Positions 1 to 64,000 of a stretch of DNA of 64,000 nt are shown here, piece after piece. Where the stretch lies: positions 123,611 to 187,610 of the forward strand of contig JOAZ01000013.1 of assembly GCA_000720535.1 (NCBI GenBank), in the 5' to 3' direction. Each line of letters begins with the position of its first letter. Position 1 is the first letter of the stretch. The position numbers were made by a program, and so were the translations under genes. This stretch comes from Streptomyces halstedii. GTDB taxonomy: Bacteria > Actinomycetota > Actinomycetes > Streptomycetales > Streptomycetaceae. The notes beneath the pieces were generated by a model, which was given only the letters and a program-made list of their open reading frames with translations, had not been told where the DNA came from and made no database searches.

Positions 1-245
1 GGCCAAGCCACAGTCTCCGATCGGGTGGAATCGATGCCCAGAACGTCGGCCAGCAACTCTTGATAGAGGTCGCTGGGAGTGCCTACTCGCCTGTGCTCCC
101 ACCGGTAGATGCGGCTGCGGTCGGCGGCGATGCGAAGACCGCGGCGTTGCGCGGCCAGGTTCAGGTGATGGGCGAGCTTTTCCATGCTCCACCCGCGCTG
201 TTGGCGCACGTAGGTCAGGGGATGCCCTACTCCCTCTGTGGTCAT
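1..245 (-). CDS. HTH (XRE-type) transcriptional regulator, truncated by window edge
   Basis: Reading leftward from an ATG at 243-245, an open frame runs off the window edge after about 81 codons. It begins MTTEGVGHPLTYVRQQRGW and continues with a helix-turn-helix of the lambda-repressor type (about residues 8-60, including SRIYRWEHRRVGTPS). This N-terminus resembles the large family of Streptomyces regulators that carry an HTH followed by a long C-terminal, often TPR-like, region, but that region lies outside the window. It is divergent from the sugar-modification operon starting at 447, with a perfect palindrome in between, so local regulation of that operon is plausible. This is inference; DNA binding and target are not visible. 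Confidence 0.7.
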   Translation of the reverse strand, partial: MTTEGVGHPLTYVRQQRGWSMEKLAHHLNLAAQRRGLRIAADRSRIYRWEHRRVGTPSDLYQELLADVLGIDSTRSETVAW

Positions 246-363
246 GCACATCCCCCAATCCTCGTGTCCGCACGGCACCGTGGCGACCTGCTTCGCAGAG
301 CGAGCCCACAACGGGGATACAGACGCCGAGAGGGTGTACGGACCACCGTGGAGGCAGCTCGGC

Positions 364-380
364 GAGATGCCGGGCATCTC
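364..380. promoter_or_regulatory. 17-bp perfect palindrome, candidate operator
   Basis: GAGATGCC and its reverse complement GGCATCTC flank a single G at 372. It sits in the 201-bp divergent gap between the truncated HTH gene and the operon starting at 447, about 67 bp before that start. This is a natural place for an operator read by the adjacent regulator. The palindrome is seen directly; the function is inferred. Confidence 0.4.
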
Positions 381-446
381 TCGACGGCATACGGGCATCG
401 GGCCTCTGCGTAATGCGCCGGGCCGTCACTCTTCCAGGAGGCGTGC

Positions 447-1484
447 GTGAAACACGTACTCGTCACTGGAGGTGCGGGCTTCATCGGCTCGCACTTCGTC
501 AGGCGGATCATTCAGACCGAGGACGTCGCCCGTGTGACCGTCCTCGACGCCCTCACCTATGCCGGTCACATCGAGAACCTGGGCATGGCGTTCCTGTCCG
601 ACAAGCTGCGGTTCGTTCACGGCGACGTTCGAGACGCAACTGCTGTTGACAACGTGATGGCGTCCGGTCCCACAGCAGTGGTGCATTTCGCTGCCGAGTC
701 CCATGTCGATCGCTCCTACGCGGCGGCCGACGGGTTTCTGTCCACGAATGCTCTCGGTACCCGGGTACTTGTGGACGCGGCTCACCGCCATGGCATCGAC
801 AAATTCGTCCACGTCTCGACCGACGAGGTCTACGGCCCGCTGCCGAAGGGATCAGCGACCGAGGAGTCGCCCCTGCGCCCGTCGGTCCCGTACGCGGTGT
901 CGAAGGCGGCTGCCGACCTGGTAGCCCTGGGCGCTCACCAGACCCTTGGGATCCCGTTGTGCGTAACTCGCAGCAGCAACAACTATGGGCCTCGCCAGTA
1001 CCCCGAAAAGATCATCCCGCTGTTCGTGACCCGGCTCTTGCGAGGTGCGTCCGTCACCCTCCACGACCAGGGACAGCACGTACGTAACTGGCTGCACGTA
1101 GAAGACAACTGTGCCGGGATCGAAGCGGTGCTGCGTGGTGGGGAGCCGGGAGCCGTCTACAACCTCGGTGGGGGCACTGACCTGTCCAGCAAGGAGCTGA
1201 CCGGCCACCTGCTCGACATCTGCGGCGCGACGTGGGACGCCGTCACGTACATCCCCGACCGACCCTCGAACGACGTCCGCTACTCGATCGACTGGTCCAA
1301 GGCCCGCAACCAGCTCGGATACCGGCCTGCTCACCGACTGGAGGACGGGCTGGCTGAAACCGCTGAGTGGTACCGCCGCAACCCCGACCGGTGGGCCCCG
1401 CTCGCGAGCGGCGGTCTGCGGCGCACCACTCCGCCGGCCCCCCGCCCCGCGCTCGCATCTCTGGAGGACGACCGTGTCCGCTGA
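447..1484 (+). CDS. rmlB: dTDP-glucose 4,6-dehydratase (RmlB family, SDR)
   Basis: The product converts dTDP-glucose to dTDP-4-keto-6-deoxyglucose in the cytoplasm, the entry step to dTDP-deoxysugars. The NAD-binding loop GGAGFIGSH lies at residues 8-16, the STDEVYG active-site segment at 124-130 and the catalytic YAVSK at 149-153. The family-typical RSSNNYGPRQYPEK region follows. The 345-aa length fits the family, with a slightly extended C-terminus. The start is GTG with AGGAGG at 435-440. The last 11 bases overlap the ATP-grasp gene, so it heads a co-translated operon. Codon use is less G/C-biased than in the genes right of 5.5 kb, suggesting accessory origin. The sugar finally made is unknown. 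Confidence 0.88.
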   Translation: MKHVLVTGGAGFIGSHFVRRIIQTEDVARVTVLDALTYAGHIENLGMAFLSDKLRFVHGDVRDATAVDNVMASGPTAVVHFAAESHVDRSYAAADGFLSTNALGTRVLVDAAHRHGIDKFVHVSTDEVYGPLPKGSATEESPLRPSVPYAVSKAAADLVALGAHQTLGIPLCVTRSSNNYGPRQYPEKIIPLFVTRLLRGASVTLHDQGQHVRNWLHVEDNCAGIEAVLRGGEPGAVYNLGGGTDLSSKELTGHLLDICGATWDAVTYIPDRPSNDVRYSIDWSKARNQLGYRPAHRLEDGLAETAEWYRRNPDRWAPLASGGLRRTTPPAPRPALASLEDDRVR

Positions 1485-2484
1485 CCAGATCGCACCGCGC
1501 CGGATCCTGGTCACCGGCACCGGTGCCAACCCCGGCTTCGGGCTGGCCCGGAGCCTTACCCGCCTGGGCCACCACGTCATCGCCGCCGACGCCAACCCTC
1601 TTGCCCCGGGGTTCCTTCTCCCACAAGTCGTCCCCCTGGTGATTCCGCCGGCTGACGACCAGGGCTACCGAGCCCGCATGGCCGGACTGTGCCGGGAGCT
1701 GGCGGTGGACGCGGTGGTACCCGCCATCGAGAACGATCTCCCGCCGCTGCTGCGCATGAGTTCTCGGCTGGAGGAGATCGGCGTGCACATGTGGCTGCCC
1801 GAACCCGCATCGGTGCACGCGTGCATCGACAAGGCAGCCTTTCATCGAGTGCTCACCAAGCACGGAGTGCCCACCCCCCGGTCTTGGTGGGGCGACACCC
1901 TCGACCGGGTTCCCGAGAACAGGCAGCTGGTGGTCAAGCCCCGGCGCGGCCATGGTGCCCAGCACGTCCACTTCGTCGAGAAGAAGCGGCACGCCCTGTT
2001 GCTGAGCGAGGTGGTCCCTGGCGCACTGGTGCAGGAGCGCGTGCACGGAACCGAGTTCACGGCCGACTGCCTCGTGGACCGCACAGGACGAGCGTCGGTG
2101 ATCCTGCGCCGACGGGACCTGGTGAAGGCCGGGCTCGCCGCCGTCTCCACCACCTTCCAGGACGCCGTCGTGCTCGATCTTGTGCGGCGGGTCCTACGCG
2201 CCGTACGCGCCGAGGGTCTGTGCTGTGTACAGGGCTTCGTCCAGGACGACGGCCAGGTCACCATCACCGAACTGAACGTCCGGATCGCAGGCGGCTTCCC
2301 GCTGACCGAGGCGGCCGGAGCTGATCTGGTCGGCCAGATGGTCAACGGGCTGTTCGGCCTTCCGATCGACCATGACCGCCTGACCTACCGGACAGGGGTG
2401 TTCCTGGCCAACTACGTCGAGACGTTGGCCGTCGGCGAGACGACTGACCTCAAGCGCGCCGCGATGAACGGAGTACCCACATGA
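1474..2484 (+). CDS. ATP-grasp ligase, CarB-like
   Basis: The 336-aa protein has a Rossmann-like N-terminus (ILVTGTGANPGFGLARSL) followed by an ATP-grasp fold. VKPRRGHGA at 154-162 and VQERVHGTEF at 186-195 match the nucleotide-binding strands, and ELNVR at 266-270 supplies the Glu/Asn metal ligands. Such stand-alone enzymes ligate a carboxylate to an amine or thiol through an acyl-phosphate. Here the likely partner is an amino sugar made by the neighbouring aminotransferase, but the substrate cannot be read from sequence. It overlaps the dehydratase gene by 11 bp and the aminotransferase gene by 4 bp. The family is secure, the reaction is not. Confidence 0.8.
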   Translation: MSADQIAPRRILVTGTGANPGFGLARSLTRLGHHVIAADANPLAPGFLLPQVVPLVIPPADDQGYRARMAGLCRELAVDAVVPAIENDLPPLLRMSSRLEEIGVHMWLPEPASVHACIDKAAFHRVLTKHGVPTPRSWWGDTLDRVPENRQLVVKPRRGHGAQHVHFVEKKRHALLLSEVVPGALVQERVHGTEFTADCLVDRTGRASVILRRRDLVKAGLAAVSTTFQDAVVLDLVRRVLRAVRAEGLCCVQGFVQDDGQVTITELNVRIAGGFPLTEAAGADLVGQMVNGLFGLPIDHDRLTYRTGVFLANYVETLAVGETTDLKRAAMNGVPT

Positions 2485-3614
2485 CTGCGACCGAACCCGA
2501 CGCCCGGAGGAACGCGTCTCCCTACCTCTACGGACGAGAGGCGGCGTCCGTAGCCCGAGTCCTGGGGACCGGTCAGTACGGTCACACTGGTCTCACCGCT
2601 GAGTTCGAGCGCCGGATCGCCGCCCATCTCGGCGTGCCTGACGCAGTGGCCGTCACCTCCGGAACTGCCGCCCTGCACAGCGCTCTGCTGGCCACAGGCA
2701 TCGGCGTTGGTGACGAGGTGATCGTGCCGTCCATGACGTTCTGCGCCACCGTGCAGGCCATCCGGGCTGTTGGAGCGGCCCCGCGATTCATCGACGTAGA
2801 TCCGGTGACGTTGTGCGTCACTCCGCAACTCGTCATAGAGGCAGTGACTGAGGACACGGCCGCAGTGCTGCCCGTGCTCTTCGGCGGCCGGGCCGTCGAC
2901 CTCGGTCCCATCCGCGAGGATCTGGCGAAGCGGGGCATCGTGGTCATCGAGGACGCCGCGCACGCCTTCGGCTCTCACGGTGGCTCCCATTACGTCGGCG
3001 CCGATGACACGGCCCTGACGTGCTTCTCCTTCGGGCCTGTCAAGAACCTGACCTGTGGCCAAGGCGGGGCCGTCATCCCGCGTACGCCCGAGGAGGCCGC
3101 CGCCGTCCGCCGACTCCGTACGCTGGGCGTCACGCAGTCCCAGAGCGAGCGCGCCGAGATCACCAGCTACCAGGTGGAGGGCTTCGGCCTGAGGTACCAG
3201 CTCTCATCGATCAACGCAGCCATCGGGCTGGCGCAGCTCGACCACTTCGACATCACCGTGCGCTCCCGGCGGCATCTGTGGCACAGCTACAGCGATGCCC
3301 TGGGCGCACTGGAGGAGGTGACGCCTATTGACGTCGGCCTCGACCAGACGGTGCCGCACCTGTGCCAGGTCCGCGTACCCCACCGGGATCAGGTATTCGC
3401 CCACCTAAGGGCCAGGAGCATCGGCGTCGGCGTCCACTACCCGCCCAATCACCTTCAGCCCGCCTTCGCGCGCTGGAGGCGCGACCTGCCCGCCACCGAA
3501 CGGGTCAGCCGGGAAATCCTGAGCCTGCCGTTCCACCAGCACCTCACGGAGGCAGATGTCCACCGAGTGGTGACCGCCCTCGGACACGCACTGAAGGCCA
3601 CGGGCGGCGCATGA
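2481..3614 (+). CDS. DegT/DnrJ/EryC1/StrS sugar aminotransferase
   Basis: This PLP-dependent enzyme of 377 aa probably transaminates a nucleotide-linked keto sugar. SGTAALHS at 60-67 binds the PLP phosphate, EDAAHAFG at 147-154 contains the Asp contacting the pyridine nitrogen, and Lys188 within SFGPVKNLT is the Schiff-base lysine. Together with the RmlB-type dehydratase it would give a dTDP-4-amino- or 3-amino-deoxysugar. The regiochemistry is not deducible; a 3-aminated product would normally need an isomerase that is absent here. Start and stop overlap both neighbours (ATGA junctions), so it is translationally coupled. Confidence 0.86.
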   Translation: MTATEPDARRNASPYLYGREAASVARVLGTGQYGHTGLTAEFERRIAAHLGVPDAVAVTSGTAALHSALLATGIGVGDEVIVPSMTFCATVQAIRAVGAAPRFIDVDPVTLCVTPQLVIEAVTEDTAAVLPVLFGGRAVDLGPIREDLAKRGIVVIEDAAHAFGSHGGSHYVGADDTALTCFSFGPVKNLTCGQGGAVIPRTPEEAAAVRRLRTLGVTQSQSERAEITSYQVEGFGLRYQLSSINAAIGLAQLDHFDITVRSRRHLWHSYSDALGALEEVTPIDVGLDQTVPHLCQVRVPHRDQVFAHLRARSIGVGVHYPPNHLQPAFARWRRDLPATERVSREILSLPFHQHLTEADVHRVVTALGHALKATGGA

Positions 3615-4042
3615 TGTCGAAGCTGCTCGTCGTGTGCCTGGGGAACTACTGTCGCAGCCCCTTCGCCCAGCTCGCTCTCGCCCGACGGGGCGGACCGCGT
3701 ATGGTCCGCTCGGCCGGCCTGATCGGTAAGTGGCAGGATCAGCCCGCCCATTCCGCCATGATCAACGCCGCCCGGCGGTTGGACTACGACCTCACCGCGC
3801 ACCGCGCTCAGCAGATAAGCCTGAGCATGCTGGACTGGGCGGACACGGTACTCGCCATGGACGCCTTCGTTCTCACCACCCTCCGGGCCGTTTGCGGTCC
3901 GGAGAACGAGAACAAACTGTGCCTCTACCTCGGCGACCGGGATGTGCCCGACCCGATGGGTCAGGACGATGCCGCGTTCAACGAGTGCGCCGTACTCATC
4001 GAAGCCGGCACCGTCCTGCACACCGGCGGCCGCTTCACTTAG
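3611..4042 (+). CDS. Low-molecular-weight protein tyrosine phosphatase-like protein
   Basis: The 143-aa protein carries the CX5R phosphate loop at the N-terminus (Cys9 to Arg15 in VCLGNYCRSP) and a late Asp in VPDPMG (Asp114) matching the general acid. These are the two diagnostic LMW-PTP features. In bacterial polysaccharide clusters such enzymes usually dephosphorylate a BY-kinase, but no such kinase is present here, so a small-molecule phosphate or arginine-phosphate substrate is possible. Two adjacent ATGs (3611 and 3614) are candidate starts; the first overlaps the upstream stop. It is the last gene of the operon and converges on the MurG-like gene 17 bp away. Confidence 0.82.
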   Translation: MMSKLLVVCLGNYCRSPFAQLALARRGGPRMVRSAGLIGKWQDQPAHSAMINAARRLDYDLTAHRAQQISLSMLDWADTVLAMDAFVLTTLRAVCGPENENKLCLYLGDRDVPDPMGQDDAAFNECAVLIEAGTVLHTGGRFT

Positions 4043-4059
4043 CCCACTCCTCAGAACCG

Positions 4060-5244
4060 TTACTGAGACACCGCGGACAGGATCACGTCCACCAGCCTTT
4101 CCGCGGCGTCCGGGCGGCCGTGCGCCCTCGCCGCCGCAGCCATCGTCTCCCGGCGGGCCGGGTCATGGAGGAGCGGGCCGAGCGCCTCACGCAGGTGTCC
4201 GCCGGTGACGTCACCGAGAAGCGCGACCGCCGCCCCCGACTCCTCCAGGTGGCGGGCGTTGTGAGCCTGCTCGTTTCCGGCCGCCGTCGCAAGCGGGACG
4301 AACACCGCCGGCTTGCCCAGGGCAGTCAGCTCCGCCAGGGTTCCCGCGCCGCTGCGCGAGACGACCAGATCGGCCAGGGCCAGGACGTCCGGCAGCTCTC
4401 GCCCGACGAACGGGGTGAGGTGGTATCGGGCGGCGAGGGCGGCAGGCAGCCCTGCGGCGCGAGCGGACAGCGCGTCCTGGTGGGCTGGACCGCACTGGTG
4501 CACCACGTTGGCGTGTTCCAGCAGCCACGGCAGCTCGCCGCCGACTACGTTGTTGATCTGCTGTGATCCTTGCGCGCCTCCGGTGACGTACACCGTCGGA
4601 AGTCGCCGGTCGAAGCTGTGAAGACCGAGAGCGGTCACCGCTTTGTCCGGGTGCCCCGTCAGGACCTCCGGTCGTACGGGGTTGCCGGTGACCACAGCCG
4701 CCGACCGCACGCTCTCCGGCAGGAGCGGCAGGGTCGACTCCGAGGACACGGCGATCCGCGCGGCGGAGCCGGCCAGCTTCCGGTTGGCGAGTCCGAGGCG
4801 GACGGTCTGCTCGTGCAGGACCAACGGCACCCGGCACATCCTGGCGGCGAGCCCGGCCGGCACGGCTACGTAGCCTCCCGTGGCGAGCACGACGTCTGGC
4901 CGGAAGGCGGAGACCGCGCTGCGCGCCTGGGCGACCCCGAGCGGCACGCGTGCCATGTCCCGGACATTGGCCGGGGACATCATCCTCAACGGGTTCGCGT
5001 GACGCCGGACCTTGCCCGTGGCAACGGTGGTGAAGGGGATGCCCTCCGCACTGGTGACCCGGGCTTCCAGGCCTTCTGCCGTTCCGATCCACAGGACGTC
5101 GAGCGAGCGGCCGGAAGCGGCCAGGCGTGCCTGCAACGTACGGATGGCGGTGAGAGCGGGGTAGGTGTGGCCGCCGGTGCCCCCTCCCGTCGCGATCAAG
5201 CGAAAGACCGACGTTTGCTGAGGCGCGGTGTTCACGTGGAGCAC
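4060..5244 (-). CDS. MurG-type UDP-GlcNAc glycosyltransferase (accessory paralogue)
   Basis: The 394-aa GT-B enzyme has the MurG signatures in order: GGGTGGHTYPA (20-30) for lipid acceptor/diphosphate binding, TGGAQGSQQIN (221-231), RSGAGTLAE (297-305) and the donor-site GNEQAHNA (323-330). MurG adds GlcNAc to lipid I to make lipid II at the inner membrane face. The housekeeping copy normally lies in the dcw cluster with murC and ftsW. None of those genes is here, so this is probably an extra copy acting on a lipid-linked intermediate made by, or modified by, the convergent operon. The GTG at 5244 is taken as start; a GTG four codons in is an alternative. Function beyond the family is inference. 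Confidence 0.82.
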   Translation of the reverse strand: MLHVNTAPQQTSVFRLIATGGGTGGHTYPALTAIRTLQARLAASGRSLDVLWIGTAEGLEARVTSAEGIPFTTVATGKVRRHANPLRMMSPANVRDMARVPLGVAQARSAVSAFRPDVVLATGGYVAVPAGLAARMCRVPLVLHEQTVRLGLANRKLAGSAARIAVSSESTLPLLPESVRSAAVVTGNPVRPEVLTGHPDKAVTALGLHSFDRRLPTVYVTGGAQGSQQINNVVGGELPWLLEHANVVHQCGPAHQDALSARAAGLPAALAARYHLTPFVGRELPDVLALADLVVSRSGAGTLAELTALGKPAVFVPLATAAGNEQAHNARHLEESGAAVALLGDVTGGHLREALGPLLHDPARRETMAAAARAHGRPDAAERLVDVILSAVSQ

Positions 5245-5587
5245 TCTAGCCGCCGTGTCGGTCCCGGTCGTTGGTCACGAGGGGATGGATGGCACGAGTC
5301 TGCCGGTCGGCAGACCACATCGGCAGACCACATGGCGGACGACGACCGGGGCCGCCACCCCCCACAGGAGAGGCCCCGGCCGTCTTCCACGAGGCCGCGC
5401 CGCGACCCCGTACTCAACACAGCGCCGCCGGTGCGTTTTCTGTCACACCGCGCTGGGTCAGAGGACAGTTGCGTGTTGTACAAGTCATGGACGGGGGAGC
5501 GTTCGACCACGTAGCGTGCTGAGTCACGCAGAGTGGCGTGGCAGTGATGACCAGCTGCGATTCGGATCAGCAGGGCGGGTTGAGGGA
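5245..5587. other. Intergenic region between accessory block and sigma factor gene
   Basis: This is 343 bp without a convincing gene. It holds the upstream DNA of two divergent genes, a 13-bp perfect tandem duplication (5308-5333) and a GC-rich inverted repeat (CCGGGGCC near 5348 and GGCCCCGG near 5373, about 18 bases apart). Open frames crossing it lack ribosome sites and Streptomyces codon bias. It marks the change from the lower-GC left block to typical chromosome. Confidence 0.5.
5308..5333. repeat. 13-bp perfect tandem repeat (2 copies)
   Basis: CGGCAGACCACAT occurs twice back to back (5308-5320, 5321-5333) at the edge of the accessory block. It could be replication slippage or a remnant of an insertion event; no function is visible. 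Confidence 0.7.
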
Positions 5588-6271
5588 GTGCTGGGGGACG
5601 ACGCGGAGCTGACCGCCGCGGTGCTCGCGGCACAGGACGGGGACGAGGACGCCTTCCGTACTGTGTACCGCGCTGTGCACCCGCGGCTGTTGGGGTACAT
5701 ACGGACACTGGTGGGCGAACCGGATGCCGAGGACGTGGCGTCCGAGTCGTGGCTCCAGATAGCGCGTGACCTGGACCGGTTCAGCGGGGACGCCGACCGG
5801 TTCCGGGGCTGGGCCGCCCGGATCGCCCGTAACCGCTCGCTCGACCACATACGGATGCGGGGCCGGCGCCCCGCGATCGGCGGCGACGAGAGCGAACTGA
5901 CCGGACGCCCCGCCGAGTCCGACACCGCGGGGGAGGCGCTGGAGGCACTGGCCACCGGCCGCGCCCTGGACCTCATCGCCCAGCTCCCGCAGGACCAGGC
6001 GGAGGCCGTCGTGCTGCGGGTGGTCGTCGGCCTGGACGCGAAGAGCGCGGCCCGCACCCTGGGCAAGCGCCCCGGCGCGGTGCGCACGGCCGCGCACCGG
6101 GGGCTGAAGCGGCTGGCGGAGCTGGTGGGCACGGACAACGGCGCCGACGAGGGGGCGTCGGCGGCCGGCGGGGGGCTCGACGGCATGCCCGCGCAACGGC
6201 TCGCACGGGGTGGCGCGGTGGCGCCCGCCGGTGTGACGCATTCGCGTCCGTGGACGCAGAGGGACATGTGA
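5588..6271 (+). CDS. ECF-type RNA polymerase sigma factor
   Basis: The 227-aa protein has sigma region 2 near residues 12-85 (AFRTVYRAVHPRLLGYIRTL, then DAEDVASESWLQIARDLDRF) and region 4 near 125-185 (LIAQLPQDQAEAVVLRVVVG and an HTH ending RTAAHRGLKRL). It would direct RNA polymerase to a small regulon. The GTG at 5588 is chosen because the conserved part begins right after it and GAGGGA lies just upstream; an in-frame GTG at 5516 is an alternative. Its stop overlaps the start of the next gene by one base. That gene encodes a membrane protein that probably acts as its anti-sigma partner. Confidence 0.85.
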   Translation: MLGDDAELTAAVLAAQDGDEDAFRTVYRAVHPRLLGYIRTLVGEPDAEDVASESWLQIARDLDRFSGDADRFRGWAARIARNRSLDHIRMRGRRPAIGGDESELTGRPAESDTAGEALEALATGRALDLIAQLPQDQAEAVVLRVVVGLDAKSAARTLGKRPGAVRTAAHRGLKRLAELVGTDNGADEGASAAGGGLDGMPAQRLARGGAVAPAGVTHSRPWTQRDM

Positions 6272-7359
6272 TGGCCGACGAGCAGGACGAGTGGCTCGAC
6301 GCGGACACGGCGGAGAACCTGCTCCGTGGCGACCGGGTCGAACCCGACGACGCTCCCGACCCGAACGGGGCCTGGCGACTGGACGCGCTGCTGCGCGCCG
6401 TGCGCACCCCCGACCCGTCCGCCGGTGAACTCCCTGGTGAGGAGGGGGTGCTGGCCGCGTTCCGGGAGCTGTCCGGGGCTGCGGCCAGGAAGCGGGACGG
6501 TGCGGCGCGGTCCACCGGGCCCGCCGGACGGCAGGACATCCCGCACAGCGTGCGGATCGGTCCGGCGCGTACGGCTTCCTTCCGCCGCCCCCGCTGGACC
6601 CGCCCGGTGCGGTACGGACTGGCCGTCTCGCTCGCCGGGTGCGCGCTCGGCGGGGTGGCGGTCGCGGGGAGTTCGGGCATGCTGCCCGGCCCGTTCGGCG
6701 GTCAGGGCGCGCCCGTTCCCGCCTCGTCGGTCTCCTCGGAGGCCTCACCGAGGGAGCTGGGCGCCGAGGTGCCCGGCGCGGATCCGTCGGCCTCGCCGTC
6801 CGGTTCGGCCAGTGCGCCCGTCACCCCGGGGAAGCCGGAGGAGGCGGGCCAGGAGGACGGGCGCACGGAGGACGGCGGCGATCCGGCGGGCGGTACCGGC
6901 GACCCGGACGGGGACGGTACGGCCACGGGCCGCGGCTCCTCGGACGGCGCGTCCGGCGCCGCGGAGGACGACGCGTCCGGCGGGACGACGGCCCCGTCCG
7001 GCGGCTCAGGCGAGTCCGCCACCGAGGGGTACGGGAAGTCGCTGCGGGTCTGCCGGAAGTACCGTGACGACGCCCTGAGCGGCGAGGACCGGCGCAGGCT
7101 CCTCGAACTCGCCCGTGGGGAGCGGAACGTGGAGCGCTTCTGCGACCGCCTCCTGGACAAGGACGGCGGGGACGAGGACGGCGAGAGCGGCGGAGGCCAG
7201 AACGGCGCGGGCGGCGGTGGTCACGGGTCCGGCGGGGACGCGGACGAGGACGGCGGCACCTCGCTCCCGCCGATCAGCTTCCGCACCGCGGACCCGGACG
7301 AGGACGGCTCGCCGTCCGCCGCGCCGACCTCCTCCACCGATCTGGCGGCAACGCGCTGA
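6271..7359 (+). CDS. Single-pass membrane protein, probable anti-sigma partner
   Basis: The 362-aa protein has an acidic cytoplasmic N-terminus (about residues 1-110), one membrane segment near 116-135 (YGLAVSLAGCALGGVAVAG) and a long Ser/Gly/Asp/Glu-rich low-complexity exterior. A short conserved-looking patch with Cys residues (KSLRVCRKYRDDALSGEDRR and later RFCDRLL) lies near 255-300. No ZAS zinc motif was found. Translational coupling to the ECF sigma gene (TGATG junction) and the topology suggest an anti-sigma or sigma-activity sensor. The N-terminus does not clearly match a named domain, so this rests on context. Confidence 0.7.
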   Translation: MADEQDEWLDADTAENLLRGDRVEPDDAPDPNGAWRLDALLRAVRTPDPSAGELPGEEGVLAAFRELSGAAARKRDGAARSTGPAGRQDIPHSVRIGPARTASFRRPRWTRPVRYGLAVSLAGCALGGVAVAGSSGMLPGPFGGQGAPVPASSVSSEASPRELGAEVPGADPSASPSGSASAPVTPGKPEEAGQEDGRTEDGGDPAGGTGDPDGDGTATGRGSSDGASGAAEDDASGGTTAPSGGSGESATEGYGKSLRVCRKYRDDALSGEDRRRLLELARGERNVERFCDRLLDKDGGDEDGESGGGQNGAGGGGHGSGGDADEDGGTSLPPISFRTADPDEDGSPSAAPTSSTDLAATR

Positions 7360-7539
7360 CCTGCGGAAATGTTCGCCCTGGCAACCGGGCGTAACGTTTT
7401 TCGGCACGGCGGCGCAGTACGGAGTGCCGACTGGTCATCGGCCGCGCGACGAGCCGGGGTTCCCCCCGTACCTTCGGCTCAGCGCGCATGGCGCGGGCGG
7501 GACACGTTCCCCCGGTCCCGTCCGCGCCTCTCATCCCGC

Positions 7540-7602
7540 ATCACGCGGATCACGCGGCGCAACCCGGATCACGCGGCTCAACCGGATCACCGGGCTCACC
7601 CG
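7540..7602. repeat. Short direct repeats (GGATCACGCGGC-like, 3 copies)
   Basis: GGATCACGCGGC occurs at 7547 and 7566, with a variant GGATCACCGGGC at 7584, spaced 19 and 18 bp. They lie in the convergent gap just past the L,D-transpeptidase stop. The array could form structured RNA at transcript ends or be slippage-derived. No protein function is visible. Confidence 0.6.
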
Positions 7603-7613
7603 ACGCGCAGACG

Positions 7614-8558
7614 CTACCGGTAGACGACGACCTTGTCGCCGTCCTTCACCTGGGCGTAGAGCGCGGCGATCTTCGCCTCGTCCCGCACGTTCACACAGCC
7701 GTGCGAGGCGCCGCTGTAGCCGCGGGCCGCGAAGTCGGAGGAGTAGTGCACCGCTTGGCCGCCGCTGAAGAACATGGCGTACGGCATGGGCGAGTCGTAG
7801 AGCGTGGACACGTGGTGGCGCGACTTCCAGAACACCGTGAAGGTGCCTTCGCGGGTGGGTGTGTACTCCGAGCCGAACCGGACGTCCATCGACGAGACGA
7901 CCCGGCCGTCGATCATCCACGACAGGGTCCGGCTGTTCTTGCTGATGCACATCACCCGGCCCTTCAGGCAGCGCGGGTCCGGCTTCGCCACCTCCCGCTC
8001 GGTCGGCGGCTTCAGCTCCGCCGCCGTCGGCTTCCGGGTCATCCCCAGCAGCCGTTCCCAGGTCACGGTGTCCGTCCTGCCGGTCCGGGGCAGGCCGCGC
8101 TTGCCCTGGAAGGACTGTACGGACGCCTGGGTGGTGGTGCCGTAGTACCCGGTGGGGCTGCGGTCGAAGTGGCCGATCTGGCGCAGCCTGGCCTGGAGTT
8201 CGCGTACCCGTTCGCTGGTGTCGCCGGTCCTCATCAGCGTCTCGGGCTCCGGCGGGGGAGGCGGGCTCGGTGACCGGGTGGGGGGCGCGGCGGACGTGCG
8301 GGGCGCGGTGGGGGAGGCGGGGGCCGGTGGGGCGGAGGACCGGGTCGGGGGTCCGCTCGTGGCGCCGCCGCCCGGCTTCGCGTCGTCGGTGGGCCGCGCC
8401 GAGGCGGTGGGCGGGGGCGCCGGGGCCGTGGTGCCCGCCGCGCCCGCGGTCTCCACCCGGCAGCCCGTGGTGAGCGCGGCGAGGGTGAGTACCCCGACGG
8501 CCGCGGTCGCCGCCGCGCGTGTTCCGCCGCCCCTGCCACTCGTACGCATCGGTCCCAT
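7614..8558 (-). CDS. L,D-transpeptidase lipoprotein with peptidoglycan-binding domain
   Basis: The product cross-links peptidoglycan (3-3 links) or attaches proteins to it, outside the membrane. The 314-aa protein starts with Arg residues and a hydrophobic stretch ending in a lipobox-like LTTGC (Cys33). A Pro/Ser/Thr-rich linker follows, then a PG-binding-1 repeat (about 120-180) and a YkuD catalytic domain ending SHGCVNVR with nucleophile Cys288. The lipobox has Thr rather than Leu at -3, so lipidation is likely but not certain. ATG at 8558 is chosen for the upstream AGGGGG at 7-base spacing. It is monocistronic and convergent with the preceding gene. Confidence 0.88.
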   Translation of the reverse strand: MGPMRTSGRGGGTRAAATAAVGVLTLAALTTGCRVETAGAAGTTAPAPPPTASARPTDDAKPGGGATSGPPTRSSAPPAPASPTAPRTSAAPPTRSPSPPPPPEPETLMRTGDTSERVRELQARLRQIGHFDRSPTGYYGTTTQASVQSFQGKRGLPRTGRTDTVTWERLLGMTRKPTAAELKPPTEREVAKPDPRCLKGRVMCISKNSRTLSWMIDGRVVSSMDVRFGSEYTPTREGTFTVFWKSRHHVSTLYDSPMPYAMFFSGGQAVHYSSDFAARGYSGASHGCVNVRDEAKIAALYAQVKDGDKVVVYR

Positions 8559-8827
8559 GTCCCGGCCCCCTGGTTCGTCTTCGCCGTCCTGCCGGCCGGC
8601 TCTTCCGTCCGTCCTGCCCGTCCCGCCGGCCCTGACTGTCCCATGAGACGGGACTGCCCCGCCGACCGGTTGCCGAATCCCGTGGATGATGTGCCGGACG
8701 GGGACCTTCCGGTGGTTCATTCTGTGAGGAAGGTCCCAGCGGACGGCACTCCGGTGGTGGAAGGGCCGCCGCTAGAGTCCGTCGCAAGGTTGTTACGCCT
8801 GAGTAGGTGGAACGGGAGGCACAGCAC

Positions 8828-10408
<1,581 letters not shown>

Positions 10409-10527
10409 GGCGGTGGGACGTACGTCCCGTGGGACCCACGTGTTCCGGCCCGGCGTGGCGTACGTCTCGGCGGCCGGGACGCGGATGGTCTGGACGGGGT
10501 GCCGTACGCGCGTGCGACACTCCGTTC

Positions 10528-11193
10528 ATGCTGGGTGTGACCGATCTTCCGACCTACCTCGCCGGCCTGGTGCTCATCATCCTGCTGCCGGGGCCCAACT
10601 CGCTGTACGTGCTCTCCGTCGCCGCCCGGCGCGGGGTGCGCACCGGGTATGTGGCCGCGGCGGGGGTGTGGACCGGGGACACGGTGCTGATGACGCTGTC
10701 CGCGCTGGGGGCCGCCTCGCTGCTCCAGACCACGCCGCTGCTGTTCGCCGTGGTCAAGTACGCGGGCGCGGGCTATCTGACCTGGCTGGCCGTCGGGATG
10801 CTGCGGACCGCCGTGTCGATGTGGCGTGAGCGGCACCGGCGGGTGGCCGAGCTGACGCGGGACGACGAGGCGGCCGGGACGGCGGGGGAGCGGGAGCGCC
10901 CCTACCGGCGGGCGCTGGTGGTCAGCCTGTTCAACCCGAAGGCCATCCTCTTCCTGATCTCCTTCTTCGTGCAGTTCGTCGATCCCGGATACGCCTATCC
11001 GGCGCTCTCCTTCCTGCTGCTGGGCACGCTGCTCCAGATCGGCAGCTTCCTGTACCTCTCGACGCTCATCTTCGGCGGTACCCGGCTGGCCACCGCCTTC
11101 CGTCGCCGTAAGCGGCTGTCGGCGGGGGCCACGTCGGCGGCGGGTGTGCTGTTCCTCGGGTTCGCGGCGAAGCTCACCCTCAGCAGCGTCTGA
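10528..11193 (+). CDS. LysE/RhtB-family amino-acid exporter
   Basis: The 221-aa integral membrane protein has about six hydrophobic segments and the diagnostic LPGPNSLYVLSVAARRGVRTG at residues 20-40 plus the FNPKAILFLISFFVQFV segment near 130-150. RhtB/LysE proteins export amino acids or small analogues by proton exchange. ATG at 10528 gives the usual family N-terminus (MLGVTDLPTYLAGLVLIILL). It lies 119 bp after the mutase gene and converges on the MarR-type gene. Substrate is unknown. Confidence 0.86.
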   Translation: MLGVTDLPTYLAGLVLIILLPGPNSLYVLSVAARRGVRTGYVAAAGVWTGDTVLMTLSALGAASLLQTTPLLFAVVKYAGAGYLTWLAVGMLRTAVSMWRERHRRVAELTRDDEAAGTAGERERPYRRALVVSLFNPKAILFLISFFVQFVDPGYAYPALSFLLLGTLLQIGSFLYLSTLIFGGTRLATAFRRRKRLSAGATSAAGVLFLGFAAKLTLSSV

Positions 11194-11213
11194 GCGGGGC
11201 GGCGGCCGGCCGT

Positions 11214-11672
11214 TCAGTGGTGCCAGGCCGTGCCGCCCACGTTGTGGATCATCCGCTGGAGGACCTTGAGGGCCGCCACGAACTCCTCGTCGGGGATTCC
11301 CGCGTGGATCTCCGCGGTCGCCCCGCTGACCCGTTCGTGGGCACGGGCCCGCAGCGCGTGGCCCTCGGCGGTCAGACGCAGCCGGCCGGTGGGGTCCTCG
11401 GTGACCAGGCCCCGGGCCACCAGGGTGTCGATCTCGGGTTCCAGCGCGTCCCCGACGTCCAGATAGCCGCGGAGCGTGGCGACCACCTCGGCGCGGGGAC
11501 GGCCCGCCTCGTCCGCGTCGGCGAGCCGGCCCAGGACCCACCAGGGCGGCTGGGTCAGCCCGTGTTCGGCGAGGGCGGCGCGGATGTGGGTCACGGTCGC
11601 CGTGTGGGCGGCCCAGCTCCAGTAGCCGATGGGCTGGCGGGCGAGGCCCGCGTCGTCATGTGAGTAGTCCAT
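11214..11672 (-). CDS. MarR-like winged-helix regulator
   Basis: The 152-aa protein has the all-helical N-terminus and central winged HTH of MarR proteins (roughly residues 15-110; PPWWVLGRLADADEAGRPRAE and LVARGLVTEDPTGRLRLTAEG), with a helical C-terminus for dimerisation. It follows the FAD monooxygenase gene by 18 bp on the same strand, so the two are probably co-transcribed. It may control the monooxygenase locus or the convergent LysE gene. No operator for it was recognised. Confidence 0.75.
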   Translation of the reverse strand: MDYSHDDAGLARQPIGYWSWAAHTATVTHIRAALAEHGLTQPPWWVLGRLADADEAGRPRAEVVATLRGYLDVGDALEPEIDTLVARGLVTEDPTGRLRLTAEGHALRARAHERVSGATAEIHAGIPDEEFVAALKVLQRMIHNVGGTAWHH

Positions 11673-11690
11673 GTCCTGGACCGTAGGAAC

Positions 11691-13115
11691 TCAAGTGGAC
11701 TTGAGGTCAAGGCCGAGTGCGCGCGCGTACTCCGCGAGGCCCTGGGGGGTGTCGCCCGCCCAGCCGAGGTAGCCGTCCGGCCGGACGAGGAACAGGCCGC
11801 TGCCGTAGGCGGCGCAGGCGTCCACCCGGTGCGTACGCAGCATGCCGTGGTCCGCGTACGGCGGCAGGGCCCCCGGTCCGACGGCCAGCAGGGTGAAGTG
11901 CGGGCCGCGGAAGACGTCGAAGAGGCGCCGGCCGTCGCCCGCGGCGCCGTCCGGGGCCCGGTCGCCCGCTTCCAGCAGCCCCGCCCGGCCGCGGGACAGC
12001 GGTCCCTCGCGGTAGCCGAGGCCCAACTGCTGGGTGTTGGTGCCGCGTTCCTCCTGGCCCCGGTGGATCCGGGTCGAGAGGCCCAGCATGTCCGCGGCGA
12101 CGGGGCGGCGTTCCTCCTCGTAACTGTCCAGCAGGCTGTCGGGGGCGCCGCGCAGCAGCACCTGGCCGAGCTTCCAGCCCAGGTTGTACGCGTCCTGCAC
12201 GCTGGTGTTGAGGCCCTGGCCGCCCGCCGGGGAGTGGACGTGCGCGGCGTCGCCCGCGAGGAAGACCCGCCCGGCGCGGAAGCGGCCGGCCAGCGCGGCG
12301 CGCGGCCGGAAGTCCGAGGCCCAGCGCACCTCGGTGACGTCATCGGCGGTCAGATGGGTGCGGGCGGCGACCAGCTTCCGTACGCCCTCCGGTGTGGTGT
12401 CGGGCGCGCCGTCCTTGAACTGGGCGACCAACTGGAAGTCCGCCGTGCCGGGCAGCGGGCACAGGGTGGTGTATCCGCTCCCGCCCATGAAGACGTGCCA
12501 GTTCAGCCGGTCCAGGGCGGCCGCGTCGATCCGGACGTCGGCGACCAGCATGGGGGAGGGGTCCACCGTCTCCCCCTCCATCGGGATGCCGAGGGTGCGG
12601 CGGACCGTGGAGCGGCCGCCGTCGGCGGCGACCAGGTAGGACGCCCGGACCGGCCCGGTCGTGAGCTGGGCGGTGACCCCGTCCCCGTCCTGCGCCAGGT
12701 CCGTGAGGGCGGCTGAGAAGACGACGTCGCCGCCCAGTTCGCGCAGCCGGGCGCGGAGGATCTCCTGCGTACGCCACTGGGGCATCATCCAGGGCTCCCC
12801 GTACGGCTCGGCCTCGGTCGGCGCGGCGCGGCGGAACAGGTCGTGCTCGCCTTGCCGTTCGCCGTTCTCCCAGAGCATGCCGACAGGTGCGGCCCCGCCG
12901 TGCTCCCGCACCGCTTCGCCCACGCCGAGGTCGTCCAGGACCTCCCGGGTGCGCGGCTGGACGCCCTTGCCGCGCGAGCCCGGGAAGAGCGCGGGGGCCT
13001 GCTCGACGACCTGGGCGCGCACCCCGCGGCGGGCCAGGTCGCAGGCGAGCGCGAGGCCGCTGGGGCCCGCGCCGACGATCAGCACACCGGTTTCCTTAAC
13101 GCCGTTAAGTTCCAT
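11691..13115 (-). CDS. FAD-dependent aromatic monooxygenase (PHBH/RdmE class)
   Basis: The 474-aa class A flavoprotein hydroxylase has GAGPSGLALACDLARRG at about 16-32 for ADP binding, the middle DG motif (VAADGGRSTVRR) and GDAAHVHSPAGGQGLN for the flavin ribityl site. The thioredoxin-like C-terminal region ends LFLVRPDGYLGWAG. This class hydroxylates aromatic polyketides, phenols or antibiotics using NAD(P)H and O2. It diverges from a TetR gene, and a perfect 15-bp operator lies inside its first codons, so it is probably de-repressed by the small molecule it modifies. A detoxifying or tetracycline-inactivating role is possible but unproven. Confidence 0.87.
   Translation of the reverse strand: MELNGVKETGVLIVGAGPSGLALACDLARRGVRAQVVEQAPALFPGSRGKGVQPRTREVLDDLGVGEAVREHGGAAPVGMLWENGERQGEHDLFRRAAPTEAEPYGEPWMMPQWRTQEILRARLRELGGDVVFSAALTDLAQDGDGVTAQLTTGPVRASYLVAADGGRSTVRRTLGIPMEGETVDPSPMLVADVRIDAAALDRLNWHVFMGGSGYTTLCPLPGTADFQLVAQFKDGAPDTTPEGVRKLVAARTHLTADDVTEVRWASDFRPRAALAGRFRAGRVFLAGDAAHVHSPAGGQGLNTSVQDAYNLGWKLGQVLLRGAPDSLLDSYEEERRPVAADMLGLSTRIHRGQEERGTNTQQLGLGYREGPLSRGRAGLLEAGDRAPDGAAGDGRRLFDVFRGPHFTLLAVGPGALPPYADHGMLRTHRVDACAAYGSGLFLVRPDGYLGWAGDTPQGLAEYARALGLDLKST
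13095..13109. promoter_or_regulatory. TetR operator O1 (perfect palindrome)
   Basis: CTTAACG-C-CGTTAAG is a perfect 7+1+7 palindrome overlapping the first codons of the FAD monooxygenase gene. A second, near-identical site lies 36 bp away. Binding there by the divergent TetR protein would block the monooxygenase gene. Confidence 0.72.
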
Positions 13116-13130
13116 GGTGGCGAGTGTGAA

Positions 13131-13145
13131 CTTAACGCTGTTAAA
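13131..13145. promoter_or_regulatory. TetR operator O2 (near-perfect palindrome)
   Basis: CTTAACGCTGTTAAA matches O1 at 13 of 15 positions. It lies 8 bp before the GTG of the TetR gene and overlaps a -10-like TTAAAT, so the regulator probably represses itself too. The short distance from that -10 to the GTG suggests a leaderless transcript. Confidence 0.7.
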
Positions 13146-13153
13146 TTGTCAAG

Positions 13154-13798
13154 GTGGGAACGACGAAGATCGACCGGGCGCGCGTCGCCGACACCGCCCT
13201 CCGGCTGCTGAACGAGGTGGGCCTCGACGGGCTGACCCTGCGTGCCATCGCCAGGGAGCTGGACGTCAAGGCCCCCGCCCTCTACTGGCACTTCAAGGAC
13301 AAGCAGGAACTCCTCGACGAGATGGCCACGGTGATGTACCGCCGGATGCTCCACGAGGAACTGCCCGCCCCCGCCCCCGGCCGCTGGCAGGACCAGCTCG
13401 TGAGTTACCAGTGCGTCCTGCGCCGGGCGCTGCTGCGCTACCGCGACGGGGCGAAGGTCTACAGCGGCGCGCGGTTCACCGGGACCGACCACGCGCCCGG
13501 CCTGGAGGCCCATCTGCGCACCATGACCGACGCGGGGTTCACGCTGCGGCAGGCCGTGCGCGCGGGCACCACCGCGAACGCGTACACGATGGGGTTCGTC
13601 ACCGAGGAGCAGGGCGTCCAGCCGATGCCGGACGAGCGGCGCGAGGGGTACGACGTCGCCGAGCGGGCCGCGCGCATGGAGCGGTACCCGCTGGTCGCGG
13701 CCGCCGGGGCCGAGATCTTCGGCGCGTACGACGAACGCTTCGAGGACGGCCTGTGGATCCTCGTCGCGGGCATCGAGGCGCGGTACGGGGTGAGCTGA
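13154..13798 (+). CDS. TetR-family repressor with TetR_C-type ligand domain
   Basis: The 214-aa protein has an N-terminal HTH (about 10-56: RVADTALRLLNEVG, then LTLRAIARELDVKAPALYWHF). The C-terminal domain resembles that of tetracycline repressors (GAKVYSGARFTGTD, ERYPLVAAAGAEIF). It diverges from the monooxygenase gene with two CTTAACG operators in the 38-bp gap and monooxygenase start. No Shine-Dalgarno precedes the GTG, consistent with leaderless translation. The likely ligand is the monooxygenase substrate. The similarity to TetR is to the family and does not show tetracycline sensing. Confidence 0.86.
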   Translation: MGTTKIDRARVADTALRLLNEVGLDGLTLRAIARELDVKAPALYWHFKDKQELLDEMATVMYRRMLHEELPAPAPGRWQDQLVSYQCVLRRALLRYRDGAKVYSGARFTGTDHAPGLEAHLRTMTDAGFTLRQAVRAGTTANAYTMGFVTEEQGVQPMPDERREGYDVAERAARMERYPLVAAAGAEIFGAYDERFEDGLWILVAGIEARYGVS

Positions 13799-13865
13799 GG
13801 GCGGGCCCGTGAGCCGGCCCGTGAACCGCGGCCGTGAGCCGGGCCCGCGACGGGGCCCCGGCCCA

Positions 13866-13942
13866 GGCCACCCGGTGGACGCGCAGAGTTCACCGGGTGT
13901 CGGGCCGGAGGACACCCGCACCTCGACGGGACTCACTAGCGT
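13866..13942 (+). promoter_or_regulatory. Candidate PhoP box and promoter of the wall-polymer operon
   Basis: Units of 11 bp with a G--CACC core recur in phase: GGCCACCCGGT (13866), GTTCACCGGGT (13888) and GGACACCCGCA (13910), with weaker units between (13877, 13899). This matches the known Streptomyces PhoP operator, made of 11-bp direct repeats with a GTTCACC core. The last unit covers the -35 position of a -10-like TAGCGT at 13937-13942, the arrangement expected for activation. The sequence pattern is seen; PhoP binding is inferred. Confidence 0.5.
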
Positions 13943-13972
13943 GTGCGGACCAAGATCGAAGGTGAGTTCCGC

Positions 13973-14938
13973 GTGCCCCAACTGTCCGTCGTCGTCCCGT
14001 TCCACAACGTCGCGGCCTTCGCCGACACCGCGCTGGGCAGCCTGGCCCGCAACGCGGGCCCCGACGTGGAGTTCCTGCTGGTCGACGACTGCTCCACCGA
14101 CGAGACACCGGCCGTCGTCGACCGCTGGGCCGACCGGCTCCCGCAGGCCGAGGTCATCCGGCACACCACCAACGTGGGGATCGCCGCGGCCCGCAACAGC
14201 GGCATCGACGCGGCCCGCGGCGACTACGTCACCTTCCTCGACGGCGACGACTGGTACGCCCCCGGTCATCTGGCCCGGCTGCTGCACGCCGTCCAGGAAC
14301 TGGACTGCGACTTCGCCCGCACCGACCACGTCCAGTCCACCGGCACCAGCCGCGTGGTGCGAAGAGCGCCCGCCCGGCTCCGCGACACCGTGCTGGACCC
14401 GAGGGACGGCATCGCGGCCCCCGAGCGGGAGACCATGGTGGACTACCCGTTCGTCTGGGCCGGGATCTACCACCGTCGCCTCTTCGAGGACGGCGCCCTG
14501 CGGTTCGCCACCGACCTGCGCACCGCCGAGGACCGGCTCTTCGTCTGGCGGATGCACCTGCACGCCCGCAGCTACGCCGCTCTCGGCCTGTACGGCGTCT
14601 TCTACCGGCGCGGGGTGCCCACCTCCCTCACCCAGATCAAGGACGCCCGCCAGCTGGACTTCTTCGCCGCCTACGACACGCTGATGGACGAGATCGGGCG
14701 GGACCGGGACGCGGAACTCTTCCTGCCCAAGGCGGTCCGCACGTACTGCGCCATGATCGCGTTCCACAACGAGAAGGCGGACGCGTACGAGCCCGCCACC
14801 GCGAAGCTGCTGCGCCACGAGTCGGCCGCCGCACTGCACCGCATGCCGCAACCGGTGCTGGACACCACCCTGACGATGATGGACAGCAAGCGCCGCACCC
14901 TGCTCCAGCGCCTGCGCGACAAGCAGAAGGCCGCCTGA
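13973..14938 (+). CDS. Family 2 glycosyltransferase (wall polymer)
   Basis: The 321-aa GT-A enzyme has LSVVVPFHNV at the N-terminus, VDDCSTD at 37-43 and the metal-binding DGDDW at 90-94. A helical C-terminal extension follows and no membrane segment was seen. GTG at 13973 is chosen because GAAGGTGAG precedes it at suitable spacing. A GTG at 13943 would lie too close to the -10 element. It is followed after 3 bp by a polysialyltransferase-like gene. An inverted paralogous pair lies at 17542-19889, about half identical by eye. It probably builds the linkage or backbone of a nonulosonate polymer. Confidence 0.84.
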   Translation: MPQLSVVVPFHNVAAFADTALGSLARNAGPDVEFLLVDDCSTDETPAVVDRWADRLPQAEVIRHTTNVGIAAARNSGIDAARGDYVTFLDGDDWYAPGHLARLLHAVQELDCDFARTDHVQSTGTSRVVRRAPARLRDTVLDPRDGIAAPERETMVDYPFVWAGIYHRRLFEDGALRFATDLRTAEDRLFVWRMHLHARSYAALGLYGVFYRRGVPTSLTQIKDARQLDFFAAYDTLMDEIGRDRDAELFLPKAVRTYCAMIAFHNEKADAYEPATAKLLRHESAAALHRMPQPVLDTTLTMMDSKRRTLLQRLRDKQKAA

Positions 14939-14941
14939 CCC

Positions 14942-16288
14942 ATGACGCTGCGCACCCAGATCTTCCAGGTCTCCACCCTGTACGGGGCGGCCACCGTCGC
15001 GGCGGCGCTGGACGCGGGCATGTTCGGGCCCGGCCAGGACAGCCACCGCGTCCTGCTCGTCTCCAACAACGCCGAGGTCCCCGAGACCGCCCTGCGCCTG
15101 GAGGAGATGCGCGGATACGGCTCGATCGCCGCCCGCTTCGACTCCGTCGTCGACTGGAACGAGGCGATCAGCCCGCACCACCCGAGCGGCTGGGGGCCCG
15201 TCGCCGAGGAGACCGTGCTGTGGCAGCGCGCCTTCCGGCTCGCCTGGGGCATCGACCCCGCGTCCCCCGTGGACCTCGCCGTGGAGTCCATCCAGGTCAA
15301 CCCGGCCCGCGCGCTGGCGGCGATCTTCTCGGAGAGCGCCCTGCACGTCTACGCCGACGGCCTGATGAGCTACGGGCCCACCCGCAACCGGATCCCGGCC
15401 TCCCTCGCCTGCCGCGTCCAGCGGGTCCTGCACCTGGACCTGGTGCCCGGCCTGCGACCGCTGCTGCTCACCGAGGCCGGGGTCGCACCCGAACTCGTCC
15501 CGGACGAGACCTTCCGCGCGGTCCTCGCCGAGATCGCCCGCGCCGCGGACGGCGACCGTCGGCTCGCCGAGGCGGAGGAGGCGGCACCCACGGCCGTCCT
15601 GCTCGGGCAGTACCTCGCGGCGCTGAACATCCTCACCGCCGACGAGGAGGAGGACCTGCACGCGCGGATGCTGCGCGGCGCCGCGCGCGCCGGCCACACC
15701 TCCGTCCTCTTCAAGCCCCACCCCACGGCCCCGGCGCGCTACTCCCGGGCCCTGGAGGACGCCGCCGCCGAGGCCGGGGTCCGGCTGACCACGCTGGACA
15801 GCCCGTTGCTCGCCGAGACCCTCTACGAGCGGTGCGCGCCCACGCTGGTGGTCGGCTGCTTCTCGACCGCCATGTTCACCGCCGCCGTGTACTACGGCAT
15901 CCCCGTCGCCCGGGTCGGCACCCGCCTCGTACTGGACCGCGTCACCCCGTACGAGAACAGCAACCGCGTCCCGCTGACCATCGTCGACCACCTCGTCCCC
16001 GACCTGGACCAGGTGGGCGCCGAGCCGGTGCCCGCCCTGCCCGGGGCGGCACCCGACACGCTCGCGCCGCTGGTGCGGACGGTCGGCTACTGCATGCAGT
16101 CCGGCCTCCACCCCGCCCTGCGCGCCGAGGCCGAGACCTGGCTGCGGGCCCGGCTGGACGCCACCACCCAGCACTACTTCAAGCGCCGCCGCCTCCAACG
16201 GCTCCTGCTGCCCGGCGCCGGACCGCGCGGCGCGGCCGTCCGGCTGCGCCGCACCGTGCGGCGGACCCGCAGCAGTCTCGGGTTCTGA
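14942..16288 (+). CDS. Polysialyltransferase-like glycosyltransferase
   Basis: The 448-aa protein shows the scattered motifs of bacterial polysialyltransferases in order: YADGLMSYG (acidic-Gly motif, 137-145), FKPHP (257-261, His260) and GCFSTAMF (305-312, Ser/Thr motif). That family transfers sialic-acid-type sugars from CMP donors with inversion. With NeuA- and NeuB-type genes downstream, it most likely polymerises a nonulosonate into a wall polymer at the membrane. A basic C-terminus (KRRRLQRLLLP, RLRRTVRRTR) could contact the membrane. It is coupled to the upstream GT2 gene. Acceptor and linkage are unknown. Confidence 0.76.
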   Translation: MTLRTQIFQVSTLYGAATVAAALDAGMFGPGQDSHRVLLVSNNAEVPETALRLEEMRGYGSIAARFDSVVDWNEAISPHHPSGWGPVAEETVLWQRAFRLAWGIDPASPVDLAVESIQVNPARALAAIFSESALHVYADGLMSYGPTRNRIPASLACRVQRVLHLDLVPGLRPLLLTEAGVAPELVPDETFRAVLAEIARAADGDRRLAEAEEAAPTAVLLGQYLAALNILTADEEEDLHARMLRGAARAGHTSVLFKPHPTAPARYSRALEDAAAEAGVRLTTLDSPLLAETLYERCAPTLVVGCFSTAMFTAAVYYGIPVARVGTRLVLDRVTPYENSNRVPLTIVDHLVPDLDQVGAEPVPALPGAAPDTLAPLVRTVGYCMQSGLHPALRAEAETWLRARLDATTQHYFKRRRLQRLLLPGAGPRGAAVRLRRTVRRTRSSLGF

Positions 16289-16351
16289 CCGGCCGGCACG
16301 GGGGCTTCACCTTCCGGACACCCCGGCGAAGTGAGTGTTCATCCCACGGGA

Positions 16352-16381
16352 GTTCACCGGCCCCTGGAGCGTTCGTAGCCT
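16352..16381 (+). promoter_or_regulatory. Promoter of the acyltransferase gene
   Basis: TTCACC at 16353-16358 and TAGCCT at 16376-16381 are spaced 17 bp, a good Streptomyces promoter, and the start codon lies only 3 bases further. The -35 lies in GTTCACCGGCC, a PhoP-unit look-alike. Another, GTTCATCCCAC, lies at 16337 but is 15 bp away, not 11, so a PhoP box is less convincing here than at the other promoters. Transcription may begin inside the annotated start, making ATG 16391 the functional, leaderless start. Confidence 0.5.
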
Positions 16382-16384
16382 GCG

Positions 16385-17503
16385 ATGACCATGCCCTCCT
16401 CCTCCGCCTTTCCCGCGCCCGCTCCCGCCCCCGGGGCCGTCTCCGGGCCCGCGTCCCCGGCCGGGCCGGACGCTCCGGCGCCGCGCCGTGAGCACCGGTA
16501 CGACATCGATCTGATCCGGCTGCTCTGTTCCGTCGGGGTGATCCTCTGTCACACCGGTTCGGCCTTCGTGAACACGGCGCACCGCACGGCCGCCGACGGC
16601 CCGGCGACCTACTGGGCCGGGCTGGTGGCGGACTCGGCGGGCCGGTTCGCCGTACCGCTGTTCTTCGCGATCGCCGGCTGGGTGGTCCTGGTCGGGGCCC
16701 CGCCCCGGGACGGCCGCCAACTGCGCGTGCGGATCGTGCGGATCGCGGTCCCCCTCGCCGTGTGGACGGCGCTCTACCTGGCGTGGGGGCGGCTGCGCGG
16801 CACCAACGACGCCCCCGTCCGCGATCTGGCGCTGGACGCCCTGTTCGGCTCGGTGCGCCCCGGCTACCACCTCTGGTACCTGTACGCCTACATCCCCGTG
16901 ATCATGCTGCTGGCCTTCGCGGCGGCGGTGAGGGCGGGCCGCCGCCCCTGGGGCCTGGGCGCCGCGCTGCTCGTCCTGGCCGCCGCCCCGTCCCTCTGCG
17001 GCGACCTCGCCTCCGTCACCGGTGTGGACGTCCCGCGCTTCGGCTGGGGCTTCGGCCCGTACCAGCTGGTCTACGCGGTGCTCGGCGCGCTGCTGCTGGC
17101 GGCCCCCGCCGGTACGCGCGGTGCCCGGCGTCCGCTGTGGCTGCTTCCCACCGGCGCCGCCCTGGCCGCCGTGGTCGCGTACCAGCACGCGGTGCACTAC
17201 GCGATCCCGTACGCGAGCGTCCTGGTCGCCCTGTTCAGCGGCGGGGTGCTGCTCTGCCTGCACCGGGTCCGGGTGCCGGTCCGGTGGCGCCCGGCCCTGG
17301 CCCGGCTGGCCGGCGCCTCGTTCGGCGCGTACATGATCCACGTCCTGGTCCTGGGCGTGCTCACCGACGCCCTGGTCACGGCGGACCTGACCTGGCCCGC
17401 GGCCCTGGGACTCGTCGTGGCCGTGACGGCGGCCACCACCGTGCTCTCCTTCGCCGCCGCCCTGCTGTGGACCCGCCTCGGCCTGAGCCGCGCGCTGGGC
17501 TGA
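16385..17503 (+). CDS. Acyltransferase-3 family membrane O-acyltransferase
   Basis: The 372-aa integral membrane protein has about ten hydrophobic helices. The family signature lies near the first helix (DIDLIRLLCSVGVILCHTGS, residues 40-59, with the conserved Arg and His), and FFAIAGWVVL follows. These enzymes move acetyl or succinyl groups onto extracellular sugars. Placed inside the nonulosonate polymer cluster, it probably O-acetylates that polymer. The first 35 residues are a Pro/Ala-rich cytoplasmic extension. ATG 16391 is an alternative start. It is monocistronic, between two mirror-image glycosyltransferase pairs. Confidence 0.82.
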   Translation: MTMPSSSAFPAPAPAPGAVSGPASPAGPDAPAPRREHRYDIDLIRLLCSVGVILCHTGSAFVNTAHRTAADGPATYWAGLVADSAGRFAVPLFFAIAGWVVLVGAPPRDGRQLRVRIVRIAVPLAVWTALYLAWGRLRGTNDAPVRDLALDALFGSVRPGYHLWYLYAYIPVIMLLAFAAAVRAGRRPWGLGAALLVLAAAPSLCGDLASVTGVDVPRFGWGFGPYQLVYAVLGALLLAAPAGTRGARRPLWLLPTGAALAAVVAYQHAVHYAIPYASVLVALFSGGVLLCLHRVRVPVRWRPALARLAGASFGAYMIHVLVLGVLTDALVTADLTWPAALGLVVAVTAATTVLSFAAALLWTRLGLSRALG

Positions 17504-17541
17504 AGCGGGGGGGCGGGGCGGCTCGGACCCGGCCGTCCGGG

Positions 17542-18900
17542 TCAGCCCCCCGGGCCTCCGCTCAGCGCGCGGGCGCGGCGGGCCAGGCGGCGTACGGTGG
17601 CGTTGCGGCGGACGGCCGCGAGGCGGGCCGGGACCGCGCCGGGCAGGGCCAGCGAGGCCAGGCGGCGGCGTGTGAAGTAGCGCCGGGTGCGGCTGTCCAG
17701 GCGGGTGGAGAGATACCGTTCCGCCGCCGGACGCAGATCGGGCCGCACCCGGGGCCGCATCGCGAACGCGACCGCCGCCAGCAGGTCCGCCAACTCCCCT
17801 GCCGCCTCAGGCCCGACGGGGGGCGGGCCGGAGGCCACGGCGGCCGGGTCCGTGAGATCGGGCAGCAGGGCGTCGGTGACCGTCACGGCGGTCCTGGCGC
17901 TGTTCTCGTACGGGGTGAGGCGCTCCAGGAGCGTGCCGGTGCCCGAGACGGCCACCGGAATCCGGTACAGACAGGCGGCGGTGAGCAGCGCGGGGGACGC
18001 GCAGCCGACGACCAGGGCGGGACGCAGGCGTTCGAGGAGGACCTCAGGGAGTACGGGGGTGCCGAGCGGCCCTACGTGACACATCGTCAACTCAGCGCCC
18101 AGGCGGGCTGCTTCGTCGGACAGCTCATGGACCCAGGGCACGGCCGCGCCGGGGTCCGGGGCGAACACCAGTCGCGTGCTGCCGGAGGCGACGGCCCCGC
18201 GCACCATCCTCAGATGCAACTCCCTTTCCTCGGCCGCCGGGAGAAGCCCCGCCTCGGCCAGGCCCTCCCCGAGCAGCACGGCGGAAGACTGAGCTGCTGT
18301 CAGCTCGGTTACAGGCAAGGCGAGTTCGGAGTACACCCTGGCCAGGGCGGCAGTCGGCACCGCCCACGGCCGCGCGCCGAACTCCGCGAGCAGGTGCGGG
18401 CGCAGCCCCGGCAGCGCGTCGGTGTGCAGCAGTCGGCGGACCCGGGTCCCGGTCAGCGCGGGGAGTTTGCCGCTGGTGGGGCCGTAGGCGTCGAGGCCCG
18501 TGGTGTACGCGTCGATCGGCGCGCCGGTGAAGATGTCCGCGACGGCCTGGGCCGGGGCGGTGGTGAGGGATTCCAGCACCAGGGCCACCGGAGCGTCCGC
18601 GAGCCCCCAGGCCCTCCGCAGATGCCGTTCCCACAGGGGTACGTCGTCGGCGCGCGGAACCCAGTCGGCGGGGTGGAGCGGGGCGATGGCCTCGTTCCAG
18701 GAGACGACGTCGTCGAAGCGGGCCCGCAGCCCGTCGAAGCCCGGCATCCCGGAGACCGGGGGCACGGCCTCCGGTACGGGCGCGGTACCGGTGAGCAGCA
18801 GGACGCGGCGGCCGGAGTTCTCGAAGCAGCCGGAGTCGGCGGCGGCCGCGAGCACGGCCACCGCGCGGAGCGTCGAGGCGGCGAGGATCAGCGTGGTCAC
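17542..18900 (-). CDS. Polysialyltransferase-like protein, divergent paralogue
   Basis: The 452-aa paralogue of the 14942-16288 product aligns along its length (for example LTPYENS, RRYFTRRRL). Three catalytic-type positions differ. The acidic motif ADG becomes TTG (133-135), KPHP becomes APDP with Asp249 where the paralogue has His260, and CFST becomes CASP. In characterised polysialyltransferases the acidic residue and the His are essential, so this copy may be inactive, a structural partner, or use another chemistry. The start GTG overlaps the upstream GT2 stop by 4 bp, so the two are coupled. Confidence 0.72.
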   Translation of the reverse strand: MTTLILAASTLRAVAVLAAAADSGCFENSGRRVLLLTGTAPVPEAVPPVSGMPGFDGLRARFDDVVSWNEAIAPLHPADWVPRADDVPLWERHLRRAWGLADAPVALVLESLTTAPAQAVADIFTGAPIDAYTTGLDAYGPTSGKLPALTGTRVRRLLHTDALPGLRPHLLAEFGARPWAVPTAALARVYSELALPVTELTAAQSSAVLLGEGLAEAGLLPAAEERELHLRMVRGAVASGSTRLVFAPDPGAAVPWVHELSDEAARLGAELTMCHVGPLGTPVLPEVLLERLRPALVVGCASPALLTAACLYRIPVAVSGTGTLLERLTPYENSARTAVTVTDALLPDLTDPAAVASGPPPVGPEAAGELADLLAAVAFAMRPRVRPDLRPAAERYLSTRLDSRTRRYFTRRRLASLALPGAVPARLAAVRRNATVRRLARRARALSGGPGG

Positions 18901-19889
18901 CGGGCAGCCGTCTCCTTCGCGGCGGCCGGGCGCCGGCGCAGTCTGCGCAGCGGGGCGGCCCGCCGTACGTCCATGGCGTCCAGCGCCTCGTCCAGCACCG
19001 GCCGCGGCAGCCGCCTGAGCGCCGCGGCGCCGAGCGACTTCAGCGAACGGGCCACTCCCGGTTCGAACTTGCCGATGTCGCCCAGTTGGTGGGCCAGCAC
19101 GGCGCAGTAGGTGCGTACCGCCTTCGGCAGCAGGGTCTCCGCGTCGCGGTCCGCCGCGGTCTCCTCGACGACCTGGTCGAACGCGCGGAGGAAGTCGAGC
19201 TGGCGGACATCACCGATCTGGGTGAGGGAGGAGGAGATCCCCCGCCGGTAGAAGTGGCCCAGCGTCCCCAGCACCGCGAAGGACTCCGCCTCCCGGTGCA
19301 GACGCCAGATCCACGGCCGGTCCTCGGCGGTCCGCAGTCCGTCGGTGAAGTGCAGCAGCCCCCGGTCCAGCAGCTCGCGGTGGTAGAGGCCGGCCCAGGC
19401 GAACGCGTAGTCCACCGAGGTCGTCCGGTGGGCGGGCAGGATCGCGTCCCGGGGCGAGCTCACCACACCCCGTGGACCGTGCGGGACGCGCCGTACCGTA
19501 CGGGTCCTGCCGGTGACCTGCACATGGTCCGTGCGGACGAACGAACAGCCCAGGCGTTCCGTCTCGGTGAGCAGCCGGGCGTAGTGGCCGGGCACCAGCC
19601 AGTCGTCGCCGTCCAGGAAGGCGACGTACTCACCCCGCGCCGCGTCCAGCCCGGTGTTACGGGCGGTCGCCAGCCCGCGGTTCTCCTCGTGTCCGAGCAG
19701 CACCGCCCCCTCGATGCCGTCCTGGGCGCGGCGCAGGAGTTCCCCGGTCCCGTCGGTCGAACAGTCGTCGACGAGGATGAACTCGATGTCCTCGCGCGCG
19801 TTGGCGCGCAGACTTCGCAGGGTGTCGGGGGCGTACGCCAGAACGTTGTAGAACGGCACGATGACGGAGAGCTTGACCACCCGCGCCAC
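18897..19889 (-). CDS. Family 2 glycosyltransferase (second copy)
   Basis: The 330-aa GT-A enzyme is closely related to the 13973 product: LSVIVPFYNV, VDDCSTDGTGELL, AFLDGDDWLVPGHYARLL and RTAEDRPWIWRLHREAESF all have direct counterparts. It is the first gene of the minus-strand pair, coupled to the divergent polysialyltransferase-like gene by a 4-bp overlap. A GTG start is used; no strong Shine-Dalgarno is visible. It probably contributes another linkage of the same wall polymer or its primer. Confidence 0.84.
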   Translation of the reverse strand: MARVVKLSVIVPFYNVLAYAPDTLRSLRANAREDIEFILVDDCSTDGTGELLRRAQDGIEGAVLLGHEENRGLATARNTGLDAARGEYVAFLDGDDWLVPGHYARLLTETERLGCSFVRTDHVQVTGRTRTVRRVPHGPRGVVSSPRDAILPAHRTTSVDYAFAWAGLYHRELLDRGLLHFTDGLRTAEDRPWIWRLHREAESFAVLGTLGHFYRRGISSSLTQIGDVRQLDFLRAFDQVVEETAADRDAETLLPKAVRTYCAVLAHQLGDIGKFEPGVARSLKSLGAAALRRLPRPVLDEALDAMDVRRAAPLRRLRRRPAAAKETAAR

Positions 19890-19913
19890 GGTAGGGGCGG
19901 GTCCGGCACCCGC

Positions 19914-19964
19914 CCTTACCTGCGGGGGTCCGGCGGGTGAACGACGTGCGGCACCCCGGTGAAC
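19914..19964 (-). promoter_or_regulatory. Candidate PhoP box and promoter for the minus-strand GT pair
   Basis: On the minus strand, GTTCACCGGGG (19964-19954) and GTTCACCCGCC (19942-19932) are spaced exactly 22 bp, with one degenerate 11-mer between. The downstream unit supplies a -35 GTTCAC (19942-19937), followed after 17 bp by a -10-like GTAAGG (19919-19914). Both copies carry the full GTTCACC core of Streptomyces PhoP units. Binding is inferred. Confidence 0.58.
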
Positions 19965-20004
19965 CGGTGCGGATCCGCGCCCCGCGGGCCGCCCGCGCGG
20001 GCCG

Positions 20005-20081
20005 GTTGGCCAAGCGTCGGCGGGCTGTTAACCATCTGTTGCCCCCTCGTTGGGCCGCTCCTCGGAATGCCTTCCTAGCTT
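20005..20081 (+). promoter_or_regulatory. Five-unit 11-bp phased array (candidate PhoP box) and promoter
   Basis: Five consecutive 11-mers begin with GTT or GTC: GTTGGCCAAGC, GTCGGCGGGCT, GTTAACCATCT, GTTGCCCCCTC, GTTGGGCCGCT (20005-20059). A -10-like TAGCTT lies at 20076-20081. The 11-bp phase matches the direct-repeat-unit design of Streptomyces PhoP operators, although the individual units depart from GTTCACC. The start codon at 20089 is 7 bases past the -10, so the transcript may be leaderless. Confidence 0.52.
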
Positions 20082-20088
20082 CTAGGAC

Positions 20089-21477
20089 GTGCCTCCACGT
20101 ACCAGTGACACGGCTGATCCGGCCGACACCGCACCAGCCGCCCGCCCGGCGCTCAGGGCCGCCGTCCTCGCCGACTCCGACACCCGGTGGAAGTGGGGCG
20201 CGCTCACCGCGCGCCGCCTGACCGCCCCGGGCGCCGGGCCGGGTGACGGGGCCCGTCCGGTCGAGATCGACGGGCTGCTGCTGCGCGGCCGGGCCACGCC
20301 CACCCCCCGGCAGCTCGCCGAGGTCGGTGACGTCGGCGTGGACACGGGCCGGGTGCGCGAGGTGACCGCGGTCGAGTTCCTGCACGCCGTACGCGACGAG
20401 GGGTACGACGTCCTCGTCCTCGCCCTCGTCGGCGGCGCCGTCCAGGCGATGCTGCACGGCCTGGCCGCGCTGCGGCTGCCCCGCAGGCCCGTCGTCGTCA
20501 CCGGATACGTGGGCGTCGTCTACGAGAAGCTCGCGGACGGGCTCCTGCTGCGGCACGGCGCGGACGTCGTCCTCGCCAACTCCCGCCACGACGCGGAGCG
20601 TTTCCGGGCGGTGTACGAGGGGGTCGGCGCCGACGCGTCGGCCGTCACCGAGGCCGCGCTGCCGTTCCTCGGCGGGGAGCCGTACCGCCCCGAGGAGGGC
20701 CGCACCACCGTCGTCTTCGCCGCCCAGCCCTCCGTACCGGCCTCCCGCGCCGACCGTACGTACCTGCTGCGGAGGCTCGTCGAGCACGCCCGGCTGCACC
20801 CGGACCGCGAGGTGCTGCTCAAGCTGCGCTCCAAGCCGGGCGAACACACCACCCACATCGAGGAACTGCCCTACCAGCGCCTCGCGGAACGCCTCCCGGG
20901 CGGGCTGCCCCCCAACCTCCGCCTGGTCTACGGGCACATGGGCGAGGTCCTGGACCGCACCGACCTGCTGGTGACCGTCTCCTCGACGGCCGCCCTGGAG
21001 TCCCTGCACCGGCGCGTCCCGACGGCCGTCCTCTCCGACCTCGGCGTACGCGAGACCCTCGGCAACCACCACTTCGTCGGGTCCGGGCTGATCACCTCCT
21101 GGGACCGGCTCGACGGCGGCCACCTCCCCCGGCCCGACCGGACGTGGCTGGCCGGCCAGGGCGTCGCCGCCGACGGCTCGTACGCCTCCGCCTACGACAC
21201 CGCCCGCGCCCGGGTCTCCACCCTCCTCGCGGCCGACCCCCTGCCCGCGCTCGCGCCGTACTACACACCCGCCTCGGCCCCCGGCTACCTCCCCGGCATC
21301 CTCGCCCGCCACCAACTGGCCCCGGACGGCCACCCGCTGCCCGGCGCCGTGGCGCCCAGGGAGCCCGGCCGGGTCAGGGGAGCGGTACGCGAGACCGTCC
21401 GCAACGCGGCACGCGGCGCCTACCGGCACGGCGTCCAGCGCGTCGCTCCCGTGATCCGCCGGATGGGCGAGCTGTGA
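20089..21477 (+). CDS. Putative GT-B glycosyltransferase of the nonulosonate cluster
   Basis: The 462-aa soluble-looking protein resembles an uncharacterised Streptomyces family (I recall it as DUF6716, described as a putative glycosyltransferase). The second half has GT-B donor-site features: EVLLKLRSKPGEHTTH around 240-255 and VTVSSTAALESLHRRVPT around 295-312. These are reminiscent of CMP-Kdo or CDP-glycerol transferases. It heads a plus-strand operon that continues into the CMP-sugar synthetase, synthase and a further transferase gene. No membrane segment is visible. Donor and acceptor are unknown. Confidence 0.68.
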   Translation: MPPRTSDTADPADTAPAARPALRAAVLADSDTRWKWGALTARRLTAPGAGPGDGARPVEIDGLLLRGRATPTPRQLAEVGDVGVDTGRVREVTAVEFLHAVRDEGYDVLVLALVGGAVQAMLHGLAALRLPRRPVVVTGYVGVVYEKLADGLLLRHGADVVLANSRHDAERFRAVYEGVGADASAVTEAALPFLGGEPYRPEEGRTTVVFAAQPSVPASRADRTYLLRRLVEHARLHPDREVLLKLRSKPGEHTTHIEELPYQRLAERLPGGLPPNLRLVYGHMGEVLDRTDLLVTVSSTAALESLHRRVPTAVLSDLGVRETLGNHHFVGSGLITSWDRLDGGHLPRPDRTWLAGQGVAADGSYASAYDTARARVSTLLAADPLPALAPYYTPASAPGYLPGILARHQLAPDGHPLPGAVAPREPGRVRGAVRETVRNAARGAYRHGVQRVAPVIRRMGEL

Positions 21478-21497
21478 CCACCACCTCAGGAGCATCC

Positions 21498-22799
21498 ATG
21501 ACCCCGCCCCCGGCCCCGCCACCGTCCCCGGCCGCACAGGCCACACGGGCCGCACACGCCGCCCCCGCCGTGCTCGCCGTGATCCCCGCACGCGGCGGAT
21601 CCAAGGGCGTACCCGCCAAGAACCTCGCCCAGGTCGGCGGCGTCCCCCTGGTGGCCCGCGCGGTCCGCGCCTGCCTCGCCTCCGCCGAGGTCACCGACGT
21701 CGTCGTCACCACCGACGACCCGGACATCGCCGAGGCGGCCCGCGCCGCCGCCGACGCCCTGGGGGAGTCCGGACGGCTGCACTGCGTCGCCCGCCCCGCC
21801 GCGATCGCCGGCGACACCGCGACCAGCGAGGCGGCCGTCCTGCACGCCCTGGACGCCTACGAGGCGCTGCGCCACGGCCACACCGCCGACGTGGTCCTCC
21901 TCGTCCAGTGCACCAGCCCCTTCCTGACCCGCGAGGACATCGACGGCGTCGCCCGCGCCGTCGCCCGCGACGGAGCCGACACCGCCGTCACCGTCGCCCC
22001 CTTCCACGGCTTCCTGTGGCGCGACGGCAGCGCGGTCGAGGACGACACCTACGGCGTCAACCACGACAAGGCCGTACGCCCCCGGCGCCAGGACCGCCCG
22101 CAGGACTTCCTGGAGACCGGTGCCGCGTACGCCATGGACGTCACCGGCTTCCGCACCCACCGCCACCGCTTCTTCGGCCACACCGCGCTCGTGCCGACCG
22201 ACCCGGCCCGGGTGCTGGAGATAGACGACCCGCACGACCTGGCCCGCGCCCGCGCCCTGGCCCCGCTCCTGGACCCGTCACCGCTGCCGACCCGCGCGGA
22301 CGTGGACGCCGTCGTGCTCGACTTCGACGGCACCCAGACCGACGACCGCGTCCTCATCGACTCCGACGGCCGCGAGACGGTCGCCGTGCACCGCGGGGAC
22401 GGCCTCGGGATCGCCGCCCTGCGCAAGGCCGGCGTACCGCTGCTGATCCTGTCCACCGAGCGGAACCCGGTCGTCGCCGCCCGCGCCCACAAGCTCCGCG
22501 TCCCCGTCCTGCACGGCATCGACCGCAAGGACCTGGCGCTCAAGCAGTGGTGCGAGGAGCAGTCCGTCGACCCCGGCCGGGTCCTCTACGTCGGCAACGA
22601 CGTCAACGACCTGCCCTGCTTCGGCCTCGCCGGCTGGCCCGTGGCCGTCGCGAGCGCCCATGACTCGGTACGCGCCGCGGCGCGGGCCGTCACGACCACA
22701 CCCGGCGGCTCCGGCGCCGTCCGCGAGATCGCGGCCTGGCTGCTGGGACCCACCCTCACCGACTCCGAACCGACCCCTGCCACCACCCCCACCCAGTAA
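21498..22799 (+). CDS. neuA: CMP-nonulosonate cytidylyltransferase fused to HAD phosphatase
   Basis: The 433-aa protein has two domains. Residues 25-255 are an acylneuraminate cytidylyltransferase with the CTP loop ARGGSKGVPAKN (31-42). Residues 270-410 are a HAD phosphatase with DFDGT (Asp275, Asp277) and VGNDVND near 365-372. The first activates a nonulosonic acid as its CMP form. The second, KdsC/NANP-like, would dephosphorylate a 9-phosphate precursor. The fusion suggests the route goes through a phosphorylated acid made by the next gene's synthase. ATG 21498 is preferred (AGGAG 5 bases upstream); a GTG at 21474 overlapping the previous stop is the alternative. Confidence 0.87.
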   Translation: MTPPPAPPPSPAAQATRAAHAAPAVLAVIPARGGSKGVPAKNLAQVGGVPLVARAVRACLASAEVTDVVVTTDDPDIAEAARAAADALGESGRLHCVARPAAIAGDTATSEAAVLHALDAYEALRHGHTADVVLLVQCTSPFLTREDIDGVARAVARDGADTAVTVAPFHGFLWRDGSAVEDDTYGVNHDKAVRPRRQDRPQDFLETGAAYAMDVTGFRTHRHRFFGHTALVPTDPARVLEIDDPHDLARARALAPLLDPSPLPTRADVDAVVLDFDGTQTDDRVLIDSDGRETVAVHRGDGLGIAALRKAGVPLLILSTERNPVVAARAHKLRVPVLHGIDRKDLALKQWCEEQSVDPGRVLYVGNDVNDLPCFGLAGWPVAVASAHDSVRAAARAVTTTPGGSGAVREIAAWLLGPTLTDSEPTPATTPTQ

Positions 22800-22811
22800 G
22801 GAAGCACCACC

Positions 22812-23747
22812 ATGACCCGCACCTCCCGCCTGCGCACCCTCGGCACCCGTACCGCCGGCCCCGGCCACCCCGTCTACGTCACGGGCGAGATCGGCATCAA
22901 CCACAACGGCGACCTCGACAACGCCCTCGCGCTGATCGACGTGGCCGCCGAAGCCGGCTGCGACGCCGTCAAGTTCCAGAAGCGCACCCCGGAGATCTGC
23001 ACCCCGCGCGACCAGTGGGACATCGAGCGCGACACCCCCTGGGGCCGGATGACGTACATCGACTACCGCCACCGCGTGGAGTTCGGCGAGGCCGAGTACA
23101 CCGCCATCTCCGAGCACTGCGCCGCGCGCGGCATCGACTGGTTCGCCTCCCCGTGGGACACCGAGGCCGTCGCCTTCCTGGAGAAGTTCGACGTCCCCGC
23201 CCACAAGGTGGCCTCCGCCTCCCTCACCGACGACGAGCTGCTGCGCGAACTGCGCGCCACCGGCCGCACGGTCATCCTCTCCACCGGCATGTCCACGCCG
23301 CGCCAGATCCGGCACGCGGTCGAGGTGCTGGGCAGCGACAACATCCTGCTGTGCCACGCCACGTCCACCTACCCGGCCAAGGCCGAGGAGCTGAACCTGC
23401 GGGTCATCAACACCCTCCAGCAGGAGTACCCGAACGTCCCGATCGGCTACAGCGGCCACGAGACCGGCCTCCAGACCACGCTGGCCGCCGTCGCCCTCGG
23501 TGCCACCTTCGTGGAGCGCCACATCACCCTGGACCGCGCCATGTGGGGCTCCGACCAGGCCGCCTCCGTGGAGCCGCAGGGCCTGACGCGCCTGGTCCGC
23601 GACATCCGCACCATCGAGGCCTCCCTCGGTGACGGCGTCAAGAAGGTCTACGAGTCGGAGCTCGGCCCGATGAAGAAGCTCCGCCGGGTCACGGGCGTCG
23701 TCGCCGAGAACGAGAGCGCGCCGGCCGCCGAGCCGGTCGCGGTCTGA
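22812..23747 (+). CDS. neuB: NeuB-type nonulosonic acid synthase
   Basis: The 311-aa TIM-barrel enzyme condenses PEP with a hexose or hexosamine (possibly the 6-phosphate) to a nine-carbon acid. Diagnostic stretches are TGEIGINHNGDL, DAVKFQKRTPE, CHATSTYPAKAEELNL, IGYSGHETGLQTTLAAVALG and VERHITLDRAMWGSD. The C-terminal SAF (antifreeze-like) domain of standard NeuB, about 60 residues, is absent: the protein ends in an Ala/Pro/Glu tail. That domain normally shapes the partner active site in the dimer. AAGGAAG precedes the ATG. From memory the corresponding S. coelicolor locus makes Kdn for teichulosonic acid. Confidence 0.86.
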   Translation: MTRTSRLRTLGTRTAGPGHPVYVTGEIGINHNGDLDNALALIDVAAEAGCDAVKFQKRTPEICTPRDQWDIERDTPWGRMTYIDYRHRVEFGEAEYTAISEHCAARGIDWFASPWDTEAVAFLEKFDVPAHKVASASLTDDELLRELRATGRTVILSTGMSTPRQIRHAVEVLGSDNILLCHATSTYPAKAEELNLRVINTLQQEYPNVPIGYSGHETGLQTTLAAVALGATFVERHITLDRAMWGSDQAASVEPQGLTRLVRDIRTIEASLGDGVKKVYESELGPMKKLRRVTGVVAENESAPAAEPVAV

Positions 23748-23758
23748 CGGGCCGACCG

Positions 23759-24802
23759 GTGAACCTCGCCTTCGTCGAGAGCCCGGTCCAGCTCCTGAAC
23801 GTCCTGGAGTGGACCCACACCCGGGGAGAACACGACAGCACGGTCGTCGTCGTCCTCCCCCCGGTCGACCCGATGTCGCGCGGTCAGCTGCGCAGGATGG
23901 CGGAGCTGGCCCGCGACGAGGGCGCCACCGTCCGCTGGCAGGAGGCGCGCGGGGAGACCGGCGCGCCTCTCAAGGCCCTGCGGGCGCTGACCGGACTGAT
24001 CCGCCAGGCGGACCGCATCGTCATCGGGGACCCGTTCTCCCGGTACGTGCAACTGCTGCTCTCCCTGGTCCGCCCCCGCCGGACCACCGTCGTGGACGAC
24101 GGCACGGCCACCATGGAGTTCGTCGCCCAACTGGTGCGCGGCGAAAGCCTGGTGCGCTGGCACCGTCGGGGCAGCCGGGGCCCGCGCGACCTGCTCCTGG
24201 CCCCGGTCACCGCCGCGGCCCGCCGCAGCTTCGTCCCGTCGGCGAAGCGTACGGTCGAGGTGTTCACGGCGATGCCCGTCGAGGCGCCCGAGGGCGTCGA
24301 GGTCACGGCCAACACCTTCGCCTGGACCCGGGCCCGGTTCGGCCCGCCCTCCCTGACCAAGGGCGCCGACCTGGTCGGTACGTCCCTGGTGGAGACGGGC
24401 GTCATAGACCCCGTCCCGTACGAGGAGGCGGTGGCCACCCTGGCCCGTACGCACGGGGCGACCCGCTACTTCGCCCACCGCCGCGAGTCCGCGCACAAGC
24501 TCCACGCCCTGGAGGCCGCCACCGGCCTGGAGATCGTCCGCCCGGACCTCCCGCTGGAACTCATCGCCCGCCGGGGCCCGATCGGCCACACGGTGCTGAG
24601 CTTCCCGTCCACGGTGGTCCACACCCTGCCCCTGGCCCTGGCGGGCACGGGAGTGAAGGTCGCGGTGTGCGACATAGCGCCGGAATGGCTCCGCGACACG
24701 GCCTCCCCGCGTGCACAGGGATTCCTGCGCGGGGTCACGGAGACGGCCCGGGACGTACAGCGGCTGGCGCCCTGGCGGGTGACGGCGGTGACGGAGGGAT
24801 GA
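23759..24802 (+). CDS. Sialyltransferase-like protein (GT52/polysialyltransferase type)
   Basis: The 347-aa soluble protein lacks a firm family match but carries, in order, VDDGTATMEF (Asp-Asp-Gly at 113-115), YFAHRRES (His240) and SFPSTVVHTLPLAL (Ser284/Thr285). The arrangement and spacing recall bacterial GT52 and polysialyltransferase enzymes (D/E-D-G, H-P/R, S-S/T). The N-terminus NLAFVESPVQLLNVLEW also resembles that group. Starting 11 bp after neuB on the same strand, it is a good candidate for a CMP-nonulosonate transferase that starts or caps the polymer. It uses a GTG start with weak Shine-Dalgarno. Confidence 0.6.
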   Translation: MNLAFVESPVQLLNVLEWTHTRGEHDSTVVVVLPPVDPMSRGQLRRMAELARDEGATVRWQEARGETGAPLKALRALTGLIRQADRIVIGDPFSRYVQLLLSLVRPRRTTVVDDGTATMEFVAQLVRGESLVRWHRRGSRGPRDLLLAPVTAAARRSFVPSAKRTVEVFTAMPVEAPEGVEVTANTFAWTRARFGPPSLTKGADLVGTSLVETGVIDPVPYEEAVATLARTHGATRYFAHRRESAHKLHALEAATGLEIVRPDLPLELIARRGPIGHTVLSFPSTVVHTLPLALAGTGVKVAVCDIAPEWLRDTASPRAQGFLRGVTETARDVQRLAPWRVTAVTEG

Positions 24803-24828
24803 GGCGGGAGAGACCGACGCGGGGGTAG

Positions 24829-24996
24829 TCACCGCACGCCCTCGAAGAGCCGGGTGAGGAACGACGCCCCCACGGTGCCGGCCACCCACAGCGCGATCAC
24901 CCCGGCCGAACAGACCAAGGCGACGACCACCGTGATCCAGGTGCGTCCCACGGCCGCGTGGTAGTCGCTGTCGTCGTCCCGGTCGCGCTCTGACAC
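24829..24996 (-). CDS. Small single-pass membrane protein
   Basis: The 55-aa protein has an acidic N-terminus (SERDRDDDSDYHAAVG) and one hydrophobic helix (about 22-46) ending TRLFEGVR. GTG at 24996 is chosen because GGGAGGGCACC precedes it directly. It may share a transcript with the membrane protein gene upstream at 25077-25715. No known family was recognised. Confidence 0.6.
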   Translation of the reverse strand: MSERDRDDDSDYHAAVGRTWITVVVALVCSAGVIALWVAGTVGASFLTRLFEGVR

Positions 24997-25076
24997 GGTG
25001 CCCTCCCCGGCCGGTGTTCCGGCCGCACGGCCCTCGGTGTGCGGCCCCTCGCCCCGCGGGGCCCACGGACCTTCCG

Positions 25077-25715
25077 TCAGCCGCCGATCGTGCGGAGGAA
25101 GTGGTCCGCGTCGTCGGGCTCGGCGAGTCGGCCGACCTCCAGCCAGGAACCGTCGGCGAAGCGGAGCCGGAAGGTGGCGAACCCGCGAGGCTGGTCGGCC
25201 TCGCCCTCGACACGGACCTCGGTACACGGGTACTCCGCCACGATCCGGAAGTCGTCCGCCCTGGTCGGTGACAGCCTCCTGCGCGGGGAGGCGGCCACAC
25301 AGACGCGGTCCCGGGTCAGCAGCACCAGGCGCTTGGGGCTGGGCGAGTGCCCGTACCAGCGCAGCAGCGCCTGCCCCGCGGCCAGGTGCCAGTCACCGTC
25401 GAAGATCCCTCCGCCGGGCTCGTCCCGGGAGTCACTCGGCGCGGAGGAGGACCGCGACCGGCGCGGGGTCCGTCGCGGCTCCAGGAGCCGGGTCATCTTG
25501 TCGATGAGCAGCAGCGGGACCACCACGAAGAAGAACAGGGTGCCCATGACGTACAGCAGCCAGTGGTGCCTCGACTTCAGCCGGCCGTTGCCCGCCGCCC
25601 GGTGAACATCCTTGGGCGGTACGGGAATCGGCTTGGCCACCTCGCACCACACCACGGCCACCGGGTCCTCACCCAGAACCTTCCGCGCCCGCCGCCGCAC
25701 AGCACGCTTCGCCAT
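25077..25715 (-). CDS. Membrane protein of unknown function
   Basis: The 212-aa protein begins with a very basic stretch (AKRAVRRRARKVLG), has one strong hydrophobic segment near 53-73 (WLLYVMGTLFFFVVVPLLL), then an Arg/Ser linker. A soluble C-terminal domain of about 110 residues is rich in beta-type segments (LVLLTRDRVCVAAS, EVRVEGEADQPRGFATFRLRF). The C-terminal region looks like a PH-like or bacterial immunoglobulin-like fold judged by strand pattern only. It lies between the polymer cluster and a Ser/Thr kinase gene. No function can be assigned. Confidence 0.66.
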   Translation of the reverse strand: MAKRAVRRRARKVLGEDPVAVVWCEVAKPIPVPPKDVHRAAGNGRLKSRHHWLLYVMGTLFFFVVVPLLLIDKMTRLLEPRRTPRRSRSSSAPSDSRDEPGGGIFDGDWHLAAGQALLRWYGHSPSPKRLVLLTRDRVCVAASPRRRLSPTRADDFRIVAEYPCTEVRVEGEADQPRGFATFRLRFADGSWLEVGRLAEPDDADHFLRTIGG

Positions 25716-25831
25716 GACGGGGAGTCTAACGAGGCGGCCCTGTACGGAAGACGGGGAGCCCGCCCCCGCCCGCACCGGGCGTCGGTGCGCGCGGACGCCG
25801 GGACCCCGCTCGACCGGTACGGGCCGGCCGT

Positions 25832-27565
25832 CTACCGGGCCGCGTCCCGCCAGACCGTCAGATCCCCTTGCAGGAAGGCCAGTTCCGGCACGGCGGTCGA
25901 CTTCGTCTGGACGGCGTACAGACCGATGTTGCCCTCGGCGTCCTGCATGCAGATCTCGGTGCCCGCGGCGGACGCGGCCAGTGACAGGCTGGTGTGCCCG
26001 GCCTTCTTGGCGCCCTTGAGCATGAGACGGCACTCGTCCAGAGTGGTGCCCTGTGAGCCGAACATCTGCACGAAAACGGTGGTTTCACTCTTCAGTACGC
26101 AGTCGCCCGACGTGCAATCGAAATGGATGTCACCCTTGCGGTTCGTCCGCTTCGGGTCGGCGTCCTTGAGGCTCAGCGAGTTGTCCGCGTCCAGTGACAC
26201 CAGGGTGAAGCCCTCCGGCCGTGGATCACGCGAGGACTTCTCCGCGGAGGCGGCATCGGCGTCCCCGGACGCGGGGTCACCGTCGGACCCGGACCCGGCC
26301 CCGGACGAGTCCGACGCCTCCGATGGGTGCGACGCGTCCGAGGAAGAGCCGGAGCCCGAGGAGGATCCTGGTCCGGATGCCGGGGGCTGTGCGGCCGGCC
26401 CCGACGCGGAGGGCCCGGGGCCGGCCGTGAGCCGGTCGTCGAGCATTCCCTTCGCCTCCATGACCGACCATGCCAGTGCCACGACCAGCAGCACGCCTCC
26501 CGTGACACCGGCGGCCGCGAGCAGCGCGGTGCGCCGCTTGCGGGCCTTGCGTTCCTCCGGTGTCGGTGTCGGCTGCGCCGGGCCGAAGGGCGGCTGCGGA
26601 TGGACGGGCGCGGGCCCGTGCGCCTGCTGGTGGGGGAGGGTCGGGGTCAGGGTCGGCTCGGGTACCGGCGCCGGAACCGGACTCTCGGCCTCCGGTCCGG
26701 TGATCTCCTTCCACACGGCGGGCCCCCCGCCCGCCTCCGCGCCCAGTCGTTGCCGGCACCACTCCACGACCTCCGCCGGGCTGATCCGCTCCGCCGGGTC
26801 GGAGGCCAGGCACCGGGCGAACAACGGGCGCAGCGACTCGGGCAGCACGGACAGGTCGGGTTCCGAGTGCACGATCCGGTACAGCACGTTGACGGCCGGA
26901 CCGTCGCCGTAGAGCGGCCTGCCGAGCACCGCGAACGCCGCCGTCTGGCCGAGCGCGAAGACGTCGGCCGCCGCCGTGACCTCGTCCCCGGACGCCTGCT
27001 CGGGGGCCATGTAGAAGGGCGTGCCGATGGTGTCCCCCGTGGCCGTGTACGAGGTCGCGTCTCCGGCGAGCGCGATACCGAAGTCGATCACCCGTGGGCC
27101 GTCGGCGGCCAGGAGCACGTTCGACGGTTTCAGGTCCCGGTGGACGATGCCCTCGGCGTGGATGGCCTGCAACGCCTCGGCCACCCCCGCCATCAGCCAC
27201 AGCACCGCGGGCACGGGCAACGGCCCGCGCCGGGCCACCGCCTCCGTCAGGGACGGCCCCGGCACGTAGAGAGTGGCCAGCCACGGTGGTACGCCGTTCG
27301 CGTCGGCGTCGATCAGCTCGGCGGTGTACGCCCCCCGGACCCGGCGGGCCGCCTCGATCTCCCGCCCGAACCGCCGCCGGAAGCCCGGGTCGTCGGCCAG
27401 TTCCGGCCGCACGACCTTGATCGCCACGGGCCGCCCGCCCCGCGTGTGCGACAGATACACCCGGCCCATGCCACCGGCGCCCAGCCGCGCGGCGAACCGG
27501 TAGCCCGCGACCACGGACGGATCGTCGGCCTGGAGTGGCTGGAAGTCTCTCGTCGGATGGCTCAT
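25832..27565 (-). CDS. Membrane Ser/Thr protein kinase (PASTA-less PknB type)
   Basis: The 577-aa protein has a Hanks-type kinase domain at residues 20-280: GAGGMGRVY, Lys50, HRDLKPSN (142-149) and DFG (161-163). A Pro-rich juxtamembrane stretch, one transmembrane helix (about 345-368) and an acidic Ser/Gly linker follow. The extracellular domain of roughly 130 residues has two Cys close together (HFDCTSGDCVL), probably a disulfide. No PASTA repeats were seen. The exterior presumably senses an unknown signal. ATG 27565 is preferred for the GGGGGA upstream; a GTG six codons earlier is possible. Confidence 0.9.
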   Translation of the reverse strand: MSHPTRDFQPLQADDPSVVAGYRFAARLGAGGMGRVYLSHTRGGRPVAIKVVRPELADDPGFRRRFGREIEAARRVRGAYTAELIDADANGVPPWLATLYVPGPSLTEAVARRGPLPVPAVLWLMAGVAEALQAIHAEGIVHRDLKPSNVLLAADGPRVIDFGIALAGDATSYTATGDTIGTPFYMAPEQASGDEVTAAADVFALGQTAAFAVLGRPLYGDGPAVNVLYRIVHSEPDLSVLPESLRPLFARCLASDPAERISPAEVVEWCRQRLGAEAGGGPAVWKEITGPEAESPVPAPVPEPTLTPTLPHQQAHGPAPVHPQPPFGPAQPTPTPEERKARKRRTALLAAAGVTGGVLLVVALAWSVMEAKGMLDDRLTAGPGPSASGPAAQPPASGPGSSSGSGSSSDASHPSEASDSSGAGSGSDGDPASGDADAASAEKSSRDPRPEGFTLVSLDADNSLSLKDADPKRTNRKGDIHFDCTSGDCVLKSETTVFVQMFGSQGTTLDECRLMLKGAKKAGHTSLSLAASAAGTEICMQDAEGNIGLYAVQTKSTAVPELAFLQGDLTVWRDAAR

Positions 27566-27669
27566 CAGCCCTGTTCCCCCCACAGTGATGCGTTGGCCAA
27601 CGTCAGCAGCCTAAACGGAGCTTGGGCGCCCGTGCCCCGCGCTGTACCGGCTCCGCCCCCCCGCGGGCG

Positions 27670-27685
27670 CCCCCCCCCCCCCCCC
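27670..27685. repeat. Homopolymeric C16 tract
   Basis: Sixteen consecutive C residues lie in the 188-bp gap between the kinase gene start and the SDR gene stop, in an otherwise C-rich stretch. Such tracts are prone to slippage and sequencing error. No coding frame depends on it. Confidence 0.8.
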
Positions 27686-27753
27686 TCCCGCCCCCCCGCC
27701 CGCCCCTTCCGCACTCCCGCCTGACCGCTGACGCGACCCCGCCCCGACGGCTC

Positions 27754-28554
27754 CTACTCCGGGGGCAGCATCGCCCGGCGGCCCGGGACGGCCGGTGACT
27801 GGCTCGTCATGCCCCCGTCCACCACCAGCAGCTGCCCCGTGAGGTAGCGGGACTCGTCGGAGGCCAGGAAGACCATGGTGTGGCCGATGTCCTCCGGGGC
27901 GCCCAGACAGGGCAGCGAGTTGTATCCCTTCAGCGCCTCGATCACCTCGGCCGGGAGGTTGTCCCGCAGGGCCGGGGTCATGATCGTGCCCGGCGCCACC
28001 GCGTTGCAGCGGATGCCCTGGGGGCCGTACTGGACCGCGACGGACTTCGTGATGTTGACGACCGCCGCCTTGACCGCCCCGTAGGAGATCTGGAGGACGT
28101 CACCCACCAGTCCGGCCACGGACGCGGTGTTGATGATCGAGCCGCCTCCCGTCCGGATCATGTGCGGAACGGCGTACCGGGACCCCGTCAGGGTGGAGCG
28201 GACGTTCAGGTCCACGGCCCGGCCGAACTCGTCCATGTCCAGACGCAGCAGGTCCAGGTCCTTGCGCGGGTTCGTGCCGCCGACGTGGTTGCAGAGGACG
28301 TCGAGCCGTCCGAACTCGCGCACCGCCGCCTCGACCATGTCGCCCACGGAGGTGTCGTCCATGACGTCCACCGCCCACGGCAGGGCCTCGCCGCCCGTCT
28401 CGACGACCGTCCGGGCGGTCTCCTCCGCCGCGGCGGAGTCGTGGTCCGCGACCAGCACGCGCGCGCCCTGCGCGCTCATGAGCCGTGCGGCCGCCCGGCC
28501 GATACCGCTTCCCGCGCCCGTGATGATCGCCACCTTGTCCTTCAAGCGGTCCAT
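27754..28554 (-). CDS. Short-chain dehydrogenase/reductase
   Basis: This classical SDR of 266 aa has TGAGSGIGR at 12-20 for NAD(P) binding and Asp37 after the second strand, suggesting NAD(H) preference. Catalytic Ser145, Tyr158 and Lys162 are present (TASVAG, SYGAVK), and the C-terminus has YLTGQLLVVDGG. The substrate is unknown; closest types by eye are 3-oxoacyl or cyclohexanol-type alcohol dehydrogenases. It diverges from a TetR gene with two strong inverted repeats between, so it is probably that regulator's target. Confidence 0.86.
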   Translation of the reverse strand: MDRLKDKVAIITGAGSGIGRAAARLMSAQGARVLVADHDSAAAEETARTVVETGGEALPWAVDVMDDTSVGDMVEAAVREFGRLDVLCNHVGGTNPRKDLDLLRLDMDEFGRAVDLNVRSTLTGSRYAVPHMIRTGGGSIINTASVAGLVGDVLQISYGAVKAAVVNITKSVAVQYGPQGIRCNAVAPGTIMTPALRDNLPAEVIEALKGYNSLPCLGAPEDIGHTMVFLASDESRYLTGQLLVVDGGMTSQSPAVPGRRAMLPPE

Positions 28555-28654
28555 CAGTCCGTCCTCCGATCGTTCCGGCCCGCGTCCTCGCGGGGTCGCC
28601 CGTCTTCGCGCGGGGCTCCCGTGTTCCCACGGGTCTCCCGTGTCCGCGCGGCCT

Positions 28655-28673
28655 TTGTCAACATTGATGACAA
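28655..28673. promoter_or_regulatory. TetR operator A (imperfect inverted repeat)
   Basis: TTGTCA and TGACAA flank a 7-bp centre, and TTGTCAACATTGATGACAA matches its own reverse complement except at three positions. It shares the TGATGAC half-site with operator B directly downstream. It probably lies over the SDR promoter. Confidence 0.62.
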
Positions 28674-28675
28674 GC

Positions 28676-28698
28676 GTAAGTCATCTATGATGACTTAC
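28676..28698. promoter_or_regulatory. TetR operator B (perfect 10+3+10 palindrome)
   Basis: GTAAGTCATC and GATGACTTAC flank TAT, a perfect inverted repeat centred in the divergent SDR-TetR gap, 41 bp before the TetR start. Perfect palindromes of this length at a TetR gene are nearly always its operator. The regulator probably controls both genes. Confidence 0.74.
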
Positions 28699-28739
28699 CT
28701 GGCCGGCCGGCCGGGAACGACCGAGGAGCACTGTCCGCG

Positions 28740-29324
28740 ATGAGTACGCGCCCATCCGCCGCCAAGCCGCGGCAGCCCGCGGCGGTGACCCGGAGCGCGA
28801 TCTTCGACGCGGCGCGTGAGCTGTTCGGGGAGGCCGGTTTCGACGCCGTCGGCATCCGCGCCGTGGCCGCGCGCGCGGGCGTGGACGCCGCGCTGGTCAT
28901 CCGGCACTTCGGGTCCAAGGAACGGCTGTTCCTGGAGACCATGACGGTCGACCTGCCCGCCATCCAGGTCATGGAGGGCCCGCTCGACGGCATGGGCCGG
29001 GCGATCGTGGAGCACGTCGTGTGCCTGCCCTCGACGCGGACGGGCGCCCTGGCCGTGACCGCCCTCGCGGCCCTGTTCCGGGCCTCGGACCGCGACGAGG
29101 TGCGGCGCACTCTGCGCACCACGATCGACGAGGTGTTCGCCCGGCCGCTCGTACGGCGGCTGACGGGGGGTGACGCCGAGGTGCGGGCGCATCTGGTCGC
29201 CGCCCAGCTCGGCGGGCTGCTCACCAGCATGCACGTGGTGCGGGACCCGGTGCTCCTCGCCGCCGATCCGCAGGTCGTCGTCGCCCGGTACGGGGACGCC
29301 GTCCAGCGGTTGATCGACCCCTGA
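28740..29324 (+). CDS. TetR-family transcriptional regulator
   Basis: The 194-aa protein has an HTH at about 17-62 (VTRSAIFDAARELFGEAGF and VRAGVDAALVIRHFGSKERLF-type recognition helix). The C-terminal helical domain resembles the TetR_C_17 type by its RASDRDEVRRTLRTTIDEVF segment. It diverges from the SDR gene, with two operators of related half-sites between. The coding end is echoed by degenerate copies downstream (29346-29386). Its ligand is unknown. Confidence 0.84.
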   Translation: MSTRPSAAKPRQPAAVTRSAIFDAARELFGEAGFDAVGIRAVAARAGVDAALVIRHFGSKERLFLETMTVDLPAIQVMEGPLDGMGRAIVEHVVCLPSTRTGALAVTALAALFRASDRDEVRRTLRTTIDEVFARPLVRRLTGGDAEVRAHLVAAQLGGLLTSMHVVRDPVLLAADPQVVVARYGDAVQRLIDP

Positions 29325-29386
29325 GGCGTCGCCGTCACAGGCCGCCCCCCGAGGCGTCGCCGTCCAGCGGCCGACCGTTCCCCTGG
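29298..29386. repeat. Post-stop tandem copies of the TetR gene 3' end
   Basis: GCCGTCCAGCGG plus the following gene end (29298-29324) recurs in altered form at 29359-29385, 61 bp downstream. An overlapping 19-mer, CCCCTGAGGCGTCGCCGTC (29318-29336), recurs with one change at 29346-29364. The copies lie beyond the TetR stop and have no visible frame of their own. Confidence 0.65.
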
Positions 29387-29568
29387 GCACCCCGGAGCCA
29401 GGTCGCGCGCCGCGTGACGCCGTGCGGCCGGAAAGCGGCGAAAACCGGGAAGTGTACCCATCCGTAACGGCCCGCACACGCCGCGACGCCCGTTCTTGTT
29501 CGCCTGAGCGGCTGAACTTTTGTTGATCTGTGGCCAGTTGAGGGGCCGGGGGCCCTACCCTTCACTGG

Positions 29569-30789
29569 GTGAACCAGTTGAAGTCCCGCACATCCCGCGC
29601 CGAGGCCGCGCTGCCCGGCACCCTCCCCGACGACCTGCGTGCCGAGCTCGTCGCCTTCCGCCGCGACCTTCACATGCACCCCGAGCTGGGCAACCAGGAG
29701 TTCCGCACCACCGCCGCCGTCAAGGCCCGGCTGGAGAAGGCGGGGCTCGCGCCGAAGGTGCTGCCCGGGGGGACGGGGCTGATCTGCGACGTGGGGGAGC
29801 GGGACGGGGCGACGCCGATGCTGGCGTTGCGGGCGGACATCGACGCGCTGCCGATCCCCGACACCAAGGCGGGCGTCCCCTACCGCTCCACCGTGCCCGA
29901 CCGGGCGCACGCCTGCGGGCACGACGTCCACACCACCTGCGTCCTGGGTGCCGGACTGGTCCTCGCCGGGCTGGCCCGGCAGGGGCTGCTGCCGCGCCCC
30001 GTGCGGCTGCTGTTCCAGCCCGCCGAGGAGGTGCTGCCCGGCGGGGCCACCGACGCGGTGGAGGCCGGGGTGCTGGACGGGGTCGGCCGGATCATCGGGG
30101 TGCACTGTGACCCCAAGGTGGACGTCGGGAAGGTCGGGCTCCGGATCGGGCCGATCACCTCCGCCTGCGACCGGCTGGAGGTCTCCCTCGACGGGCCCGG
30201 CGGCCACACCGCCCGGCCCCACCTGACCACCGACCTGGTCACCGCCGCCGCCCGGGTGGCCACCGACGTCCCCGCGCTGCTCGCCCGGCGCATGGACGCC
30301 CGGGCGGGGCTCGCCGTCACCTGGGGGCGGTTGCAGACCGGGCACGCCCCCAACGTCATCCCGCAGCACGCGGAACTGTCCGGGACGGTCCGCTGCCTGG
30401 ACCTGGAGAGCTGGCGGCTGGCGCCCGACCTGGTCCACGCCGCCATCGACGAGGTGGCCGGAATGTACCGGGCCAAGACGGTGATCGACTACATCCGGGG
30501 CGTCCCGCCCGTGGTGAACGAGGCCGAGTCGATCGGCCTGCTGGACGCCGCCATGACGATCCGCCGGGGTTCGTACGCCATCGAGGACACCGAGCAGAGC
30601 CTCGGCGGGGAGGACTTCTCCTGGTATCTGGAGAAGGTCCCCGGTGCCATGGCCAGGCTCGGCGTGCGCACCCCCGGGGACACCCGCGGTCTGGACCTGC
30701 ACCGGGGCAACTTCGACGTCGACGAGGAGGCGATCACGGTCGGTGTGGAGCTGTTCACGGCCTCGGCGCTGCTCGACGTCAACCGTTAG
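29569..30789 (+). CDS. M20-family amidohydrolase/peptidase
   Basis: The 406-aa metal-dependent amidohydrolase contains FRRDLHMHPELGNQEF, ALRADIDALPI, HACGHDVHTT (metal ligands), FQPAEEVLPGGA (catalytic Glu) and a lid domain with SLDGPGGHTARP and QTGHAPNVIP. This subfamily hydrolyses N-acyl amino acids, hippurate or similar amides. It is cytoplasmic, with a GTG start and no clear operon partner. It lies just left of the nucleoside uptake genes but carries no nucleoside operator, so a link to them is not supported. Confidence 0.88.
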   Translation: MNQLKSRTSRAEAALPGTLPDDLRAELVAFRRDLHMHPELGNQEFRTTAAVKARLEKAGLAPKVLPGGTGLICDVGERDGATPMLALRADIDALPIPDTKAGVPYRSTVPDRAHACGHDVHTTCVLGAGLVLAGLARQGLLPRPVRLLFQPAEEVLPGGATDAVEAGVLDGVGRIIGVHCDPKVDVGKVGLRIGPITSACDRLEVSLDGPGGHTARPHLTTDLVTAAARVATDVPALLARRMDARAGLAVTWGRLQTGHAPNVIPQHAELSGTVRCLDLESWRLAPDLVHAAIDEVAGMYRAKTVIDYIRGVPPVVNEAESIGLLDAAMTIRRGSYAIEDTEQSLGGEDFSWYLEKVPGAMARLGVRTPGDTRGLDLHRGNFDVDEEAITVGVELFTASALLDVNR

Positions 30790-30858
30790 GAAGCCGCCGG
30801 GACACCTTCTGTTCGCGACGATCCGATAACGGCTTCCGTACAGGTCATTATCTGACAT

Positions 30859-30870
30859 CTACGCGCGTTA
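30859..30870. promoter_or_regulatory. Nucleoside-regulon palindrome, site 1 (BMP lipoprotein)
   Basis: CTACGCGCGTTA matches 10 of 12 positions of the palindrome CTACGCGCGTAG shared by five nucleoside-salvage promoters in this window. It lies 61 bp before the start at 30931 and overlaps a -10-like TACGAT at 30869-30874, consistent with repression. Confidence 0.62.
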
Positions 30871-30930
30871 CGATCGCGGCGAAACCAGCGCCGGAAGAGG
30901 CGCTTCGGTCAGGTTTGAAGGAGCCTTCCC

Positions 30931-31989
30931 TTGCGCCGGATCACCAGGATTGCCACCGTGGGCGTCATGTCCGCGGCGCTCGCACTCAGCGTCACCGCGT
31001 GTGGCGAATCGTCGTCCTCGTCCTCGTCGGACACCTCGTCCGACTCCAAGGGCGGCAAGACGGCCATCGCCTACGACATCGGTGGCCGCGGGGACCAGTC
31101 GTTCAACGACGCCGCTTACGCGGGTCTGGTCCGCGCCCAGAAGGAACTCGATGCCAAGGGCACCGAGGCCGAGCCCTCCGACGGCGAGTCGGACGCCGAC
31201 AAGGTGCAGCGCCTCACCGCGCTGGCCCGCGCCGGCAACAACCCGGTCATCGGCGTCGGCTTCGCGTACGCGCCCGCCATCAAGAAGGTCGCGCCGAAGT
31301 TCCCGAAGATCACCTTCGGCATCATCGACGACGCCTCGGTGACCGGCGACAACATCGCCAACATCGTCTTCAACGAGGAGCAGGGCTCCTACCTCGCGGG
31401 TGTCGCCGCCGCCAAGGTCACCAAGACCAAGACGGTCGGCTTCATCGGCGGTGTCGAGACCCCGCTGATCAAGAAGTTCGAGGCCGGCTTCGTGCAGGGC
31501 GTCGCGGACACCGACCCGAAGGTCAAGGTCGTCCCGCAGTACCTCACGCAGCCGCCGAACTTCGACGGCTTCTCCAAGCCGGACCTCGGCAAGGCCGCCG
31601 CCCAGGGCCAGCTCGACAAGGGCGCCGACGTGGTCTACTCGGCCGCCGGTCTGGCCGGTTCCGGTGCCATCGAGGCCGTCTCCAAGGCCGGCAAGTGGAA
31701 CATCGGCGTCGACTCCGACCAGTACAAGCAGGAAGGCCTCTCGGCCTACAAGGAGTCGATCCTGACGTCGGTCACCAAGGACGTCGAGGACTCCGTCTTC
31801 AACCTGATCAAGTCCGTCAAGGACGGCAAGCCCGAGTCCGGCGAGGTCCGTTACGGCCTCGACAAGGACGGCGTCGGCCTGGCGATGTCCAACCCGGCCT
31901 TCACCAAGATGACCGACGTCATCGCCGCCGTGGACAAGGCGAAGAAGGAAATCATCGGCGGCACGATCACCGTCAAGTCCGCCCCGTAA
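30931..31989 (+). CDS. BMP-family nucleoside-binding lipoprotein
   Basis: This is the substrate-binding component of a BmpA/Med-type ABC importer, anchored outside the membrane. The 352-aa protein has a lipoprotein signal ending SVTAC (Cys24), a Ser-rich linker, and a periplasmic-binding fold. Typical stretches are YDIGGRGDQSFNDAAYAGL, GVGFAYAPAI, GFIGGVETPLIKKFEAGF and GADVVYSAAGLAGSGAI. Members characterised elsewhere bind purine nucleosides. The start is TTG, placed by GAAGGAG 8 bases upstream. A nucleoside-regulon palindrome precedes it and a hairpin separates it from the ATPase gene, which would let it be expressed in excess. Confidence 0.89.
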   Translation: MRRITRIATVGVMSAALALSVTACGESSSSSSSDTSSDSKGGKTAIAYDIGGRGDQSFNDAAYAGLVRAQKELDAKGTEAEPSDGESDADKVQRLTALARAGNNPVIGVGFAYAPAIKKVAPKFPKITFGIIDDASVTGDNIANIVFNEEQGSYLAGVAAAKVTKTKTVGFIGGVETPLIKKFEAGFVQGVADTDPKVKVVPQYLTQPPNFDGFSKPDLGKAAAQGQLDKGADVVYSAAGLAGSGAIEAVSKAGKWNIGVDSDQYKQEGLSAYKESILTSVTKDVEDSVFNLIKSVKDGKPESGEVRYGLDKDGVGLAMSNPAFTKMTDVIAAVDKAKKEIIGGTITVKSAP

Positions 31990-32018
31990 CGGTTCCGGTC
32001 GAACGGCTGGTTTCCCGT

Positions 32019-32054
32019 GGGCCCGGAGTGCGCGCCGAGCGTCGCTCCGGGCCC
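32019..32054 (+). terminator. Stem-loop after the BMP lipoprotein gene
   Basis: GGGCCCGGAG (32019-32028) pairs with CTCCGGGCCC (32045-32054) across a 16-base loop, 30 bp after the lipoprotein stop. It could end transcription partially or protect the 3' end. The transporter operon downstream has its own operator. Confidence 0.6.
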
Positions 32055-32224
32055 GTGGGGTGCTCGTCGAAGGACCACCGAGAGCTACCGGAGAAATACC
32101 GAAGTATCCGGAACTCCGAGAGTCAACGAAGAAGTTGTGCCCTTCGCAGTGCCCCCGCTCCGGACGGTCCCGGTCCCGTGTCCCGGACCCCGGTGGTGGC
32201 CCTGAGCTTTACGATTCGGCAGCG

Positions 32225-32236
32225 CTACGCGTGTAG
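32225..32236. promoter_or_regulatory. Nucleoside-regulon palindrome, site 2 (ABC operon)
   Basis: CTACGCGTGTAG differs from the consensus palindrome at one position. Its right end forms the start of a -10-like TAGACA (32234-32239), so a bound repressor would cover the promoter of the ATPase-permease-cdd operon. Confidence 0.66.
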
Positions 32237-32280
32237 ACAGCCCTCAGGCGCGATAACTTCACCCCGCCCCCTCTGCCCCT

Positions 32281-33879
32281 GTGCCCCCGCTCCTGTCCGG
32301 CCAAGGAGAGTGCGTCATCAACGCGTCCAGCAGTCCCCCTGCCGTAGAACTGCACGGCATCACCAAGCGTTTCCCCGGAGTCGTCGCCAACCACGACATC
32401 GGGATCACCGTCCGCAAGGGCACGGTCCACGCCCTGGTCGGAGAGAACGGTGCCGGCAAGTCCACGCTGATGAAGATCCTTTACGGCATGCAGAAGCCGG
32501 ACGAGGGCACCATCGCGGTGGACGGCGAGCAGGTCTCGTTCAACAACCCGGGTGACGCCATCGCGCGCGGCATCGGCATGGTGCACCAGCACTTCATGCT
32601 CGCCGACAACTTCACCGTCCTGGAGAACGTCGTCCTGGGCGGCGAGAAGCTGCACGGCATCGGCGGAGCCGCCCGCAGGAAGATCAAGGAGATCTCCGAC
32701 GCGTACGGCCTCGGCGTGCGGCCCGACGCGCTCGTCGAGGACCTCGGGGTCGCCGACCGCCAGCGCGTGGAGATCCTCAAGGTCCTCTACCGCGGCGCCC
32801 GCATCCTCATCCTGGACGAGCCGACCGCCGTACTGGTCCCGCAGGAGGTCGACGCGCTCTTCGCGAACCTCCGGGAGCTGAAGGCCGAGGGCCTCACCGT
32901 CATCTTCATCTCGCACAAGCTCGGCGAGGTGCTGTCCGTCGCGGACGAGATCACGGTGATCCGCCGCGGTACGACGGTGGGCACCGCCGACCCGGCGAAC
33001 ACCACGACCAAGCAGCTCGCGGAGCTGATGGTCGGCAGCGAACTCCCCTCGCCCGAGACCCGCGAGTCCACGGTGACGGATGTGCCGATGCTGCGCGTCC
33101 AGGGGCTCTCGCTCGGCGCGACGGACCCGGACGGCGTCGTCCGCGACGTGCTGGCCGACGTCGGCTTCACCATCCACAAGGGCGAGGTCCTCGGTATCGC
33201 GGGCGTCGAGGGCAACGGCCAGACCGAGCTGATCGAGGCCCTTGTCGGGATGCGGACCCCGGACGCCGGAGTCCTCACCCTGGACGGCGCCGACATCTCG
33301 CACGCGCCCACCCGCAAGCGGCGCGAGGACGGCATCGGCTACATCCCCGAGGACCGCCACCGGCACGGCGTGCTGCTGGAGGCCCCGCTGTGGGAGAACC
33401 GCATCCTCGGCCACGTCACGGAGAAGCCCAACAGCCGCGGCTTCCTGCTCGACCCCAAGGCGGCCCGCGCCGACACCGAGCGGATCGTGCGCGAGTACGA
33501 CGTCCGCACCCCCGGTATCGAGGTCACCGCGGCCTCGCTGTCCGGCGGCAACCAGCAGAAGCTGATCGTCGGCCGTGAGATGAGCCACCACCCCAAGCTG
33601 CTGATCGCCGCGCACCCCACCCGCGGCGTGGACGTCGGCGCGCAGGCGCAGATCTGGGACCAGATCCGTGACGCCCGCCGCGAAGGGCTCGCCGTCCTGC
33701 TCATCTCCGCGGACCTGGACGAGCTCATCGGGCTCTCCGACACCCTGCGCGTCATGTACCGGGGAAAGCTGGTCGCGGACGCCGACCCCGCCACCATCAC
33801 CCCCGAGGAACTGGGCTCGGCCATGACCGGCGCCGCCGCCGGTCACCTCGAAGCAGCACCGGAGGACGAGGCCCGATGA
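32281..33879 (+). CDS. Nucleoside ABC transporter ATP-binding protein (fused double ATPase)
   Basis: The 532-aa protein has two ATPase halves, as in sugar/nucleoside (RbsA/YufO) ATPases. The first has Walker A GENGAGKST and Walker B ILILDEPTAV near residue 175. The second has a degenerate Walker A-like GVEGNGQTE and an intact signature LSGGNQQK. It drives uptake with the BMP lipoprotein and two permeases. The annotated GTG at 32281 lacks a Shine-Dalgarno. AAGGAGA at about 32302 instead points to a start near 32313-32317, where only GTC and ATC codons are in frame, so a non-canonical start is possible. It overlaps the next gene by 4 bp. Confidence 0.88.
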   Translation: MPPLLSGQGECVINASSSPPAVELHGITKRFPGVVANHDIGITVRKGTVHALVGENGAGKSTLMKILYGMQKPDEGTIAVDGEQVSFNNPGDAIARGIGMVHQHFMLADNFTVLENVVLGGEKLHGIGGAARRKIKEISDAYGLGVRPDALVEDLGVADRQRVEILKVLYRGARILILDEPTAVLVPQEVDALFANLRELKAEGLTVIFISHKLGEVLSVADEITVIRRGTTVGTADPANTTTKQLAELMVGSELPSPETRESTVTDVPMLRVQGLSLGATDPDGVVRDVLADVGFTIHKGEVLGIAGVEGNGQTELIEALVGMRTPDAGVLTLDGADISHAPTRKRREDGIGYIPEDRHRHGVLLEAPLWENRILGHVTEKPNSRGFLLDPKAARADTERIVREYDVRTPGIEVTAASLSGGNQQKLIVGREMSHHPKLLIAAHPTRGVDVGAQAQIWDQIRDARREGLAVLLISADLDELIGLSDTLRVMYRGKLVADADPATITPEELGSAMTGAAAGHLEAAPEDEAR

Positions 33880-34994
33880 AGAAATTCGACAAGGACCGGA
33901 TGATCCTGGGCTTCGCCGGCCCGGTACTCGCCCTGGTCGTCGCGTTCGCGCTCACCACCCTGGTGCTGCTCGCCTCGGGGCGTAACCCGTTCGAGCCGTA
34001 CCGGCTGATGTTCGAGCAGGCGTCGTACGCCGACATCCAGGTCCTGATCATCAACCAGGCCGGTACGTACTACCTCGCCGCCCTCGCGGTCGCGATCGGC
34101 TTCCGGATGAACCTCTTCAACATCGGGGTCGACGGGCAGTACCGCCTCGCCGCGATGATGGCCGCCCTGGTCGGCGCCAGCGTCGATCTGCCCGGACCGC
34201 TCCACATCCTGCTCATCGTCATCGTGGCGATGCTGGTCGGAGCCTTCTGGGCCGGTATCGCGGGCTTCCTCAAGACCACCCGCGGGGTGAGCGAGGTCGT
34301 CGCGACGATCATGCTCAACTCGATCGCGACCTCGCTGATCGCCTGGCTGATCCTGCCGAAGAACTTCGGTGACCAGGCCGCCGGTTCCAACAACCTGACC
34401 ACGGGCGACATCCCCGAGTCGGGCTGGTTCCCCGGCGTCTCGCTGAGCGCCGAGGCGGGCGAGATCTACGGATTCACCTTCGTCGCCGCGGGCTGCGGCC
34501 TCGTCTACTGGTTCGTCCTGAACCGCACCCGGTTCGGCTTCGACCTGCGCGCCACGGGCGCCAGCGAGAGCGCCGCACAGGCCTCCGGTGTGGACGCCAA
34601 GAAGATGGTCCTCACCTCGATGCTCATCTCCGGCGCCGTCGCCGGTCTCGCCGGGATGCCCACGCTGCTGGGCGACACCCACACCTACAGCCTCGACTTC
34701 CCCACCGGTATCGGCTTCACCGGCATCACCATCGCCCTGCTCGGCCGGAACAACCCGCTCGGCATCGCGCTGAGCGCCCTGCTGATCGCCTTCCTCGACA
34801 AGGCGTCCTCCTCGCTCGACCAGTTCGGGTACGAGAAGGAGATCGCCACGATCATGCAGGGCCTCATCGTGATCTCCGTGGTCGTCAGCTACGAACTGGT
34901 CCGGCGCTACGGAACCCGCCGGCAGCAGCAGAAGGTCGGCGAGGAACTCGCCGCCGGCCACGCCCTCACCACCGAGAAGGAGGCGGCCCTGTGA
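33876..34994 (+). CDS. Nucleoside ABC transporter permease 1 (YufP/NupP type)
   Basis: The 372-aa polytopic membrane protein has about nine helices. It carries the BPD_transp_2 features NLFNIGVDGQYRLAAMMAA, GFLKTTRGVSEVVATIMLNSI and RATGASESAAQASGVDAKKM. This family forms the channel of ribose and nucleoside importers. Coupled by ATGA overlaps to the ATPase gene before and the second permease gene after. The cytoplasmic C-terminus is charged (RYGTRRQQQKVGEEL). Confidence 0.88.
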   Translation: MKKFDKDRMILGFAGPVLALVVAFALTTLVLLASGRNPFEPYRLMFEQASYADIQVLIINQAGTYYLAALAVAIGFRMNLFNIGVDGQYRLAAMMAALVGASVDLPGPLHILLIVIVAMLVGAFWAGIAGFLKTTRGVSEVVATIMLNSIATSLIAWLILPKNFGDQAAGSNNLTTGDIPESGWFPGVSLSAEAGEIYGFTFVAAGCGLVYWFVLNRTRFGFDLRATGASESAAQASGVDAKKMVLTSMLISGAVAGLAGMPTLLGDTHTYSLDFPTGIGFTGITIALLGRNNPLGIALSALLIAFLDKASSSLDQFGYEKEIATIMQGLIVISVVVSYELVRRYGTRRQQQKVGEELAAGHALTTEKEAAL

Positions 34995-36256
34995 GCACCA
35001 GCAAAGTCTCCGCCGCTCGCGTCGCCACCCCGAAGGGCGGTGGACGGCGCAGGCTCTCCCTGCCCGTCGTCCTCCTGATCATCGCCGGGGCGCTGGCCCT
35101 GGTCTCGCTGGTCCGCCTCATCAGCGGCGCGGACGACGTGACCTCCGTCGGCCAGGTGCACGGCGCCCTCGAACTCGCCGTGCCGATCGGTCTGGCCGGA
35201 CTCGGCGGCCTGTGGGCCGAGCGGGCCGGTGTCGTCAACATCGGGCTCGAAGGGATGATGGTCCTCGGCACCTGGTTCGGTGCCTGGGCCGGATTCCAGT
35301 GGGGCCCCTGGGTGGGCGTCCTGTTCGGCATCCTCGGCGGCGCGCTCGGCGGGCTGCTGCACGCGGTCATCACGGTCACCTTCGGCGTGAACCACATCGT
35401 CTCCGGTGTGGCGATCAACATCCTCGCCGTCGGCCTCACCCGCTACCTCTCCAACTTCACCTTCGCCGACGCGCCCGGCGGCTCCTCCAAGCAGTCCCCG
35501 CGCATCGACCCGATCGACAAGATCACCATCCCAGGGCTGTCGGACTGGATGCAGGACCTCCAACAACGGCACTGGTTCTTCGTCTCCGACCTCGCCGGCA
35601 TCGTCGGCGGCGTGTTCACGGGTCTGTCGCTGCTCACCGTCGTGGCCCTGCTGCTCATCCCCGTCACCTGGTGGGTGCTCTGGCGCACCGCGTTCGGGCT
35701 GCGGCTCCGCTCCTGCGGGGAGAGCCCGGTGGCCGCCGAGACCCTCGGCGTGAACGTCTACAAGTACAAGTACATCGCCGTGACCATCTCGGGCGGACTG
35801 GCCGGGCTCGGCGGAGCGTTCCTCGCGATCGTGGCGACCGGGATCTACCAGGAGGGCCAGACCGGCGGCCGCGGCTACATCGGTCTCGCCGCGATGATCT
35901 TCGGCAACTGGATGCCGGGCGGCATGGCGCTGGGCGCGGGCCTGTTCGGCTTCACCGACAGCCTCAAGCTGCGCGGCGGCGCCGAGAACGTCCACGCGAT
36001 GCTGCTGCTCCTGGCGATCCTGCTGGTGATCGTCGTCTTCTGGCAGCTGTACCGGAAGAAGTACCTCACCGCGGTGATCTCGGCGGCCGTCTCGGCGCTG
36101 CTGTTCACCTGGTACGCGCTCACCGACCAGGTGCCCAGCCAGTTCGTGGACGCGGCCCCGTACGTCACCACGCTGCTGGTACTCGCCCTGTCCGCCCAGC
36201 GATTGCGCATGCCGAAGGCGGACGGCGTGCCGTACCGCAAGGGCGAGGGCAAGTGA
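34991..36256 (+). CDS. Nucleoside ABC transporter permease 2 (YufQ/NupQ type)
   Basis: The 421-aa polytopic permease pairs with the preceding one. GLWAERAGVVNIGLEGMM, HAVITVTFGVNHIVSGVAIN, GRGYIGLAAMIFGNWMPGG and LRSCGESPVAAETLGVNVYK are family-specific. GTGA overlaps join it to the upstream permease gene and to cdd, so transport and cytidine deamination are co-translated. Confidence 0.88.
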   Translation: MSTSKVSAARVATPKGGGRRRLSLPVVLLIIAGALALVSLVRLISGADDVTSVGQVHGALELAVPIGLAGLGGLWAERAGVVNIGLEGMMVLGTWFGAWAGFQWGPWVGVLFGILGGALGGLLHAVITVTFGVNHIVSGVAINILAVGLTRYLSNFTFADAPGGSSKQSPRIDPIDKITIPGLSDWMQDLQQRHWFFVSDLAGIVGGVFTGLSLLTVVALLLIPVTWWVLWRTAFGLRLRSCGESPVAAETLGVNVYKYKYIAVTISGGLAGLGGAFLAIVATGIYQEGQTGGRGYIGLAAMIFGNWMPGGMALGAGLFGFTDSLKLRGGAENVHAMLLLLAILLVIVVFWQLYRKKYLTAVISAAVSALLFTWYALTDQVPSQFVDAAPYVTTLLVLALSAQRLRMPKADGVPYRKGEGK

Positions 36257-36666
36257 CCGGGGACGCGGCGGCGGCCGGCCGGGACGTCGACTGGGAGGCC
36301 CTGCGCGCGGCCGCCCGGGAGGCCATGTCCCGGGCGTACGCCCCGTACTCGGGCTTCAGGGTCGGTGTCGCCGCGCTCGCCGACGACGGCCGCACCGTCG
36401 TCGGCTGCAACGTCGAGAACGCCAGTTACGGCGTGGGCCTGTGCGCCGAGTGCGGGCTGGTCTCCCAGCTCGCGGCCACGGGCGGCGGCCGGCTGACCCA
36501 CTTCGTCTGCGTGGACGGCGAGGGCGCGCCCCTCGTCCCGTGCGGGCGGTGCCGTCAACTGCTGTACGAGTTCGGGGGACCGGACCTGGTCCTGGAGACC
36601 CCCGACGGCTTCCGCACCCTCGACGCGATGCTGCCGCAGGCCTTCGGGCCCCAGCACCTCGGCTGA
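36253..36666 (+). CDS. cdd: Cytidine deaminase
   Basis: The 137-aa homotetrameric-type zinc enzyme deaminates cytidine and deoxycytidine to uridine and deoxyuridine. Zinc and catalytic motifs are NVENASYGVGLCAE (Cys and catalytic Glu) and VPCGRCRQ (two Cys). GTG at 36253 overlaps the permease stop by 4 bp and gives the normal family length. Last gene of the transporter operon; a strong terminator hairpin follows at 36673. Confidence 0.92.
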   Translation: MTGDAAAAGRDVDWEALRAAAREAMSRAYAPYSGFRVGVAALADDGRTVVGCNVENASYGVGLCAECGLVSQLAATGGGRLTHFVCVDGEGAPLVPCGRCRQLLYEFGGPDLVLETPDGFRTLDAMLPQAFGPQHLG

Positions 36667-36672
36667 CGTCCG

Positions 36673-36703
36673 CCGGGGCCACCGGATCGGCCGGTGGCCC
36701 CGG
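36673..36703 (+). terminator. Rho-independent-type hairpin after cdd
   Basis: CCGGGGCCACCGG (36673-36685) pairs perfectly with CCGGTGGCCCCGG (36691-36703) over a 5-base loop, 6 bp after the cdd stop. No U-tract follows, which is usual in Streptomyces. It separates the transporter operon from deoA. Confidence 0.78.
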
Positions 36704-36746
36704 TACCCGGGCCGGCCCCGCCGCGGGCGCCCGGTGATCCATTCAT

Positions 36747-36762
36747 CTCTATGCGCGTAGAG
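36747..36762. promoter_or_regulatory. Nucleoside-regulon palindrome, site 3 (deoA)
   Basis: CTCTATGCGCGTAGAG is a 16-bp palindrome with one mismatch, centred on the shared core. Its right side contributes to a -10-like TAGAGT at 36758-36763. It lies 49 bp before the deoA start, giving a leader of about 40 bases. Confidence 0.68.
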
Positions 36763-36810
36763 TCACAGGGGACTCGTGCGTACGCACCCGGCCGGAAGGA
36801 CTCCCAGGAC

Positions 36811-38088
36811 ATGGACGCCATCTCCGTCATCCGCACCAAGCGGGACCGAGGCGAACTCAGCCCCGAGCAGATCGACTGGGTGATCGACGCCTACACCCGC
36901 GGCGAGGTCGCCGACGAGCAGATGTCCGCGCTGGCCATGGCGATCCTGCTGAACGGCATGAACCGCACCGAGATCGCCCGCTGGACCGCCGCGATGATCG
37001 CCTCCGGCGAGCGGATGAGCTTCGGCGCGCTGTCGCGTCCCACCACCGACAAGCACTCCACCGGCGGCGTCGGCGACAAGATCACCCTGCCGCTCGCCCC
37101 GCTGGTCGCCGCCTGCGGTGCCGCCGTACCGCAGCTCAGCGGCCGGGGCCTCGGCCACACGGGCGGCACCCTCGACAAGCTGGAGTCCGTCCCCGGCTGG
37201 CGGGCCCTGCTGTCCAACGCCGAGATGCTGGACGTCCTGGACACCACCGGCGCCGTGATCTGCGCGGCGGGCGACGGGCTCGCCCCCGCCGACAAGAAGC
37301 TCTACGCGCTCCGCGACGTCACCGGGACCGTCGAGGCGATCCCGCTCATCGCCAGCTCGATCATGTCGAAGAAGATCGCCGAGGGCACCGGCGCGCTCGT
37401 CCTGGACGTCAAGGTCGGCTCCGGCGCCTTCATGAAGACCATCGAGGACGCCCGCGAACTGGCCTCCACCATGGTCGCGCTGGGCACCGACAGCGGGGTG
37501 CGGACCGTCGCCCTGCTCACCGACATGTCCACCCCGCTCGGCCTCACCGCGGGCAACGCCCTGGAGGTACGCGAGTCCGTCGAGGTGCTGGCGGGCGGCG
37601 GCCCCAAGGACGTCGTCGAGCTGACCCTCGCACTCGCCCGCGAGATGCTGGACGCCGCCGGGCTCAAGGACGCCGACCCGGAGAAGGCCCTGGCCGACGG
37701 CTCCGCCATGGACGTGTGGCGCCGCATGATCTCCGCCCAGGGCGGCGACCCGGACGCCGCGCTGCCCGTCGCCCGCGAGCAGCACGTGATCACCGCGCCC
37801 TCCTCCGGGGTGCTGACCCGCCTGGACGCCTACGACGTCGGCGTCGCCGCCTGGCGCCTCGGCGCCGGCCGGGCCCGCAAGGAGGACCCGGTGCAGGCGG
37901 GCGCGGGCGTCGAACTGCACGCCAAGCCCGGCGACACCGTGACCGAGGGCCAGCCCCTGCTGACCCTGCACACGGACACCCCGGAGAAGTTCGCGTACGC
38001 GCTCCAGGCGCTGCCCGGCTCGTACGACATCGCCCCGGGCGGCACGCCGTTCGCCGCCACGCCGGTCGTCCGGGAGCGCATCGCCTGA
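36811..38088 (+). CDS. deoA: Thymidine phosphorylase
   Basis: The 425-aa enzyme splits thymidine or deoxyuridine with phosphate to base and deoxyribose-1-phosphate. Family stretches include ARWTAAMIASGERMSF, DKHSTGGVGDKITLPLAPLV, GRGLGHTGGTLDKLES, DVKVGSGAFMKT and the C-terminal pyrimidine-phosphorylase domain from about 340. ATG 36811 is chosen because the conserved N-terminus (MDAISVIRTKRDRGELSPEQ) starts there, with GGAAGGA upstream. It has its own operator and is insulated by terminators on both sides. Its product feeds phosphopentomutase and deoC. Confidence 0.93.
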   Translation: MDAISVIRTKRDRGELSPEQIDWVIDAYTRGEVADEQMSALAMAILLNGMNRTEIARWTAAMIASGERMSFGALSRPTTDKHSTGGVGDKITLPLAPLVAACGAAVPQLSGRGLGHTGGTLDKLESVPGWRALLSNAEMLDVLDTTGAVICAAGDGLAPADKKLYALRDVTGTVEAIPLIASSIMSKKIAEGTGALVLDVKVGSGAFMKTIEDARELASTMVALGTDSGVRTVALLTDMSTPLGLTAGNALEVRESVEVLAGGGPKDVVELTLALAREMLDAAGLKDADPEKALADGSAMDVWRRMISAQGGDPDAALPVAREQHVITAPSSGVLTRLDAYDVGVAAWRLGAGRARKEDPVQAGAGVELHAKPGDTVTEGQPLLTLHTDTPEKFAYALQALPGSYDIAPGGTPFAATPVVRERIA

Positions 38089-38101
38089 CGTCCGGGGAGC
38101 A

Positions 38102-38141
38102 CGAACGGCCTGCCGGGACACGGGTCCCGGCAGGCCGTTCG
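38102..38141. terminator. Bidirectional terminator, deoA / subtilase
   Basis: CGAACGGCCTGCCGGGAC (38102-38119) pairs perfectly over 18 bp with its complement at 38124-38141, with a 4-base loop. It lies between convergent deoA and subtilase genes and can stop transcription from both sides. Confidence 0.86.
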
Positions 38142-38153
38142 CGTCGTCGGGGG

Positions 38154-41100
38154 CTACTTGCCCCGGTAGGCGTCGAAGACGGTCACCTTCGACGTGTTGC
38201 CCCTCTTGTCCGTGACCTGGGCCTTGAAGGAGACGGACTTACCCTTCGCGGGGTTCTTCACCGAGATCCGGCCCGACTTCACCGAGACCTTCTTCCAGGT
38301 CTTGCCGGAGTCGTGACTCACCCACACCGTGAGGGACTTGAGGTTCTTCCCGGCGGCCGGACCCTGCACCCGCACCGGCACCTTCGCCGTGGCGCCGGCC
38401 GGGACCGTGGAGCCGAGGGAGACCTCGGGGGTGAAGCGCACCGTGGAGGCCGGCAGCTTCTTCCCCGAACCGAACGGCCTGCCCGACCGGAAGGTCCACT
38501 CGGCGTCGACGCGGCTCGACACGGAGCCGACCGAGGCACCGCGGCGTACCGAGGTCGTCAGCCGGTAGTCGGCGGTGCCCGCGGGCACGGCGAACGGCTC
38601 GGCCGTGCCGGTCAGCGGGTCGTCGCTCCGGCCGACCTGCTTGCCGTCGCGGTACAGCACCGTCTTCGCCGAGGAGTACAGGGACGAACCCGCGTTGCCC
38701 GAGCCGTCGGCCAGGACCGGCAGATAGCCCCAGATGCCCTGCTCGTCGTGGTAGAGCCCGAAGTCCCCGCCCAGCAGCGGCCCGAACACGGCCGTGTTGA
38801 CGGTCTTCCGGTACGTCGAGCCGGCCTTGTACGCCCGCTCCTCACCGAGGGAGTACTGCGCCTCGTACACCGGCCAGCCGTCCTCGTCGGCCCCGCCGAT
38901 CTGCGCGAAGTCGATCGAGTACCTCGCCTTGTCGGCCGCCGAGACGTACAGCGTGCGGGCGCCCGGCAGCTTCTGCGGGATCTCCGTGGCGCTGGCCCCG
39001 CTCATGCCGGGGACCGTGCCCCAGACCGTGAGGGCGCCCGTCTTGCCGGACGCCGGGGCGCCCATGCCGACCTGGACCCGGGCGAACCGGTCGGCCGCCA
39101 GCGCACGGGTGTAGCCGGTCGCGAGCCGCTGGACCGGGCCGCCGAGCGCCACGTCGTACTGGGTGGAGGAGCCCTTGGCCCAACTGCCCGCCCAGTACTG
39201 CGAGAGGGAACCGTCGGTGACCGCCGGACCCACGTGCGCCGTGCGCAGCTGGTCGAACGAGTCCAGCCACCAGCCGAGGCCGACGGCGTAGTCGCCGGAG
39301 CCCACCTCGTAGTCCGCCGAGGCCAGAGCCGGCTTCGCCCCGCCGGGCACGGTGATGCGCGTCCGCTTCGTCAGGCGGGTGTCGAAGGCGACGCCCAGGT
39401 CCTTGGTGACCTCCAGCCTCGGCGCGGAGAGCCAGTCGACCGGTCCGCCCTCGGCCTCCGGGTCCTGGACCACGCTGCCGTCGAGCACATAGGTGCCCGC
39501 GGGGACGCGCATCGTCGCGGTGCCCTTCGTGCTCTCCCGGTCCACCCACACGTCCGCGACCTTCTCGGAGAGGCCGATGAGCCGGGTGCTCCCGTCCACG
39601 GGCCGGCCGTCCCGGCCGGTGAGCGTGACGGTCACGTCGTACGACTCGACCTCGCGGTCGACGGCCGCCGCGGTCCGGACACTCTGCCCGCCCCCGCTCG
39701 CCACCACGTACGCGACGTACGTGCCGTCCACCGTGCCACCGAGCCGGGTGTCCGCGGTCAGCGGCACCTCGGCCCGGCCACCCGCCGGCACGGTGACCCG
39801 CGAGGCGCCGAGGGTGAAGAAGCCGTCCGGGGCGGGCTTGCCGTCCGGTCCGGTCGCCGCCACCTTCAGCGACAGGGTGACGTCCTGGTCACCGAGGTTG
39901 CGGTAGGCCACCTTCTCGGTGACCGGGGTGTCGTCGGTGTGCGGCCACTCCCGCACGCCGAAGCTCACGGACACCGGATCGGCGACGACGCTCTGCCCGG
40001 CCGCCCGGTCCACCGCGATCCGCCCGGTCCCCTGCTCGAAGGGGCTGTACGCGCCGGGCTCGGCGGACGCGGTGAGCGCCCCCTTCAGCTCGGTGTACGT
40101 CCAGGTGGGGTGCTGCTGCTTGAGCAGTGCGGCGGCGCCCGCGACATGCGGGGTCGCCATCGACGTACCCGAGATGGTGAGGTAGCCGGCCGGGTTCTGG
40201 CCGACCTCCCGGTCGATGACCGACCCGGGGGCCGCGGCGGCCGTGATGTCCACGCCCGGGGCCGTGACGTCGGGCTTGACGGCGCCGTCACCGACGCGCG
40301 GCCCGCGGCTGGAGAAGTCCGCCAGCGCGTCCTGGTGGTCCACGGCGCCCACGGTCAGCGCCGCGTCGGCGCTGCCGGGCGAGGAGACCGTACCGGCACC
40401 GGAGCCCTCGTTGCCCGCCGCTATGGCGAACAGGACGCCCTTCTCGGCGGAGAGCTTGTCGACCGCCGCCTCCAGCGGGTCGGTCTCCGGGGTGTCGCCG
40501 CCGCCCAGGCTCAGGTTGACGATGTCGGCGCCCTGGGCGACCGCCCACTCCATCCCGGCCAGGATGCCGGAGTCGTCGCCGAAGCCGTCGTCGTCCAGCA
40601 CCTTGCCGTTGAGCAGCCGGGCGTCGGGGGCCACCCCCTTGAACTTCCCGGCCGACTTGACGCCCCGGCCGGCGGCGATGGACGCGACGTGCGTGCCGTG
40701 GCCGTACCGGTCGACGGCGTCCGCCGCGGCGGAGAAGTTCCGCTCGCCCGCGACCTGCCCCTTGAGGTCGGGGTGGGTGGCGTCCACACCGGTGTCCAGC
40801 ACGGCGATGGTGACGCCCTTGCCGGTGTAGCCCGACTTCCAGACCGTGGGCGCACCGATCTGCGGCACGCTCTTGTCCAGGTCGGCCCGGCGCACCCCGT
40901 CCAGCCAGACGCGGTCGATGCCCGCGGCCGTGGTGCGCTGCGCCTGGCCGCCGGACGGGGCGGTGAGCGCCTCCCAGATCTCGGCGGCGTCGCTCTTCGG
41001 CGTGGTCAGGGACTCGGCGTTCAGCGAGGCGAGCGTCCGGCCGACCTTCGTGCCCCCGGCGTCGCGGACCTCGGCCTTCGCGGCCTTGGCGGCCGCGCCC

Positions 41101-41504
41101 CGGTAGCCGACGATCAGCCGGAGGCCCTTCTGCTGGGACCTGCGATATTCGGGACGGCTCAGCTCGGTCGTGTCGAACAGCCGCCGGTCGAGCTTCCCGG
41201 CCGCGACCAGCCGGTGCGCGTCGGCCGGTACGACATAGGTGTGCCCGCCGGACGTCTGTCGTCGGACGGGTATGTGTTCACGGCCCCGGGCGGGCTCGAA
41301 GCCCACCGGGCGCCCCTTGGCGTCCACGGTCACCCGGTCACCGGTGATCAGTGTGATGTGGTGCCGGACGGCGGCCTCGGACGCCCTCGACCGGGCGTCC
41401 ACGGTGTCGGCGGCGGCGGCCGGGGCGGTCATCCCGGCCGCGAGTGCCACGGCGGTCGCCGCGGCGATCACGGATGCGTAGGCGCTCTTGACGTGTCTGC
41501 GCAA
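38154..41504 (-). CDS. Secreted subtilisin-family serine protease
   Basis: The 1116-aa exported protease has a signal peptide (about 1-32, Ala-rich, ending APAAAA) and a propeptide to about 205. The S8 catalytic domain has Asp237 (AVLDTGVD), His269 (GHGTHVAS), oxyanion Asn365 (AAGNEG) and Ser448 (SGTSMATPH). About 600 residues of beta-rich C-terminal domains follow, presumably for substrate or wall binding. Such large subtilases are common in Streptomyces and degrade extracellular protein. The start is TTG at 41504 directly after GGGGGAGAG. It ends at a strong bidirectional terminator. Confidence 0.92.
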   Translation of the reverse strand: MRRHVKSAYASVIAAATAVALAAGMTAPAAAADTVDARSRASEAAVRHHITLITGDRVTVDAKGRPVGFEPARGREHIPVRRQTSGGHTYVVPADAHRLVAAGKLDRRLFDTTELSRPEYRRSQQKGLRLIVGYRGAAAKAAKAEVRDAGGTKVGRTLASLNAESLTTPKSDAAEIWEALTAPSGGQAQRTTAAGIDRVWLDGVRRADLDKSVPQIGAPTVWKSGYTGKGVTIAVLDTGVDATHPDLKGQVAGERNFSAAADAVDRYGHGTHVASIAAGRGVKSAGKFKGVAPDARLLNGKVLDDDGFGDDSGILAGMEWAVAQGADIVNLSLGGGDTPETDPLEAAVDKLSAEKGVLFAIAAGNEGSGAGTVSSPGSADAALTVGAVDHQDALADFSSRGPRVGDGAVKPDVTAPGVDITAAAAPGSVIDREVGQNPAGYLTISGTSMATPHVAGAAALLKQQHPTWTYTELKGALTASAEPGAYSPFEQGTGRIAVDRAAGQSVVADPVSVSFGVREWPHTDDTPVTEKVAYRNLGDQDVTLSLKVAATGPDGKPAPDGFFTLGASRVTVPAGGRAEVPLTADTRLGGTVDGTYVAYVVASGGGQSVRTAAAVDREVESYDVTVTLTGRDGRPVDGSTRLIGLSEKVADVWVDRESTKGTATMRVPAGTYVLDGSVVQDPEAEGGPVDWLSAPRLEVTKDLGVAFDTRLTKRTRITVPGGAKPALASADYEVGSGDYAVGLGWWLDSFDQLRTAHVGPAVTDGSLSQYWAGSWAKGSSTQYDVALGGPVQRLATGYTRALAADRFARVQVGMGAPASGKTGALTVWGTVPGMSGASATEIPQKLPGARTLYVSAADKARYSIDFAQIGGADEDGWPVYEAQYSLGEERAYKAGSTYRKTVNTAVFGPLLGGDFGLYHDEQGIWGYLPVLADGSGNAGSSLYSSAKTVLYRDGKQVGRSDDPLTGTAEPFAVPAGTADYRLTTSVRRGASVGSVSSRVDAEWTFRSGRPFGSGKKLPASTVRFTPEVSLGSTVPAGATAKVPVRVQGPAAGKNLKSLTVWVSHDSGKTWKKVSVKSGRISVKNPAKGKSVSFKAQVTDKRGNTSKVTVFDAYRGK

Positions 41505-41703
41505 CTCTCCCCCTGGAGAATCGTTCGGTCCCGGGCTCCGCGTGACGGATGTGCCCAGGGTTCACCCAGGGAGAGAGCTTCGGAGGTCAGCAGGTTGTCA
41601 ACAACCGTGCGACAGCGTCGGGATGACGGGAAACGGCCGTCGCGACCTGGGACGCGGCGGGTGCCACCGATGAGTTTCGGCCGCCCCACCGGTCTGTGGG
41701 GGT

Positions 41704-42021
41704 GTGGATGCCACGAATGCGAAGGCCCTCGTCCTGACCGGACGCGTCACCCGTGCCGAAGTGCCGGGGCTCTGTGCCGAGCTGGAGGCGCTGCTGACCG
41801 TGCCCGGGACCACCGTCGTGGACTGCTACGTCGGCGGTGTGACGGATCCGGACCTGGCTCTGGTCGAGGCGGTGGCCCGGCTGGCGCTCGTCGCCCGCCG
41901 GGCCACCGTGCCCGGAGGCGTCGTGCTGCGGCTGCGCGACGCCCCGGACGGACTCCGGTCCCTGCTCGCGCTGGTCGGTCTGTCCGAGGTGCTGGGACAC
42001 GTCCGGGTGGACCCGCCCTGA
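41704..42021 (+). CDS. STAS-domain-like small protein
   Basis: The 105-aa protein shows an alternating beta/alpha pattern resembling an anti-sigma antagonist (STAS) fold: ALVLTGRVTRAEVPGLCAEL, TTVVDCYVGGVTDPDLALVEAVARL and LRLRDAPDGLRSLLALVGL. A clear phosphorylatable Ser in the usual DxS position is not seen (VDCYVG instead), so it may not be a classical phospho-switch. It converges on the ECF sigma gene and may be regulatory, but no partner is defined. Confidence 0.6.
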   Translation: MDATNAKALVLTGRVTRAEVPGLCAELEALLTVPGTTVVDCYVGGVTDPDLALVEAVARLALVARRATVPGGVVLRLRDAPDGLRSLLALVGLSEVLGHVRVDPP

Positions 42022-42084
42022 CCGGCCCGCCGGTGGTCGGGCCGGTGGCTGGGCCGGACCGCCTCGGTCACCGGCCGAGGATCC

Positions 42085-43074
42085 TCAGCCCGCGTCCAGA
42101 TGGTTCGGGAGCCCGAACAGGGGGAACCAGCGCGGGGTGTCCAGGAAGCAGTGCATACCGGTGATGGCACCCCCGGAGACGTCGATGACCTGCACCGCCC
42201 ACGGCACGAACCCCGGGCCGTCCGGATTCGGCTTGTAGTGCGCGAAGGCCGGGGAGCCGTTGGCCTCGGTCGCCACCAGCCGGGAACCCGCGCAGCCCGC
42301 GCCGATGCTGAGCATGAAGCCCGTGATGTCGGCGTGCCCCTGGAGCCAGAGGTCGAACGGCGGCATGGTCATCACCGCGTCCTCGTGGAGCAGTGCCGTC
42401 AGCGCCGCCATGTCGTACCCCTCGAAGGCGGCCACATAGCGGTCCAGGAGCTTGCGCTGCTCCTCGTCCAGCGGGTTCGCCGATTCCGGCGCCGAACGGT
42501 CCGTGTCGGCCAGCGTCGCCCTGGCCCGCTGCAACGCGCTGTTGACCGAGGCGACCGTGGTGTCGAGCAGTTGGGCGACCTCGCTCGCCTTCCAGGCCAG
42601 CACCTCGCGCAGGATCAGCACCGCGCGCTGCTTGGGCGGGAGGTGCTGGAGCGCCGCGACGAACGCCAGGCGCACCGACTCACGGGCCACGGCGGCCTCC
42701 GCCGGGTCGGCCACCGACGGCAGGACGCGGCCGTCCGGCACCGGCTCCAGCCAGGTGTTCTCCGGAAGCGGGTTGAGCGCCGCCTGGGCCAGCGGGGTCG
42801 GGCCGGTGAGATCCACCGGCCTGGCCCGCTTGTTGCCCGCCTTCAGCATGTCCAGGCAGACGTTCGTGGCGATGCGGTAGAGCCAGGAGCGCAGGGACGA
42901 ACGGCCCTCGAAGGAGTCGAAGTTGCGCCAGGCGCGCACCATCGTGTCCTGGACCGCGTCCTCCGCCTCGAAGGCCGAGCCGAGCATCCGGTAGCAGTAA
43001 CCGGTCAGCTCGACCCGGTGCCCCTCCAGACGACTGTCGATCCCCGCCGTCGTCGCCGCCGCCTGCTCACCCAT
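42085..43074 (-). CDS. ECF sigma factor with SnoaL-like C-terminal domain
   Basis: The 329-aa protein has sigma region 2 at about 15-85 (LTGYCYRMLGSAFEAEDAVQ, RAWRNFDSFEGRSSLRSWLY), region 4 at about 135-190 (LQHLPPKQRAVLILREVLAW, LDTTVASVNSALQRAR) and a C-terminal SnoaL-like alpha+beta domain from about 205. SigG/SigJ-type ECF factors with this tail often lack a separate anti-sigma and may sense a small molecule themselves. The start is ATG after AGGGGTGAG. No adjacent anti-sigma gene is obvious; the STAS-like gene is convergent. Confidence 0.88.
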   Translation of the reverse strand: MGEQAAATTAGIDSRLEGHRVELTGYCYRMLGSAFEAEDAVQDTMVRAWRNFDSFEGRSSLRSWLYRIATNVCLDMLKAGNKRARPVDLTGPTPLAQAALNPLPENTWLEPVPDGRVLPSVADPAEAAVARESVRLAFVAALQHLPPKQRAVLILREVLAWKASEVAQLLDTTVASVNSALQRARATLADTDRSAPESANPLDEEQRKLLDRYVAAFEGYDMAALTALLHEDAVMTMPPFDLWLQGHADITGFMLSIGAGCAGSRLVATEANGSPAFAHYKPNPDGPGFVPWAVQVIDVSGGAITGMHCFLDTPRWFPLFGLPNHLDAG

Positions 43075-43255
43075 CGCTCACCCCTGTTGCGCCGTGACAC
43101 CGCTCATCCAGCACTCCGGAAGCTACCCCAGGGCACTGACAATCGGGGTGGGAAGCAGAGAAACCGCAGGTCAGGCACCCCGCAGGTCAGCCAGGGAGGT
43201 CAGCAGGTGGGACGGGCACCCCGCGGCGAGCTCTCAGGCAGCCCCCGGCGAAGTC

Positions 43256-44572
43256 TCAGGCCGCCCGCAGCGCGGCCCGGCGTTCGGTGCGCGCCGCCCG
43301 GCTGCCGAACACCGTGATCGTCACGACGCCGGACACCGCGAGGAGCCCCAGCGCGACCGTGCCGCCCCAGCCTCCGGAGTGGAAGGCCACCGCGCCGAGC
43401 GTGCCGCCCGCGCTGGAACCCAGGTAGTACGCCGACTGGTACAGCGCCGACGCCTGGGCGCGGCCCGTCGTCGCCGTACGGCTCACCGAGGACGAGGCGA
43501 CGGCGTGTCCGGCGAAGAAGCCGGCCGTGATCAGCACCAGGCCGAGCAGCACCGCGGCCAACTGGTCGGCCAGCGAGAGCAGCAGACCCGCGGCCGTCGT
43601 GGACACCGCGAGGTACAGCGCGCCCCGGCGGCCCAGCCGGGCGACGAGCCGTCCGGCCGCGGCGGAGGAGACCGTACCGACCAGGTAGACCAGGAAGATC
43701 GAGCCGACGATGCCCTGGGGGAGGCCGAACGGCGCCTCGACCAGCCGGTAGCCGATCACGGTGTAGACCGCGCCGAACACCGTCATGAACAGGGCGCCGA
43801 TCGCGTACAGCCGGCGCAGCAGCGGATCGGAGAGGTGCGTACCGACGGTCCTGGCCAGGGCCTTCGGGTTGAGCGAACCGGGGGTGAAGTGCCGGGCCCG
43901 GGGGATCATCAGGTGGAAGACGACCGCGCAGCCCACGGCCAGCAGCCCGACCGCGCCGAGGGCCATCCGCCAGCCCCACAGCTGGGCGATCCAGCCGGTG
44001 AGGATGCGGCCGCTCATGCCGCCGATGCTGTTGCCCGCCACGAACAGGCCGATCGCCGCCACCAGGGCCTTGGGGCGCACCTCCTCGGCCAGGTACGCCA
44101 TCGCCGAGGCGGGCAGTCCGGCGAGCGCCGCGCCCTGGACGGCGCGCAGCGCGATCAGCCAGCCGAGCGAGGGGGCGAACGGCACGAGCAGCCCGACCAG
44201 GACGGCGACCGTCAGGGACGCCGTCATCATCTGCCGCCGCCCGAAGCGCTCGGAGAGCGCGCTCAGCGGCAGGACGCACAGGGCCAGCGCCCCGGTGGCC
44301 GCGGAGACCGTCCAGCTCGCCTGGCCGGCCGTGGCGCCGAAGGAGGCGGAGACGGCGGGCAGCAGGGCCTGCGTGGAGTAGAGGAGGGCGAAGGTCGCGA
44401 CCCCGGCGGCGAAGAGCGCGAAGCTCATCCGGCGGTAGCCGGGGCGGCCCGGTTCCAGGCGGTCGGCGGTGGCCGGGGCACTGGTCGCGGGGGTGGCCGT
44501 GGTGTCGGCGGCGGATGACGGAGCTGAGGCGTCCAGCGCGATGGTGGACGCCCCGGTACTGGCAGGAGGCAT
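43256..44572 (-). CDS. MFS transporter (YnfM-like, 12 TM)
   Basis: The 438-aa exporter-type major facilitator has about 12 helices after a 40-residue Ala/Thr/Ser-rich N-terminus. LSERFGRRQMM is the loop 2-3 motif, and ASAMAYLAEEVRPKALVAAIG and STTAAGLLLSLADQL are typical of the YnfM/arabinose-efflux group. It diverges from a LysR gene with an operator between, so that regulator probably controls it. The substrate is unknown. The bases after the stop show a weak imperfect copy of the gene end. Confidence 0.86.
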   Translation of the reverse strand: MPPASTGASTIALDASAPSSAADTTATPATSAPATADRLEPGRPGYRRMSFALFAAGVATFALLYSTQALLPAVSASFGATAGQASWTVSAATGALALCVLPLSALSERFGRRQMMTASLTVAVLVGLLVPFAPSLGWLIALRAVQGAALAGLPASAMAYLAEEVRPKALVAAIGLFVAGNSIGGMSGRILTGWIAQLWGWRMALGAVGLLAVGCAVVFHLMIPRARHFTPGSLNPKALARTVGTHLSDPLLRRLYAIGALFMTVFGAVYTVIGYRLVEAPFGLPQGIVGSIFLVYLVGTVSSAAAGRLVARLGRRGALYLAVSTTAAGLLLSLADQLAAVLLGLVLITAGFFAGHAVASSSVSRTATTGRAQASALYQSAYYLGSSAGGTLGAVAFHSGGWGGTVALGLLAVSGVVTITVFGSRAARTERRAALRAA

Positions 44573-44598
44573 ACGGCGAATCTAGGCGCGCGGGGTTG

Positions 44599-44613
44599 AT
44601 GCGTCCAATGCAT
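44599..44613. promoter_or_regulatory. LysR-type operator (T-N11-A palindrome)
   Basis: ATGC-N7-GCAT contains the T-N11-A pattern of LysR-type binding sites. It lies in the 62-bp divergent gap between the MFS and LysR genes, just before a CATAAT -10-like element (44621-44626) for the LysR gene. The transcript of the latter is probably nearly leaderless. Confidence 0.6.
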
Positions 44614-44634
44614 GAAGTCGCCATAATCGTTCCC

Positions 44635-45588
44635 ATGGCGCATCAACCCAGCTCACAACCCCGGCTGTCACCGAGTAGTTACGAAGAAGACATCCGCGCG
44701 GTCCTCGCCCCGAGGCTCGCGTACTTCGAGGCGGTGGCCCGGCACGAACACGTCACCCGGGCCGCCCACGAGCTGGGCGTCCCCCAGTCGACGCTGTCGC
44801 GGGCCATGGTCAGGCTCGAACAGGACCTCGGCGTCAGCCTGTTCGCCCGGCGCGGCCGCACGGTCTCGCTCACGCCCGCGGGCCGCACCTTCCTGGGCTC
44901 CGCCGAACGTGCCCTGGCCGAGGTGGAGAAGGCCGCCGACTCGGTGCGGGCGGACGCCGATCCGACCGCGGGCAAGGTCGCCTTCGGCTTCCTGCACACG
45001 ATGGGCTCCGAGACCGTGCCCTCCCTCATCCGCGCCTTCCGCGCCGACCACCCCCGGGTCCGGTTCCAGCTCGTCCAGAACTACGGCGAGGCGATGATCG
45101 AGCGGCTGCGGGCCGGCGGACTCGACCTCTGCCTCACCTCTCCCGTGCCGGACGCGCCGGACCTGGTCGCCCGCCGTCTCGACGAGCAGCGGCTGCGCCT
45201 GGTGGTGCCCGAGGACCACCGGCTGGCGGGACGGCGGCGCGTCCGCCTCGCGGAGGCCGCCGACGAAACGTTCGTCACCCTGGAACCGGGGTACGGCCTG
45301 CGGCGGATCACCGACGACCTCTGCGCGGAGGCGGGCTTCACGCCCCGCGTCGCGTTCGAGGGCGAGGAGGCCGAGACGCTGCGCGGCCTGGTCGCCGCCG
45401 GACTCGGGGTGGCCCTGCTCCCGCCGCCCGCCGTGGCCAGGCCGGGGGTGGTCGAGCTGAACGTCACGGCACCCCGCGCGGTCCGCGAGATCGGGGTCGC
45501 CTGGCTGGGCGGCCACCCGGACACCCCGCCGGTGGCCGCCTTCAAGCACTTCCTGCTGTCGCGCCGGGGCCACCTGCTCCCGGACTGA
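44635..45588 (+). CDS. LysR-family transcriptional regulator
   Basis: The 317-aa protein has an N-terminal winged HTH at about 22-80 (LAYFEAVARHEHVTRAAHEL, PQSTLSRAMVRLEQDLGVSLF) and a periplasmic-binding-like effector domain (GKVAFGFLHTMGSETVPSLI onward). ATG 44635 is taken because it lies just after the -10 element; conserved sequence begins about 20 residues later. It is divergent from the MFS exporter gene, its probable target. The effector is unknown. Confidence 0.86.
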   Translation: MAHQPSSQPRLSPSSYEEDIRAVLAPRLAYFEAVARHEHVTRAAHELGVPQSTLSRAMVRLEQDLGVSLFARRGRTVSLTPAGRTFLGSAERALAEVEKAADSVRADADPTAGKVAFGFLHTMGSETVPSLIRAFRADHPRVRFQLVQNYGEAMIERLRAGGLDLCLTSPVPDAPDLVARRLDEQRLRLVVPEDHRLAGRRRVRLAEAADETFVTLEPGYGLRRITDDLCAEAGFTPRVAFEGEEAETLRGLVAAGLGVALLPPPAVARPGVVELNVTAPRAVREIGVAWLGGHPDTPPVAAFKHFLLSRRGHLLPD

Positions 45589-45655
45589 GGGGAGACGAGA
45601 CGGCCGGGGCCGACCGGCCGGTGCGCGGCCCGGACCGCTCGGGGCCCTGCCGTAC

Positions 45656-45740
45656 GGCCTGTGGCGGGTCAGTGCCATGAGCGACCGCCCGAATCCGGCC
45701 TGTGGCGCGTCAGTGCCGCAGCGACCGCCCGAATCCGGCC
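45656..45740. repeat. Tandem duplication of a gene 3' end (41 + 40 bp)
   Basis: Two near-identical units (45656-45696 and 45697-45736) differ by two small changes including a one-base length difference, followed by a third partial GGCC. The second unit contains the last codons and stop of the minus-strand alpha/beta-hydrolase-fold gene. The first is an extra copy past the stop, out of frame at its end. Confidence 0.78.
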
Positions 45741-46471
45741 GCCAGCGGCATCCGCAGCCCAAGCGGCGGCGGCGCGGCGAACGCGTCCACGACCGGGCGG
45801 GCGTACGACCGGGCGAAGAGTGATCCCCGCACGAAGTCCCCGGCCAGCGCCATCACTTCGGAGCGGTGCTGGCGCAGCGCGTGCCCGTCCGAGTGGACCT
45901 CGAACCGGCAGGTGTCCCGGTTGGTCTTCTTGGCGCGCTCGGCCAGCCGGTAGGACATCTCCGGATCGGTCCGCGCGTCGTTCGTGCCGTGCACGATCAG
46001 CACCCGGCGCCCCGCCAGGTGCTTCACCGGCTCGGGTTCCGCGCCCGTTGTGGCTTCGGGCAGCCAGGGGGCCATCGCCAGCACCGAGGTGACGGCCGTG
46101 TGCCCGGCCGCCCGCAGGGCCGCCCGGCCGCCCATCCCGTGCCCCACCAGGCAGACGGGCACGTTGCCGTACCGCCGCCCGACCTCGTCGGCGGCCCAGC
46201 CGGCGTCCGCCGCCGGGTCGGCCCCGGAGTTCCAGCCCCGGCGGCGGTAGCGGACCACGTGCACGGCGAGCCCGTCCTCCCCGCCCGCGCGGGCCAGTGT
46301 CCGGGCGAGGGACAACTGGGTCGCGTACGACAGGGTGGAGGGACGGCGACGTGACTCTCTCTCGCCGTCCGGGAGCAGCAGGACCACGCCGCTGACCTCG
46401 GATAGTGCCCCGGCCGTGTGGACGGCCCGTCCCAGCCTCGCGGCAGGCGGGGGAAGTGCGCGCTGTGCCAT
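45710..46471 (-). CDS. Alpha/beta-hydrolase-fold protein lacking the nucleophile serine
   Basis: The 253-aa protein follows the alpha/beta hydrolase pattern: GVVLLLPDGE, a nucleophile elbow VGHGMGG (109-115), RRVLIVHGTNDARTDP with the acid Asp, and a late His in VHSDGHALRQH. At the elbow, Gly112 replaces the expected Ser of VGHSMGG. The acid and His remain. It may therefore be catalytically dead, bind a ligand, or use water activated another way. It diverges from add, whose operator lies between the two. The gene end is tandemly duplicated. Confidence 0.74.
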   Translation of the reverse strand: MAQRALPPPAARLGRAVHTAGALSEVSGVVLLLPDGERESRRRPSTLSYATQLSLARTLARAGGEDGLAVHVVRYRRRGWNSGADPAADAGWAADEVGRRYGNVPVCLVGHGMGGRAALRAAGHTAVTSVLAMAPWLPEATTGAEPEPVKHLAGRRVLIVHGTNDARTDPEMSYRLAERAKKTNRDTCRFEVHSDGHALRQHRSEVMALAGDFVRGSLFARSYARPVVDAFAAPPPLGLRMPLAAGFGRSLRH

Positions 46472-46545
46472 GACAGAACAGTGTCAGAAGGGGACGTGTA
46501 TTCCACCCGGCTTCGCGGTCACTGTTACGCATCGGGGGCAGCGAT

Positions 46546-46557
46546 CTACGCGCGTAG
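46546..46557. promoter_or_regulatory. Nucleoside-regulon palindrome, site 4 (add)
   Basis: CTACGCGCGTAG is the perfect 12-bp form. It lies 16 bp before the add start codon; a -10-like TAGAGT follows at 46563-46568, 5 bases before the ATG, so add is probably leaderless and the site sits in the promoter spacer. Confidence 0.7.
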
Positions 46558-46573
46558 GCGTTAGAGTGCCCAG

Positions 46574-47728
46574 ATGACCAGCCAGACCCCGAACGCTCCC
46601 GGTCCCGACCAGATCCGCCGCGCCCCCAAGGTGCTGCTCCACGACCACCTCGACGGGGGCCTGCGTCCCGGCACCGTCGTCGAACTGGCCGCGGCGCTGG
46701 GCTACGACGCGCTGCCCGAGACGGAGGCGGACAAGCTCGGCGTCTGGTTCCGCGAGGCGGCCGACTCCGGTTCGCTGGAACGCTACCTGGAGACCTTCGC
46801 CCACACCTGCGCCGTCATGCAGACCCGTGACGCGCTGTTCCGGGTGGCCGCCGAGTGCGCCGAGGACCTCGCCGAGGACGGTGTCGTCTACGCCGAGGTG
46901 CGGTACGCCCCCGAGCAGCACCTCACCGCCGGACTGACCCTCGAAGAGGTCGTCGAGGCGGTCAACGACGGCTTCCGCGAGGGTGAGCGCAGGGCCCGCG
47001 CCAACGGCCACCGCATCCGGGTCGGCGCCCTCCTGACGGCGATGCGGCACGCGGCCCGCGCCCTGGAGATCGCCGAACTCGCCAACGAATACCGCGACCG
47101 GGGTGTCGTCGGCTTCGACATCGCCGGCGCGGAGGCGGGCTACCCTCCCACCCGCCACCTCGACGCCTTCGAGTACCTCAAGCGGGAGAACAACCACTTC
47201 ACCATCCACGCGGGCGAGGCCTTCGGTCTGCCGTCGATCTGGCAGGCACTCCAGTGGTGCGGTGCCGACCGGCTCGGCCACGGCGTCCGCATCATCGACG
47301 ACATCACCACCGCCGACGACGGCACCGTGACGCTCGGCCGCCTCGCCTCCTACGTACGCGACAAGCGCGTCCCGCTGGAGCTCTGCCCGACCTCCAACCT
47401 CCAGACCGGGGCCGCCGCCTCGTACGCCGAGCACCCCATCGGGCTGCTGCGGAAGCTGCATTTCCGCGTCACCGTGAACACGGACAACCGGCTGATGAGC
47501 GGGACCAGCATGAGCCGTGAATTCGAGAAGCTGACCGAGGCTTTCGGATACACGCTCGACGACATGCAGTGGTTCACCGTCAATGCGATGAAATCAGCGT
47601 TCATTCCTTTCGATGAACGTCTGGCGATGATCAACGACGTCGTGAAGCCCGGTTACGCGGAGCTGAAGTCGGAGTGGCTTTTCCGTCAGACGGCCACCAC
47701 CAGGGGTTCTTCGGGCGCGTCCGCCTGA
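46574..47728 (+). CDS. add: Adenosine deaminase
   Basis: The 384-aa zinc enzyme deaminates adenosine and deoxyadenosine to inosine forms. Metal and catalytic motifs are [10 protein letters not shown] (His-x-His), [10 protein letters not shown] (His and Glu), DRLGHGVRI and [10 protein letters not shown] (Asp). No ribosome site precedes the ATG at 46574, consistent with a leaderless message from the -10 element just upstream. It is a single gene under the nucleoside palindrome. Confidence 0.93.
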
Positions 47729-47863
47729 ACGAGCGGGAAGGGAAGCGGCCGGGAGCGCGGAATTCCGGCTGTTTTCCGTGTCGGGGGATGTTTGCGGTAA
47801 GGGGGCGGGCCTGACTACCTTGCGGAGCCGCTCACATCCCCCTTCCCCAAGGATGAATGTCAC

Positions 47864-48181
47864 ATGAAGCAGTCTGCTGCCAGGACCCTCGGTGTCGCCG
47901 CTCTCGGTGCCGCGTTCGCCGCCGCCGCCGGAGCGGGAAGCGCCTCCGCCGTCGCTCTGCCCGTCGACTCCGTGGCCGGTGTGCTGCCGGCCAACGTCGC
48001 GCTCGACACCGTGACCGACGCGCTGCCGACCGCCCAGAAGGCCGCGGGCGGCCTCCTCGACCAGCAGAAGAGCGGCAACACGGCCAAGAAGGGCGGCAAC
48101 GCCGTCAAGTCGAAGGGCGGCAACCTGCTCGGCGGCCTGCCCGCCGGCGGGCTGACCGGCTCCCTGCCGATCGGCCGCTGA
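47864..48181 (+). CDS. Small secreted protein with signal peptide
   Basis: The 105-aa protein has a clear Sec signal (about 1-29, ending AGSASA) and a mature part of about 76 residues. That part is hydrophobic first (LPVDSVAGVLPANVALDTVTD), then Lys/Gly-rich (GNTAKKGGNAVKSKGGN). It resembles a group of short exported Streptomyces proteins of unknown function that also includes the product at 54054. It is not a chaplin: the paired Cys and chaplin core are absent. A perfect terminator follows at 48237. Confidence 0.7.
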   Translation: MKQSAARTLGVAALGAAFAAAAGAGSASAVALPVDSVAGVLPANVALDTVTDALPTAQKAAGGLLDQQKSGNTAKKGGNAVKSKGGNLLGGLPAGGLTGSLPIGR

Positions 48182-48236
48182 GGCCCCGGGGCGTTCCGCG
48201 CCCCGCCCGCCTCCGCAGGCGGCCTCCACGCGCACA

Positions 48237-48269
48237 GAGGGCGCGCACCCGGTCAGGGTGCGCGCCCTC
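48237..48269. terminator. Perfect 14-bp hairpin terminator
   Basis: GAGGGCGCGCACCC (48237-48250) pairs with GGGTGCGCGCCCTC (48256-48269) across GGTCA. It lies between the convergent secreted-protein and PspC genes and can serve both. Confidence 0.85.
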
Positions 48270-48355
48270 CTGCGTGTCCGACGTACCCGCCGTCGTCCCC
48301 GTACGCGCTCGTGGGTGCCGCGGTCCCCGTCCCCCGGGTATCCGGGGCCCCGCCG

Positions 48356-48559
48356 TCACCAGGATGTCGCCGAGGAGTGCTTCTCCGACGGCAGCAGCAC
48401 CCACAGCGCCAGGTAGAGGACGAACTGCGGGCCGGGCAGCAGGCAGGAGAGCACGAAGATCACGCGCATCGTCCCGCTGGTGGTGCCGAAACGGCGGGCC
48501 AGCCCCGCGCACACTCCACCGATCATGCGGCCTTCGGTAGGGCGGACAAGTGCTGCCAT
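48356..48559 (-). CDS. PspC-domain small membrane protein
   Basis: The 67-aa protein is essentially one PspC domain (RMIGGVCAGLARRFGTTSGT then a hydrophobic helix, VFVLSCLLPGPQFVLYLALWVLLP). PspC proteins sit in the cytoplasmic membrane and take part in envelope-stress control; stand-alone copies are common in actinomycetes. ATG 48559 is chosen for AAGGAG 5 bases upstream. Confidence 0.84.
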   Translation of the reverse strand: MAALVRPTEGRMIGGVCAGLARRFGTTSGTMRVIFVLSCLLPGPQFVLYLALWVLLPSEKHSSATSW

Positions 48560-48649
48560 GGTGACTCCTTCGCGAAGCGTCGCGGGGGCCGCTGTGGTGT
48601 GCTCCCGATATCTCCATACTGCCCCCGGGAGGGAGGGCAAAGCGTCGCT

Positions 48650-49228
48650 CTACGGGGCGATCCCGACCCTGGAAATCGTCGGGGTCGTTCCCTGAGGGGC
48701 CTCGTCCCTCAGGCTCCGGGGCTCGTGACCGAGGTGGGAGAGGTCCCCGGCACCCGCCCGGTTGCCCCGCCGCAGCCGTGCCCGGGACACCGGGACGACC
48801 AGCAGATGGGCGAGGGCGACGCCGACCGTGTTCAGCAGGATCGAGTCGACGTCCACGACCTGCCCCGGCACCCCGGTCTGTCCCAGCTCGATGACCGACG
48901 ACAGCAGCGCCCCGGCCGCGACGGTCCGGGCCAGCGAGGCCCACGGGGAGACCAGCAGCCGCCCCCCGGCCATCGGCAGCAGCACGCCCAGCGGGGCCAG
49001 CAGCACCAGCCCCTCACCGATCCGGCGGGCCGCCTCGAACCCGCCGAGGGCCAGATCCGCTCTGATCCCGTCGAACGGCCGCAGATTGGCCGCGGTCACC
49101 CAGGGGACGTCCAGCGGGCGCAGTGTCAGCCAGCCGACGAGCAGGAGGTGCGCGAGGAGGAGGACTACCCCCGCCGCGCGGAAGCGGATGACGGACCGGC
49201 CGTCCGGACTGTGACGCACGTGCACCAA
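48650..49228 (-). CDS. VanZ-like membrane protein
   Basis: The 192-aa protein has about four hydrophobic segments and the VanZ-type NLRPFDGI, LLAPLGVLLPM and SSVIELGQTGVPGQVVDVDSILLNTVGVAL stretches. VanZ relatives affect teicoplanin susceptibility or have unknown envelope roles. A cytoplasmic tail of about 40 residues is poorly conserved-looking. The start is GTG at 49228, alone on its strand segment, downstream of the afsQ operon. Confidence 0.8.
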   Translation of the reverse strand: MVHVRHSPDGRSVIRFRAAGVVLLLAHLLLVGWLTLRPLDVPWVTAANLRPFDGIRADLALGGFEAARRIGEGLVLLAPLGVLLPMAGGRLLVSPWASLARTVAAGALLSSVIELGQTGVPGQVVDVDSILLNTVGVALAHLLVVPVSRARLRRGNRAGAGDLSHLGHEPRSLRDEAPQGTTPTISRVGIAP

Positions 49229-49325
49229 GACGCCACGACCGGCAGGATCGGTTCCGCCCAGGCGCGCGAAGGGATGGTGACGCCCGGCACGCGCCCCGGA
49301 CAGCCTGTGGGGCCGCCCTCGGTGC

Positions 49326-49961
49326 TCACGGCGCGGCCCTCAGGGTCGGTACCTCGGTCGGCCGGCTCTTCGTCTGTGACGTGCACAGATAGTCCCGGGG
49401 GGCGTACGCCCCGGGCCCGCCGAGCAGCACCGAGCCCCCGCGGTCGACCGCCACCTCGCTCTCGGCGTACGAGCACACCAGCTGGGCCAGCGCCTCCGCC
49501 GGGAGGTCCTCCGGCTGCTCGCTGAGGCGCAGGGCGCCCTTCGGATCGCCCCGGCGGGCATCGGCGACCCGCAGCTTCGCCGGGACGAGCGTGGAGAACC
49601 CCGCACGGCGCTCCTCGGCGGACGGCGCCTGCCGCAACTGGGCCAGGAGCGCCCGCGCCACCCGCAGCCGGTCGGACCCCGACTCGTCGACCTCGACCGT
49701 GCGCTCCACCGTCGCCAGCTGCGAGGCGCACACCAGATAGACCTGGACCGTCAGGCTCTCCGGCGGCTGGTTGCCGGTGTCCGTGCCGGACGTCCGGCAC
49801 GGCACCCGGGACGGCGCCGCTCCCGCGTCCACCGGTACCGAGGTGCTCCGGATCCCGCACCCCGCCGCCAGCGCCACACAGGCCACGGCCGCGGCGAACG
49901 CGGTCGCCCGCCCGGGGCGCGCGTCCCGGCGCGTGCCGTACGCGTGCTCGCTGCGCATCAC
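49326..49961 (-). CDS. Lipoprotein of the afsQ operon
   Basis: The 211-aa protein has a lipoprotein signal ending LAAGC (Cys35). An exterior domain with a pair of Cys (VPCRTSG, YLVCASQ) resembling GerMN-like folds in its VQVYLVCASQLATVERTV strand pattern follows. The gene overlaps the sensor kinase stop by 4 bp and is the third gene of the operon. In S. coelicolor a lipoprotein gene follows afsQ2 in the same way (recollection). It may modulate signal input to AfsQ2. Confidence 0.8.
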   Translation of the reverse strand: MMRSEHAYGTRRDARPGRATAFAAAVACVALAAGCGIRSTSVPVDAGAAPSRVPCRTSGTDTGNQPPESLTVQVYLVCASQLATVERTVEVDESGSDRLRVARALLAQLRQAPSAEERRAGFSTLVPAKLRVADARRGDPKGALRLSEQPEDLPAEALAQLVCSYAESEVAVDRGGSVLLGGPGAYAPRDYLCTSQTKSRPTEVPTLRAAP

Positions 49962-51517
49962 TTCGCGCCGTCCTTCCCGTTCGCGTCGTCCCCCGGCCCG
50001 TCCCGGTCGTCGTCCCGGTCCTCGTCCGCGGGGGCGTCGAGCAGCCGGCCCGCGTCACGGGGCAGCCGCAGGAGGAACACCGCGCCGTCGCCGTCCGGCG
50101 AGTTGAAGGCCGTGATGTCGCCGCCGTGGATGTGGGCGTTCTCCATGGCGATCGACAGGCCCAGACCGCTGCCCTCCGAGCGCGGACGGGAGGCACTCGC
50201 CTTGTAGAAGCGGTCGAAGACGTGCGGCAGCACCTCTTCCGGGACGCCCGGCCCGTGGTCGCGCACCTCGATGGTCAGCTCGTCGTCGTCGGCCCGCACC
50301 GCCACCCGGACCGGCGAACCGCCGTGCTTGAGCGCGTTGCCGATGAGGTTCGCCAGGATGACGTCCAGCCGGCGCGGATCGAGCCGCACCATCAGCCCGC
50401 GCTCGGCGTCGAGATCGACCGCGTCCAGCCACGCGCGGGCGTCGATGCAGGCGGTCACCTGGTCCGCCACGTCCACCGTGTCCAGGACCAGCCGGGCCGT
50501 CCCCGCGTCGAAACGGGTGACCTCCATGAGGTTCTCGACCAGGTCGTTCAGCCGCCGCGTCTCACTGACCACGAGGTGCACGGCGGGCGCGATCATCGGA
50601 TCGAGGCTGTCCGCCTCGTCCTCCAGCACCTCCGCGACCGCGGTGATCGCGGTGAGCGGGGTGCGCAGCTCGTGCGACATGTCGGCGACGAACCGGCGGC
50701 TCGACTCCTCCCGGGCGCTCATGTCCGCGACCTTCTTCTCCAGCGAGCCGGCCGCCCTGTTGAACGTACGGGAGAGATCGGCCAGTTCGTCGGTGCCCGA
50801 GACCACGAGACGGGTGTCCAGCTTGCCCTCGCCGAGCTTCCGGGCGGCGTCGCCCAGCCGCTGCACGGGCCGCAGCACGGTCGTCGCCGCCGCCTGGGCG
50901 AGCAGCGCCGAACCGATCAGCGCCAGCGCGGTCGCGATACCCAGGGACCAGGCCAGCGAGTTGAGGTCCTGGCGCTCCTGGTCGAGGGACTTGAGCATGT
51001 ATCCGGTCGGGCCGCCGCCGATGATCTTCGTACCGGCGACCAGATAGGGCGTGCCGCCGATACTCGTACGCTGCCAGAACAGGTGGTACTCGAAGGAGTC
51101 GCCCTTCTTCAACGGCTGCTTCCGGCTCACCTGCTTCCGCAACGAGTCGGGCACGTCCTGCGCGGTGAACGCGTCGAGGTCCGAGGAGCCGACGACCGGC
51201 TTGCCGTCGTGGGAGCCGACCAGCAGCACGTGGTAACCGGGGCTGCTGCTCGCCATCTGCTCGGCGGCGTGCCGCAGTTCGGCCGCCGTCAGCTGCGTCG
51301 GCAGCGACGCCGCCCGGTTCTGCATCTGCCGGCGGAAGTCACCCAGCGCCGCGTCCTGCGTACGGGTCAGCACCGCCTCGCGGTTGAGCCAGTACGCGAT
51401 GCCCGACGCGGACACCGCGGCCACCAGGGCCACCAGCGCGAACACGATCAGCAGCCGCAGTCGCAGGCTGGTCCAGCGAAGACCCGCGAGGAAGGAACGC
51501 TTCGCGGCACCGCTCAC
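49958..51517 (-). CDS. afsQ2: AfsQ2 sensor histidine kinase
   Basis: The 519-aa membrane kinase has helices near 20-42 and 190-212 flanking an extracellular sensor of about 145 residues. HAMP follows (about 213-265), then HisKA with His282 (ADMSHELRTPLTA) and a C-terminal ATPase with N, G1 and G2 boxes (ANLIGNALKHGG, DHGPGVPEE, GSGLGLS). It phosphorylates the response regulator encoded upstream, with which it overlaps by 4 bp. Assignment to AfsQ2 rests on gene order with a lipoprotein gene, AfsQ1 and divergent SigQ. The AfsQ system controls antibiotic production and nitrogen (glutamate) response in S. coelicolor. Confidence 0.9.
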   Translation of the reverse strand: MSGAAKRSFLAGLRWTSLRLRLLIVFALVALVAAVSASGIAYWLNREAVLTRTQDAALGDFRRQMQNRAASLPTQLTAAELRHAAEQMASSSPGYHVLLVGSHDGKPVVGSSDLDAFTAQDVPDSLRKQVSRKQPLKKGDSFEYHLFWQRTSIGGTPYLVAGTKIIGGGPTGYMLKSLDQERQDLNSLAWSLGIATALALIGSALLAQAAATTVLRPVQRLGDAARKLGEGKLDTRLVVSGTDELADLSRTFNRAAGSLEKKVADMSAREESSRRFVADMSHELRTPLTAITAVAEVLEDEADSLDPMIAPAVHLVVSETRRLNDLVENLMEVTRFDAGTARLVLDTVDVADQVTACIDARAWLDAVDLDAERGLMVRLDPRRLDVILANLIGNALKHGGSPVRVAVRADDDELTIEVRDHGPGVPEEVLPHVFDRFYKASASRPRSEGSGLGLSIAMENAHIHGGDITAFNSPDGDGAVFLLRLPRDAGRLLDAPADEDRDDDRDGPGDDANGKDGAK

Positions 51518-52191
51518 TGAGGCGAGTCCAGCCGGTAGCCGACACCGCGCACGGTACGGATCAGGGTCGGCGAGGACGGCACGTCCTCCACCTTGGCGCG
51601 CAGCCGTTGGACACAGGCGTCCACCAGGCGCGAGTCACCCAGGTAGTCGTGTTCCCACACCAGCCGCAGCAGTTGCTGCCGCGACAGCGCCTGACCGGGC
51701 CTGCGGCTCAGCTCCAGCAGGAGCCTCAGCTCGGTCGGCGTGAGCTGGAGGTCCTCGCCGTTCTTCGTGACGGTCATCGCGGAACGGTCGATGACCACAC
51801 TGCCGAAGGTCGCGGAGTCGGTGGACTCCCGCTCGCCCCGGCGCAGCACCGCGCGGATACGCGCGTCGAGCACCCGGCCCTGCACGGGTTTCACCACGTA
51901 GTCGTCGGCCCCCGACTCCAGACCCACCACGACGTCGATGTCGTCGCTGCGGGCGGTCAGCAGGATGATCGGCAACTGGTCGGTGCGCCGGATACGGCGG
52001 CAGACCTCGAAACCGTCGATCCCGGGCAGCATCACATCCAGCACGACCAGGTCGGGCCGCTGCTCGCGGAGCAGCTCCAGGCCGTCCTCTCCCGTCGCCG
52101 CGGTGGCCACACGGTGGCCCTGGCGAGACAGCGAGAGTTCGAGGGCCGTGCGGATGGCGTCGTCGTCCTCGATCAGCAACAGGAAAGGCAC
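51514..52191 (-). CDS. afsQ1: AfsQ1 response regulator (OmpR type)
   Basis: The 225-aa protein has a receiver domain (LLLIEDDDAIRTALELSLSR; phospho-Asp52 in VLDVMLPG) and a C-terminal winged HTH (LTPTELRLLLELSRRPGQ, RLVDACVQRLRAKVED). The GTG at 52191 gives 225 aa, the length I recall for S. coelicolor AfsQ1. An in-frame ATG at 52200 would add three residues. No Shine-Dalgarno is visible. Its known target motif, GTnAC-N6-GTnAC, occurs in the divergent sigQ gap. Confidence 0.92.
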   Translation of the reverse strand: MPFLLLIEDDDAIRTALELSLSRQGHRVATAATGEDGLELLREQRPDLVVLDVMLPGIDGFEVCRRIRRTDQLPIILLTARSDDIDVVVGLESGADDYVVKPVQGRVLDARIRAVLRRGERESTDSATFGSVVIDRSAMTVTKNGEDLQLTPTELRLLLELSRRPGQALSRQQLLRLVWEHDYLGDSRLVDACVQRLRAKVEDVPSSPTLIRTVRGVGYRLDSPQ

Positions 52192-52295
52192 GGAGGCCAT
52201 TGTGGCCCATAGGGGTGTCACAGTTCGACAGCGCTCCCCACTTGAGCGGTCACCGGGGGCGCGCCGACGGGCCGCGCACCACCCTGACCTGCCTT

Positions 52296-52311
52296 GTGAC
52301 AGGCCTGTGAC
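52296..52311. promoter_or_regulatory. AfsQ1 box upstream of sigQ
   Basis: GTGAC at 52296-52300 and 52307-52311 are separated by AGGCCT, an exact match to the published AfsQ1 site GTnAC-N6-GTnAC. It lies about 84 bp before sigQ and 105 bp from afsQ1, so phosphorylated AfsQ1 probably activates sigQ here. Confidence 0.82.
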
Positions 52312-52394
52312 AGTCGGGGGACAGGGCCATGAAGTCGCCCCGGCAAGCTCGGTGGCACATGGAAGAGACGAACTCCACCGATGGGGGGCGCGAG

Positions 52395-53153
52395 ATGAAC
52401 GCACTGCACAGCACCACCTCAAGCGCAGTTGTCACGCGCCTCCACGACACCGGTCGGAGCACCGAGAAGTCCGGCGCCGGGGGAGGGCGGGGGTGCTTCC
52501 GCGGTGCCGGGCGTCAGCACTCGTCGCACCTGACGATGGTTGACGTGCCCACGGGGGAACACGGGGGCAACGGGGGACACGCGTGCGGGGAGGCCACGGG
52601 GGAGCGGAAGCCCCTGGCGCGGACCGAGGACGCCGAAGCGGCGTTCACGGCCTACGTCCAGGAGCGCCGCGCCTCCCTGTACGCGACCGCCTACCACCTG
52701 ACCGGAGACCGGTTCGAGGCCGAGGACCTGCTCCAGAGCGCCCTCTTCTCGACCTACCGGGCATGGGACCGGATCACGGACAAGGCGGCGCTCGGCGGCT
52801 ACCTCCGCCGCACCATGACCAACCTGCACATCAGCGCGTGGCGCAGGCGCAAGCTGAACGAATACCCGACCGAGGAGCTGCCGGAGACGGTGGGCGACAC
52901 GGACGCGATGCGCGGCACGGAGCTGCGGGCGGTGCTGTGGCAGGCGCTCGCACGGCTGCCCGAACTCCAGCGCACCATGCTGGTCCTGCGGTACTACGAG
53001 GGCCGCACGGACCCGGAGATCGCGTCGATACTCGGCATCAGTGTCGGCACGGTGAAGTCGAGCATCTGGCGGTCACTCCGCCGGCTCCGCGAGGACCAGG
53101 TCCTCAGCTTCGGCCGTGACGAGGAGGAGTCCTTCGGCGAGTTGGTGGCCTGA
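52395..53153 (+). CDS. sigQ: SigQ RNA polymerase sigma factor
   Basis: The 252-aa SigE-family ECF factor has a non-conserved N-terminus of about 75 residues. Region 2 follows (FTAYVQERRASLYATAYHLT, EAEDLLQSALFSTYRAWDRI), then region 4 (LARLPELQRTMLVLRYYEGR, ASILGISVGTVKSSIWRSLR). ATG 52395 follows GGGGGGCGCGAG. In S. coelicolor SigQ is encoded divergently from afsQ1 and antagonises AfsQ1-dependent antibiotic activation. An AfsQ1 box precedes it and a perfect hairpin terminator follows. Confidence 0.9.
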   Translation: MNALHSTTSSAVVTRLHDTGRSTEKSGAGGGRGCFRGAGRQHSSHLTMVDVPTGEHGGNGGHACGEATGERKPLARTEDAEAAFTAYVQERRASLYATAYHLTGDRFEAEDLLQSALFSTYRAWDRITDKAALGGYLRRTMTNLHISAWRRRKLNEYPTEELPETVGDTDAMRGTELRAVLWQALARLPELQRTMLVLRYYEGRTDPEIASILGISVGTVKSSIWRSLRRLREDQVLSFGRDEEESFGELVA

Positions 53154-53223
53154 GGCGCACGGGGGAAACGGGGGAGACAGGCCGCCGCGCCGGGGGGACG
53201 CGGCGGTTACGGGGGCGGTACGG

Positions 53224-53262
53224 GCGGGGTCGGACGAGCCGGGGGGTCTCGTCCGACCCCGC
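53224..53262. terminator. Bidirectional terminator, sigQ / NTPase gene
   Basis: GCGGGGTCGGACGAG (53224-53238) pairs over 15 bp with CTCGTCCGACCCCGC (53248-53262) across a 9-base loop, between convergent genes. Confidence 0.85.
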
Positions 53263-53279
53263 TTCGCCGTGCGCCCGCC

Positions 53280-53924
53280 CTACTCCGGGACCGGGGCCTT
53301 GACCGGGGCCCGGCGGCAACGGCCCGCCGCCGCGGCGGCCAGGCGGCCGAGGGCCTCCTGCTTGCCGCACGGGTAGGCGCCCATCGTCGTCTGGCGGGCC
53401 ACGATGCGCCGTTCGGCGCGCATCAGGCGCCAGCCGCGGCGGAGCAGGAACGGCACCGACTTGCGGCCCTCGCGCAGGTCCCGCAGCAACCGCCGCCGGA
53501 ACGTGGTCGAGGGGCGCCCCCGCAGGCACAGCGCGTCCGCGAGCAGGCCGAGTTCCTGGCAGCGGGACACGATGTCCGCCGCGAAGATGCCCTCGGCCAC
53601 GAACAGCGGCGTACGGGCGATGTCGAACGCCTCGCGGCCCGTCCGGGAGCTCGTCGCGATGTCGTACACCGGCACGTGCGTACGGCCCGTCCGGCACAGC
53701 TCCGCGATGGCCGCGACCGCCGCGTCCGCGTCCCACGAACGCACCGAGTCCCAGTCGATGTCGGTGCTACCGGTGACCTGCGGCAGGGTCGGGTCGTTGC
53801 CCTCCTTGTAGAAGTCGTCCAGACGTAGCACCGGAAGTCCGGTGCGGGCGGCGAGGGACGACTTGCCGGACCCGGAGGGGCCGGCGAGCAGCACGACGCG
53901 AGTGGGGATCGGTTGGGAACTCAC
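53280..53924 (-). CDS. Uridine-kinase-like P-loop NTPase
   Basis: The 214-aa protein has Walker A GPSGSGKSS near residues 15-23, RLDDFYKEGNDPTLPQ (a DDFY segment typical of uridine kinases) and DWDSVRSWD. An Arg-rich lid region follows (STTFRRRLLRDLREGRKS). Uridine kinases phosphorylate uridine and cytidine to nucleotides, fitting the nucleoside theme of the area. No regulon palindrome was seen at its promoter. GTG 53924 places the P-loop at the expected position. Specificity may differ; some relatives are uncharacterised ATPases. Confidence 0.76.
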   Translation of the reverse strand: MSSQPIPTRVVLLAGPSGSGKSSLAARTGLPVLRLDDFYKEGNDPTLPQVTGSTDIDWDSVRSWDADAAVAAIAELCRTGRTHVPVYDIATSSRTGREAFDIARTPLFVAEGIFAADIVSRCQELGLLADALCLRGRPSTTFRRRLLRDLREGRKSVPFLLRRGWRLMRAERRIVARQTTMGAYPCGKQEALGRLAAAAAGRCRRAPVKAPVPE

Positions 53925-54053
53925 AGAACAGAAGTGTGAGGCATGGACCCGCGCAGGCGATCCCCGGGAGGTGACGTTCGTATCGAGCATCACACCTCAA
54001 CTACTCTGCGAGTACGTACGACTACTGGATCCGGCTCGATCAGGTGGGAAAAC

Positions 54054-54476
54054 ATGGCACGTCATGCACTGTCCAAGCCCCGGCGTCGCGCTCTGCTGCG
54101 CGCCGGTCTGACCCTCACCGCGCTCGGCGCGGCCCTCGGAGCGGGGGGCGCGGTGGCCCAGGCGGCCCCGCTGCCCGTCCCGGCCACCGGTTCGGACACC
54201 GTCGACGGCGCGGTGGGCGCGGTCGGTGACGCGGCCGCGCCGGCGGTGACCAGCGCGCTCGGTTACGGCCTGGTGGGCGCCGTCGCGCCCGTCGCGGACC
54301 TTCAGCTCGACCCGCTCGCCGGTACCGGCACGGACCCGCTGGACAACGCGGTGGGCACCCAGATCGCCGACTTCAAGCCGGTGACGACGGCGCTGCTCAC
54401 CGACCCGCTGACCAGTGGCGGCTCGCTCGGTGACCTGCCGGTGGTGGGTCAGGTCACGGGCCTGGTCACGGGCTGA
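54054..54476 (+). CDS. Small secreted protein, PVxGxVTG repeat end
   Basis: The 140-aa protein has a twin-arginine-like basic start (SKPRRRALLRAG), a hydrophobic stretch and signal cleavage near AQAA (about 38). The mature part is acidic and low-complexity, with LPVPATGSDTVDGAVGAVGD and LDPLAGTGTDPLDNAVGTQ. It ends DLPVVGQVTGLVTG. Past the stop, an in-frame copy reads PVVGEVTGPITG before a second stop, so the C-terminal unit is duplicated at the DNA level. It is similar in style to the secreted protein at 47864. The function is unknown. Confidence 0.7.
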   Translation: MARHALSKPRRRALLRAGLTLTALGAALGAGGAVAQAAPLPVPATGSDTVDGAVGAVGDAAAPAVTSALGYGLVGAVAPVADLQLDPLAGTGTDPLDNAVGTQIADFKPVTTALLTDPLTSGGSLGDLPVVGQVTGLVTG

Positions 54477-54522
54477 CGGCCGGTGGTCGGTGAGGTCACC
54501 GGTCCGATCACGGGCTGACGGC
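54439..54522. repeat. 42-bp tandem duplication spanning a stop codon
   Basis: Two 42-bp units (54439-54480, 54481-54522) encode the last codons and stop of the secreted protein, then a second in-frame copy ending in its own TGA. About 35 of 42 bases agree. Read-through of the first stop would add one more PVVG-VTG unit. Confidence 0.82.
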
Positions 54523-54538
54523 CGGTCGCGGGAGCGCC

Positions 54539-54572
54539 CGCGGGGCCCGCCCCGGGAAGGGCGGGCCCCGCG
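54539..54572. terminator. Perfect 14-bp hairpin terminator
   Basis: CGCGGGGCCCGCCC (54539-54552) pairs with GGGCGGGCCCCGCG (54559-54572) over a 6-base loop. It separates the secreted-protein gene from the convergent aldehyde dehydrogenase operon. Confidence 0.84.
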
Positions 54573-54587
54573 GTTCGCGTGCGTCCG

Positions 54588-55541
54588 TCAGTACGAGGAC
54601 CCGGAGGCCCCCAGCGCGCCCGTCGGGTGCCAGACCGTCTTGGTCTCCAGGAAGGCCGTCAGCCGGTGCGTACCCGGATCGGCCGACCAGTCGGATCCGT
54701 CCACAGCCTGTGGACGAGCGGCGTCCTTCGCCTCCTTCTCGGGGCGGTGGCGGGAGACGGACGGGCGGAGCACCCGCTTCAGGTTCTCCGCGGCGGCCGC
54801 CTCCAGCTCCTTCGCCAGCTCCGCGTCGCCCGCGGCCCCCGTGAGGTCGATGCCGTTGACGTCCTGGTGCGAGGCGAGCGGCGCCGCCAGCTCCGCCGTA
54901 CGGCCCGACAGGATGTTCACCACGCCGCCCGGCAGGTCCGACGTGGCCAGCACCTCGCCCAGCGAGAGCGCGGGCAGCGGGGCGTCGGCCGAGGCGACGA
55001 CGACCGCCGTGTTGCCGGTGGCGATCACCGGGGCGAGGACGGAGACCAGGCCGAGGAGTGAGGACCCCTGGGGCGCCAGCACCGCGACCACACCGGTGGG
55101 TTCGGGCGTGGAGAGGTTGAAGAACGGGCCCGCGACCGGGTTGGCCCCGCCCACGACCTGGCCGATCTTGTCGGTCCAGCCCGCGTACCAGACCCAGCGG
55201 TCGATCGCCGCGTCCACGACGGCCGCCGCCTTGGACTTCGACAGGCCCTCGGCGTCCGCCACCTCCCGGACGAACTGCTCGCGGCGGCCCTCCAGCATCT
55301 CCGCGATCCGGTAGAGGATCTGGCCGCGGTTGTACGCGGTCGCCCCCGACCAGTCGCCGAACGCCTTGCGGGCGGCCACGACCGCGTCACGCGCGTCCTT
55401 GCGGGAGGACTGGGGAACGTTCGCCAGCCACTTGCCCTTCGGGTCCGTCACCTCGTACACCCGGCCGCTCTCGGAGCGGGGGAACTTTCCCCCGACGTAC
55501 AGCTTGTAGGTCTTGAAGACGCTCAGTCGCCCGTCAGACAT
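54588..55541 (-). CDS. Truncated aldehyde dehydrogenase-like protein without catalytic Cys
   Basis: The 317-aa protein covers only the first two-thirds of an ALDH (usual length about 480). The N-terminal oligomerisation arm and NAD-binding Rossmann half are present (GVVAVLAPQGSSLLGLVSVL, ATGNTAVVVAS), up to about residue 255. The NxGQxC nucleophile region and ELGGK Glu motif are absent; the tail (RPSVSRHRPEKEAKDAARP) is unrelated and low-complexity. It overlaps the full-length ALDH gene upstream by 8 bp and is probably co-translated. It may be a regulatory or structural partner of that enzyme. No frameshift remnant of the missing domain was seen downstream. Confidence 0.82.
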   Translation of the reverse strand: MSDGRLSVFKTYKLYVGGKFPRSESGRVYEVTDPKGKWLANVPQSSRKDARDAVVAARKAFGDWSGATAYNRGQILYRIAEMLEGRREQFVREVADAEGLSKSKAAAVVDAAIDRWVWYAGWTDKIGQVVGGANPVAGPFFNLSTPEPTGVVAVLAPQGSSLLGLVSVLAPVIATGNTAVVVASADAPLPALSLGEVLATSDLPGGVVNILSGRTAELAAPLASHQDVNGIDLTGAAGDAELAKELEAAAAENLKRVLRPSVSRHRPEKEAKDAARPQAVDGSDWSADPGTHRLTAFLETKTVWHPTGALGASGSSY

Positions 55542-56970
55542 CGAGGTAGGCCTCCAGACCGTGACGGCCGCCCTCGCGGCCGTAGCCCGACTCCTTGTAT
55601 CCGCCGAACGGCGAGGTCGGGTCGAACTTGTTGAACGTGTTGGCCCACACCACACCGGCGCGGAGCTTGTTCGCCACCGCGAGGATGCGGGAGCCCTTCT
55701 CCGTCCAGATGCCCGCCGAGAGGCCGTACTGGCTGTTGTTGGCCTTGGCGACCGCCTCGTCCGGCGTACGGAAGGTGAGCACCGACAGCACCGGGCCGAA
55801 GATCTCGTCGCGGGCGACCGTGTGCGCCTGGGTGACGCCGGTGAAGAGCGTCGGGGCGAACCAGTAGCCGGTGGACGGCAGTTCGCAGGGAGCCGACCAG
55901 CGCTCGGCGCCCTCCGCCTCGCCGGTCTCCACCAGCGCGGTGATCCGGGCGAGCTGCTCGGCGGAGTTGATCGCGCCGATGTCGGTGTTCTTGTCCAGCG
56001 GGTCGCCCAGGCGCAGCGTGGTCAGCCGGCGCTTGAGGGCGTGCAGCACCTCGTCGTGGACCGACTCCTGGACGAGGAGCCGGGAGCCCGCGCAGCAGAC
56101 CTGGCCCTGGTTGAAGAAGATGCCGGTGACGATGCCCTCGACGGCCTGGTCGACGGGCGCGTCGTCGAAGACGATGTTGGCGCCCTTGCCGCCCAGTTCG
56201 AGCGTGGCCCGCTTGTCGGTGCCCGCGATCTGGCGGGCGATGGCCTTGCCGACGGCGGTCGAGCCGGTGAAGGCGACCTTGTTCACGTCCGGGTGCGTGA
56301 CGAGCGCGGAGCCCGCGTCGCCGTAACCGGTGAGGATGTTGACGACGCCCTTGGGCAGGCCCGCCTGGCGGCAGACGTCGGCGAAGAACAGCGCGGAGAG
56401 CGGCGTCGTCTCGGCGGGCTTCAGCACCACCGTGTTGCCGGTGGCGAGGGCCGGGGCGATCTTCCACGCGAGCATCAGGAGCGGGAAGTTCCAGGGGATG
56501 ATCTGCCCGGCCACACCCAGCGGACGCGGGTTCGCCCCGTATCCGGCGTGGTCCAGCTTGTCGGCCCAGCCCGCGTAGTAGAAGAAGTGCGCGGCGACCA
56601 GCGGGAGGTCCGCGTCGCGGGTCTCCCTGATCGGCTTGCCGTTGTCCAGGGTCTCCAGGACGGCCAGCTCGCGGGAGCGCTCCTGGATGATCCGGGCGAT
56701 CCGGAAGAGGTACTTGGCGCGCTCGGAGCCGGGCAGCGCCGACCACTTCTCGAACGCCTTGCGGGCGGCCTTCACGGCCCGGTCCACGTCCTCGGCGCCC
56801 GCCCGCGCGACCTCGGAGAGCACCTCCTCGGTGGACGGGCTGAGGGTCTTGAAGACCTTGCCGTCGGCGGCCTCGGTGAACTCGCCGTCGATGAACAGCC
56901 CGTACGAGGGGGCGATGTCCACGACGGAGCGGGACTCCGGCGCCGGTGCGTACTCGAATGCAGATGCCAT
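55534..56970 (-). CDS. Aldehyde dehydrogenase
   Basis: The 478-aa NAD(P)-dependent ALDH is complete: IPWNFPLLMLAWKIAPALATG, GSTAVGKAI, LELGGKGANIVF (catalytic Glu) and FFNQGQVCCAGSR (nucleophile Cys). It ends with the family's FGGYKESGYGREGG. It starts 6 bp after deoC on the same strand. DeoC yields acetaldehyde from deoxyribose-5-phosphate, so oxidation of acetaldehyde to acetate is the most economical role. Substrate is inferred from context. Confidence 0.9.
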   Translation of the reverse strand: MASAFEYAPAPESRSVVDIAPSYGLFIDGEFTEAADGKVFKTLSPSTEEVLSEVARAGAEDVDRAVKAARKAFEKWSALPGSERAKYLFRIARIIQERSRELAVLETLDNGKPIRETRDADLPLVAAHFFYYAGWADKLDHAGYGANPRPLGVAGQIIPWNFPLLMLAWKIAPALATGNTVVLKPAETTPLSALFFADVCRQAGLPKGVVNILTGYGDAGSALVTHPDVNKVAFTGSTAVGKAIARQIAGTDKRATLELGGKGANIVFDDAPVDQAVEGIVTGIFFNQGQVCCAGSRLLVQESVHDEVLHALKRRLTTLRLGDPLDKNTDIGAINSAEQLARITALVETGEAEGAERWSAPCELPSTGYWFAPTLFTGVTQAHTVARDEIFGPVLSVLTFRTPDEAVAKANNSQYGLSAGIWTEKGSRILAVANKLRAGVVWANTFNKFDPTSPFGGYKESGYGREGGRHGLEAYLDV

Positions 56971-56976
56971 GGGGTA

Positions 56977-57924
56977 TCAGTCCACCGTCACGTAATCGGG
57001 GCCGGAGTAACGGCCGGTGCTGAGCTTCTGGCGCTGCATCAGCAGGTCGTTCAGCAGGCTGGAGGCGCCGAAGCGGAACCAGTGGTTGTCCAGCCAGTCC
57101 TCACCGGCGGTCTCGTTCACCAGGACGAGGAACTTGATCGCGTCCTTCGTGGTCCGGATGCCGCCCGCCGGCTTCACCCCGACCTGGACGCCCGTCTGCT
57201 CCCGGAAGTCGCGTACGGCCTCCAGCATGAGCAGGGTGTTCGCCGGGGTGGCGTTCGTCGCGACCTTGCCGGTCGAGGTCTTGATGAAGTCCGCGCCCGC
57301 CAGCATCCCGAGCCAGGAGGCCCGCCGGATGTTGTCGTACGTGGACAGCTCGCCGGTCTCGAAGATCACCTTCAGCCGGGCCTGGCCGCACTCCGCCTTC
57401 ACGGCGACGATCTCCTCGTACACCTTCAGGTAGCGGCCGGACAGGAAGGCGCCCCGGTCGATCACCATGTCGATCTCGTCGGCCCCGGCCGCCACCGCGT
57501 CGCGGACGTCCGCGAGCTTGACGGCCGGCGCCGCGCGCCCGGCGGGGAAGGCCGTCGCCACGGACGCCACCTTCACGCCCGAACCGGCCAGCGCGGCGAC
57601 GGCGGTCGCCGCCATGTCGGGATAGACGCAGACCGCGGCGGTGCGCGGGGTCGTACGGTCGAGCGGGTCGGGGTTGACGGCCTTGGCGGCGAGAGCCCGG
57701 ACCTTGCCCGGGGTGTCCGCGCCTTCCAGGGTCGTCAGGTCGATCATCGAGATGGCGAGATCGATGGCGTACGCCTTGGCGGTCGTCTTGATCGACCGCG
57801 TACCGAGAGCGGCCGCGCGCGCTTCGAGCCCGACGGTGTCGACGCCGGGAAGCCCGTGCAGGAAGCGGCGCAGCGCACTGTCGGACGCGGTCGCGTCGGC
57901 GAGCGGGGGTGCAGTGGTGGGCAT
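56977..57924 (-). CDS. deoC: Deoxyribose-phosphate aldolase
   Basis: The 315-aa class I aldolase cleaves 2-deoxyribose-5-phosphate to glyceraldehyde-3-phosphate and acetaldehyde. The Schiff-base Lys lies in GADFIKTSTGK, and VKPAGGIR carries the second Lys. It is longer than E. coli DeoC (about 260) at the N-terminus. ATG 57924 is used; GTG 57930, two codons earlier and very close to the -10, is possible for a leaderless message. The nucleoside palindrome lies 20 bp upstream. It is the first gene of an operon with two ALDH genes. Confidence 0.92.
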   Translation of the reverse strand: MPTTAPPLADATASDSALRRFLHGLPGVDTVGLEARAAALGTRSIKTTAKAYAIDLAISMIDLTTLEGADTPGKVRALAAKAVNPDPLDRTTPRTAAVCVYPDMAATAVAALAGSGVKVASVATAFPAGRAAPAVKLADVRDAVAAGADEIDMVIDRGAFLSGRYLKVYEEIVAVKAECGQARLKVIFETGELSTYDNIRRASWLGMLAGADFIKTSTGKVATNATPANTLLMLEAVRDFREQTGVQVGVKPAGGIRTTKDAIKFLVLVNETAGEDWLDNHWFRFGASSLLNDLLMQRQKLSTGRYSGPDYVTVD

Positions 57925-57943
57925 GGTCACCAGAGGAGCATAT

Positions 57944-57955
57944 CTACGCGCGTAG
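57944..57955. promoter_or_regulatory. Nucleoside-regulon palindrome, site 5 (deoC operon)
   Basis: CTACGCGCGTAG in perfect form. On the minus strand its end starts a -10-like TAGATA (57946-57941), so binding would mask the deoC promoter. Confidence 0.7.
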
Positions 57956-58071
57956 CGACCTGTACAGGCCCCCTCCCTTTTCCGCGCCTCCGGACCGTCA
58001 CCGTGTGTCCGCGCGTGGCCACCCCGGCGGCCACCCGGCCGTACGGCCGGACGGTCAGGCAGAATCGGACC

Positions 58072-58710
58072 ATGACGAGCCCCACGCCCCCCACCGAACC
58101 CTCCTTCGCCGACCGGACCTACCGGTCCGGAGCCGGGCTGGTCACCGGCGCGCTGCTGATCGTGCTGGTCGGCGGGGTGGCCGGCGACGCCGTGTTCCGG
58201 GGGACGGGCCGCACGCCGTGGGCCGCCCTCGCCGTCCTGCTGTTCGTGATCCCGCTGATCGTCGCTTTCACGCTGCGGCCCGCGGTGTACGCCAACGCGG
58301 AGCGCATCCGGATCCGCAACCCGTTCCGGACGATCGAACTGCCCTGGACCGAGGTCGCGGACCTGCGCGCCTCGTACACGAGCGAACTGTTCGCCGAGGG
58401 CGGCGCGAAGTACCAGCTGTGGGCGGTGCCGGTGTCGCTGCGCGAGCGTAAGAAGGCGGCCAGGAAGGCCAGCCGGGCGTCGCAGGACGACCCGTTCCGC
58501 CGGACCTCCGTGCACGCCGACGTACGCGACGCGCAGGCCCGCATGGCGGCCGCCGACCGGACGATGAGCGAACTGCGCGAACTGTCCGAGGGCGCGGTCC
58601 CCGCCCCGGAGCGGGAGGCCACCAAGCCGTCGGTGCGCTGGGCGTACGAGGTGCTCGCCCCGTCCGCCGTGGGCGCGGTGCTCCTCGTGGTGCTGCTGGC
58701 GATCGGCTGA
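58072..58710 (+). CDS. Membrane protein with PH-like domain
   Basis: The 212-aa protein has two hydrophobic helices near 25-45 and 52-72, a beta-rich middle (VYANAERIRIRNPFRTIELPWTEVADLRA) typical of bacterial PH (bPH) domains, an Arg/Lys/Asp-rich helical stretch and a final hydrophobic helix. bPH proteins are envelope-associated with unknown function. It is divergent from deoC with the regulon palindrome about 117 bp from its start, so co-regulation is unlikely to be direct. Confidence 0.76.
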   Translation: MTSPTPPTEPSFADRTYRSGAGLVTGALLIVLVGGVAGDAVFRGTGRTPWAALAVLLFVIPLIVAFTLRPAVYANAERIRIRNPFRTIELPWTEVADLRASYTSELFAEGGAKYQLWAVPVSLRERKKAARKASRASQDDPFRRTSVHADVRDAQARMAAADRTMSELRELSEGAVPAPEREATKPSVRWAYEVLAPSAVGAVLLVVLLAIG

Positions 58711-58784
58711 GGTGGGGGCGGGGGCGCGCTTACGCCGGGCTCATGGGCCCGCTTCGCCGCGGCCCGGCAGGCTCGCGAGGGCCC

Positions 58785-59609
58785 TCATGAGGCAGTCGCG
58801 TGCCCCTTGCCCGTACACGGCCTCCTGGACAGTTCCGCGAACGCTCGTAGGTACGTGCGCACCTCGCCGGGCGCCGTGATGTTCACCTCCGCCGTCAGCG
58901 TCTCTACGGCGACCTGAGTGTCGTCGAACGCGTAGAACGCTTCCAGTGGCCAGACGGTACGCCGGGCCGTGAACGGGATGACCCCGAGCGACACGTTCGG
59001 CCGGGCCATGACCTCCAACAGGTACCGGAGCTGCCCGGCCAGTTCCGGGCCGCCGCACACCTGGTAGTAGAGAACGGCTTCTTCGAGGAGCAGCCCGAAC
59101 CGGTGGTTCCCCGTGTGGACGACACGAGACCGGTTCAGGCGTGCCCGCACGGCGTCGGCCACATCGTCCGGCGTGCCCTGAAAGGCGGTGATCGCCCGCA
59201 GCAGACCGGTTGCGTAGTCGGCGGTCTGGAGCATGCCCGGTACGACGTTCGAGGCGTATACGCGGAAGTGGGCCGTCCGCTCGTACAGCGGGACGGTCTT
59301 CTCGTGGACCCGGCGCAATCCGTCCCTGTGGATCTGCCGCCAGTGGACGTACATGGCCTCAGCGGTCCTGGATGCGGCGATCAGGTCCGCCGCCTGGTCC
59401 TCCACCCCGCACGCCCGGCACCAGGCCCGGATGTCCGCGTCCGACGGGGCGGTCCTGGCACGGGCGATGCGGGAGGCCTTCGACTTGTGCCAGCCGCACC
59501 GCCCCGCCAGTTCATGCCCGGTGAGTCCGGCATCCCGGCGCATCCCGTCCAGGCGGGAGGCGATGGACGCGCGGGCGGCCTGGGCGGCGGAATGTGGAGA
59601 CGCGGGCAT
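58785..59609 (-). CDS. HTH regulator with DUF5753 domain
   Basis: The 274-aa XRE-type protein has an HTH at about 15-65 (RLDGMRRDAGLTGHELAGRC, HKSKASRIARARTAPSD) and the DUF5753 sensor-like domain after residue 95 (ASNVVPGMLQTADYATGLLR, RRTVWPLEAFYAFDD). WhiJ-type regulators in Streptomyces have this layout and are usually paired with a small acidic partner. Here it follows a DUF6879-type gene by 11 bp on the same strand. Confidence 0.84.
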   Translation of the reverse strand: MPASPHSAAQAARASIASRLDGMRRDAGLTGHELAGRCGWHKSKASRIARARTAPSDADIRAWCRACGVEDQAADLIAASRTAEAMYVHWRQIHRDGLRRVHEKTVPLYERTAHFRVYASNVVPGMLQTADYATGLLRAITAFQGTPDDVADAVRARLNRSRVVHTGNHRFGLLLEEAVLYYQVCGGPELAGQLRYLLEVMARPNVSLGVIPFTARRTVWPLEAFYAFDDTQVAVETLTAEVNITAPGEVRTYLRAFAELSRRPCTGKGHATAS

Positions 59610-59620
59610 GAACTGACGCT

Positions 59621-60145
59621 TCAGATGGTGTACGTGTCATGCGGGGTGGCACGTTCCCAGACGGCTTCGAAGGCGTCGGAGCAGAGGCCGGCGACCCCTT
59701 GGTCCTCGGTCTGGTCGGTGTGGATCCACCGCCCCTCGCCGTCGAACACGTTGAACTGGACGAGCTTGCCGTCGAACAGCCAGAAGTCGTTGCCGGGGAG
59801 GGCCAAGCCGGATGCCAACCGCCGGGGCAGCCAGCGGATTTCCTCACCCGCGGCGATGTTGGTGAAGCTGAACGAGTGCTCGTAGCGGATGTACTCGCTG
59901 GGCGGTTCCCCCACGATTCGGGCGCGGCGCACCCGTACCCCCTTGGACGTGACCTCCTCCATGAGGTCGAGCCAGGGCCGCCACCACGACGCGCGGTCGT
60001 CCGGGTCGAGTCGGTGGCCCCGCCGCCACGCCGCGAAGCCCTCGTCCTCGTCGTCGATGGCGTACACGTCGCGCATCTCAAGATGGACGGCGGACCGCTC
60101 GACCGACCGGAACAGGTCGGCGAAGCTACTCAGGCTCTGTGCCAT
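59621..60145 (-). CDS. DUF6879-type conserved protein
   Basis: The 174-aa acidic, Trp-rich protein belongs to a Streptomyces-typical family I recall as DUF6879 (FADLFRSVERSAVHLEMRDVY near the N-terminus, then RVRRARIVGEPPSEYIRYEH and NDFWLFDGKLVQFNVFDGEG). It is a frequent partner of DUF5753 HTH genes. Function is unknown. ATG 60145 overlaps the preceding small gene by 20 bp, so the three are translationally linked. Confidence 0.74.
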   Translation of the reverse strand: MAQSLSSFADLFRSVERSAVHLEMRDVYAIDDEDEGFAAWRRGHRLDPDDRASWWRPWLDLMEEVTSKGVRVRRARIVGEPPSEYIRYEHSFSFTNIAAGEEIRWLPRRLASGLALPGNDFWLFDGKLVQFNVFDGEGRWIHTDQTEDQGVAGLCSDAFEAVWERATPHDTYTI

Positions 60146-60359
60146 CAAGTGCCTCCCTCAGCAGCGGAATCATGCGCTTCGGCAGCCTTACCACGCCTTC
60201 ATGGGCGGGAAGCGGACTGTCCTGGACGGTCAAGGCAGTGGTGGCGGTGTCAGCCGTCACGCCCTGGATGACGAGATCCTGCGTCTCCTCGTCCACCCAC
60301 ACGGCCGGACAGCCGTGATCACCGGACTCCGGGTCTTTCCCGATGAACCGTAAACGCAC
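60126..60359 (-). CDS. Small conserved protein of the HTH island
   Basis: The 77-aa protein (RLRFIGKDPESGDHGCPAVW, then LPAHEGVVRLPKRMIPLL) resembles short Streptomyces proteins found next to DUF5753/DUF6879 genes. GTG 60359 is chosen because AGGAGGGG lies just upstream. First gene of the minus-strand trio, behind a promoter region with two TTGCA-type inverted repeats. Confidence 0.68.
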   Translation of the reverse strand: MRLRFIGKDPESGDHGCPAVWVDEETQDLVIQGVTADTATTALTVQDSPLPAHEGVVRLPKRMIPLLREALDGTEPE

Positions 60360-60383
60360 AGCCCCTCCTCTAGTAAATTCGCG

Positions 60384-60399
60384 TTGTAGCAGGTTGCAC
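60384..60399. promoter_or_regulatory. TTGCA-N6-TGCAA-type operator, copy 1
   Basis: TTGTA-GCAGGT-TGCAC matches the inverted repeat at 60448-60463 with one change per half. It lies 25 bp before the 60359 start, in the divergent gap. Confidence 0.48.
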
Positions 60400-60447
60400 G
60401 CAGCCTTCCGGCGTTTCAGCCTGGGCGTCAAGGTCGCTTGGATGCCC

Positions 60448-60463
60448 TTGCAACCGAGTGCAA
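60448..60463. promoter_or_regulatory. TTGCA-N6-TGCAA operator, copy 2 (perfect arms)
   Basis: TTGCA and TGCAA flank ACCGAG exactly. It lies 44 bp before the plus-strand gene at 60507. With copy 1, it suggests a dimeric repressor governing both divergent transcripts, probably the local HTH protein. Confidence 0.54.
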
Positions 60464-60506
60464 CTTCGTGGACCGTCATCTTCCGCGTTCCCTACGGTCG
60501 CGTGCC

Positions 60507-60707
60507 ATGGACGACGCGAAGACGACGATGGCGCCCCCCGTGTTCCTGGTGGAATCCCCGGAACCGCCGAAGCCGCACAAGGACTGCGACGTGTGCGGTG
60601 CGCTGGTCGAGGAACGTACCGAAGCGGCTCGGGTCGGGGACTGGTCGAAGGTGACGGACGTCAACGTCGAGATCGGCCGCCACCGTGCCGGGCGGCGGCG
60701 CGGGTGA
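60507..60707 (+). CDS. Small CxxC protein
   Basis: The 66-aa protein carries DCDVCGAL and KVTDVNVEIGRH, a pattern I recall in short Streptomyces proteins beside HTH/DUF397 genes. A single CxxC is not enough to assign zinc binding. ATG 60507 is the natural start. It is divergent from the minus-strand trio. Function is unknown. Confidence 0.62.
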   Translation: MDDAKTTMAPPVFLVESPEPPKPHKDCDVCGALVEERTEAARVGDWSKVTDVNVEIGRHRAGRRRG

Positions 60708-61009
60708 CCGGGGCGGTCCGGGCCGCGTGCTGGTACTGGTAGGCCTTCGCAGCGCATTACCGAACATCCGGATATCGGGGCTACGTTCGCGCCCTGGTGG
60801 GTGGGGGAGAGCGGCACGGTGAACTGCCGGGCTGAAGTGGAACGTTCGGTTCGGGTGATTTCTCGGGGTGTATCACTCAGAGTGGCCATGCTCGCGTACC
60901 GTAACGGTGATGGTCTGGTCACTCCACGTGATTGTTCCGTGGTTGTCCAGTGCTGTCCCGGCTGTCCGGGGTGACGTGCCGGGGACATGGGGGGTTGGTC
61001 GGGGGTGGC
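60708..61009. other. Intergenic region upstream of HTH-DUF397 pair
   Basis: This is 302 bp without a supported gene and less GC-rich than its flanks. It contains a short perfect palindrome ACCGT-A-ACGGT (60898-60908), which may be an operator or promoter element for the downstream regulator gene. No terminator or repeat stands out otherwise. Confidence 0.5.
60898..60908. promoter_or_regulatory. Short palindrome upstream of HTH-DUF397 pair
   Basis: ACCGT and ACGGT flank a single A; the site overlaps a -10-like TACCGT (60897-60902). It may be an autoregulatory site. Short palindromes occur by chance, so support is modest. Confidence 0.32.
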
Positions 61010-61912
61010 ATGCGCATCGGAAGTGGGGCACAGGTGAGCGTGGTTGAGGTGGGAGCAGAGCACCGGGACGGCGGGGCGGACGAGCCGGGCTGGGACGTCG
61101 ATCCGGACGACGAGTCGGGGGCGGCGGTGGTCGCCACAGTGGGTCGTCAGATCAAGGCGTGGCGGGAGGCGGCCGGAATGCGGGCCGGCGAGTTCGGGGC
61201 CGCGATCGGGTACGGGGAGAACCTGGTTTACAAGGTGGAGGGCGGGCGTCGTATCCCGCGCCCGGAGTTTTTGGACAAGGCGGACGAGGTGCTGGGCGCG
61301 GGCGGCCGGATCGCCATGATGAAAGGCGACGTCGCGGTGGCTCGCTACCCCAAGAAGGTGCGAGACCTGGCCAGGCTGGAGGCCAAAGCGGTCGAGATGT
61401 TGCTGTACAGCAACCACAACATGCACGGCCTTTTGCAGACACCGGGGTACGCGCGGGCGTTGTTCGAGATGAGGCGGCCGGCGTACTCGGAGGACGACGT
61501 GGAGCGGGTGCTGGCTGCACGCATGTCCAGGCAGAGTGTCTTCGGGAGATCCCCCGCGCCCGCTCTCAGTTTCATTCAGGAAGAGGTGACCTTGCGGCGT
61601 CCTGTGGGAGGCGCGATGGTGTTGCGACGGCAGCTCCAACACCTGCTGGAGGTAGGGCATCTACGGAACGTGGATATCCAGGTGATGCCGACCGGTCGCG
61701 AAGAGCACGCGGGGATGGACGGGGGGATCGAGGTTCTGAAGTTCGAGGACGGCGCAGCGGTGGGCCGTTCGGACGGTGCCTTCGTCGGCCGGCCGGTGTC
61801 CGACCCGAAGCAACTCAGGCTGCTTGAACTGCGTTATGGGATGATCCGGGCTCAGGCGCTCACCCCGCGTGAGTCGCTGGCCTTCATCGAGGACGTTCTG
61901 GGGGAAACATGA
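61010..61912 (+). CDS. HTH regulator with DUF5753 domain (WhiJ-like)
   Basis: The roughly 300-aa protein has an acidic N-terminus, an XRE HTH at about 45-100 (VGRQIKAWREAAGMRAGEFG, GYGENLVYKVEGGRRIPRPE), then DUF5753 (SNHNMHGLLQTPGYARALFE, RNVDIQVMPTGREEHAGMDG). It overlaps the next gene (DUF397) by 4 bp, the classic WhiJ arrangement. ATG 61010 is used; GTG 61034 is an equally reasonable start. Such pairs tune development or secondary metabolism. Confidence 0.86.
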   Translation: MRIGSGAQVSVVEVGAEHRDGGADEPGWDVDPDDESGAAVVATVGRQIKAWREAAGMRAGEFGAAIGYGENLVYKVEGGRRIPRPEFLDKADEVLGAGGRIAMMKGDVAVARYPKKVRDLARLEAKAVEMLLYSNHNMHGLLQTPGYARALFEMRRPAYSEDDVERVLAARMSRQSVFGRSPAPALSFIQEEVTLRRPVGGAMVLRRQLQHLLEVGHLRNVDIQVMPTGREEHAGMDGGIEVLKFEDGAAVGRSDGAFVGRPVSDPKQLRLLELRYGMIRAQALTPRESLAFIEDVLGET

Positions 61913-62118
61913 GGCGCGAGACCTCTGCTGAGGCTGTTTCAGGGCTGGAATGGTGCAAAAGCAGCTACAGCAGCAGCAGCGAGGGTGATTCGTGTGTCGA
62001 GGTGGCGGCAGCCATCAGCGTGATCCATGTGCGTGACTCGAAGAACGTGGCAGGGCCGCATGTCGGCTTCGCTCCGACCGCGTGGGCGGACTTCGTGGCG
62101 TACGCGGCCGGAGGCTGA
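61909..62118 (+). CDS. DUF397 small protein
   Basis: The 69-aa DUF397 protein contains LEWCKSSYSSSSEGDSCVEV and VRDSKNVAGPHVGFAPTAWA and ends FVAYAAGG. DUF397 proteins partner with the DUF5753 HTH encoded immediately upstream (ATGA overlap) and are thought to modulate its DNA binding. A hairpin terminator follows at 62242. Confidence 0.88.
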   Translation: MRRETSAEAVSGLEWCKSSYSSSSEGDSCVEVAAAISVIHVRDSKNVAGPHVGFAPTAWADFVAYAAGG

Positions 62119-62241
62119 GCGGTTTGCGCCTCCCGTGCCGGGTCCGAGACCTGCGGCGGAGCGCGATGCTGTCAGGGGAGCGCCGGGCTGGTCCCGGTCT
62201 CCGGGCTGACGGTGCCTTCGCCCGAGTACGGGCAGTGCGCC

Positions 62242-62286
62242 GTACGACCCGGTGGCCGTGGTCGAGCCACCGCCACCAGGTCGTAC
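62242..62286. terminator. Hairpin terminator, DUF397 / phosphomutase
   Basis: GTACGACCCGGTGGC (62242-62256) pairs with GCCACCAGGTCGTAC (62272-62286) with one mismatch. An alternative inner pairing uses GGTGGC with GCCACC at 62266-62271. It lies between convergent genes. Confidence 0.76.
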
Positions 62287-62317
62287 CGGCGGTCCGTGTC
62301 GCCCGGACGGAGGGCCG

Positions 62318-63958
62318 TCAGATCCCCGCCGCCGTCGCCAGGTCCCGCCTGATGCCGGACAGCAGGTCCGCGGCCGTCTTCCGTGCCTCCGGGAGCCCGT
62401 CCCTGGCGGAGACCGGGACCACGACCTCCAGGTAGCACTTGAGCTTCGGCTCGGTGCCGCTCGGGCGGACGATCACCCGGGCGCCGGTCAGGTGGTAGCG
62501 CAGCCCGTCGGTGGGCGGCAGGAGGTCCGTGCCCCTGGTCAGGTCCTCGGCCGAGGTGACGGGCAGGCCCGCCAGCGCGGTCGGCGGGTTCTCGCGCAGG
62601 CGGCGCATGGCGTCCGCGATGACCGTCAGGTCCTCGACCCGCACCGACAGCTGGTCGGTCGCGTGCAGTCCGTGCTCCAGGGCGAGGTCGTCGAGCAGGT
62701 CCGTCAGCGTCCGGCCCCGCTCCTTGAGTACGGAGGCCAGCTCCGCGACCAGCAGCGCCGCCGTGATGCCGTCCTTGTCGCGGACGCCCTCCGGGTCGAC
62801 GCAGTAGCCCAGCGCCTCCTCGTACCCGTACCGGATGCCGTCCACGCGGGCGATCCACTTGAAGCCGGTCAGCGTCTCCTCGTAGCCCAGGCCCGCCTTG
62901 TCGGCGATCCGGCCCAGCAGCGACGAGGACACGATCGACTCCGCGAAGACCCCGGAGACGCCCCGGTCCACCAGGTGGGCCGCGAGCAGCGCGCCGACCT
63001 CGTCGCCGCGCAGCATCCGCCAGCCGGCCTCGGCCGAGGGGTCGGGGACGGCCACGGCACAGCGGTCGGCGTCCGGGTCGTTGGCGATGATCAGGTCCGG
63101 TTCCGACCGGCGCGCGGTCGCGAAGGCCAGATCCATGGCGCCCGGCTCCTCCGGGTTGGGGAACGCCACGGTCGGGAACGCCGGGTCCGGGTCGGCCTGC
63201 TCCGCGACGAGCACCGGCTCGGGGAAACCGGCCCGTGCGAAGGCCGCCGTGAGGACGGAGGTGCCGACGCCGTGCATCGCGGTGTAGACGGTCCGCGCGG
63301 TGCGGGGCGATCCGGCGGCCAGGACGGTGTCCGTACGGGCGAGGTAGGCGTCCAGGACCTCGTCGCCGAGGATCTCCCAGCCGGACTCCGGGCGCGGTAC
63401 ACCGTCGAGCGGGCCGACCGCGTCGATGGCGGCCGCGATCTCCGCGTCGGCCGGGGGCACGATCTGTGAGCCGTCGCCGAGATAGACCTTGTAGCCGTTG
63501 TCACGCGGCGGGTTGTGGCTCGCGGTGACCTCGACGCCCGCGACGGCCCCCAGGTGCCGTATGGCGTAGGCGAGGACCGGGGTGGGCAGCGGTCGGGGGA
63601 GCACGGCGGCGCGCAGACCGGCACCGGTCATCACGGCCGCCGTGTCGCGGGCGAAGTCGGCGGACTTGTAGCGGGCGTCGTAGCCGATGACCACGAGCTT
63701 GCCGGTGCCGCCGTTCGCCCGGAGGTACGCGGCGAGGCCGGCGGCGGCGCGGATGACGACGGACCGGTTCATCCGCATCGGGCCCGCGCCCATCTCGCCG
63801 CGCAGACCGGCCGTACCGAACTGGAGCGTGCCGGCGAAACGTTCGGCCAGGGCGTCGTGGTCCTCGGCGTCGAGGAGGGCCGCGAGCTCCTCGCGGGTCT
63901 CCGGGTCCGGGTCCTCGGCCAGCCAGGTCCTGGCTCGGGCGATGAGGTCCTGCTGCAC
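62318..63958 (-). CDS. Phosphohexomutase/phosphopentomutase (alpha-D-phosphohexomutase family)
   Basis: The 546-aa enzyme has the phosphoserine loop TASHNPP (Ser near 146), metal site NDPDADR near 290-296, sugar-binding GYEEALGY near 375 and phosphate-binding RPSGTEPKLK near 500. It is usually annotated phosphomannomutase, but PgmB/PMM2-like members of this length act on ribose- and deoxyribose-1-phosphate. The neighbourhood holds deoA, deoC and add but no DeoB-type phosphopentomutase, so this enzyme may fill that step. No regulon palindrome can be assessed, because only 42 bp upstream are in the window. Confidence 0.86.
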   Translation of the reverse strand: MQQDLIARARTWLAEDPDPETREELAALLDAEDHDALAERFAGTLQFGTAGLRGEMGAGPMRMNRSVVIRAAAGLAAYLRANGGTGKLVVIGYDARYKSADFARDTAAVMTGAGLRAAVLPRPLPTPVLAYAIRHLGAVAGVEVTASHNPPRDNGYKVYLGDGSQIVPPADAEIAAAIDAVGPLDGVPRPESGWEILGDEVLDAYLARTDTVLAAGSPRTARTVYTAMHGVGTSVLTAAFARAGFPEPVLVAEQADPDPAFPTVAFPNPEEPGAMDLAFATARRSEPDLIIANDPDADRCAVAVPDPSAEAGWRMLRGDEVGALLAAHLVDRGVSGVFAESIVSSSLLGRIADKAGLGYEETLTGFKWIARVDGIRYGYEEALGYCVDPEGVRDKDGITAALLVAELASVLKERGRTLTDLLDDLALEHGLHATDQLSVRVEDLTVIADAMRRLRENPPTALAGLPVTSAEDLTRGTDLLPPTDGLRYHLTGARVIVRPSGTEPKLKCYLEVVVPVSARDGLPEARKTAADLLSGIRRDLATAAGI

Positions 63959-64000
63959 GGGGTCCGCCTCTCGGGGGGTGCGGGTGGGGTGGGCTGGGGG

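Follow-up and report, generated by a model that had tools for sequence, protein, structure and literature searches.

A palindrome shared by nucleoside uptake and breakdown promoters in Streptomyces halstedii, with a candidate DeoR-family repressor

Lysing Streptomyces mycelium frees nucleosides as a main nutrient, from pools on which antibiotic production draws as well. In a stretch of 64,000 nucleotides of the S. halstedii genome (hereafter the window), genes for nucleoside import and degradation are distributed over several transcription units, which raises the question of whether these units are under common control and, if so, by which protein. A nucleoside regulon governed by one repressor is already a familiar kind of system; searches by motif letters, SCO tags and topics, with subscription journals mostly outside their reach, returned no account of such a salvage regulon in Streptomyces. 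The features considered here are as follows.

30859..30870, +: CTACGCGCGTTA, predicted operator of the BMP lipoprotein gene; two mismatches to CTACGCGCGTAG
30931..31989 (start codon approximate), +: BMP/PnrA-like substrate-binding lipoprotein (Pfam PF02608)
32225..32236, +: predicted operator CTACGCGTGTAG, before the ABC-cdd operon; one mismatch
32281..33879, +: ABC transporter ATPase (Pfam PF00005)
33876-34994 and 34991-36256, +: two ABC permeases (Pfam PF02653)
36253..36666, +: open frame, probable cytidine deaminase, which we take to be cdd from its sequence motifs
36749..36760, +: predicted operator CTATGCGCGTAG, before deoA; one mismatch
36811..38088, +: deoA, thymidine phosphorylase (Pfam; NCBIfam NF004490 above cutoff)
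46546..46557, +: predicted operator before add; exact, no mismatch
46574..47728, +: add, adenosine deaminase (Pfam PF00962)
55534..56970, -: aldehyde dehydrogenase, after deoC (Pfam PF00171)
56977..57930, -: deoC, deoxyribose-phosphate aldolase (Pfam PF01791 on 56977-57909)
57944..57955, -: predicted operator before the deoC-aldehyde dehydrogenase operon; exact, no mismatch
62318..63958, -: phosphohexomutase-family gene (Pfam PGM_PMM domains)

Palindromes and promoters in the window

The sequence-only reading had placed copies of one palindrome at 30859, 32225, 36749, 46546 and 57944, and all five are found there. At ≤1 mismatch, CTACGCGCGTAG occurs 4 times in the window vs 0.16 expected, a count that was reached by none of 100 shuffles of the window (0/100) and by none of 119 palindromes permuted to the same composition (0/119). 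At ≤2 mismatches there is no excess, with 6 matches vs 4.35 expected (6 were reached by 30/100 shuffles and 44/119 permuted palindromes), and the sixth match, at 51857, lies within a response-regulator gene. Taken as a lone match, the BMP site with its two mismatches is not significant; it is regarded as real because the same variant is kept in relatives.

Footprints of conservation across relatives reveal a conserved -10 that adjoins or overlaps the palindrome, which itself either overlaps the -10 or sits just upstream of it, the placement ranging from overlap to 12 bp upstream. At BMP, the -10 TACGAT (30869-30874) overlaps the right end of the palindrome, and deoA has a -10-like TAGAGT at 36758-36763. 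The earlier remarks on -10 elements hold overall, with two refinements from the footprints: at add, the gap between the palindrome and the -10 TAGAGT (46562-46567) is 4 bp, and at deoC, TATGCT (57942-57937, minus strand), lying 1 bp beyond the palindrome, makes a better -10 than TAGATA. The -10 of add ends 6 nt ahead of the ATG, and its transcript is probably leaderless; to judge from the footprint, a leaderless deoC message with a GTG start at 57930 is likewise probable. The adjacency of deoC and the aldehyde dehydrogenase gene shows a median gap of 9 bp in 39 genomes. The phosphohexomutase-family gene and PNP lie on the same strand, adjacent in 40/40 genomes with a median gap of 210 bp, and are probably cotranscribed from an operator beyond the window (G000:C17:1061), given the contig order that we infer.

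Conservation in relatives and sites elsewhere in the genome

In complete Streptomyces genomes, the site upstream of PNP is present in 40/40, that of add is exact in 37/37, and that of deoC is found in 39/39 (38/39 exact, 1/39 with one mismatch). The BMP site keeps its fixed two-mismatch form in 29/29 complete genomes and 74/74 named loci. The ABC operon site is found in 23/29 complete genomes and in 73/76 named loci, the latter count leaving out L100, whose upstream stretch was wrapped (74/77 with it). A weak member of the set is deoA, with its site kept in 15/31 complete genomes (16/32 with G038, left out since its wrapped upstream stretch caught the add site) and in 52/80 named loci. Other genera of the family carry the sites of PNP (6/6), add (5/5) and BMP (5/5) at ≤2 mismatches. 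At two unlinked loci, the sites of a nucleotidase gene (29/30) and of an NCS2 permease gene (30/30) are conserved as well. At orthologous promoters the sites stay near-invariant while their flanks diverge. Control genes lack the motif at their promoters apart from a few exceptions, which include exact matches at M20 (1/26) and FADox (1/40); the promoter of g45710 scores 33/36 because this gene is divergent from add and has the intergenic DNA in common with it, and the afsQ2-like kinase gene has two-mismatch matches in 14/40, at the coding-sequence match at 51857. The conservation at orthologous promoters that the sequence-only reading called for is present both within Streptomyces and among the further family members examined, with deoA at about half, and a common operator is carried by several transcription units whose genes serve to take up and degrade nucleosides.

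A scan of the S. halstedii genome at ≤1 mismatch detected 22 places vs 15 for the reversed control, which as a count taken alone is no clear excess. The places are not scattered at random: genes related to nucleosides, nucleotides or nucleobases stand downstream of 10/22 and, among the exact matches, of 3/3. One site, which lies a little beyond the end of the contig, precedes the PNP-phosphohexomutase operon, and further ones precede two secreted nucleotidase-family genes, the NCS2 permease gene and a secreted nuclease-like gene. A one-mismatch site was also found upstream of purS, and in 6/20 extra regions from relatives exact sites stand before purNH or purSQ. Outside the family, exact matches occur in 7/181 non-Streptomyces genomes of the class sample, at 9 places, and for 5/9 of these (three in G204, one in G224 and one in G274) inspection of the reading frames by eye found no nucleoside gene. 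Conservation and genome scan together support the proposed nucleoside-salvage regulon.

A predicted operator and its candidate repressor

We consider it likely that a single dimeric transcription factor uses the palindrome, whose extended form is TCTACGCGCGTAGA, as its operator and represses a family-wide regulon of nucleoside salvage and catabolism. Because the sites are conserved nearly letter for letter in related species, one shared repressor is very probable, whatever its identity. Given the position of the palindrome at the core promoter, on or just upstream of the -10, a protein bound there would block RNA polymerase. Induction would turn on a pathway that leads from the secreted nucleotidases via BMP/ABC uptake, deamination (cdd, add), phosphorolysis (deoA, PNP) and a phosphomutase to deoC and the aldehyde dehydrogenase; the NCS2 permease would handle the bases. 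The best candidate for the repressor is the DeoR-family protein encoded near PNP. By analogy with the DeoR family, it may respond to a sugar phosphate, for instance deoxyribose-phosphate or ribose-phosphate.

The regulator had been described as not evident in the window, correctly. The candidate DeoR-family gene lies a short way beyond the contig end, at a distance of ~2.4 kb to the PNP operator. It is found near PNP in 40/40 genomes, and is present in 119/121 Streptomyces and 61/61 sampled family members. Its product contains the HTH_DeoR (PF08220) and DeoRC (PF00455) domains, both above gathering scores, and 58 of its first 60 residues are invariant among 41 sequences. Autoregulation of deoR through the motif was rejected, with 0/40 promoters carrying it. 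Homologs at E≤1e-50 were detected in 15/181 non-Streptomyces genomes, only 1/15 of which has an exact motif, at an unrelated place, and several of these homologs adjoin sugar-transport or sugar genes. In S. coelicolor nomenclature the gene is presumably SCO4920. The module to which a 2010 network study assigns SCO4920 shows enrichment for sigma factors and not for nucleoside genes (PMC3224704), and in the portions available of this and another paper it is mentioned without nucleoside targets (PMC3224704, PMC4848846). Judged from sequence, the chances that this protein is the repressor are about even.

Its chief competitor, somewhat short of an even chance, is a reading in which operator and regulon are real, the regulator is unlinked (LacI, IclR, GntR or other) and perhaps senses purines, and DeoR controls something else. 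The pur-gene sites, here and in relatives, suggest a purine link, and the lack of the motif at the deoR promoter and the occurrence of homologs outside the family without it point the same way. So does an IclR-family gene that is preceded, at some 100-250 bp, by a weak site, which at a profile E-value of 1.86, about chance level, is a lead only. Against an unlinked regulator stand the constant presence of DeoR near PNP and throughout the family, its invariant DNA-binding part, and a profile scan, confined to the S. halstedii genome, that found no alternative regulator gene with a strong site.

It is improbable that the palindrome works as an activator site or promoter element instead of a repressor operator. 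It does fall in the region spanning -35 to -10, where its distance varies, and the BMP -10 is formed in part by the right end of the palindrome; however, most copies are twofold symmetric, the shift from -10 overlap to 12 bp upstream fits a repressor better, and the sites are confined to one functional gene class, while a promoter element should recur at genes of many kinds. Practically no weight is left for chance matches in GC-rich DNA: the window count at ≤2 mismatches equals expectation and the reversed control comes close to the genome count at ≤1 mismatch, but near-invariant sites between diverged flanks, and the failure of permuted palindromes to behave alike at ≤1 mismatch, speak against it, and for the BMP, ABC, add, deoC and PNP sites conservation refutes a chance origin.

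Comparison with known systems and implications

The E. coli DeoR regulon comprises the deo operon, nupG and tsx under palindromic operators, with TGTTAGAATTCTAACA as the 16-bp DeoR operator. It resembles the predicted system in that one repressor covers nucleoside uptake, phosphorylases and deoxyribose-phosphate aldolase, and DeoR has the same two Pfam domains as our candidate. However, the conserved sites here read TCTACGCGCGTAGA, not TGTTAGAATTCTAACA, the set extends to add, PNP, nucleotidases and the NCS2 permease in unlinked units, and the identity between the candidate and E. coli DeoR is 27% across 215 residues; orthology was rejected, with 72.3 bits vs a cutoff of 244 in the NCBIfam DeoR equivalog model. 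E. coli CytR also has cdd, the deo genes and nucleoside transport under its control, but is a LacI-family protein that acts with CRP, an arrangement not seen here. A parallel to PurR regulons, LacI-type in E. coli and of a separate type in Bacillus, lies in the sites ahead of pur genes in some relatives; the system here, in contrast, centers on salvage and breakdown and not on de novo synthesis, and a PurR-like protein was not identified. A repressor-type regulator of nucleoside transport is also reported in Bacillus thuringiensis, NupR, but it is of the GntR/HutC family and from another phylum (PMC9430930).

With its operator defined and near-invariant and a candidate repressor named, this control can be tested directly, and it would supply a nucleoside-responsive promoter part. 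One study, in a cell-death context, reports higher abundance of the adenosine deaminase SCO4901 in S. coelicolor (PMC7244524). A broader reading, which we hold only tentatively and think rather unlikely, is that a single repressor of the Streptomyces family joins extracellular nucleic-acid scavenging (nuclease, nucleotidases, possibly GH25 muramidases) with the import and degradation of nucleosides and the transport of nucleobases, and that some members of the family have de novo purine synthesis under the same control. If it is true, the recycling of dead mycelium would be coupled to purine supply via one near-invariant operator.

The palindrome in the window and in the genome

All five positions at which the sequence-only reading had placed the shared palindrome were recovered when the window was rescanned, at the promoters of the BMP lipoprotein gene (30859), ABC-cdd (32225), deoA (36749), add (46546) and deoC-ALDH (57944). 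With up to two mismatches allowed, the window shows no enrichment of the motif (6 matches vs. 4.35 expected); allowing at most one leaves 4 matches vs. 0.16 expected, a number reached by none of 100 shuffles and none of 119 permuted palindromes. Pfam searches revealed a BMP/PnrA-like lipoprotein, an ABC ATPase, two permeases, a pyrimidine nucleoside phosphorylase and adenosine deaminase, and also confirmed deoC and the aldehyde dehydrogenase; deoA is a thymidine phosphorylase according to NCBIfam. Between add and deoC (49958-53153) lie genes for a histidine kinase, a response regulator and a sigma factor, which we take to resemble the AfsQ2/AfsQ1/SigQ locus of S. coelicolor. The following features are referred to below (L016 is the stretch opened around the purine nucleoside phosphorylase gene, PNP):

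36253-36666, open reading frame, presumably cdd
46562-46574, add, from the -10 element to the start codon
57942-57928, deoC, from the -10 element to the start codon
L016 ~1048-1033, PNP, from the -10 element to the start codon

In the genome (7.74 Mb in 105 contigs, with the window at the end of contig C13) a scan with up to one mismatch yielded 22 places, compared to 15 for the reversed control, and hence it is placement and conservation that carry the case for a regulon. In agreement with the sequence-only reading, which had proposed a nucleoside-salvage regulon, ten of these places precede genes connected with nucleosides, nucleotides or bases: add, deoC, PNP, ABC and deoA, as well as genes for two secreted 5'-nucleotidase-family proteins, an NCS2 permease, a secreted LTD/Exo_endo_phos protein and purS. 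The target is presumptive at some of the ten, because of divergent regions or uncertain starts nearby. Seven other places fall within reading frames, and five are near a GDSL hydrolase, a gene we assume to be rpoB-like, two GH25 muramidases and an integrase fragment. The muramidase sites, upstream of their genes and with one mismatch, are located at C33:63030 and 63048 (L022 ~2531-2560) and at C17:366426 (L024 ~2527); one of them has a second partial copy of the motif ~21 bp further.

Of the three exact sites in the genome, the third (C17:1061) precedes PNP (an NCBIfam equivalog). The phosphohexomutase at the end of the window adjoins PNP on the same strand in each of 40 complete relatives examined (gap of 43-1434 bp, median 210); on the upstream side of PNP all 40 have a DeoR-family gene (gap of 1727-18324 bp, median 2444). 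We infer that contig C17 continues contig C13 and that PNP and the phosphohexomutase are under one common operator.

Conservation and promoter geometry

Counts from two sets of orthologous promoters are kept separate, as species may be common to both. Among the 80 top-ranking of a larger number of named Streptomyces loci, the site was found in 74/74 BMP promoters, each time as the identical two-mismatch variant, in 73/76 ABC promoters (after removal of one artefact row) and in 52/80 deoA promoters, while control genes at up to two mismatches gave 0/80 (first permease), 0/70 (M20) and 0/69 (sigma factor). The second set comprised 40 low-contig genomes picked from 119 DeoR-positive Streptomyces, with 39.5 kb read per genome and the denominators counting genomes whose stretch contained the gene and allowed its start to be aligned. 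The conservation at orthologous promoters expected from the sequence-only reading is borne out here: the site is exact in 40/40 PNP, 37/37 add and 38/39 deoC promoters (with one mismatch in the remaining 1/39), and the fixed BMP variant is present in 29/29. ABC has it in 23/29 (14 exact and 9 with one mismatch) and deoA in 15/31, after removal of one artefact row. Permuted palindromes at up to one mismatch match on average <1% of these promoters, the best single one (perm1) reaching 27% at one gene. The other genes lack the site with these exceptions: exact sites occur at M20 (1/26) and FADox (1/40), the site in 33/36 cases of g45710 lies in the intergenic region shared with add, and the two-mismatch matches at the kinase gene (14/40) are coding.

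Two unlinked targets behave similarly. The nucleotidase has the site in 29/30 loci, of which 26 differ from the motif at one position and 3 at two; the locus that misses it carries a partial match. One of the 31 places listed was left out to give these 30 loci, which include the own genome and three relatives at 57-58% identity. The NCS2 permease has it in 30/30 loci, one per genome from 30 of 31 genomes, the own genome again counted. Permuted palindromes at up to one mismatch match these loci in <0.2% on average (10% at most), and these figures are preferred because, once two mismatches are allowed, a single permuted palindrome matches 87% of the NCS2 loci. Individual promoters carry fixed deviations (GCGTTA at BMP, GCGTTG at nucleotidase, GCGGAG at the NCS2 permease, CTATGC at deoA), suggesting tuned affinity or promoter overlap.

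Footprints show conserved -10 elements: at BMP (TACGAT, TAATGT and similar) overlapping the right end of the palindrome, at add (TAGAGT) after a 4-bp gap, at deoC (TATGCT) 1 bp past it and at PNP (TACNCT) 12 bp past it. Since the start codon of add, deoC and PNP follows 6 or 7 bases after the -10 element, their mRNAs are probably leaderless. The site geometry suggests that the palindrome acts in repression; a dimer bound to the operator/-10 stretch would occlude RNA polymerase.

Taxonomic range and the candidate regulator

In the family sample (the family name being inferred from named Streptomyces loci) the DeoR gene is present in 61/61 genomes and 17/17 genera, and the exact motif in 60/61 genomes and 16/17 genera; the exception, G318, has sites with two mismatches at PNP, one at add and two at BMP. 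The class sample contains 16 Streptomyces with 59 exact places between them; 55 of these are within 50 kb of deoR, two of them under the presumed contig order, and the reversed control has 8 places in these 16 genomes. Beyond the family (400 bp upstream, part of 30 chosen genomes) the site was found at up to one mismatch in 0/22 PNP orthologues, with two-mismatch matches in 2/22 (at 338 and 361 bp), and at up to two mismatches in 0/23 add and 0/13 BMP promoters.

Of 20 extra exact places opened, the five outside the family showed no nucleoside gene on inspection by eye. The 15 inside include purS-purQ (L413, Pfam), add itself (L420, Pfam), the first codons of a second adenosine deaminase (L412 ~3065-3083, by Pfam; L415 ~2992-3010, by similarity) and the region before purN-purH in L419 and L422-L425 (genus codes g103 and g104), identified by Pfam in L423 and by similar N-terminal sequences or neighbour genes in the other four. 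The other places in family members lie within a frame or close to genes for secreted or unclear proteins.

The DeoR-family protein (PF08220 and PF00455 domains) is encoded in 119/121 Streptomyces, the two genomes without the gene being 79% and 91% complete, and across 41 sequences 58 of the 60 N-terminal residues do not vary. By the NCBIfam model it is not an orthologue of E. coli DeoR (72.3 vs. 244 bits), to which it is 27% identical. The chance that it is the regulator of the motif appears to be roughly even. Against it, the motif is absent from its own promoter (0/40 genomes), and its homologues outside the family lack the motif; several of these homologues adjoin, as judged by eye, genes for sugar ABC transporters or aldose epimerase-like proteins. 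The main rival is an unlinked factor of the LacI, IclR or GntR type, made more likely by the pur sites. A profile scan of the genome (26 matches, E<=10) placed the known sites on top and found no strong site at any regulator gene; a weak motif copy lies ~100-250 bp upstream of an IclR-family gene (L453 ~3770; C15:61767).

The proposed palindrome regulon would work like a deo regulon, a type of system that is already familiar; no account of it was found in the literature searched, which covered a minority of subscription journals. In part of the family, the purN-purH sites may link the control of salvage to de novo purine synthesis.
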